In this document: in pieces, positions 1 through 64,000 of the stretch | Layout of the letters: each line of letters starts with the position of its first letter | Numbering within the stretch: the stretch's first letter is position 1 | DNA from: Tridacna crocea | Lineage: Eukaryota; Mollusca; Bivalvia; Cardiida; Cardiidae | Assembly (NCBI GenBank): GCA_943736015.1 | Contig: OX031059.1 | Span: forward strand, 55,253,159-55,317,158 | Direction of reading: 5' to 3' | DNA length: 64,000 bases | Notes under the pieces: generated by a model | The model's input: only the letters and a program-made list of their open reading frames with translations | Database searches by the model: none | What the model was told of the DNA's origin: nothing | Program-made: the position numbers and the translations under genes

Positions 1-130
1 GAAATTTATTGGCTATATGTCAAATAACTTGTTGGAAAATGTGACAAACATACGGTGAAAATAAGTTATCATTTTTCATTCTAGTTTTCCTTTGGGATAA
101 TTTCTAGTATTCAATGTACAAACTCCTCAC

Positions 131-365
131 CAATAGCTCTTGAAAGATTCAGACCACCATTAACTCGACCATCCTCTGTAACCTGACCCCCTGCAGCCTC
201 AATTCTGTCTCTTTCAGGCTTATCTTCTGGTTTGTGGTCCACTGACAAATCAACAGCTTTTCCATCCCGACATAAAACACACCTGGAGTCACCAGCATTT
301 GCAACTACCAGTTCATTTTTTCTCAGCAAAGCTACAACTGCAGTACAACCACTGTCTGACCCTGG
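131..365 (-). CDS. PPM1G: PPM1G exon 8 (second catalytic half begins)
   Basis: Encodes [63 protein letters not shown]. The acceptor TTTCAG is only 13 bases from the start of a foldback copy. The donor GTGAGG falls exactly where the conserved AIGD motif must continue, so the exon is ended at 131 rather than read on to EEFVH. Confidence 0.94.
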
Positions 366-3300
366 CTGAAATAGTTTTTTAACCCATTACCACACAATCC
401 CTACTTTTGACGCCCCTGAAAAAATAACCTTTAGAAAACATTGTGGGAAAAGGAGAAAATGCTGGTAACCAGCATTTTCTCCTTTTACCACAATGTTTTC
501 TTCCCTTCACAAAACAAATTTCAAATTTTCAGTCACTTTTACTTTGTCGTCTGCAAATGCTTTCAATTTGGACAAGTCCAAAATTTTGTTGTTTGGTAAT
601 GGGTTAAATTACCTGACCGTAGCAAAAAGACTTATGAAAATACTGTGAAGTCAACTTACACATACTGTTGGCTGACCAGGGTGGATACTTGTCGTGTATG
701 TTTAGAGCCCCCTCTTCACAGACCATAGCTCAATTAACCCATTACCAAGCAACAATATTTTAGACCGGTCCAAATTGAAAGCATTTGCAGACAACAAAAT
801 AAAATTGACTGAAAATTTGATATTTGTTTTGTGAAGGGTAGAAAACATTGTGGGAAAAGGAGAAAATGCTGGTTACCAGCATTTTCTCCTTTTTCCACAA
901 TGTTTTCAAAAGGTTTCTATTCCTGACCCGTAAAAACCAGGGATTGTTTGGGAAAGGGTTAAAAGAGATATAAATAATGTCAATCTATAACCAAAGAATC
1001 TGGCATTTTGATACCCCTGTGCTGAAATTTACAACATTGAACTTTCTCACTTTCCACAATATTTTCCACCCTAATAATGGAGAACAATGCCATCATCCCG
1101 CCAATATTTGACCTGTAGTATGTAATTCCCTTCAATATGGTGAAGTCTAAAACTTTGTCACGTGGTTATAAGTTAAAGGCAGAGTTCTTTTGGACCATTT
1201 GCAGACAACAAAGTAAACATGACTCAAATATTGAAACTTGACTTTTGAAGAGTAGAAAACATTGTGGGAAAAGGAGAAAATGCTGGTTAAAAGCATTTTC
1301 ACCTTTTTCTACAGTGTTTTCAGAAGGCTTCTTCCTCAGGATTGTTAAAACTAGGGACTGTTTGGTAAAGGATTAATTCTTGTTATTTCAAAATATGGAC
1401 AGAAATGTGAATTTCACTATGTGTTACAGCTGAATGTGTCAGAGGTTCAGTTACTTTCAGAAAATTGTGCTGTATTTTAACTAAAACTTTGTTAAAAGTT
1501 GCCAACTTTTGTTATATTTTTATACCATGGAAACCAAAATATCACCTGTTGTTCTTTGTAAAGAAACCTTAACTTATTTTTTTAGTCATCCTATCCTAAC
1601 GAAAGACCTAATTCCCACTTACAAAATCAATGAAAGTACTTAGTATATACATGTATATGAAAATGTACATCCATCATTCAGAGCTACAATGAAAATCATC
1701 ACAAGTTTTCTGTTGTACAAAATTCATCCTATGATGGAATGCACTTACAAATCAGTCTACTTGACAAAACTTAACCCTTGACTATACAATCCTAATTTTT
1801 GTAAGGAACCAAGGCTTGTCTTTATAGACACATTGCACTTTCTCACTTTCCACCTTATTTTCCACCCTAATAATGGAGAACAATGCCATCATTCCGCCAA
1901 TATTTGACCTGTAGTATGTAAATGTCTTCAATATGGAGAAGTCTAAAACTTTGTCATGTGGTAATAAGTTAAAGGCAGAGTTCTTTTGAAGTCTTTAACT
2001 CTTTACCACTCGAGAAAATTTTAGACTGGTCCAAATTGAAAGCATTTTGCAGACATCAAAATAAAGGTGACTGAAAAATTAAGATTTGGTTTGGGAAGGG
2101 TAGAAAACAATGTGGGAAAAGGAGAAAATGCTGGTGACCAACATTTTCTCCTTTTCCCAGAGTCTTTCCAAAAGGCTTCGTTCTCTGGGTCGTTAAAAGT
2201 CGGGATTGTGTGGTAAAGAGTTAACTCTTTACCATACGAAAAAATTTTAGACTGGTCAAAATTGAAGGCACATAGGCACATACAGACGACAAAATAAACA
2301 TAACTCAAAAATTGAAATTTGTTTCCAGCATGGTAAAGAACATAGCTGGAAAAGGAGAAAATGCTGATTACCAGCAATTTCTTCTTTTCTTACATTGCTT
2401 TCAAAAGTTTACTTTCTAAGAGTTGTTAAAAGGCGGAATTGTGTGGTAATGGGTTAAAAATTAGGGTTTCTGCCACTTAACTCTTTCCCAAACAAACCCT
2501 GGTTTTTGCGTGTCTGCAGTACAAGTCTTTTGAAAACACTGTTGGAAGAGGAGAAATTGCTCATAACGAGCAATTTCTATTTTTCCCACAGTGTTTTTCT
2601 CCCACTTGGAGAACTTTCTACCATTTTCATTTAGTCTGAAATTGTCGTCTGCAAACCCTTTCAGTTTGGAAGAGTCTAAAACTTGGAAAGGGTTAAATCA
2701 TGAAAGATAGAAAGCAAACAAACTGGTATAAAAATTTACAGAACTCAAATCCTAAAAAATTTCCTAACTATTATTTCATTCTATAATCGAGACATACTTT
2801 CTTTCTACAGTAATTCTTCTTCATCAAAGTTAAGTTGCTTGAGCTCAAGATGTTCTCAGTTTCAAAATCAAGCTATTCATTGACTGCAACTCAAACTGCT
2901 ATATACACTGTGACAAAGTTTTTAACCCATTACCACACAATCCCTACTTTTGACGACCCTGAGAAAGAGGCCTATAGAAAACATTGTTGGAAAAGGAGAA
3001 AATGCTGGTAACCAGCATTTTTTCCTTTTCCAACAATGTTTTCTACCCTTCACAAAACAAATTTCAAATTTTCCATCACTTTTATTGTGTCATCTGTAAA
3101 TACTTTCGATTTGGACAAATCTAAAATTTTGCTGTTTGGTAACGAGTTAACTTACTTCTTCATCTGGTTGGTCTAAATCCTCTTTTACATATTTAAATAG
3201 ACCAGGGCCATCTTCTTCCTCATCTTCATCGTCTTCGTCTTCATCTTCAAAGTCTTCGCTACAAAGTTTAGGGGGGAAAAAACCATCGAAAATAACATGT

Positions 3301-6300
3301 TACATCAGGCAAAAGTACTTGAACATGACAAAAAAACAAGAGGGCAAAAGCAGTCCTTAATCACTCACCTGAGAACACAGCTCTTGGAACAAGATGATCT
3401 TTAAAATTTCCAATACTGTTAGCCAACGTAAAATTTGTGACTTTCAGAGTAGGACCAATTTTGAACGAAGAGCAATAACTCAGAATTGACTCAAGAACTG
3501 TAACTTGAACGGTCAAATATTACAACAGTCGAGGCAAAAAATCACCTTAGACATCAAAATGCTAGAGAATTAACATTGCATGACTTTTTAAACCATTTAC
3601 CAAATGACAATATTTTAGAATGGTCCAAATTGAAAGCATTTGCAGACGACAAAAGTGACTAAAAATTTGAAATTTGTTTTGTGAAGGGTAGAAAACATTG
3701 AGGGAAAAGGAGAAAATGCTGGTTACCAGCATTTTCTCCTTTTCCTACAGTGTTTACTAAAGGCTTCTTTCTCTGGGGCGTCAAAAGTAGGGACTGTGTG
3801 GTAATGGGTTAATGATAAACATATTTCAAAATGTATCGGGTGTTTGATGGGGGAAAAGGATTCTTTCACCTTTGCCAAAGTTCCATGATTAAAGATATCG
3901 CAATTGGTTTCAAATTTCATTTTTTTTTCTTAACAACATCCAAACACATGGCAAATTATGCCAAATTTGTAGAAGCTAAATTTTGCATGGAATCACTTTT
4001 AAAACACACTTGTATAATATAGGTAATGAGCATAAATGTTTGGGTAAATGTGTAATGCACTATGGACCAAAGATATTGCTGGATATGCCCAAATGGGCAC
4101 TTTTTCATCAAGCCACAATGTTTTTGAAAGCAGTCACTTGCAAAAATCATTCAACACTTTATCACACAATCCCAAATTCCGACGACCTTTAGAAAGAGGC
4201 CTTTAGAAAGCATTGTGGGTAAAGAAGAAAATGCTGGTAACCAGCATTTTCTTCTTTACCCACAATGCTTTCTACCCTACCAGAAACAAATTTCAATTTT
4301 TGAGTCACAACTACATGCAATTATTTGTCTGCAAATGCTCTTAATTAGGACAAGTCTAAAATTTTGATGTTTGGTTGAGAGTTAATATAAACATTCAGAC
4401 ATTACCTGTTGTACTCTTCATCCTCATCACTAGAATCATCGTCATCATCATCATCACTGTCAAGGTCAGCTAACGTCATACCAGATTTTTTTCCTGACCC
4501 ACTTGCTTGCTGAAAACAAAAAACAGAAATTACCATTGTTCCTTTCATGCATCTTAGAGAGGGCCAGATAGGCCTTATTAACAATGAAGAAAACTGATTA
4601 AACTAGAGCTATCACTCAACGTGATCATACCCCCCACCAGCTCCTTGCCACCAAACAGGTCTTTGTCACAGAATGCAGAATGGTTAAGTACAAAAGTAAG
4701 AGTTGAACATGAGCGGAAAATTGTCGCAAGATACGCCCATCTTACCCCTAGCTGTTAAGCTGGGGCATGCACCGGACCCAATTCAAGTATGAAAAAACGA
4801 CAAAGGGTAATAACTCAAAAATCAAGTGAGCAAGAGTTATGATTCCTGTGCACTGCACTCCCCCTTGATGAGATCTATCCATCCATGAAATTTCATAACC
4901 CTAGCTAGTATAGTTTTGGAGATATGCTCCGGGCAAAATTTAAAAAAACAACAAAGGGCAATAACTCAAAAATTAAGGGAGCAGGAGTTATGGTTCCTAT
5001 GCACTGCACTCCCCCTTGATGAGATCTATCTACCCATGAAATTTCATAACTCTAGCTAGTATTGTTTTGGAGATATTCACTGGACCCAATTCATGTATTA
5101 AAGACGACAAAGGGTAATAACTCAAAAATTAAGGGAGCAGGAGTTATGATTCCTATGCACTGCACTCCCCCTCGATAAGATCTATCCACCCATGAAATTT
5201 CATAACCCTAGCTAGTATAGTTTTGGAGATATTCACCGGACCCAATTCAAGTATTAAAAACGACAAAGGGCAATAACTCAAAAATTAAGCAAGCAGGAGT
5301 TATGATTCCTGTGCACTGCACTCCCCCTTGGTGAGATCTATCCAGCCATGAAATTTCATAACCCTAGCTAGTATAGTTTTGGAGATACGCTCCGGACCAA
5401 ATTCAAGTATTAAAAACGACAAAGGGCAATAACTCAAAACTTAAGCAGGCAAGAGTTATAATTCCTGTGCACTGCACTCCACCTTGGTGAGATCTATTCA
5501 CCTATGAAATTTCATAACCCTAGCTAGTATAGTTTTGGAGATTCACTCCAGACAAAATTCAAGTATAAAAAAACAACAAAGGGCAATAACTCAAAAATTA
5601 AGCTAGCAAGAGTTATGATTCCTGTGCACTGCACTCCCCCTCGATGAGATCTATCCACCCATGAAATTTCATAACCCTAGCTAGTATAGTTTTGGAGATA
5701 TCCTCCGGACAAAATTCAAATATGAAAAAGAAATTTGTCCAGAATCATCAAAGGGCCATAACTCCATGAAACCTAAATAAACCATAACCAAAATAGGATA
5801 TGCACATCTCTGCTTTACACTGAGTCTATTTGTGTAGTTTGAACCAAATCTGTCCAATAGTTGATGAGAAAAAGAGCGGACAAGAAATTTCATGAAAGGG
5901 CCATAACTCAGTGAAAAATAAATGAACCATAACCAACATTTCATATGCACATCTCTGCTTGATACTGAGTTTACCTGTGAAGTTTGAGAAATAGAGCGGA
6001 CAAAAAGCTACAGACCGACCGACCGACCGACCGACCGACCGACCGACAAGCTGACTCCTATATACCCTCCAAACAGAATTTTGGGGGGTATAACTATGCA
6101 AGCTTAATGATTTAACCCTTTTCCAAACAATCCCTGGTTTTCACGACCCTGAGATAGAAGCCTCTTGAAAACATTGTGGGAAAAGGAGAAAATGCTGGTA
6201 ACCAGCATTTTCTCCTTTTACCCTGCTGGAAACAAATTTTAATTTTTGAAATACATTTATATTGTTGCCTGCAAGTGCTTTCAATTTAGACCAGTCTAAA

Positions 6301-9300
6301 ATTTTGCCATGTGGTAAAGAGTTAATAACATCTATATTTGTCAAGGCAAACAAACTACCTTTGACACCCTTCAATTGCTAATACCTGTTTATCTATGGAA
6401 ACTAGATCTAGATCAGTCTTAACAGGACATGAAGTCTGATCTTGGTGCTACACTGTCACCTTCTTTGTCATATACTCTGACTAAAACTAGTTTGAGACAG
6501 TAATACATTAGATGTTTTTACAAAATTTAAATTTTTTATTTCAATTATCAAGCAAACTATCCCTTACTACTGTGTTAAATTATTCCTATAATATCAGCCT
6601 TTCAAACACGTTTTACGAAGCATGGTTTTCTATTCAGGGCTACAATGAACTCATCATTGTAAAATTCTGCCATGTTAACATTCATCATTATAGAAAACAT
6701 GCTCCTCTTAACTCTTTCATTCATCATGCGTTAGTCTGATCCTTGATCTACACTGTCCATAAAGGTTTCTGGGTCTTTTATGGTATGAAAAAAGTTTTAT
6801 AATCAATAAAAGAAAATGTCAAATCACTTTTCTGCCCTACAATCCTAGTATGCTTACATGACCCTGGAAAGAAAGCTTTTGACATATCATGGGGAAAGAA
6901 GATCTCAGATTTCCTATCATTCGAAAGACAAATCAAATTATTTGAGCAGCATTACTTTGTCCCATGCAAATGCACTCAATCTTGCTGTTCTGTTAAGACT
7001 GAGCAAATTCCTAACAGTTATTCTGTTAAATAAATAAAATTAAATTCTCAATTTGGTAGTAAAAATCCAAATACCACTGTTTCAAAGTTATGGGGGAAAA
7101 TATCTCCTTATCAGACAGTGTAGATCCAAGATCAGACTGCACGTTCTGTGCAGTCTGATCTTGATCTACAATGTCTGCAAAAGGTCAGAAAGCCATGCTT
7201 AGTAGCCTAAGGGTTAATATTATTGTGCTCATTATACTGTACAACAGGCTAAAGGCACATTAGTGGCCAAAAAGAACAGTGGGATTCAAAATGCAGACAA
7301 ATTTAACTTGTTACCTAATGATGAAAATTTTGACTTGTCAAAATTGAGGGCATATGCAGCCAACAAAGTAAAAAATGACTCAGATATTTAAACTTGACTT
7401 TGGAAGAGTAGAAAACATAAATTTGGGAACGAAGAAAATGCTGGTTACCAGCATTTTCTCTTTTTTCCAGTGTGTTTTCAGAAAGCTTCACCTGTTTTTC
7501 TTTGAAAAGAAACTGTATCTTGCTGTTTTTACCCCATCCTAACGAAACAAATAATTCCTATTCACTAAATCAATGACAATACTTGATATATCTGAAAATG
7601 TACATCCACCATTCAGAGCTACAATGAAAATCATCACAAGTTTTCTGTTGTACAAAATTCATCCTATGATGGAATGCACTTACAAATCAGTCTACTTGAC
7701 AAAACTTAACCCTTGACTATACAATCCTAATTTTCATAAGGAACCGAGGTTTGTCTTCATAGACAGAGCCTACGGAAGAAAAAGCTGGTAACAAGCCCTA
7801 CCCAGGGTTTTCCATGGCGCACAAATCCTGCGTCATTGACGCAATTTTAATTCAAATGACCCCCAAAATAAATGACAGTGTGTCATCGGTGACACAACTT
7901 TCCAAAATCTAAATAATGTACGAAGTTGAATAAAGCGTCGTAATTCCAAGTCTGTTCTTGCTTCAATGTCAGACGAACACCATTCTTTTTCTAATTACAG
8001 GGTTTATTTTAGATAAAAGTGGTTTTCCGGTAATTTATTTATAGAATAAGACTGGTATTTCATAGCATATTTTACACGGCTTCCGGTATATAAAAGTACA
8101 CATTACCGGTTTGTGCTGTTAGCTGAAAAATATTGTCATGACAAACAAAACTGTAGCATTCTTCTGTCGTCTGCTTCCTACAACTGCCGATCAAGCCATG
8201 TCAAGCAGCGATTCGGACGAAAATGTTTGGTCTGTCAAAAAGTGACATCAGCCTTTCTGACAGAAATGATCGACCGATTTTTCATTCTTGGAATTTGGCA
8301 ATTAAAGGTAAAATGCATTATAAATCGTGCTTGAAGTTGATGACGAGGAAAACCATATTTTTGACCCCCAAAGTTAATGAAATGACCCTCAACTAATGAG
8401 GAAGGGGGTCACAATGACCCCCAATTTTCAAAGCCGAGGGTAAACCCTGCCTACCCTTTTACAGACCTATTCCATAATCTTAGCTGACTATCAATTGTCA
8501 TTGATCTGAAAATGCTATAAATGTTGACAAGTCTAAAGTTCTGTTGTCCCCTATAAGGTGAAACAATCTTACCCCAGATGAACTTGGTTCGCCTGATCCT
8601 GAGGGTCCTGAGACTACTCCTGAACTTGAGCCTGAACTTTGACTGGAACCAGCTGAGACACCTGATGCTGCAGCATCGCCTGATCCTGTACTGCTTGCTG
8701 CTTCTGAAGATACTCCTGAACTGCTAGATGAACTTGAGACTGATGACACCGCAGATGAATACCCTGCTGATGACGATGCTGCTGCTTCCCCAGATATTAC
8801 AGGTTCGGCATCATTGTCTTTACTAGATGTACTCACTACACCATTATCTACATCAGCACTGTCATCAAAATGGTCTATTTTTTCCACATCAGCATTACTT
8901 TCACTAGTACTGCTAACAGCTGCCTCTGACTTTTCCAGCACATTTGATTTTGAATCACTATCAGCACTATCCTGCTTTTCATCATTATGAGAGCCCGTTT
9001 CTTTAAGTTCTTTTTCAGTATTAACATTATTGTCATTATCAGGATGGTCCTTTTCTGCTTTGAGATCAAGCTGCTCTTTAACAGAGTCAAGCGTGTTTCC
9101 ATTTCCTACATGAAATAAAAAGATGACAATGTGGGTTGAATAAACAGCATTCTGTAGCCTTTCTATCATCCATCTTAATCGTGATCTCTAAGTACTATAG
9201 GCTTAAATATTGATCTAGAGGCGATACTTAGAACAAATTGGTCTCAAGATAAAAGATCCCAACATGCAGTTCTTTTCTCTAAGGGAATTTTGCTCAATCA

Positions 9301-12300
9301 AACAAAAAAATTTTACACTAGTCCAGGGTTTTAGTCTGACAGTTCCTTTTGGGGGTCCTTGGGACTCGACTTCTATGATTATGGGAGTCCTGACTTAAAA
9401 ATTGGGAGTCCCTTGGTTGGACAAATTTGAATACCAATACCAATTATTTTTCCATATATTTTAATTTCCAAACAAGTTAAATAAAAAAAGAAATATTTCA
9501 AGCATCTGCAGACGACCACTCCCGTCTGCTATGGAATAATATACCTATATTTTCATAAAACTTTTTTTTTTCACTCATGAATGGAAATATAGCTTCCATT
9601 TATTACTTTATACAGAGATTTGTGTAAATTCACTGTTTAAATTTACTATTACAGATGAGAACATAGTTTTAAGTCTCCCTGATCGGATGATGCCACGCTG
9701 CTCATTGTATAGTGTCATGGGTTTTCACGATTTTTTAGCGATCTATTTTTTCGTGACAATTCATTTTTGGAGAAGTATTACTACATGAGTTAACATCGGT
9801 TAGTCAGTTTAAATAGCAAGTAACTTAAAAATCTGTCACTTTACATTAGATTAGAAGAATAATACAGTTACCTTTGTTACTCTGTCATACATGACTCGCA
9901 AACTTCATTATCATCCGCGAGTCCTTCGCATTCTATACTTATCGTGTTTGGCCCATATTTCTGCCGGATGCGCGCAAGCTAGGTGATATGAAGCTCTAGA
10001 TGATAATTTCATGCGTCATATTGACATTTGGGCAGATTTTTTTCATTGTCAAAGACAGGTCATTTCAAAATTCCAAGTGTCAAAACCCAGTCTCAGGGAT
10101 CAAATGAGAAGCATGCCGAGTTGTCAAGTTTTGTAAAGACATCCATGGAAAATTATTTCTTTCTCATTTTTCCTACCAATGTTTGTTATCCACTAGTCTA
10201 TGTTTAATCGATGATTGTGATTAATCGTAGTCACAAAACCAAGAATTCAAGTTTAGGCACCAAGCGAGTTCAAGAACCGACTACTGTCGATTCCGGGATT
10301 TCTCAATCGATTATCTGAATCGGAAGCCAAAACCAACTGACTTTCGACTATAGTCGATCATCGGCCCACTACTAGTTTGCAGACGCTATTTTTAATGCTG
10401 TGTCAGCACAAACAACCTTTAGGGGCTCGGTCTAAATCACAGATAACGAGCCGGCCGCTTTCGTAGTTTAGGTCAAAATTAATGATAATTTCCGGCGGAC
10501 GCTATACGTTTATTTTTCTAACAATATTTCTTTACTTTTGTAAAGAACTACCGTAAAGAACATTTTTTGTTGAACTGTTTTAGCCTACCTATTTTCGATC
10601 AGCTTGTCGAGAATGCTGGGTTTTTACACCTTACCGCACTTATGGTCCGAAAAGCTGCGGTATGTTTTGGGTACTATTGTTCATGTTCGACAAATTTTAT
10701 CTTCTGGTATCAGTTACTTCTTAGGGTTCTCAATCGTCAAATCTACACCCAATGACAACAAAATTAGAATTGCGTCCCAGGGTCGCAGTAGCGTAAGTTT
10801 TGGGAGTCCTGCTTCCCTATTTCTGCGGGTCATTTGGGAAAGGGTTAAGGTCATTAAAATTCAGAATTGTGGAGTTAATTATCAATATGTAGTCTACAGA
10901 CAAAAGAAAATGTAGTAGTTTACAACATTGTTTTGTATTGGGAGTTGATAAAACAATATCTAAATATATGTTAACTCTTTACCATAAAATCCCGACTTTT
11001 AATGACCCTGAGAAAGAAACCTTTTGAAAAAACTGGAAAAAGGAGAACATGCTGGTAACCAACATTTCTACTTTTCCTACAGTGTTTTCTACCCTTCCCA
11101 AACCAAATCTGAATTTTTCAGTCAACTTTAATTTGTCGTCTGCAAATGCTTTCAATTTGGACCAGTCTAAAATTTTCTTGTGTGGTAAACAGATTACACA
11201 ACTCTTTGATACTAACCTGTCATTTGTTTAGACCGTTTGGCCTTGATCATGGGTGAAGGCTGTTTTTGTCCCTTTAAATGCTTATTCTGCTGCAACAGAG
11301 GATTGCCGGAATACTTTGCTCGAAGTTCTTCAATAGGCATACTTGCCTCCTCATACAGTATGTCTGCTTCTTTTCTTACAGCTATGTCGTCAGCTAGAAA
11401 TTCAGAAACGATCAAATCAAAAGTACCTATAGAGAACTTTCAAAACAAACAAGGCATCTGTACGGGCAACCTAACTGCTAAAAGTCAGTTAACATTTTTA
11501 GCAAAATTACTCATGTATGATGAAATTATCACTTGTGACCATTAACAAAATCATTTAGTAAGACAGCAAAATAGCTTTGGAAGACTTGAAATTGGCAGTC
11601 CCAATTTATAGTCAGACATTATAGCTCTTCCAGATAACTATTGCGCGCATTGTGACAAAGAGAGATACTTCTCCAAATAAGAGGGAGTGATGCAATTCCA
11701 AATCCATTATTTCTCTTCTAAACCCTAAGTTGTGGGTATTCATTAGACGATTTTAATGAGTACCCACAACATAGGGTTTAGTGGAGAATATTTTGAACTC
11801 AAAATCACTCCCTCTATCTGGAGCTCTGCTTCTCATATCGTCGGTGTACTTCCAAAACCTTGTAACTACAGCTTGTAACAAGCTGTAGTTACGAGGTTTT
11901 GAAAGTACACCAATGACATACATCAACTAATTTTTAACAACGGTTGCTCACATATTTAGGTATTACCCCTTTACCTCACATTCCTCTGTTTTCACAACAT
12001 ATGGCATAAGCATTTTCTCTTTTTACCCACAGTGTTTTCTAATATTCCAAAACAAATTCCACTTTTTGAACATTTCAATTTTAAATTTAGAGTGTCATCT
12101 GGAAATACTACTTTGGACATTTCTAAAATTTTGACTTTTGGTACAGAGTAGAACCTTTATTAACCCTTAACCAAACAACAACATTTTAAACTTGCCCAAA
12201 TTGAAAGCATTTGCAGACGACAAAATACCACAAAATAAAAGTAACTATAAATTTGAAATTTGTTAGGAGTAGGATAGAAAACGTGGGAATAGGAGTAAAT

Positions 12301-15300
12301 AGGAGACAAAACTACCGTGACTCAATGATTGAAACTTGTTCTGTAGGGGTAGAAAACATTGTGGGAAAAGGAAAAAATACAGGTTACCAGCATTTTCTTC
12401 TTTCCCACAATGTTTTCAAAAGGCTTCTATCTCAGGGTCATAAAACCCAGGGATTGTTTGGTGAAGGGTTAAGATTGTCCCTTACCTTCTTCATCCTCAT
12501 CATCACCATCATCATCCCCTGCTAGAACTTTCAGCTCCTTTATAACCTCGTCCTGGGTCAGAGTTTCATCGAAACCAAGGAAAGCCTGTCTTAAACAATC
12601 TGCTAAATTGTTCTTCTTGTATTCTTCCACATGTTTGATGAAGTCTGGAAGTTTGGCTGAACAATATTTTGCTACTTCTGCTCCTGTAGTTGTAGGTAGT
12701 CGTAACATATAAAATGGTTAACTCTTTACTAAATGACAAAATTGTAGACCAGTCCAAATTGAAAGCATTTGCAGACAACACAAAATAAAAGTTACTGATA
12801 ATTTGAAATTTGATTTGTGAATGATAGAAATCGTAGGAAAAACAGAAACTGATGAATACCAGCATGTTCTCCTTTTCCCACAATGTTTTTCAAAGTCTTC
12901 TTTCTCAGGGTCGTCAAAAGTAGGGATTGTGTGGTAGTGGGTTAAGCCATGCTGTGAAAAGAGGCTTTAACTCTACAAAACAAGCCCGGCTTTTCACAAC
13001 TCTGAGAAAGAAGCCTTTTGAAAACATTGTGGGAAAAGGAGAAAATGCTGGAAACCATGTTAGTATCTGTTAGGGTGTGAGGACCTTGCCCATTAACATG
13101 ACTCAGTTGCTGAAGTTTGGGTCTGTCAAATTTGTCATGTTAAAAAAAGACATTCTCAATACATAAGTATTTGAACAGATAAAATATTATCAAAATATAT
13201 TACAGTAATATATTAAATGACAAAGTCAAATGTGGTAAAGTTCAATTGTATTTCTGTTCATACACTGTTCAAATTGCGTTCAACATTTCAACATTCATTG
13301 TTTTGCCCAAAACTGTAGCTAAATATGATGTGGCTAAAGCAGAATCGTAGATCATCCTTTACTCAATATTCCTGTGTTTTCACAAACTTGAATAAATCAA
13401 CTGTAAAAAACAAAGTGGAAAGAGGAAAAATGCCGGTAACCAGATTTTTCATCTTTTCCATACCATGTTATTAACTACCCTTCTATAGAAATGTCCTGTA
13501 AACTACATGTTCTTTGATTTGTTGTCTGTAAATGCTTGAAAATGGACAAGCATTGTCTGGGAAAGAGTCAACAGGAAACTACTGCAAATCTACACCTTTT
13601 TTATTTGAAATTTATTTGCATTTCTTCCTACATTGAAACTTTCCCTGGCACTCAGGATTTCTTTTGTAGACAGTTCTGTTTAAATCTATTTTGAACCAAC
13701 ATACCTCCATGACCGTCATACACAGCAAATAAAGATGTGCTTGTATCAGCATCAAAGTCCGGCAAACAGTTATGAGCATCCTGCAAGTACAGAGCAAATC
13801 AGTTTAAATCAATAAATAAGACCGATCAACTTAACTTTTGACCTTTACCAACTTTTAGACTGTCCAAATTGAAAGCGTTTGCTGATGACAGACTAAATGT
13901 GACTAAAAAGTTAAGATATGTCATGTAAGAAACAGAAAAAATTATTGGAAAAGAGGAAAATGCTGGTTACCCATGATTTATCATTCGGGTTGTTAAAGTC
14001 GAGAGTCTGTGGGCGTTATCCCTGCCTTGCTACAAGGAAATGACAGTCATTCACTCCCTTCAATTTCAAATGCAAAGAAATCTAATCACAACAACAACAT
14101 CAGAGCAACCCTCCAAACTGAAGGTATGAATTAGTATTTTAAGTGTTCACTTTTCAGTTCTTTAAGTCATGTGTTGGTTAACAGTCATAGTACTTTTCAG
14201 TTCTTTAAGTCATGTGTTGGTTAACAGTCATAGTAGTTGCATTTAATCATGACCATCATCATAAAATCCTGCTTGGATGAACAAATTGAACATAAGAATG
14301 TTATTGCAGGGTTTTCCCTCGGCTTTGAAAATTGGGGGTCATTGTGACCCCCTTCCTCATTAGTTGCGGGTCATTTCATTAATTTTGGGGGTCAAAAATA
14401 TGGATTTCCTCGTCATCAACTTCAAACACGATTTATAATGCATTTTACCTTTTAAACGCCAACTTCCAACAATGAAAAGTCGGTCAATCATTTCTGACGG
14501 AAAGGCCGATGTCGCTTTTTGACAGATAAAACATTTTCATATGAATCGCTGCTTGACGAGGCTTGATCGGCAGTTGTAGGAAGCAGACGATAGAAGAATG
14601 CTACAGTTTTCTTCGTCATGACATTATTTTTCCGCTAACAGCACAGACTGGTAATGTGTACTTATATACCGGAAGTCGTGTAAAATATGCTATGAAATAC
14701 AGAGAAACCAACCACGACTTTGTTTGGACCCATATTTATGACACGTGTGCAATATACATTTCGGCAATAATGCGTTAACCAGTCTTATTCTATAAATAAA
14801 TTACCGGAAAACCACTTTTATCTAAAATAAACCCTGTACTAAATAAAGAATGGTGTTCATCTGACATTGAAATAAGAACAGACCTGGAATTATGACGCTT
14901 CATTCAACTTCGTACATTAGATTTTGGGAAGTTGCGTCACCGATGACGCACTGTCATTTATTTTGGGGGTCATTTGAATTAAAATTGCGTCAATGACGCA
15001 GGATTTGTGCGTCATGGAAAACCCTGTTATTGTATCCTTTTTGATATTTAAGTGAGCATACCTAATAGACAGTGAAGCAAAGATGTGTTACAGTCATTGT
15101 CTGCGCAACTCATATTCTTTGAAGATCCGACCTGTCTTATATGACATATCACTAACCCCGATATCGGGAAACTGCAGTATTATGTTCTATAAAGTAGCAA
15201 TGTAGAAAATAGCTTTTATCAGTATGTTTGAGGAGAAATGAGACCAGTTTTAGCTCCAGATTTCTCTAAACTGTTACAAAAGTACAACCCCCACCCCCAA

Positions 15301-16166
15301 CCCCATTACCTTTCCCTAAAGATTATAGATATCGATGATAAATGTCGATGAAAATCAGGTTTGTTAATAATGATTGTGTCGGGGAACTGTCTTCAAAAGT
15401 GTCGGGGAACTGTCTTCAATTTTGTCGGGGAACTGTCTTGTCGGGGAACTGTCTTGAAACCGCCCAAATTAGATAGATGGGTATTTATAGAACGCCATCT
15501 AGCAGGAGATAATGGTGTTACAGTAATAAGCTTATCCGTCTCATGTCATCTCTATCACAGAAAACATTTCTGACTGCAGCTCACGACCCAACTGAAACAA
15601 TGCTTTGAACAGCTGATACTCTTCATGCATCATATTGCCACTTGCGCCAACATTTTTCAACCTCAAAATGGCTCAAAAAGATGTTTCCAATTTCCATATC
15701 AAAACCAAACGACCCAGATAAATGAGAATCCTACATAAAATTTCAAAAACACCACTCCTCTGTACAGTAGTGTAAACTAATGCAAGACCAAAAAACTAGG
15801 CGAACATGCCCTGGGATGAGCAAACCCTGGGATGAACAGGCACAAGAGCGAATTGGTCTTGGGACGAAAAGGCTTGGAACCGCTTTCATAAGACAAAAAT
15901 TAAAGTCGCAAACTCGGCTAAAATATTCGATATCCTTAGCTTTCAAGACCGCGATTGAATTGAGCAAGACATAGCTTAAGAAGAAAGGGACAAACAATTG
16001 AACTTTATCCAAACGATGTCGAACCACCTGCAAAATTATCTGAAACCCATGTTACCTCTTGAGACATTCGCCATCCCTGCATGGACGAAGCTCCATATGT
16101 AAATGTTTCACATTGTTTATCTTCTGATATTTTTTCAGTAACTGGGGAGGACATATACACGCCCAT
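131..16166 (-). CDS. PPM1G: PPM1G-like protein phosphatase (PP2C family), 5' eight coding exons, truncated by window edge
   Basis: Coding exons, in transcript order: 16056-16166, 13705-13780, 12486-12683, 11217-11393, 8573-9105, 4406-4509, 3156-3258, 131-365. Every junction is GT-AG and all phases match (1537 nt). The product is a metal-dependent Ser/Thr phosphatase; the vertebrate member is nuclear and acts on splicing and chromatin factors. Visible in order: MG start (possible myristoylation glycine), [16 protein letters not shown], the metal-binding FAVYDGHGG motif, a helical EVIKEL segment, a long Ser/Gly/Asp-rich insert (about residues 188-365), an Asp/Glu-rich acidic stretch (about 366-434), then [23 protein letters not shown] and [15 protein letters not shown]. 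The acidic insertion between the two catalytic halves is diagnostic of PPM1G among PP2Cs. The remaining C-terminal exons lie left of the window. Introns are loaded with TTAA foldback elements. Confidence 0.95.
379..607 (+). repeat. TTAA foldback element, copy 1
   Basis: Left end TTAACCCATTACCACAC, right end GGTAATGGGTTAA. The central palindrome turns at CTGGTAACCAG. It starts 13 bases from the PPM1G exon 8 acceptor. Confidence 0.9.
734..962 (-). repeat. TTAA foldback element, copy 2
   Basis: Full length, reverse orientation, TTAA at both ends; palindrome around 846-908 (GGTTACC centre). Confidence 0.9.
1160..1376 (-). repeat. Degenerate TTAA foldback element
   Basis: Palindrome partly eroded (TGGTTAAAAGCA centre); ends near GTTAA and GGATTAA. 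Confidence 0.65.
1540..1830 (+). repeat. Intronic segment duplicated at 7490-7775
   Basis: The stretch from about 1661 to 1800 is almost base-for-base the same as 7598-7735 (e.g. CATCACAAGTTTTCTGTTGT, CTACTTGACAAAACTTAACC). Flanks are more diverged. Both copies are in the same orientation within PPM1G introns. Confidence 0.85.
1995..2224 (-). repeat. TTAA foldback element, copy abutting the next
   Basis: Full length; its right TTAA (2221-2224) is also the left TTAA of the next copy. Confidence 0.9.
2221..2457 (-). repeat. TTAA foldback element sharing TTAA with its neighbour
   Basis: Head-to-tail with 1995-2224; palindrome degraded on one arm. Confidence 0.85.
2477..2696 (+). repeat. TTAA foldback element, subfamily II
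   Basis: Ends CTTTCCCAAAC / GGAAAGGGTTAA; palindrome turns at TTGCTCATAACGAGCAA instead of the usual CTGGTAACCAG. Confidence 0.85.
2922..3150 (+). repeat. TTAA foldback element touching the PPM1G exon 7 donor
   Basis: Full length; right TTAA 3147-3150 overlaps the last base of the donor GTAAGT (3155-3150). Confidence 0.92.
3156..3258 (-). CDS. PPM1G: PPM1G exon 7 (Glu/Asp-rich, end of acidic domain)
   Basis: Encodes [35 protein letters not shown] (first Ser codon split). Acceptor TTGTAG. The donor GTAAGT runs directly into the TTAA end (3147-3150) of a foldback element, so the last base of the donor hexamer is contributed by that TTAA. Confidence 0.92.
3588..3812 (-). repeat. TTAA foldback element
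   Basis: Reverse orientation; palindrome GAAAATGCTGGTTACC/AGCATTTTC with minor mismatches. Confidence 0.88.
4150..4385 (+). repeat. TTAA foldback element with matched arm changes
   Basis: Arms read GGGTAAAGAAGAAAATG and CATTTTCTTCTTTACCC: both differ from the family consensus at the same paired sites, keeping the palindrome perfect. Confidence 0.88.
4406..4509 (-). CDS. PPM1G: PPM1G exon 6 (poly-Asp acidic segment)
   Basis: Encodes [34 protein letters not shown] plus two bases. Acceptor TTTCAG, donor GTAATG. It is the acidic domain between the two catalytic halves. The end of a foldback element (TTAA 4382-4385) lies 20 bases past the exon on the donor side. Confidence 0.92.
4603..6098. mobile_element. 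Tandem-core element (pearl/Helitron-like architecture)
   Basis: Begins AACTAGAGCTATCACT with CATACCCCCCACC and ends TTTTGGGGGGTATAAC, so it carries short subterminal inverted repeats. The core is about six ~156-bp units (4780-5720) containing GGCAATAACTCAAAAATTAA and GTGCACTGCACTCCCCC. A (GACC)n microsatellite lies near the right end. The layout resembles non-autonomous bivalve elements with tandem cores; the class is inferred from layout only. No ORF. Confidence 0.75.
6016..6052. repeat. (GACC)n microsatellite
   Basis: About nine tandem GACC units at the end of the tandem-core element. In translation it gives a false GRSVGRSV peptide. Confidence 0.95.
6112..6325 (+). repeat. TTAA foldback element
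   Basis: TTAACCCTTTTCCAAAC to GGTAAAGAGTTAA; palindrome shortened on its right arm. Confidence 0.88.
6326..7300. other. PPM1G intron 5, AT-rich, with a second foldback family
   Basis: No exon seen. Solo arms resembling GTCTGATCTTGATCTACA occur at about 6415-6470 and 6730-6765, and a full palindrome at 7110-7190. Confidence 0.6.
7110..7217. repeat. Second foldback family (FB2)
   Basis: Arms GATCCAAGATCAGACTGCAC / GTGCAGTCTGATCTTGATCT around ACGTTCT; the right side runs to GGGTTAA. Related copies at 31845-31945, 33242-33350 and 36735-36850. Confidence 0.7.
7305..7500 (-). repeat. Degenerate TTAA foldback element
   Basis: Recognised by GTCAAAATTGAGGGCATATG and the GAAAATGCTGGTTACCAGCA core; ends lost. 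Confidence 0.65.
7490..7775 (+). repeat. Second copy of the 1540-1830 intronic segment
   Basis: See 1540-1830. It lies immediately left of the CAGGG element. Confidence 0.85.
7803..8449 (+). mobile_element. CAGGG-ended DNA element, 6-bp TSD (copy 1)
   Basis: 647 bp, CAGGGTTTTCC to AAACCCTG, flanked by CCTACC on both sides (7797-7802, 8450-8455). It contains a TATATAAAAG box (about 8088-8097) and an ATG reading [15 protein letters not shown] before a stop, which looks like the promoter and 5' end of a larger autonomous relative. A reverse copy lies at 14307-15026. A 6-bp duplication is unusual among DNA transposon superfamilies (Dada and IS3EU types are reported at 6-7 bp); assignment is open. 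Confidence 0.85.
8573..9105 (-). CDS. PPM1G: PPM1G exon 5 (Ser/Gly/Asp-rich disordered insert)
   Basis: A 533-nt exon of low complexity: Lys/Asp/Glu-rich first half ([12 protein letters not shown]), then Ser/Gly/Ala-rich ([19 protein letters not shown]). It has no catalytic motif. It occupies the place of the variable acidic/serine insert of PPM1G. Acceptor ATGTAG, donor GTAAGA; phases fit both neighbours, which supports it being coding despite its composition. Confidence 0.88.
9320..10830. other. PPM1G intron 4 segment with possible diverged element
   Basis: GGGAGTCC motifs occur near both ends (about 9350-9412 and 10800-10812) and the middle carries GATTAATCGTAG / TCGATTATCTGAAT-like runs. 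No coding motif or clear target duplication was found. Confidence 0.35.
10971..11199 (+). repeat. TTAA foldback element next to the PPM1G exon 4 donor
   Basis: Starts TTAACTCTTTACC; ends GGTAAACAGATTA about 17-20 bases from the exon. Confidence 0.85.
11217..11393 (-). CDS. PPM1G: PPM1G exon 4 ([14 protein letters not shown] block)
   Basis: Encodes [31 protein letters not shown], matching the vertebrate EEATMTIEELLTRYGQN segment, then a basic [17 protein letters not shown] stretch. Acceptor TTCTAG, donor GTTAGT. It has two bases of a split codon at the start and one at the end. Confidence 0.92.
11647..11827. repeat. Palindromic MITE (AGAGGGAGTGAT family), copy 1
   Basis: Outer ends AAGAGGGAGTGATGCA / AATCACTCCCTCTATCTGGA. 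Inner arms GTGGGTATTCATTAGACGAT and TTTTAATGAGTACCCACAAC. Second copy at 51833-52018. Confidence 0.75.
11842..11911. repeat. 70-bp near-perfect palindrome
   Basis: GGTGTACTTCCAAAACCTTG ... CGAGGTTTTGAAAGTACACC around CTACAGCTTGTAACAAGCTG. It lies in a PPM1G intron; the family was not seen elsewhere in the window. Confidence 0.8.
11960..12155 (+). repeat. Degenerate TTAA foldback element
   Basis: TTACCCCTTTACCTCAC left end; only one palindrome arm (CTTTTTACCCACAGTGTTTTC) remains. Confidence 0.6.
12160..12472 (-). repeat. Expanded TTAA foldback element next to the PPM1G exon 3 donor
   Basis: 313 bp instead of ~230: a partial internal duplication of the R-side (GACAAAATACCACAAAAT; repeated GAAATTTGTT / GAAACTTGTT). 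Right TTAA 12469-12472 lies 13 bases from exon 3. Confidence 0.85.
12486..12683 (-). CDS. PPM1G: PPM1G exon 3 ([13 protein letters not shown] ... acidic end)
   Basis: Encodes [18 protein letters not shown] and [12 protein letters not shown], ending in a short Asp/Glu run. Acceptor CTACAG, donor GTAAGG. It corresponds to the vertebrate EVALYCAKYLPD and EVIKELAQIAG blocks. A foldback copy ends 13 bases beyond the donor side and another begins about 34 bases from the acceptor side. Confidence 0.93.
12718..12945 (-). repeat. TTAA foldback element upstream of the PPM1G exon 3 acceptor
   Basis: TTAACTCTTTACTAAATGAC to GGTAGTGGGTTAA; starts 34 bases from the exon. Confidence 0.88.
12968..13060 (+). 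repeat. Truncated TTAA foldback element
   Basis: Left end and first palindrome arm only (GTGGGAAAAGGAGAAAATGC), broken at the palindrome centre. Confidence 0.75.
13352..13572 (+). repeat. Degenerate TTAA foldback element
   Basis: Core AATGCCGGTAACCAGATTTTTC; ends eroded. Confidence 0.55.
13705..13780 (-). CDS. PPM1G: PPM1G exon 2 (metal-binding YDGHGG motif)
   Basis: Encodes [20 protein letters not shown]; acceptor ..TTGCAG, donor GTATGT. The Asp of YDGHGG is a PP2C metal ligand. The final G is completed by the next exon. Confidence 0.94.
13828..14020 (-). repeat. Degenerate TTAA foldback element
   Basis: R end CTTAACTTTTGACCTTTACC, AATTGAAAGCGTTTGCTGAT; the right palindrome arm is missing. 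Confidence 0.55.
14150..14235 (+). repeat. 43-bp tandem duplication
   Basis: Two exact units beginning CTTTTCAGTTCTTTAAGTCA, each ending CAGTCATAGTA. Confidence 0.95.
14307..15026 (-). mobile_element. CAGGG-ended DNA element, 6-bp TSD (copy 2, inverted)
   Basis: 720 bp; TTATTG flanks both ends (14301-14306, 15027-15032). Reverse orientation to 7803-8449, longer by about 70 bp in the middle. Intron 1 of PPM1G. Confidence 0.87.
15033..16055. other. Rest of PPM1G intron 1
   Basis: Unique-looking, moderate AT, with no splice-bounded ORF. Repeated GGGATGA..CTGGGATGA words occur around 15810-15835. Confidence 0.5.
15377..15457 (+). repeat. Four copies of TGTCGGGGAACTGTCTT
   Basis: Irregular spacing of 17-24 bases, within PPM1G intron 1. 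Local minisatellite; no coding meaning seen. Confidence 0.9.
16056..16166 (-). CDS. PPM1G: PPM1G exon 1 (start codon, residues 1-37)
   Basis: ATG at 16164-16166 opens MGVYMSSP and the exon ends ..GWRMSQE before a GTAACA donor. The start is chosen because PPM1G proteins begin MGxYLSxP and carry the MQGWR motif about 30 residues later, both seen here. The exon ends in phase 0. Confidence 0.93.
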
Positions 16167-16260
16167 TTTCAGTCTGTGATTGTTAATCTTCGAAATCTGT
16201 ACAGAAAATATAGTGACCGACTTATACACGTGAATCCGACGCCATTTCGCGGTTTTTCCA

Positions 16261-16268
16261 TGACGTCA
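16261..16268. promoter_or_regulatory. CRE-like palindrome TGACGTCA upstream of PPM1G
   Basis: A perfect TGACGTCA (CREB/ATF consensus) 95 bases upstream of the PPM1G start codon. An AAATGGCG core (YY1-like on the minus strand) lies between it and the gene at about 16233-16240. Position and perfection suggest a promoter element; no transcription start is known. Confidence 0.4.
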
Positions 16269-16269
16269 T

Positions 16270-17150
16270 ATGGGTCTGGTATAAAATAGGAAAAATGAGT
16301 TGGGAACCGAGTCAGAAAAGCTAAAGGGAAATAATCACCCAGGATCTACTCACTCAAGATAAGTTTACGTTTAAAAAGAAAGTGTACTTTGAAATACAAG
16401 TTAGGCCTTATCATGTTTTCACGAAAGATTAATCAATCAACTTTACAAGCTTTCAGATCTACTCGTATAAACCGAAACTGATTTGCAGCAGATAACTTCA
16501 AAAATATCCGCTCAAATGAATCTACATAATTCGGAAATTTCATGTAAAATCATTTATATACTACGGGACAAATTGGTACTCTTGTCACTGTTTTCTTCAA
16601 AAGTAGAAGCATGCTTGGGGTACAAGACAAAGTCAACCTCCACCTGGTCCACTTGATTCGCAAATCTATACTGGTCGATGTACGAGTTTTCTCCCTTAGA
16701 CCAATTTTATTCATAGCGAGTATCGATACGATTTATCATAAGAGTAAGAAGTAAATGTTTTGATAACCTATCTTCTTTTTGCAACCAGGCCGATTCTGAA
16801 ACAGCATCGACTATAATAAAGACCCCTTGTTCTAAATATGCAATCTGATTTCTGCATAACAAATTAGAAAATTAAAACTCAGAAATGGATCTATATACAT
16901 GTAGTCTAATTACAAAAAAAAACCTTCGTTAACAAATTGTCGGATTTTCAGAATTTTTTTTTTTTTAATTCTTTTTATACTTTATGGTATAAAGGGCGTA
17001 ACAAACTTGTATAGATGCACCTTTTAACACTTTCATTGCTCAGTGCGATGCAAGGTGTTCCTTTGACCCCACTGAACCAGTGGGCTGATAGGAAATTTAC
17101 GAATATTACCCATGTTTTCTCTGAGAAAAAAAGAACCTTTGTTGTTTGGT
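16270..17150. other. Region 5' of PPM1G
   Basis: AT-rich, without a gene recognised on either strand. May hold the rest of the promoter or an upstream non-coding exon. Confidence 0.45.
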
Positions 17151-17152
17151 GT

Positions 17153-17397
17153 TTAATCCATACCACACAATCCCTACTTTTGACGACCCTGAGAAGGAAG
17201 CCTTTGGAAAACACTGTGGGAAAATGATAAAATGCTGCTAGCCAGCATTTCCTCTTTTTCCCACAATGTTTTCTACCCTTCTCAAACCATATTTCAATTT
17301 TTTTTTTCAGTCACATTCATTTTGTTGTCTGCATTTGTCTTTGATTTTGCATTTTCTCCTCTTCCCACAAGCTTTTATACCCTATTAAAGACGGTTA
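17153..17397 (+). repeat. TTAA foldback element
   Basis: TTAATCCATACCACACAATC left end; CATTTTCTCCTCTTCCC is repeated near the right, so the right half is rearranged. Confidence 0.8.
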
Positions 17398-17739
17398 AAT
17401 AACTATTTCCCAAGGCAGTGGCTAGAGATACGGTACCGTACCTCTAGCCTATATTAAAGAAATGGCTAGAGATACGGTACCGTACCTCTAGCCTCGGAGT
17501 CTAAAGATACGGTACCGTATCTCTAGTCATTCTTATGATATAGGCTAGAGGTACGGTATTTTGTAGATACGTGTAAGAAATTATAAATTTATCGTTATTA
17601 GTATGTATTTGTAGTAACTGATTGGCATCAAAGGACAGAAACTCATCAAGTTGCAGTGTGCGAATGTGCACTGATGAGCGAAAATAATAATTGCGTTGAT
17701 TATTAGGTGAACTTGCAGTCGAATCCTGATCCTACACTA

Positions 17740-17927
17740 CCGGCAATGAAAACATGTCTCAAAAAGTTTTTTTTAAGGGGGTTGATTTAAATGTAATATA
17801 TATTTTCACCATTTCAAGTATAAAACAGTTTCTCGCTGTTAATCTCTCATGGCTTTATATTTCATTTATGTTTGCTAAAAGTATTGTATTACTTACAGCA
17901 ATAAAATCCTGTTCTGTTCTGTTCTGA
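17740..17927 (+). mobile_element. LINE 3' end with (GTTCT)n tail
   Basis: CAGCAATAAAATCCT followed by three GTTCT units, the same tail type as 26498-26516. The 5' extent is uncertain. Confidence 0.6.
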
Positions 17928-17931
17928 TTAC

Positions 17932-18135
17932 TTAACCCAGGGATTCTATATAACATATGTATTATCCCTGCTTATCCCTTTCTCAAAAGACAAATTTTAC
18001 ACTCGAAGAATTTGTAAACAATTTAAATTTTGATGAAAAATGGTGGTAAATGGTCATCCAAAAGGGTAGAAAACACTGTTGGAAAATGAGAAATTAGCAT
18101 TTTCTCTTTTTCCTACAGTGTTTTCAAAGGACTTG
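17932..18135 (+). repeat. Degenerate TTAA foldback element
   Basis: TTAACCCAGGGATTC left; ACACTGTTGGAAAATGAG and TTTCCTACAGTGTTTTC arms with an eroded centre. Confidence 0.55.
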
Positions 18136-18290
18136 TACTGCATGTAGGAAAGCAGTCAGTGGCTTAGAAAGAATATTGTGCCGAGTACTGGTTATAAAAA
18201 CTCAAGGAAAGCATGAATAGGTGCACTGGCCGATTCAAAAGTACTGAAATACTGTTAAAAACGGCGTTAAACACCATTCATTCAATCAAA
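18135..18290 (+). mobile_element. SINE 3' part
   Basis: AAAGCAGTCAGTGGCTTAGA ... ACTGTTAAAAACGGCGTTAA ACACCATTCATTCAA: the body and tail of the SINE whose head is at 18322-18560. Confidence 0.7.
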
Positions 18291-18321
18291 TTCCTAAAGT
18301 TATTTACAACCAAGTGCAGGC

Positions 18322-18565
18322 CTAGCCCCATAGCTCAGTCGGTATAGCGTACCGGAACTGAGAACAGGAGATCGCCGTTCGATCCATGGCTCGGCCAATA
18401 AACTTTCCGAGGATTGATGACAGTCATTGCGACAGGATTCATTTCTGTCTCACTGCTGTCCAATGTTTTGACGATAGTTATGTGGAAAAGCAGCCAGTGG
18501 CTTGGAAAGAATATTGTGCGGAGAACTGGTTAAAAGAACTCATTGTTCACATTATTTTTTGGCCT
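18322..18565 (+). mobile_element. tRNA-derived SINE head and body
   Basis: RNA polymerase III A box TAGCTCAGTCGGTATAGCG (about 18332-18350) and B box GTTCGATCC (about 18377-18385), in a tRNA-like 75-mer without a proper acceptor stem. The body (AAAGCAGCCAGTGGCTTGGA) is shared with 18135-18290, where the 3' tail survives. Confidence 0.75.
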
Positions 18566-18772
18566 TAATGTTTGCAATAAATATTTATATATAATTCATG
18601 CCGTAAAATTCTGCTCTACCATACATAAGCAATAGCCCACACCAAATTTCAGTTCGAATCGTGCTTACCAGACCAAAACCTAAACACGCAACTCTATCCA
18701 CCACTCCCAACCCAAGTGTAGATAAATAAATGAATAGATAAAATAACTTAATAAGTATAAATAGATGGATGG

Positions 18773-18775
<3 letters not shown>

Positions 18776-18804
<29 letters not shown>

Positions 18805-18805
18805 T
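18776..18805. repeat. (GACA)n microsatellite
   Basis: About seven tandem GACA units. Confidence 0.95.
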
Positions 18806-19555
18806 AACCTTTGTTCTCTCACTCCTGTCCCACTGGCTATGAAATTCTTGCCACCATGAATACAGTATTTAAAGCGATATCCCGTAATACTTTATCCTTT
18901 CTTTTATTTTTGTTTTGTTTGTACGCGCGGCTGGGCTTTTTGTATAATCATAGAATCCCTCTAGAAAAACTGCACACTTTCTGCACTTTGATAGCACTCT
19001 ATTGCGCTTTTAAATGTTTGAAAATCTGCAAATTTCTTCCCGACGTGAATACTATGAACCATTTTGACCATATGATACAAAATTGGCTTGAAATTGCTTT
19101 CAGAAAATTTTCCGTGATTGAGTAATAGATTAATTATCAATTTCTGTGATTGAGTAATTAATTAATTATGTCGTTTTCCATAATCAATTAAAGAACAACA
19201 AAAGTTAAAATAATGTAAGATCCGCATACATCTTAAGCAATTAAATTCACCTAACTAATCAACGCAATTATTATTTTCGCGCATCGATGCAAACTCGCAC
19301 ACAGCAACGAGTTTCTGTCCTTTGATGTGGAGATTTATACTAATACATACTAATAACGATAGTAATCAAAACCGAAGTAAATTTATAATTTCTTACATGT
19401 ATCTACAAAATACCGTACCTCTAGCCTATATCATAAGAATGACTAGAGATACGGTACCGTATCTTTAGACTTCGGGGCTAGAGGTACGGTACCGTATCTC
19501 TAGCCATTTCCTTGATATAGGCTAGAGGTACGGTACCGTATCTCTAGCCACTGCC

Positions 19556-19763
19556 ATTTCCCAAATGACAAAATTTTAGACTTGTCCAAATTGAAAACAT
19601 TTGCAGACGACGAGATGAATGTGAATAAAAAAATTGACTTAAGAAAGTAGAAAACACGGTGGGAAAAGTAGAAAATGCTAGTTACTCCTTTTCCCACTAT
19701 GTTTTCAGAAGGCTTCTTCCTCCGGGTCGTAAAAGCCAGGGACTGTTTGGGAAAGGGTTTTAA
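19556..19763 (-). repeat. TTAA foldback element interrupted by the Mutator-like element
   Basis: The copy starts at about 17399 (ATAACTATTTCCCAA), is split by 17414-19555 and resumes with the duplicated ATTTCCCAA to GGGTTTTAA at 19763. Confidence 0.85.
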
Positions 19764-19799
19764 AAGCTAATTAATATGTTGTCAGCAAACGCTTTCAAT

Positions 19800-20553
19800 A
19801 TGGTGTTGTGCTGTCATGTTCCGAATAAAGAGGAGTCTTGTGAAATATTTGGTTTCAACAAGACGAATAAAATTGAAAGAATTCATTTAAAATTTTGTAA
19901 GCGTATTTTGAAACTTCCTGTAAATGCATGCACAGCAGGGGTATATGGCGAACTCGCACGATACCCTTTATATGTAGCACGATACTGCAGAATTATACAG
20001 TGTTGGTGTAAAGTTATTCATACTGATAATATTATTTTGAGTAAATTATATGATCAGGCTTTGATTGATTTTAATAATGGCAAGAAAAATTGGGTATCTC
20101 GTGTGAAACATCTTCTCGACTATTTCGGCTATTCCGATGTATTCTATAATCTTAACCACTCTTCAGTTAAATCGTTTCAATGTATTTTTAAACAACGTGT
20201 TTTGGATTGTTTCATGCAAGAATGGTATGGTTCATTAGACCAGAGTGTAGTTTTAGAAGAATATAGACACTTTAAACATTCTTTTACGTACGAATATTAT
20301 TTAGATGTTGTTCCTTATGACATCAGATTTTACATAACCAGAATAAGACTGTCTGCTCATTCGTTACGTATACAAACTGGTAGATATGGACAAAATAGAA
20401 TACCAAGACATGAGAGGTTTTGTATGCTTTGTAATTCAAATGAATTAGAAGATATGTATCATTTTATATGTGTGTGTCCAAGTTTTGTTGAAATTAGAAA
20501 TAAATACTTACCAGCATCCCTTATTAGAAAACTTTCTATGTATAAACTCACTA
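19800..20553 (+). pseudogene. Non-LTR retrotransposon reverse transcriptase, C-terminal part (first half)
   Basis: Open frame of about 250 codons. Typical bivalve LINE C-terminal region: IHLKFCKRILKL, YGELARYPLYVARY, IRLSAHSLRIQTGRYG, then the zinc-knuckle-like CMLCNSNELEDMYHFICVCP (C-x2-C-x8-H-x4-C type). 5'-truncated, with no catalytic YxDD block. The frame is broken at TA 20552-20553 by a 5.6 kb insertion and resumes in frame at 26178. Confidence 0.88.
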
Positions 20554-20987
20554 TGGACCAACGTACAGTGTCGCAAATCGGAAGCTGCTGCTACTGTACG
20601 CCCCAAATCAGTTAGCTGCAGTAAACAAGTTTAACAAAACAGGCTGGCACGCGTAATCTAGCAAACAGAAAATGATCGGGTGTTTTGCATTTTAAAGGTA
20701 AGAAGTTTTTCTACAAATACATACTGGGATTGGGTTCATAAACCGAGCGAGTTTTGTATAGGAAAGCTGCATCACCAAATTTCGTCGTTTGCGGCTGCAA
20801 TGATCGCTAAACATTTGCTTTCTACTCCTTCGGGAAGATCGGAAACCATTTTCTGATACTGCATACAGATAAAGAAATCATTCAGCTTTGCGTATACATT
20901 TCTATGTTTGTATTTAGTGCCATATCCATTGAAATAATTCACTTTTTATCAAGGTACCATCAAAACGTTCACTGTACGGCTAGCTGC
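20554..20987 (+). repeat. Left terminal inverted repeat (434 bp)
   Basis: Pairs with 25742-26175; contains the CTGTACGGCTAGCTGC boundary motif. Confidence 0.92.
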
Positions 20988-21113
20988 ATCTGTACGCAAC
21001 GATTAGCTGCATTTCACAATAAAAAATGTGTACGCCTAGCTGCATTAATGCATCATAATACTGAACAAAAAGGTTCAGCCCATATGGTAAAACACGTTTT
21101 TTTAGCTCAAAAT

Positions 21114-21593
21114 TATATATGTCGTATGCCCGATCGGAATCTAGGCATATCCCGGGAATCTGCCTAGACCAAATTAGAATAATACTTTAGCGTAGACCAA
21201 AATAGATCTAGATTCTTTTCCAAATTTTTAATCATATTAATTCTTATACATGTGTTTACAATTGAGACCTATTTTTATTTGAAGCAATTTATTTGTTTTT
21301 CCCTCAATTGCTCCGTCTTCCTCGTTGCATTTTTTCCTCGAAAGTGCTAAACACTCAAAATTTAATCTTACTCAGAATTTCTAATTAAACTTCTTTTATG
21401 TTGGAGTTTAAGTTGACTAAGATGGTTAATATGTAGTCGCATTATATAAAAGGAGAAAATATTCCGATTTGGTCTAGGCAGATTGTGGAGCTGCCTAGCC
21501 AAACTGTTAAACTATTTTGGTATAGGCAAAATTCCAGTTTGGTCTAGATTTCGGATCTGCCTAGATTCCAGTTTGGACAGCGACATACATAAA
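21114..21593. mobile_element. Palindromic-end MITE (CTGCCTAGA family), copy A
   Basis: Ends TATATATGTCGTA ... CGACATACATAAATATATA with GGAATCTAGGCA / TGCCTAGATTCC repeats. Copy B at 23021-23490 is inverted relative to it. Confidence 0.78.
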
Positions 21594-23020
21594 TATATAA
21601 ATTCAAACAATAGCAGGTAAGATTATCTTGTTTCTTCAAGGCATTTCATGAACTACACAAATCCGGCTCCATTGATAAATCCTTTTATTACATGGAAAAC
21701 ATCGCTGATATTATTTCTTGATTTAGGTCTAGTTCCTGTACAACAGATAAGTACAAAGTTTGTCATTTTTTGCAACCCCTAATCATTGATTTTAATTCAC
21801 TGATAAACATCAATGAATTATACAGTAATTTTTTTTTGTAGCTTTTCAACGAAATAAGGAATTCAGTTCGGGTTAAATATAAAGTTTTCAGGTTTTCGTT
21901 CTTCACCTGAATTCACGATATTATCTCGCACATCCATCCTCAAGTCTTAAGTCTTTACCAAAGCATTTGCAGACGTTCAGTTGGTAGCGTTTTCCTTTGA
22001 ATTTATAAATCTCAGTGAAAACAGAAGTATTAGCTTAAAGGCAGCCGATTCTTTTAATACATCTAACCTCTGAAAGTGCTCAATACTGACTATGGATCGT
22101 TTATAGACGATGGTAGACCTATTAACGACCGCTTGATTCACCGAGTCTTTAAAGGGTGGAAATGGAACCTGGAAAAGTCGAAAACGAACTTTATACATTC
22201 ACCACTGCCAACCTCACATCTTCAGAGCTAGATCTATATGTCATTTCTTGCAACACTCTTAACCAAGATGTACACAATTCTCATTATAAGCTTTAAAAGC
22301 CTGTTTCACATCAGCCTTACGACAGCCGTACGGGAACATAAATCGCAGGACTTCGCGCGGTTTCCGCAAGACTGTCTTACAAATTTGCAACGCCGTAGAC
22401 GTCGCAATTAAGCTGGTTTTTCAACATGCTCATTTTCCTAGCGATTTCTTTGCGATTTTTTGAGTTTGCACAGCAACTGTACGGTTGCCACACAGGAGCC
22501 ATACGGCTACCTTGAGACCATAGCACATCAATCATACGGTTTTATAACTTGCGTTTGTCCTGCGAAGGCCGAAAGACGATCGCACGAACATCTTGCGGCT
22601 GCCTTGCGAATGCCTTGCGTTTGGTGAAAGTCTGTCTGAAGACTACTGCGGAACGTAGGAACAACGTAGAGATTCGCACAGCTGCCTCGCAAATGCCTTG
22701 CGAAAAGTTAGCGTCATCCGTCCTCTTTTAAAAAGTTTGTATGTCTTGTTCGTCATTAGTCGCTATCGAGATTTCAGGACGAGAAGGTCATGCAGAAACG
22801 AAGATCTCAGAATGGAAAGGGGTAGGTTCCAATTGCTGAACCCCCATTGAACCCGAGACATTCAAGGTACCACCAACCCAGGATTTAGATGAAGAAAGCA
22901 CGAGCTTGTACAAGAATGACAAAATGCCCTTAGCATAAAATATTGTCGTCCCGGTCTTTATCTGCGAGTATCCTGTCCATTGTTTCAATATGCAACCTAT
23001 GTGCCGGGTAGCATTGTGAA

Positions 23021-23490
23021 TATATATGTCGTAGTCCAAACTGGAATCCAGGCAGATCCGGAATCTGCCTAGACCAAACTGGAATTTGTCTATAACAAAT
23101 CAGGATTCCAGTTTAGCTTTGCAGCTCTACAATCTGCCTAACCCAAATTTTAATAATTTCTCGTTGAATATAAGGCATCTACATATGGATCATCTTACTT
23201 TTAAACGTAAACCCCAAAATAAAAGAAGTTTTAGTCAGAAATTCAGAGTAAATATAAATTTTGAATGTCTTGTACTAATAAAAAAGGTGGAAAAAAGAGC
23301 GATTTTGGAAAACTCATATAAAATGCTTTGAATAAATATACCTCTCAACTGTAAACATAATTAAATCAATATATTTTTTAAAAAAGTATTAGAAAACAAT
23401 GCAGTTTGGTCTACCCAAAATTTGAATTCTAATTTGGTCTAGGCAGATTCGGGATCTGCCTAGATTCCAATCTGGCCTACGACATATATA
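23021..23490. mobile_element. Palindromic-end MITE (CTGCCTAGA family), copy B
   Basis: TATATATGTCGTAGTCCAAA to GGCCTACGACATATATA; interior aligns to copy A in reverse (AATAAAAGAAGTTTTAGTCAG vs its complement). Confidence 0.8.
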
Positions 23491-23698
23491 TCCAATCGGA
23501 CAAGAAGAGATAATTCCTCCTCCTTATGGCGATCGCACGAACACCGTACAGCTGTCTTGCAAAATCGTGCTTGCCGTGCGGTGGTCGTAAGAAACTTTGA
23601 AAATTCTTACGGCAGTCTTGCGGGTGCCTTGAGAATTTGTGCGGCAGCCTTAAGCTAACCGCACGACAGCCGTGCGAACTCGTCGCTTTGTTTTTAGC

Positions 23699-25500
23699 TC
23701 ACCTTAGCACAAAGTGCTACAGGTGAGCTATTGTGATCGCCCTATGTCCGTCGTCCGTAGTCTGTCGTCCGTCGTCCGTCGTCCGTCAACAATTTCTTTA
23801 AAAATCTTCTCCTCCTAAATACTGGGTCAATCTTGGCAGGAATGTTCCTTGGGTGAAGCTCTACCAAAATTGTTCAAAGAATTTAATTCCACCCATAACT
23901 CTTGTTGCCATGGCAACAAAAAGAAAAGAAAAAAAAAAAAAGAAATCTTTGAAAATCTTCTTCTCTGAAACTATAAGGCGTAGAGCTTTAATATTTGGTA
24001 TGTAGTATCTCCTAATGGACCTCTATCAAGTTTGAACAAATCATGCCCATAGGGTCAAAACTGGCCCCGCCCCGGCGGATAACGAGTTTGAGCATAGGAA
24101 CAAAGGAGGAAAACTTTAAAAATCTTCTCCTCTGAAACTTGAAGGCGTAGAGCTTTGATATTTGGTATGTAGCATCTCCTAGTTGACCTCTACCAAGTTT
24201 GTTCAAATTATATCCCTGGGGTCAAAACTGGCTCCATCCCAGGGGTCACAAGTTTGAGCAAAGGAACGAAGATGGAAAAATTTAAAAATCTTCTCCTCTG
24301 AAACTTGAAGGCGTAGAGCTTTGACATTTAGTATGTGACATCTCCTAGTTGACCTCTGCCAAGTTTGTTCAAATTATGCCCCTGGGGTCAAAACTGGCCC
24401 CACCCCGGGGGTCACAAGTTTGAGCATTGGAACAAAGAAGGAAAACTTTAAAAATCTTCTCCTCTGAAACTAGAAAGCGTAGAGCTTTGATATTTGGTCT
24501 GTTGGATCTCCTAGTGGACCGCCACCAATTTTATTCAAATGATGTCCCTGGGGTCAAAACTGGCCCCACCCCGGGGGTCACTAGTTTGAGCATAGGAACA
24601 AAGGAGGAAAACTTTTAAACTCTTCTTCTCTGAAACTAGATGGCGTAGAGCTTTGATATTTGGTATGTGGCATCTCCTAGCGGACCTCTACTAAGTTTCT
24701 TTAAATCATGCCCGTGGGATCAAAACTGGCCCCGCCCCGGGGGTCTCAAGTTCGAACATAGGAACAAAGAAAGAAAATTTTAAAATTTTTCTTCTCTAAA
24801 ACTAGAAGGCATAGAGCTATGATATTTGGCATGTAGCAGTGAATCTCTACCAAGTTTGTTCCTATTATGCCCTTGGGGTCAAAACTGGCCCTGCCCCGGG
24901 GGGGGGGTGTCACAGGTTCGAACATAGCAACAAAGAAGGAAAACTTTGGAAATCTTCTCTGAAACTTGAAGGTGGAGAGCTTTGACATTTGGTCATTTGG
25001 TATGCAGAATCTTCTAGTGGACCTCTACCAAGTTTGGTAATATGATGTCCCAGGCGTCAAAACTGGCCATGCCCCGGAGATCACAGGTTGGAACATATGA
25101 ACAAAGAAGGAAAATTTTGAATTTATTTTTCTCTTAAACGGGAAGGTGTAGAGCTTTGATATTTGGGATGTAGCATGTTTGAGTGGACCTCTATCAAGTT
25201 CGCTCCAAGGATGCTGCTTTGTTTAAAACTGACCCAGCCCGGGGACCACAAGTTCGAACATAGGACAAAGGAGGAAAATTTAAAATTCTTCTTTGAAACT
25301 GGCAGGTGTATAGCTTTGATATTTGATTGCCCTAAGCATGTCCAGCGTCTGTCGCCCATCAACAATTTCTTAAAACATCTTCTTCTCCTAACCCACTGGG
25401 CCAATCTTGATGAAACTTGGCAGGGATGTTCCTTGGGTGAAGCTTTACCAAAGTTGCTCAAAGAATTGAATTTCAATCAAAAGCTATAGTCTTAGGTGAG
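23699..25500 (+). mobile_element. Tandem-core element with ~165-bp satellite (8 units)
   Basis: Starts CACCTTAGCACAAAGTGCTA CAGGTGAGC, then a GTCCGTCGTCC run. About eight units of 162-176 bp (23960-25300) each carry CTCTGAAACTTGAAGGCGTA and GGGGTCAAAACTGGCCCCGC. The lead sequence (CTTGGCAGGAATGTTCCTTG) recurs after the array at 25418-25440, ending GGTGAGCG. No ORF. Confidence 0.82.
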
Positions 25501-25741
25501 CGTTCCAGGGCCAAGTTGTTTTTTCGTACCTTCAACCTGCGGACTCCGTACAGTTCGTGAGTCAACTGTACGAACAACGTACGGAGATCGCTTTGAAAAT
25601 TTGCAATATGTGCGACGGGTACGAATAAATAGCGATCGTGTTTGCAGCGAAAATCGTAAGACGAAAAAATCGCACGGCTGATGTGAAAGAGGCTTTACCA
25701 AGAAAATCGCAGCTAACTGAGCAGTACAAAAATTCGGGTTA

Positions 25742-26175
25742 GCAGCTAGCCGTACAGTGAACGTTTTGATGGTACCTTGATAAAAAGTGAAATATTTCAA
25801 TGGATATGGCACAGAATACTACCATAGACATGTATACGCCAAGCTGAATGATTTCTTTATCTGTATGCAGTATCAGAAAATGGTTTCCGATCTTCCCGAA
25901 GGAGTAGAAAACAAAAGTTTAGCGATCATTGCAGCCGCCAACGACAAAATTTGGTGATGCAGCTTTCCTATTCAAAAATCGCACGGTTTATGAACCCAAT
26001 CGCAGTATGTATTTGTAGAAAAACTTCTTACCTTTCAAATGCAAAACACCAAATCATTTTCTGTCTGCTAGATTACGCGTGCCGGCCTGTTTTCTTAAAC
26101 TTGTTTACTGCAGCTAACTGATTTGGGGCGTACAGTAGCAGCAGCTTCCGATTTGCGACACTGTACGTTGGTCCA
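25742..26175 (-). repeat. Right terminal inverted repeat (434 bp)
   Basis: Reverse complement of 20554-20987 with scattered substitutions. Confidence 0.92.
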
Positions 26176-26177
26176 TA

Positions 26178-26516
26178 CTGAACTATGCCAGTTATTTCAA
26201 TCTAAAGAGAAGAAAACATTGTGTAGCATTGCTCACTTCCTTAAGGAAGCGTTCCTTTTGCGAAATCAACTAATTTGCATCGTATCCTAAAATTTTCCTC
26301 TTTGACTTACTCTCCAAAACATTATTTCTAACGAATGTCTACTGGGTTATTTCAGATTTCAGACTTAGATTCTTTCATTCTTTTTATTGTTGTTATAGTC
26401 CTTTGCTTGCTTTGACCTATGTGAAGTTGTATATTAGGAATGTTAAATTCGTATAATTGACGATGTATTTTGTGTACAAGTCATGAATAAATATATGTTC
26501 TGTTCTGTTCTGTTCT
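26178..26516 (+). pseudogene. Same LINE: end of reverse transcriptase ORF, 3'UTR, (GTTCT)n tail
   Basis: Continues the ORF in frame (ELCQLFQSKEKKTLCSIAHF then LKEAFLLRNQL) to TAA 26288-26290. The 3'UTR has AATAAATA and a (GTTCT)n tail at 26498-26516. Confidence 0.85.
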
Positions 26517-26549
26517 TAAAAGTCTAAACTCAGTTCAGTTGGTATGGGT

Positions 26550-26779
26550 TTAACCCTTTCCTAAACGACAAGGTTTTTTAACTTGTCCAAATTGAAAACA
26601 TTTGCAGATGACGAAATAAACATAGCTCAAAAATTGAAGTTTGTTTCCAGCAGGGTAGAAAACATTGTGAGAGAAGGAGAAAATGCTGGTTACCTGCATT
26701 TTCTCCGTTTCCCACAATGTTTTCAAAAGTCTTCTATGTCAGGGTAGTAAAAACTAGGGATTGTTTGGTAAAGGGTTAA
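26550..26779 (-). repeat. TTAA foldback element
   Basis: TTAACCCTTTCCTAAACGAC to GGTAAAGGGTTAA. Confidence 0.88.
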
Positions 26780-27190
26780 AACATGTCGTTGTCTCTCTCT
26801 AACCCCGTCAAAAACTCCCTTGTCTTGAGTCTTGTTTTGCAGGGATCTAATTCTTTAAATAATTTCGTACGATCCTTGGTTTATGTGACAACTTTTATTG
26901 TGATTTTGTATAAAATGTAGTTTCGCTGTTTTTTTTTTCCCCCCTTGATCTTTATCTTAGTTTTGTCATGCTTTCTTAAATTCTTCGCCGCCTATGTAAT
27001 TTCAAGTGGCCTTTGTATTTTAGGTTGTGTATTTTACTCGTTCATTTTGTACTATACTACTCAAAATTTGCTGTGGATGACCATAAAAGATTCACAGTAG
27101 ATCTACAATGCGATACGTATCATGTATGGTTTTACAATATGTTACACTGCCATACTGATCAATAAAATCACCAGTGGAAATTTATCTTTA
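26780..27190. other. AT-rich spacer
   Basis: Poly-T/poly-C tract near 26930-26945; nothing else recognised. Confidence 0.5.
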
Positions 27191-27372
27191 ATCCTTTACC
27201 TCACAATGCCCACGGTTAAAGACACTGAGAAAGAAGCCTTTGGAAACATTGTTGAAAGAGGAGAAAATGCTGGTAATCAGCATGTTCTCTTTTTCTCACA
27301 ATGTTTTCAATTTTCTATTCACTTTAATTTTGATGTCTGCCAATGCTTTCAATTTGGACCAGTCTAAAATTG
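27190..27372 (+). repeat. TTAA foldback element, shortened
   Basis: TTAATCCTTTACCTCACAAT left end; right side lacks about 40 bp. Confidence 0.75.
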
Positions 27373-27380
27373 TGTCATCT

Positions 27381-27579
27381 GGGCCCGCATTCACCAACCA
27401 ATCTTAAGAACATTCTTTTGTCTTATTCTCCAGAATTTTCTACACTTGTAAGTAACACAACTTCTGATTGGCTAAACCATTCGGTTTAGCCAATCAGACA
27501 TTGTGTTACTTACAAATTTAGAAAACCTCGGAGAAAAAGACTAAGAATATTCTCAAGAATGGTTGGTGAATACGGGCCC
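27381..27579. mobile_element. Palindromic MITE (GGGCCCGYATTCACCAACC), copy 1
   Basis: 199 bp; outer ends GGGCCCGCATTCACCAACC and GGTTGGTGAATACGGGCCC; inner arms GTGTTACTTACAAATTTAGA. Second copy 49455-49616. Confidence 0.85.
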
Positions 27580-27842
27580 TGGTAAGGATTTATATACCAC
27601 CGATTAAACCACACGGGGTCCCACAGGCCAATTGATTCCCATTCCAAACCCTATTTAAATCAAGAAAAAAATATAGGATGAAGAGAAGAAAAACATTTTG
27701 GAAAAAATAAATAAGCAAATGCTGGTCAGAAGCATTTTCCCCATTTCCCCCCACAATGTTTTCAAAAGCTATCTAACACAGCATTGTGTGGTACAGGATA
27801 AACAGACAGAAAAAGATCAATATCCCATTGCACAGAACAGTC

Positions 27843-28070
27843 TTAACTCAATACCAAACGACAAAATTTTAGGTTTGTCCAAACTGAAAGCATTTGCAGA
27901 CGACAAAATAAAAGTGAATGAAAATTTGAAAAACATTTTGTGAAGGGTAGGAAACATTGTGGGAAAAGGAGAAAATGCTGGTTACCAGCATTTCTCCTTT
28001 TCCCACAATGTTTTCCAAAGGCTTCTTTCTTAGGGTCGTCAAAAGTAGGGATTGTGTGGTAATGGGTTAA
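27843..28070 (-). repeat. TTAA foldback element sharing its TTAA with another family
   Basis: Right TTAA 28067-28070 is also the target of the 539-bp element. Confidence 0.9.
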
Positions 28071-28609
28071 AGGTGGCCCTTCAGATTTTGGGGCAAAAAT
28101 TTTACAAAAATGCAAAAAAATCACCCTTGTACTCCCAAAGCCTTTAAATTTTCATTCACAAAACCCCAGTAGTCAAAAACCATCCGACAACATGAGAAAT
28201 TTGAGATTTACTATGGCCCAGTTGACACCAACGGGAGACACATTCTATTTTTAGATGATCATTTCGCTTATCTACACACAGGAATATACAGACGAAGTTT
28301 CTAACATAGCAACCGAAGAAGACATTATGGAAAATAATTATTACACGTTTGTTATGTAATGGAATTTAAGCGTTATGAGTCATGTGCCAGCAACTTGACA
28401 TTCCCACAATGCTTTTTTGATTTTTGGCGCGAAATCTAAAAATACCTTAAGAGGCTACGTAGCCTTTTAAGGGAGCACCATCAAAAAAATTTTTTTTTTC
28501 GTAATTACATGAATCTTAATTATTGATTATTTGTATTATGTTTTTAATGTAAATTTCAGTGATATATATTTTTTATTTGGTGAGATGTACAAATTCTAAA
28601 TACCCACCT
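28071..28609 (+). mobile_element. 539-bp AGGTGG-ended element, TTAA target, copy 1
   Basis: AGGTGGCCCTTCAG ... ATACCCACCT between TTAA 28067-28070 and 28610-28613. An inner palindrome GAGGCTACGTAGCCTTTTAA is included. Inverted copy of equal length at 45853-46391. Probably a second TTAA-targeting (piggyBac-type) non-autonomous family. Confidence 0.85.
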
Positions 28610-28739
28610 TTAAATTGGATCTACACTGTCCTATAATTCATGAAATAATCTGGCAAAAATATATCCTTAGTATTTTACTTCAGTGTCATTTATTCTGTCC
28701 TCCAAGGGCTATGTTAAAGTGGAAGGATAAGTATCCCTT

Positions 28740-29720
28740 AAAGCCCTGGAATAAAATAAGGGTGGCAAAGTTACACATTTTGTGACTTGCTCTTATCCAT
28801 AAGGTGTTCTATCAGTCTTTGAAGGTCCCTGATCATATCTTTTATATTTTAGAAATTATGGCCCAGACAAAAATTCAAAGTGAAAAGGGCAATAACTCAA
28901 AAGGAAGGATGGCAGAGTTATGGTTCTTGTGCAGTGCACTTTTTCATAATGATTGTGTTCTATTAGTCTTTGAAGTTTCAAGATAATGGATTTTGAAGTT
29001 TGAAGTAATGGTCTTTACAAAAATTCAAACTGAAAATTATTAACAAAGGGCAATAACTCAAAAAATAAAGGTGGCAGAGTTATGGTTCATGTGCACTGCA
29101 CTTCTCCATAATGTGTTCTATCAGTGTATGAAGTTCCAAGTTAATAGCTTTTACAGTTTGGAAGTTATGGCCTGGACAAAAAATTCAAACTGAAAATTAA
29201 CAACGGGCAATAACTCAAAGAATAAAGGCGGCAGAGTTATGGTTTATGTAAACTGCACTTCTCCATAATGTGTTCTATCAGTGTATGAAGCTCCAAGTTA
29301 ATAGTTCTTATAGTTTAGAAGTTATGGTGTGGACAAAAATTCAAACTGAAAATTAACAAAGGGCAGTAACTCAAAAATAACAGTGGCAGAGTTATGGTTC
29401 ATGTGCACTGCACTTCTCCATAATGTGTTCTATCAGTGTATGTAGTTTCAAGTTGATACCTTTTATAGTATGGAAGTTATAGCCTGAACAAAAATTAAAA
29501 GTGAAAAGTTGGTTATTTTAGAAAACAGGGGCAGATAATTTTAGAACGCAAATAGCGATCCAAATTCTAAGACCCAGGTGCACAACTAGACATCATGGAG
29601 ATTCATTGTGGCAAGTTTCAAATAATTCCGATGGAAACTGGAGGAGGTGTTGCACACACAAGAAATTGCTAACGGACTGACGGACTGACGGACAGACAGA
29701 CAGACGGACGGACGACCAGG
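28740..29720. mobile_element. Tandem-core element, ~155-bp units, ACGG tail
   Basis: Five units carry CAATAACTCAAAAAATAAAG, AGAGTTATGGTTCATGTG and CATAATGTGTTCTATCAGTG; ends GACGGACTGACGGACAGACA. Related in words to 4603-6098. Confidence 0.75.
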
Positions 29721-29734
29721 GGCATAACACAAGA

Positions 29735-30240
29735 ACTGGTAATTTTCAACTTGAAATGGTTTCTTTTCCCATACTGTTTGTTGGATTTATTTCAAAATAG
29801 ATAGGGTTGAAGCTATTGGTGAGATAAACAAACTGTGCAAGTTTCACAAAAATCTAATTACAAATGCACATTTTATCCCGTAAACAAGAATTTGAAATTT
29901 TCAACTTGAAATGGCTACTTTTCCCATACTGTTTGTTGGATTTTTCTCAAAATCAATAGGGTTGAAGCTATTGATGAGATAAACAAACTGTGCAAGTTTC
30001 ATGAAAATCAGGCGACAAATGCAGACTTTATTGCGTAAACAAGAATTTGAAATTTTCAACTTGAAATGGCTACTTTTCCCATACTGTTTGTTGGATTTTC
30101 TCAAAATCAATAGGGTTAAAGCTATTGATGAGGTACACAAACTGTGCAAGTTTCACGAAAGTCGGGCAAGAAATGCAGACTTTATTGCGTAAACAAGAAA
30201 AAGACCAACAGATGGACAGACGGACGGACAGATGACGGAA
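29735..30240. repeat. Three ~155-bp tandem units with ACGGACGG tail
   Basis: Units contain CTTTTCCCATACTGTTTGTT and AAACTGTGCAAGTTTCA. Related in style, not sequence, to the preceding array. Confidence 0.8.
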
Positions 30241-30343
30241 ACCACGCCATGACACAAGCTCTGCTGGCTGAAAGCCAGTACAGCCAATAATACGACCCTT
30301 CAGGCATATAAAAATGTCTCTGATTTTAAATTCAGAACTTTCC

Positions 30344-30550
30344 ACACAATCCCTACTTTTGACGCCCGTGAGAAAGAAGCCTTTAGAAAACATTGTGGGA
30401 AAAGGAGAAAATGGTGGTAACCAGCATTTTCTCCTTTTCCCACAATGTTTTCTTCCCTTCACAAAACAAATTTCAAATTTTCAGCCACTTTTACTTTGTC
30501 GTCTGCAAATGCTTTCAATTTGGACCAGTCTAAAATATTGCCATTTGGTA
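30344..30550 (+). repeat. 5'-truncated TTAA foldback element
   Basis: Begins CCACACAATCCCTAC without TTAA; palindrome intact (one mismatch, GGTGGTAACCAGC). Confidence 0.85.
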
Positions 30551-30714
30551 ATAGGGGGTACGACGGGTAGCAAGTAAAACATCAAGTTCAATTTTCATGT
30601 TAGATTTTAATCTAAGAGCAAGTAGCAAAAGGAGACATTTAAAACGGGACTAGATTATTGCACACATATAGGAAAACATACCATCTTACCAGACAGAAGC
30701 CTGTAAGGCTGGGC

Positions 30715-30947
30715 TTAACCCTTTACCTGATATACCACTTTGAGGCTCTTCCATTTCAGCAGCAAATAAAGATACGACGTCAAAAATATGGACCAATGAG
30801 GATACAAATATCTGACTGAGTGGAAAACATTGTGGGAAAAGGAGAAATTGCTCGTTGCGAGCAATTTCTCCTTTTCCCACAATATTTTCAAAAGCTGTCT
30901 GTTGTTGATACTCTGTCAAAATGAGTATCTATGGTGTAAAGGGTTAA
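30715..30947. repeat. TTAA foldback element, subfamily III
   Basis: Ends TTAACCCTTTACCTGATA and GGTGTAAAGGGTTAA; palindrome centre TTGCTCGTTGCGAGCAA. Shares the TTAA 30944-30947 with the next copy. Confidence 0.85.
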
Positions 30948-31163
30948 CCCTTTCCCACACAATGACGACCCTTGGAAAGAAGCCTCTTGAAAACATCGTG
31001 GCAAAAGAAGAAAATGCTGGTTACCAGCATTTTCTCCTTTTTCCCACAATGTTTTCTACCATATCAATTAATAATTGCATCATTTGAGCCACTTTGAAAT
31101 TGTCGTCTGCAAATGCTTTCAATTTGGACAAGGCTAAAATTTTGTCGTTTAGAAATGAATTAA
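30944..31163 (+). repeat. TTAA foldback element sharing TTAA
   Basis: TTAACCCTTTCCCACACAAT to GAATTAA; left end lacks the CCCTACTTTT block. Confidence 0.85.
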
Positions 31164-31574
31164 GCATTAACCATCAAAGCAATGAACAAAAAGCACTTTT
31201 CTCCATCAGGCAAAAAGAACACACCACCACATGTTCAAAATTGCCTTTGTCCACAAGCTGCCTTCTGATCTTGATTTCTATTACCCAAATAACTGACACA
31301 GTTGCATTTGGCTCTTTCAGGTGCTTATACATGTATCTATTTTGCTAGTTGAAAAAAAAGGAAATTAAAAATAAATTGGGCTTTATCTTTGCTACATTCC
31401 TGGCTACTCATTTGATAATGCTATCAAATAGCCAGTTTTGTTTTGTGGAGAGTACAGATCAAGATCAAACATTGACTATGAAGTCTGATCTTCTATGGCT
31501 GAAAAGTGATGAGCTTTAATATATTATGCTAGTATAAACCTGCAAAAAAACTCCAGATCTGGTGAAAGTAGCCA

Positions 31575-31803
31575 TAACTCTTTCCCAAAGAAGCCCTGGT
31601 TTTTATGTGTCTGCAGTACAAGTCTGTAGAAAAACACTGTGGGAAAAGGAGAAATTGCTCGTAACGAGCAATTTCTCCTTTTCCCACAGTATTTTCTAGC
31701 ATTTTGGAAAACTTTCTGCCATTCTCATCAAATTCAAAATTGTCATCTGCAAGCACTTTGAGTTTGGGACATTCTCAAATTTGTCATGTGGGAAAAGGTT
31801 ATT
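31575..31803 (+). repeat. TTAA foldback element, subfamily II
   Basis: CTCTTTCCCAAAG end; perfect arms around TTGCTCGTAACGAGCAA. Confidence 0.85.
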
Positions 31804-31844
31804 AAAAAGCAAACCACAACTTAATTTTGCTTTAGTTATGCACT

Positions 31845-31945
31845 GTTTATATGCAGATAAGATTGCACAAAACATGTAGTCTGATCTTGAATCTAAACTA
31901 TAAAACATGTAGTCTGATCATAAATCTAAACTATCTAACAACCTG
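31845..31945. repeat. FB2-type arms, tandem
   Basis: ACATGTAGTCTGATC is repeated twice (about 31874, 31906) with TTGAATCTAAACTAT spacers. Confidence 0.55.
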
Positions 31946-31957
31946 TTATTTATAGGC

Positions 31958-32186
31958 TTAACTCATTACCAAACGACAAAATTTTAGGCTTGACCAAATC
32001 GAGAGCATTTGCAGACGACAAAATAAAAGTGACTGAACATTTGAAATATGTTTTGTGAAGGGTAGAAAACATTGTGGGAAAAGGAGAAAATGCTGGTTAC
32101 CAGCATTTTCTCCTTTTCCCACAATGTTTTCAAAAGGATTCTTTCTCGGGGGCGTCAAAAGTAGGGATTGTGTGGTAATGGGTTAA
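31958..32186 (-). repeat. TTAA foldback element
   Basis: Full length, perfect palindrome. Confidence 0.92.
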
Positions 32187-32390
32187 TGCATCCGCAACAA
32201 GTATAGACCCAGGTCAGCCTTTGCAGTCAGCCAAAGCTGACCTTGGTCAAGATTTTTGCTATTGGTCAATCTTCCTCATGTCAGAGGGCCAGGCTGCCTC
32301 ATGATTTAGTTTGTTATTAGACCAAATGGATTTTATGAGTGAAAAAATTATAGGATGACCTACTCAGTATGTTGTATCACAGAGATGCAT

Positions 32391-32617
32391 TAAACCATTA
32401 CCACACAATCCCTACTTTTGACGCCCCTGAGAAAGAAGCCTTTTGAAAACACTGTGAGAAAAGGAGAAAATGCTTGTAACCAGCATTTTCTCCTTTTCCC
32501 ACAGCGTTTTCTACCCTTCCCAGAACAAATTTAAATTTTTCAGTCACCTTTATTTTGTCGTCTGCAAATGCTTTCAATTTGGACCAGTCTAAAATTTTCT
32601 CGTGTGGTATAGAGTTA
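32391..32617 (+). repeat. TTAA foldback element (CACTGTG arm type)
   Basis: Arms AAAACACTGTGAGAAAAGG and CCTTTTCCCACAGCGTTTTC; left TTAA, right eroded to GAGTTAT. Confidence 0.88.
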
Positions 32618-32881
32618 TACCCCTTTTTTGCTATAGAATGGCTCAATCGCTCTTGCAGATTGTGTGGATTGAAGTCAGACTGCACAAAATGGCACTGTGA
32701 CAAAAACAGCTTTGAAATTGCAGTTAGAATGCACATTTCATTTGTTTCATACTCTTACAGTTAAGGGTTATATTTTTTTTTTTTCATCCATACATTACAC
32801 TGAACAGCACACACTAAAGCCAGGAGAAGCAGAAATGTCAACTGGTGTGACACTTTGTTCCAATGTACGAGTAATATATCT

Positions 32882-32951
32882 TTAGCCCATTACCACACAA
32901 GGCTTCTTTCTCAGGGTTGTCAAAAGTAGGGATTGTGTGGTAACAGGTTAA
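32882..32951. repeat. 70-bp foldback derivative with two like ends
   Basis: Left CCCATTACCACACAA, right ATTGTGTGGTAACAGGTTAA: both ends are the L-end, with the palindrome and R side gone. Confidence 0.8.
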
Positions 32952-32972
32952 TACATGTTCATAAATTTGCCT

Positions 32973-33201
32973 TTAACTCTTTGCCACACGAGAATATTTT
33001 AGACTGGTCCAAATTGAAAGCATTTGCAGATGACAAAATAAAGGTGACTGAAAATTTGAAATTTGTCCTGGAAAGAGTAGAAAACACTGTGGGAAAAGGA
33101 GAAAATGCTGGTTACCAGCATTTTCTTCTTTTCCCACAGTGTTTTCAAAAGGCTTCTTTCTCAGGAGCGTCAAAAGTAGGGATTGTGTGGTAATGGGTTA
33201 A
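32973..33201 (-). repeat. TTAA foldback element (CACTGTG arm type)
   Basis: Arms AAAACACTGTGGGAAAAGG and CTTTTCCCACAGTGTTTTC. Confidence 0.92.
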
Positions 33202-33241
33202 TAGGAATTCAATATATGCCTGCTTATTGAATGTTACTTGC

Positions 33242-33350
33242 TTAACCCCTGGGTGCTAAGTCTTTCAGCAAACAATGTAGGTCAAGATCAGAATACACAG
33301 AACATACAGTCTGATCTTGGATCTACACTGTCTGATAAGCAGCTATCTTT
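33242..33350. repeat. FB2 foldback element
   Basis: TTAACCCCTGGGTGC left; arms GGTCAAGATCAGAATAC / CAGTCTGATCTTGGATCTAC. Confidence 0.65.
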
Positions 33351-33604
33351 TCCTCCCAGAATTCACCTTTGAAAAAGAAAAAAATTGGGTTTTTACCATC
33401 GGCTTGAAGGCTTGAAGGTTTCATTTCATTTATCTAGCAGGTTTACAATTAGTTCAGGTGGCCACTGAGGCAGGTTTACTGTAGTAGATTTCGGGGACGA
33501 ATTGAATAGATATTACCCTTAAACGCTGAAACTAACGATACACGATAAGAACAGCTTGTAAGCTTGATTACATCCTATTTTTTTCGTAAAATACATATAA
33601 GTCC

Positions 33605-33811
33605 GAGTTTTAAATTCCTTGAAGAAAAAGTCTTTTGAAAACATTGTTGGGAAAATGAGAGAATGCTGGTAACCAGCATTTTCTCCTTTTCCCACAATGT
33701 TTTCTACCCTTTCCAAAACAAAATTCTTTTTTTTTAGCAATATTTATTTTGTCGTCATTAAATGCTTTGAATTTGGACCAGCCTGAAATTTTGTTGTTTG
33801 GTAAGGAGTTA
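33605..33811 (+). repeat. TTAA foldback element, left end lost
   Basis: Palindrome GAGAGAATGCTGGTAACCAGCATT; right end GGTAAGGAGTTA. Confidence 0.78.
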
Positions 33812-33824
33812 TGAGAAAATATTA

Positions 33825-34015
33825 ACGCTTTGCTGTTTAATCCAGAGATTTTGATTAAGTGGTTTTTGAGAACACTGTTGGAAAATGACAAAATGCAGGT
33901 CATTGACATTTTGTCCATTTTCCACAAAGTTTTCTCTCCTTACAAGGACAAATCCTATCATATAGGCAATATTTAATTTGATGACTGCAAACACTTTTAA
34001 GAAAGGCAAACCTTT
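33825..34015 (+). repeat. Diverged foldback element
   Basis: Arms GAACACTGTTGGAAAATGAC AAAATGCAGG / GACATTTTGTCCATTTTCC: palindrome retained while sequence has drifted from the family. Confidence 0.6.
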
Positions 34016-34054
34016 CATGATTATTATTGTCTTGTTAGAAGCTACTTTATTTTG

Positions 34055-34261
34055 TTAACTCTTTACCACACAATCCCGACTTTTAACGACCCTGAGAAAG
34101 AAAGCCTTTGAAAACATCATGGGAAAAGGAGAAAATGATGGTAACCAGCATTTTCTCCTTTTCCCATAATGTTTTCTACCCTATCAAGTTTCATTTTTTG
34201 ATTCACATTTATTTTATTGTCTGCAAATGTTTTCAATTTGGACTAGTCCAAAATTAGTTAA
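34055..34261 (+). repeat. TTAA foldback element between the two possible DOCK7 3' ends and intergenic DNA
   Basis: TTAACTCTTTACCACACAAT to TTAGTTAA; lies just beyond the candidate exon 34352-34418. Confidence 0.88.
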
Positions 34262-34351
34262 GCTGTAGACATTTCATAAATGACTGATGTCATTGCACAC
34301 AGGTGTGATAGATACAACAATAAATAGGGAAAAAACAGATGGTTGGTGCCT

Positions 34352-34418
34352 CTATACATGAGAGGAACTTTGTGTTGTATTGCTGACATGATGATGCTTT
34401 CTTGACTCCTTGCCATCC
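34352..34418 (-). CDS. Possible alternative 3' exon of the DOCK7-like gene
   Basis: Preceded on the minus strand by a strong pyrimidine tract and CCCAG (34419-34421 region). Joined to 35736 in phase it reads KDGKESRKHHHVSNTTQSSS HV and stops at TAG 34352-34354, giving a 776-codon partial product instead of 755. The basic His/Ser tail has no vertebrate match that I recognise, so this rests on splice signals and phase alone. Confidence 0.4.
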
Positions 34419-34615
34419 CTGGGAAAAAAAAATCAGTTTGACAGTTTAGTAGCAAAATGTATGAAAAAAGATACATTATGGAATTGAAAGAGAGATTTAC
34501 ATTTCAAGCTTTCCTCCTTTATGATATCGCATGAAATACCAGCGTAGAATGAAGTTCAGGCTGCGAAAAATGAGCAGTCTAATGACTCTAATCCCAAGTC
34601 CACACTGGAAGCAAA

Positions 34616-34844
34616 TTAAACCCATTACTACACAATCCCTACTTCTTACGACCCTGAGAAAGAAGCCTTAAGAAAACATTGTTGGAAAAGGAGAAAATGC
34701 TGGTAACCAGCATTTTCTCCTTTTCCCACAATGTTTTCCACCCTTCACAAAACAAATTTCAAATTTTCAGGCACTTTCATTTTGTTGTCTGCAAATGCTT
34801 TCAATTGGACAAACCTAACATTTCGTCGTTTGGTAATGAGTTAA
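34616..34844 (+). repeat. TTAA foldback element
   Basis: Full length; one arm reads GTTGGAAAAGG. Confidence 0.9.
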
Positions 34845-34856
34845 AACACAAAGCCC

Positions 34857-35077
34857 TTAACCCTTACGAAATGACAATATTTGTCCAAATTGAAAGCATA
34901 TGCAGATGTCAAAATAAAAGTGACTGAAAATTTGAAATATGTTTTGTGAAGGGTAGAAAACATTGTGGGAAAGGGAGAAAATGCTGGTTACCAGCATTTT
35001 CTCCTTTTCCCACAATGGTCTCTAAAGGCTTCTTTCTCAGGGGCGTCAAAAGTAGGGATTGTGTGGTAATGGGTTAA
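34857..35077 (-). repeat. TTAA foldback element
   Basis: R end shortened (AAATGACAATATTTGTCC); otherwise intact. Confidence 0.88.
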
Positions 35078-35341
35078 GGGTTTAACAAATATTCACTCAT
35101 AATTAACTGTCAGCTTAGTTTCAGTAGCAAAAAGTCCTACGCAGATATGAGCACAAAAAAAAGTCTTTGTAAAAAAAATTCTGCATCCAAATGTATTTTA
35201 GTCAACAATTTCCATATGTTCAACTTCTACCTCCATTTTGGAAACCAGAAAATCTGATCTGAAGATAAGACTTGCTAGTAAGACTAAATCCAAATTGATC
35301 CCTTGTGTAAATCAACCACTATCAACATTTCATATTAACTT
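35078..35341. other. Unique AT-rich sequence downstream of DOCK7 stop
   Basis: Could be 3'UTR or the last intron; no clear polyadenylation signal on the minus strand was chosen. Confidence 0.4.
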
Positions 35342-35570
35342 TTAACCCTTTCCCAAACAGAAAAATTTTAGACTGGTCCAAATTGAAAGCATTTGCAGAT
35401 GACAAAAAAAACTCAACTCAAAAATTGAAATTTGTTTCCAACAGGATAGAAAACATTGTGGGCAAAGGAGAAAATGCTGGTTACCAGCATTTTCTCCTTT
35501 TCCCACAATGTTTTTAAAAGGCTTCTATCTCAGGGTCGTAAAAACCAGGCATTGTTTGGTAAAGAGTTAA
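35342..35570 (-). repeat. TTAA foldback element near DOCK7 terminal exon
   Basis: Full length; lies 160 bases 3' of the TAA, so it would be in the 3'UTR if that stop is used. Confidence 0.9.
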
Positions 35571-35731
35571 GACACTCAAATCAATTTCAAAAACTAGCCT
35601 CAATTCAACCTCCAGGCTTATCAGATGGCCTGCCTTCAAATTTAGAATTAGAATCAAATTAAAATGACTGAAGAATTAGACAAATGTAACAGGAAAATAA
35701 ACATCAATTATTTGAGAAGACAGAAATGTAC

Positions 35732-61477
<25,746 letters not shown>

Positions 61478-61525
61478 CTACAGTTTTGATATGAAAAGAG
61501 AAAAAGGCATGTTAGTAAAATCATT

Positions 61526-61749
61526 TATCTCCTTACTAAACAACAAAAATTTTAGACTTGTCCAAATTTACAGGATTTGCAGATGACAACAGTGACTAAA
61601 AAATTGAAACTTGACTTTAAAAAAGTACAAAACATTGAGGGAAAAGGAGAAAATGCTAGTTACCAGCATTTTCTCCTTTTCCCACAATGTTTTCAGAAGG
61701 CTTCTTCCTCTGGGTCTTAAAAACCAGGGATTGTTTGGTAAAGGGTTAA
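61526..61749 (-). repeat. TTAA foldback element
   Basis: R end TTATCTCCTTACTAAACAAC; right TTAA 61746-61749. Confidence 0.82.
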
Positions 61750-61924
61750 CTAATTCATTTAACTCCTTCCGTACCATAAGTCACGTCAGATGCTCTTATG
61801 GACTGTGATCTGCTGTGTCTACTGCTATATTATAGACTGTGACAAAACTGTCTCTTGATCTTAAAAAGGAAATGTATCTTTAGCCTTCAAGAAAATGTAA
61901 TTCACTTCTTCTGTGGTAAAAGAG

Positions 61925-62153
61925 TTAACCCTTTACCACACAATCCCTACTTTTGACGCCCCTGAGACAGAAGCCTTCAGAAAACATTGTGGGAAAAGGA
62001 GAAAATGCTGGTAACCAGCATTTTCTCCTTTTCCCACAATATTTTCTACTCTTCACAAAATAAATTTCAAATTTTCAGTCACTTTTACTTTGTCGTCTGC
62101 AAATGCTTTCGATTTGGACAAACTTAAAATTTTGTCGTTTGGTAACGAGTTAA
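61925..62153 (+). repeat. TTAA foldback element
   Basis: Full length, both TTAA. Confidence 0.92.
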
Positions 62154-62235
62154 GCACATGAATACACTACACTTAAAGCTAAGGGAACATTATAAATGAA
62201 GTCCCTTCTCTAATTTCTCTACCCTTTTCCCTCCC

Positions 62236-62465
62236 AAATCAACCCTATACCAGAAGACAAAAAGTTGGATCCAAACTACAAGCATATCCAGACAACAAAC
62301 TGACTGTATCTCAATGATGAGATTTGTCTTGGAAAGAGGAGAAGAGAAAATGGAAAAGGAGAAAAAGCTGGGAAAAGGCTGGTTACCAGCATTTGTCACT
62401 TTCCCACAATATAATAAACAGTCTCTGCCTTAGGGTCCTTCATTACAGGATAGTACCAGTATGGT
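62236..62465 (-). repeat. Degenerate foldback element
   Basis: ATCAACCCTATACCAGAAGA; centre GCTGGTTACCAGCATTTG. Confidence 0.6.
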
Positions 62466-62527
62466 AAAGTATGGTTTAGCAATATCAATAACTCTTTAAA
62501 GTATGGTTTAGCAATATCAATAACTCT

Positions 62528-62756
62528 TTAACCCATTACCACACAATCCCTACTTTTGACACCCCTGAAAAAGAAGCCTCGTGAAAACACTATGGGAAAA
62601 GGAGAAAATGCTGGTAACCAGCATTTTCTCCTTTTCCCATAGTGTTTTCTATCCTTCCCAGAACAAATTTCTATTTTTTAGTCACCTTTATTTTGTCATC
62701 AGCAAATGCTTTCAATTTGGACCAGTCTACAATTTTCTTGTGTGGTAAAGGGTTAA
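62528..62756 (+). repeat. TTAA foldback element with preserved empty-site neighbour
   Basis: Full length. Flanked by copies of AAGTATGGTTTAGCAATATC units; the junction between units 1 and 2 (62495-62501) shows the unoccupied CTCTTTAAAGTATGG. Arms share a matched CTATGGG/CCCATAG change. Confidence 0.93.
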
Positions 62757-62784
62757 AGTATGGTTTAGCAATATCAATAACTCT

Positions 62785-63346
62785 TCAAGACTGTCTTTAT
62801 ACTGTTTATACAAACAAGATTTTGAGCTTGAACTTTATCAAAAACAAATTTGTAATAAATACATTCAGACATGCTTTAACTAAATTATAGATTATCTGTC
62901 CACAAACTTGAGATTGAAACTGGCCAGCATAATGGAATTGATAGACACCTCAAAAAATGCCAAAATTGCTCATTGAATAAAATTGAGGATGAATATCACT
63001 TTTTATTAGAATGTCCAAAATATTGCAACCTAAGAAATCGATTTTCAAAACCCTATTACTGCAGACAACCGACTATTTTTTAATTTATCCAAATCATGAC
63101 ATCAAAAAATTCGGAAGAAATAAACAAGCTCTCAAACTATATCTTCTTTGCTTTTAAAGAAAGAATTCCATGAGTACTAAAATAAACTTTTTCTCCCTTC
63201 TTTCAAATACAATGAATTCTCTGTATACTTCCTTTGTTTATTATCGTTATGATGCCAGTGTTTACACTCCACACTGATATTTCTTTATGTATTTGCTATG
63301 AATTGTCACAGTTTAATGCCAAATAAAGCTTATGTTAAAAAAAAAA
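62785..63346 (+). pseudogene. Non-LTR retrotransposon 3' end (reverse transcriptase C-terminus, poly-A)
   Basis: FVINTFRHALTKL then, after a frame break at about 62888, RLSVHKLEIETGQHNGID and CQNCSLNKIEDEYHFLLECP (zinc-knuckle-like). Then 3'UTR, AATAAA at 63322-63327 and poly-A 63337-63346. A different LINE from 19800-26516 (poly-A, not GTTCT). Confidence 0.82.
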
Positions 63347-63392
63347 TGTAAAGCGTTTAGTCTATATACCGGTATATATATATTACTAAGAG

Positions 63393-63632
63393 GGAATAGA
63401 CTTTACTCATTACCACTCAATCCCTACTTCTGACGCCCCTGAGAAAGAAGCCTGTAGAAAACACCGTTCAAAAAGGAGAAAATGCTGGTAACCAGCATTT
63501 TCTCCTTTTTCCACAATGTTTTCTACCCTTCACAAAAAAAAAAATTCAAATTTTCAGTCACTTTTAGTTTGGCGTCTGCAAATGCTTTGGATTTGAACAA
63601 ACCTAAAATTTTGTCATTTGGTAATGAGTTAA
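63393..63632 (+). repeat. TTAA foldback element
   Basis: Left TTAC, right GGTAATGAGTTAA; A-run expansion at 63535-63544. Confidence 0.88.
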
Positions 63633-63639
63633 GCCCACC

Positions 63640-63708
63640 GGTACAAAAGCCTGCTGGACAAAAGCCCAATGGACAAAAGCCCAATGGACAAAAGCCCACT
63701 GCTAATAC
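63640..63708 (+). repeat. 15-bp minisatellite
   Basis: Four units of GGACAAAAGCCCAAT with changes. Confidence 0.9.
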
Positions 63709-63899
63709 TGACAGGGACGACAAAAGTCCACTGCTTGTAAAAAAGTGTTAGAATTTTTTTTTTTCGTTTTTGTAAGAAAAACCACATTAGGGATTTAATG
63801 ATCAGAATGATCAACTTGCCTTTCTTCCTTCTCAAGGTTTATTTCTCTGCAACATTTCCCATACTAATATCAACCATGTGAAAGAAGACTTTAATGAAA

Positions 63900-64000
63900 A
63901 TTGTGAGAAAAGGAGAAAATGCTGGACTTTTGAAAACAATGTGAAAGAAGGAGAAAATGCTGCTTACTGGCATTTTCTGCTTTTTCTATAATGTTTTCTA
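63900..64000. repeat. Foldback element running off the window edge
   Basis: Two successive GAGAAAATGCTG arms (63916, 63950), the second followed by GGCATTTTCTGC. Confidence 0.6.

Follow-up and report, generated by a model that had tools for sequence, protein, structure and literature searches.

The window is a 64,000-base stretch of DNA that was analysed together with its own 1.05-Gb genome. It contains two minus-strand genes, which are supported at the level of domains. A PP2C domain lies at window positions 111-386 on the minus strand (E 8e-33), with a second minus-strand PP2C match at 12469-12717 (E 0.003) that falls below the curated cut-off, and a DHR-2 domain is found at 51583-51873, also on the minus strand (E 1e-7). 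An earlier note on this DNA proposed the names PPM1G and DOCK7 for the two genes.

The window is also populated by a TTAA-flanked palindromic repeat family (Table 1). The palindrome arm GAAAACATTGTGGGAAAAGG has 107 matches in the window with at most 3 mismatches, compared with an average of 0.04 in dinucleotide shuffles, and a quasi-palindrome scan found 67 sites, whereas two Markov-shuffled controls gave 1 and 0; by our own sorting, about 52 of the 67 belong to the family. An iterated profile yields 87 non-overlapping copies or fragments that occupy 16,093 of the 64,000 bases (25%). The pieces of at least 150 bp number 63, of which 32 are on the plus strand and 31 on the minus strand. Both ends are present in 43 of the 87 pieces, and an exact TTAA is found at 35 of these 43 left ends and 33 of the right ends. 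The family is therefore real and larger than the earlier note described; its figure of about 60 copies is right for the sizeable ones. The saturation that it describes is uneven, and the stretch from 19,759 to 26,550 is without any copy.

Table 1. Copies of the element and related sites in the window; closeness to the consensus was ranked among 45 copies.
Positions	Strand	Feature	Found by
380..607	+	full copy, seed	profile
434..500	.	67-bp internal palindrome of seed copy	arm search and quasi-palindrome scan
734..961	-	full copy	
1195..1375	-	partial copy	
1995..2223	-	full copy, shares one TTAA with 2221..2456	
2221..2456	-	full copy, shares one TTAA with 1995..2223	
2478..2696	+	full copy, variant palindrome subfamily	
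2923..3150	+	full copy	
3591..3811	-	full copy	
4153..4385	+	full copy, identical three changes in both arms; 67-mer genome-unique at <=1 mismatch	
6113..6325	+	full copy	
7304..7489	-	partial copy	
10972..11192	+	full copy	
12304..12471	-	partial copy	
12718..12944	-	full copy	
13355..13570	+	full copy, diverged	
17158..17347	+	partial copy	
17973..18145	-	partial copy	
19555..19759	-	nearly full copy	
26550..26778	-	full copy	
27189..27383	+	partial copy	
27843..28069	-	full copy	
30339..30554	+	nearly full copy	
30715..30946	-	full copy, variant palindrome; shares one TTAA with inverted 30945..31162	
30945..31162	+	full copy	
31575..31801	+	full copy, variant palindrome subfamily	
31958..32185	-	full copy, joint closest to consensus	
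32391..32617	+	full copy	
32973..33200	-	full copy	
33594..33811	+	nearly full copy	
34056..34255	+	partial copy	
34619..34844	+	full copy	
34859..35076	-	full copy	
35342..35569	-	full copy	
36950..37174	-	full copy, mirrored C in both arms	
37735..37928	+	partial copy	
38319..38548	-	full copy	
38672..38853	+	full-ended copy, diverged	
39394..39621	+	full copy	
40022..40220	-	full-ended copy, internal deletion; shares TTAA with 40218..40438	
40218..40438	-	nearly full copy	
40574..40793	+	nearly full copy	
41574..41799	+	full copy	
41834..42024	-	full-ended copy	
42415..42614	+	full-ended copy	
42760..42981	-	full copy	
43783..44004	+	nearly full copy	
45924..46065	.	uninterrupted repeat, empty site for L024 copy (8934-9162)	
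47832..47916	-	older copy, first part; split at TTAA by 47917..48149, resumes after 48149	
47917..48149	+	full copy nested in older copy; flanks join with single TTAA	
51322..51548	+	full copy	
52679..52905	-	full copy	
54327..54554	+	full copy, variant palindrome subfamily	
55535..55761	-	full copy	
56512..56739	-	full copy, perfect palindrome	
56990..57116	+	left half of copy	
58157..58379	-	nearly full copy	
58626..58823	+	partial copy	
59248..59460	+	nearly full copy, diverged	
59464..59645	-	partial copy	
59879..60102	-	full copy	
61526..61748	-	full copy	
61926..62153	+	full copy	
62241..62440	-	partial copy	
62529..62756	+	full copy, two mirrored arm changes and perfect palindrome	
63405..63632	+	full copy	

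The consensus is 228 bp long, plus the first T of TTAA, and comprises 54 bp, a 67-bp palindrome and 107 bp, in agreement with the 66-bp palindrome and flanks of about 50 and 110 bp estimated earlier. The palindrome consists of two 33-base arms around one central A/T. When the left end is compared with the reverse-complemented right end, a 14-bp terminal match is found (93% including TTAA), and the internal 33-bp arms also match; the terminal inverted repeats (TIRs) thus span about 14 bp, and it is inside the element that the long inverted repeat lies. The most frequent 5' start is CCCATT (45 copies), CCCTTT is common and CTCTTT is a frequent variant. The terminal bases are mostly CC or CT. The element is small and has no transposase reading frame.

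The element includes the 33+1+33 palindrome as an integral component, as the family flanks are present at 303 of 311 core matches. Palindromic MITEs such as MADE1 exist, some copies have TA on both sides of the palindrome (for example, at 3689-3759), and one core without family flanks (L026:5991-6057) is still fairly intact (54 bits), as might be expected if a second, independent palindromic MITE had once inserted into a piggyBac MITE. However, only 8 of the 311 cores lack the flanks, several of these have decayed and one is truncated where the window ends, which makes such an insertion improbable.

The element is abundant throughout the genome. Twenty 10-kb samples (200 kb) contain 212 pieces that make up 19% of bases (95% confidence interval 13-25%), which scales to about 1.1 million pieces in 1.05 Gb. 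A single 34-base left-end sequence has 35,555 exact matches, and a single 67-base palindrome sequence has 26,428. A protein-less, TTAA-inserting element thus occupies about a fifth of the genome. Such a share is not known to be common for a single protein-less element in an animal genome, and the number is roughly like that of Alu.

Two sites bear on how the element inserts. When the copy nested at 47917-48149 is removed, its flanks, joined by a single TTAA, restore an ungapped junction. The flanks of a copy elsewhere in the genome (L024) match an uninterrupted repeat of the window at 92.6%, again with one TTAA, and this repeat represents a paralogous empty site. TTAA is therefore the target that is duplicated on insertion, and the empty-site check by which the earlier note would have been refuted did not refute it. 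The note's assignment to the piggyBac type agrees with the CCC or CTC ends and with intact piggyBac transposases in the same genome, in which the piggyBac transposase model PF13843 has 118 matches, many with open frames. We read 20 of these 118 loci, and ends were recognisable in 8; all 8 begin with TTAACCC and fall into four end types. The MITE aligns with none of the 8, and no autonomous piggyBac with the ends of this element was found among them. Passages of PMC2872659 define piggyBac MITEs by short TIRs of 12-19 bp that start with CC[C/T]T; the element matches CCC, and its fourth base is T only in part. Two true piggyBacs of this genome (L035 and L047) also start with CCCAT.

Kolobok transposons likewise target TTAA, according to passages of PMC6004289, and an element of Kolobok or another TTAA-targeting superfamily would account for the lack of matching ends among the 8 readable piggyBac loci. 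However, Kolobok ends are described there as RR/AG-type, whereas this element carries CC or CT beside TTAA in most copies, and the shared TTAACCC start of all 8 readable elements also favours piggyBac, so we regard this assignment as very improbable. We therefore read the element, with a probability of about 0.75, as a MITE, a miniature DNA transposon that is non-autonomous, of the piggyBac/TTAA type; it would be moved in trans, and the palindrome would be a working part of it. Its motor is presumably a piggyBac-like transposase.

Conservation is higher in the palindrome than in the flanks or terminal repeats. Among 286 copies, divergence from the consensus is 9% in the arms, 21-22% in the flanks and 16-19% in the TIR ends (5' 16%, 3' 19%), and among 50 gapless copies it is 3-4% in the arms versus 10% at the 5' end and 15% at the 3' end. 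Part of the contrast between arms and flanks may arise because the copies descend from many source lineages whose flanks vary. The palindrome is perfect in 25 of 194 copies with gapless arms from the window and other loci, and 88 of the 194 have at most 2 mismatches. That the palindrome is better kept than the element's own ends suggests that it aids spread.

The arm differences between subfamilies are mainly mirrored ones. Identical changes in both arms occur 161 times, compared with 41 +/- 6.6 in 1000 shuffles (maximum 62). When copies were clustered on flanks alone, four of five cluster consensuses were perfect palindromes, two of which carry 3 and 4 mirrored arm changes; the fifth has an unpaired change. 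In a tree built on the flanks of 243 copies, the internal branches with at least 3 leaves bear 9 mirrored and 0 unlike double changes, versus 0-3 co-changes in partner-shifted controls; 47 one-arm changes also map to these internal branches. Three of the nine mirrored changes fall close to the root, on branches with 227 or 230 leaves, and may repeat events already counted among the others, viewed from the far side. When eight diagnostic arm sites, which were chosen after looking at the data, are excluded, both arms are changed at 1.91 times expectation at partner sites and 1.54 times at non-partner sites, so the remaining mirrored excess is small. We infer that lineages which amplify keep their palindrome intact or restore it.

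Alternately, the palindrome might have no function in transposition, and a mutational process might keep the arms alike in source and dead copies equally, with replication or repair over the hairpin rewriting one arm from the other. Such copying is known as template switching or quasi-palindrome correction. The copy at 4153-4385 has three mirrored and zero unmirrored arm changes at 19% flank divergence, and no other place in the genome has its 67-mer at up to 1 mismatch; the arm 25-mer with the three changes is found at 7 further places, and at each of the 6 that could be aligned just one arm carries it. Genome-wide, 31 of 50 listed double-arm changes are mirrored at each of two sites, where base composition alone predicts fractions of 0.36 and 0.41 (p 0.0002 and 0.002), and terminal branches of the tree show 72 co-changes versus 43-53 in shifted controls. 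However, some mirrored doubles may reflect small unresolved subfamilies, and arm copying appears rare. The very many similar copies are a natural experiment on palindrome mutation, in which arm-linked double changes are estimated at about 1% of one-arm changes (1.0% and 1.2% at the two sites), and terminal branches carry 867 one-arm versus 39 mirrored changes. Ordinary copies decay through changes in single arms. Moreover, unbiased copying alone would not push arm divergence below flank divergence. We consider this account possible, although doubtful.

A further possibility, in line with the earlier note's suggestion that transcribed copies could be Dicer or ADAR substrates, is that the palindrome is retained for an RNA hairpin, whose small RNAs or ADAR editing would shield or regulate the element or lower its cost in introns. 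The folded consensus has a stem of about 32 bp that by symmetry could form from either strand, and copies lie near exons of the two genes. However, the loop has only about 3 bases, no Rfam model matches the window at the gathering score, and among the mirrored changes are swaps of A-T to T-A and of G-C to C-G (arm sites 13, 20, 25 and 30), which fit DNA and RNA equally. In addition, the 63 copies of at least 150 bp include 36 neighbouring pairs in opposite orientation, with a separation below 1 kb in 31 of the pairs, and these would yield far longer duplexes without any palindrome if double-stranded RNA matters. A role as an RNA hairpin is therefore unlikely.

Under the preferred reading of a trans-mobilized MITE, a piggyBac-like transposase would cut and paste the element at TTAA, and amplification would be confined wholly or largely to copies whose palindrome is intact. 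The likeliest role of the palindrome would be at the DNA level, either as inverted internal transposase binding sites or as a cruciform that aids end pairing. The palindrome might have originated when an internal deletion in an autonomous element joined two of its subterminal inverted repeats. Counted in favour of this origin are asymmetric subterminal inverted repeats in two autonomous piggyBacs, L035 (22 bp, 137-158 and 372-393) and L032 (15 bp, 37-51 and 48-62). Repeats that long are absent from L047, which has the same ends as L035, from L042, which has the ends of L032 and repeats of only 11 bp, and from the other four loci, so such an origin is a weak proposal. More tentatively, the palindrome could be a third cis-acting part, such that only paired copies amplify or transposition rewrites an arm and renews the palindrome each cycle, and this may have enabled roughly a million copies to take up a fifth of a genome of 1 Gb. 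For the question why some MITEs explode, the conserved, mirrored palindrome indicates a concrete and testable internal module.

Several known systems share features with this element. Foldback elements such as Tm1 also have an inverted-repeat structure, but theirs are long terminal inverted repeats, whereas here the TIRs are short and the long repeat is internal. MADE1 is likewise a short palindromic element capable of forming an RNA hairpin, and MITEs of this type are reportedly the source of hsa-mir-548. However, MADE1 is of the mariner type and is palindromic over its whole length, whereas here the palindrome is off-centre within a piggyBac-type element. The Xenopus T2-MITE/Kolobok elements resemble ours as MITEs with a TTAA target and many subfamilies, but they have AG/RR ends, and the text of PMC6004289 nowhere mentions a palindrome.

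The closest known system appears to be the CMITE families of Acropora corals, as far as the relevant passages of PMC2872659 describe them. CMITEs are piggyBac/TTAA MITEs with CCC ends, about 100 bp long and with an estimated 1,600 copies, compared with 228 bp and about 1.1 million pieces here. Like our element, they occur in tandem arrays and in an intron, with one intronic copy reported, and a matching autonomous element is given for one family only. As in our element, an internal block is more conserved than the TIRs; this block is common to families with different ends, and its conservation is left unexplained in those passages. The internal palindrome is unusual, as the earlier note held, although a well-kept internal block has a precedent in corals. 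The same passages describe no long palindrome and no mirrored changes, whereas the conserved block here is the palindrome itself, and by eye the published 60-base CMITE block differs from it. What is new here is that a palindrome is the best-kept part of the element, above even its terminal repeats, and that inherited arm changes tend to be mirrored.

The consensus of the element bears out the anatomy that the earlier note had read from the sequence. It runs from TTAA through a short terminal repeat (14 bp including the TTAA), 54 bp to the palindrome, a 33-base arm, one A or T, a second 33-base arm and 107 bp to the closing TTAA. The arm 20-mer proposed in that note has 107 matches at up to three mismatches in the window, against 0.04 expected. 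An iterated profile recovers 87 non-overlapping copies and fragments, which occupy 16,093 bp or 25% of the window; both ends are present in 43 of them, and the copy table gives the larger copies only. The 63 pieces of at least 150 bp are evenly oriented (32 versus 31).

The window is part of contig C4 in a genome of 1,048,827,098 bp and 31 contigs. When the same profile was applied to twenty 10-kb samples from 18 contigs that each exceed 40 Mb, placed at round coordinates, it found 212 pieces, 95 with both ends, and the element made up 19.1% of sampled bases (bootstrap interval 13.4 to 25.0%; 18.7% at a stricter cut-off). Scaled to the genome, this corresponds to ~1.1 million pieces, half a million of them with both ends. 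Exact whole-genome counts agree with the scaled estimate: the 34-base left end occurs 35,555 times (its reversed control, not once), the central 35 bases of the palindrome at 166,719 places, and the complete 67-base palindrome 26,428 times. The left end is found seven times in the 200-kb sample, where 6.8 are expected, and seven times in the window, where 2.2 are expected, so the window is richer in the element than average. No match to the element was found in plasmid or phage collections, IMG/VR contains no exact 25-base arm match, and no Rfam family matches the window.

Coordinates of features in the window (contig C4) and, where a contig is named, elsewhere in the same genome
Feature	Coordinates	Strand	Remarks
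Full copy with three changes common to both arms	4153-4385	+	
Copy nested in an older copy	47917-48149		
Unbroken repeat matching the flanks of the L024 copy	45924-46065		
TTAA common to adjacent copies (examples)	2221-2224; 30945		
Left-only and right-only ends	37429; 40882		Weak pair
Longest copy-free stretch	19759-26550		6.8 kb
Right-end fragment of the element	51748-51825	-	Overlaps open frame with DHR-2 exon and seems to adjoin the exon start; may be at the splice acceptor
Second palindromic repeat, arms CAAGATCAGACTGCAC	36787-36823; 7127-7163		May be another TTAA/CCC MITE that has an internal palindrome, because TTAACCCTTTGGCTG precedes the first copy and GGGTTAA follows the second
Palindromic repeats with common TTGTGGGTA..TACCCACA core	11718-11781; 51892-51960		ACTCCCTC in the flanks; apparently unconnected with the MITE
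Further palindromic repeat	11843-11911		Seemingly unrelated to the MITE
Long-TIR, MITE-like repeat (TTGTAAGTAACACAACTTC...)	27446-27515; 49500-49571		Flanks end in GGTGAATAC
Clustered CTAGAGATACGGTACCGTA-like inverted motifs	17422-17530; 19438-19547		~17.4 and 19.4 kb
283-aa open frame	19764-20615	+	On reading, resembles a portion of a non-LTR retrotransposon protein; Pfam gives no match at E 0.01
Three successive ~150-bp units next to a full copy	C10:5717989-5718674		Match element positions 1-149; read as an array that expands in tandem from the MITE, a pattern also reported for CMITEs
Transposase locus L034	C1:49494800-49498300		On reading, resembles a piggyBac-derived gene with an intron
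Clustered piggyBac transposase matches, most of them broken	C8 ~56.71-56.76 Mb; C13 ~4.48-4.61 Mb		May represent a domesticated gene or one duplicated in tandem

Three observations show that TTAA is the duplicated target. When the flanks of the nested copy are joined with one TTAA, they align to the family consensus and are ungapped at the junction. The flanks of a copy at L024, a locus elsewhere in the genome, match, at 92.6% and with a single TTAA, a repeat that is unbroken in the window. Also, adjacent copies have one TTAA in common. We provisionally class the element as a MITE of piggyBac type; many copies start CCCA or CTCT and so depart from the exact CC[C/T]T motif.

The piggyBac transposase domain has 118 matches in the genome, many of them open, and 20 of these loci were read. 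TTAA-bounded ends are recognisable in eight and fall into four types, starting CCCTTTATATAC; CCCTAGTCATGC (or CCCTTGTCATGC); CCCATTTATGCC (or CCCATGTATGCC); and CCCTTTCAG. None of the eight has the ends of the MITE or aligns with it. No end pair was found at the other 12 loci, so an autonomous partner could have been missed. Within the window, a single weak pair of in-register left-only and right-only ends is found at most 4 kb apart. In two of the autonomous loci, subterminal inverted repeats (22 bp in L035, 15 bp in L032) lie at different distances from the two ends, and an internal deletion that joined such a pair could have produced an off-centre palindrome like that of the MITE. Repeats of such length are absent from L047 and L042, the nearest kin of L035 and L032, and from the other four loci. 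Several weak palindrome-like matches on either side of the transposase of L034 were considered as subterminal repeats and rejected; they look like old decayed copies, situated in an intron and beyond the 3' end.

The window and 47 loci together provide 378 pieces. Divergence and arm-shuffle analyses drew on the 286 core-spanning pieces, and other subsets served for flank clusters (273), the flank tree (243), rare variants (232), gapless arms (194), and gapless copies (50). Among the 286, the arms diverge from the consensus by 9%, the terminal 18 bases by 16-19%, and the flanks by 21-22%; among the 50 gapless copies, the values are 3-4% for the arms, 10% and 15% for the terminal bases, and 10-15% for the flanks. 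Authors working on coral CMITEs point out, in a passage of PMC2872659, that an internal block used as query biases the result; the profile used here represents the whole element, which lessens this bias and does not remove it. The core seems not to travel alone, since family flanks are present around 303 of 311 core hits. Slower mutation of the arms after insertion was rejected as a cause of their conservation: rare variants (<3%) per site are not fewer in the arms (0.027) than in the flanks (0.013), a rough comparison in that flank variants are often too frequent to be counted rare. Even so, we place the conservation in the source lineages.

The same change is seen in both arms 161 times, against 41 expected and a maximum of 62 in 1000 shuffles of right arms among copies. 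Most of the excess falls at a few diagnostic sites; once eight of these, which were chosen after looking, are set aside, joint change of the arms reaches 1.91-fold expectation where the sites are partners and 1.54-fold where they are not. Clustering on flanks only, at the middle of three cuts tried, placed 164 of 273 copies in five groups of at least seven. Four of the five cluster consensus sequences are perfect palindromes, and the fifth has one unpaired change. Relative to the main arm sequence, two of the perfect palindromes carry three and four changes, all present in both arms. On internal branches of the flank tree that lead to at least three copies, nine changes are mirrored, 47 affect one arm, and no unlike double occurs; shifted-partner controls give 0-3 co-changes. 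Three of the nine are near the root, where they may have been counted from the other side. On branches to pairs of copies, the counts are one mirrored, three unlike, and 68 one-arm (four co-changes; controls 0-3). Terminal branches have 867 changes in one arm, 39 that are mirrored, and 33 that are unlike, or 72 co-changes against 43-53 in shifted controls. In plain terms, decay of individual copies affects the arms separately, and the changes that define subfamilies are mostly paired.

These patterns could reflect repair or selection, and a degree of arm-linked change is indeed seen. At 19% flank divergence, the copy at 4153-4385 has three arm changes that are mirrored and none that is not; among 72 similarly diverged copies, the average is 3.9 unmirrored changes, but a lack of them is not unique, because five, this one included, have none. 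Its 67-mer is unique genome-wide at up to one mismatch, and its three-change arm recurs at seven other places, six of which align as one-arm cases and one of which (L053) did not align over the core. This recurrence of the arm was considered as evidence that copies exchange arms, which would yield chimeric arms, and was rejected as such, because ~40 such arms are expected by chance per ~1 million copies, according to a rough estimate from site frequencies. Genome-wide, arm site 26 is changed in one arm at 2,753 places and in both at 69 (11 expected if independent), and site 28 in one arm at 6,933 and in both at 235 (72 expected). Hand counts of 50 distinct double-changed places per site, the first in contig order, gave 31 mirrored at each, where base make-up predicts 36% at site 26 (p 0.0002) and 41% at site 28 (p 0.002). 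Arm-linked double change amounts to ~1% of one-arm changes at these sites, which seems too weak to account for the predominance of paired changes among subfamilies. Nor would unbiased copying leave the arms more conserved than the flanks. For these two reasons, we think it more likely that copies need an intact palindrome in order to amplify. A bolder alternative is that rewriting of the palindrome is tied to transposition.

The RNA stem predicted in the earlier note for transcribed copies, a putative Dicer or ADAR substrate, is as described there. Neighbouring copies in opposite orientation (36 adjacent pairs in the window, 31 of them <1 kb apart) would form duplexes of up to ~230 bp, which should be a stronger substrate than the palindrome stem.

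Among the titles and abstract openings listed by searches of open-licence papers, none describes this element or any piggyBac MITE whose interior holds a long conserved palindrome; bivalve transposons are the subject of PMC10294476. Kolobok elements likewise use TTAA, but their ends are given in part of PMC6004289 as AG or RR, whereas most ends of the present element are CCC or CTC. The closer likeness is to the coral CMITEs, which, in the portions of PMC2872659 that describe them, are of the piggyBac/TTAA type, have an internal block better conserved than their TIRs, and form tandem arrays; there, the authors leave open the cause of the block's conservation. Set against that account, the apparently new features are that the block is a palindrome, that its changes are mirrored, and that the element has reached this scale.
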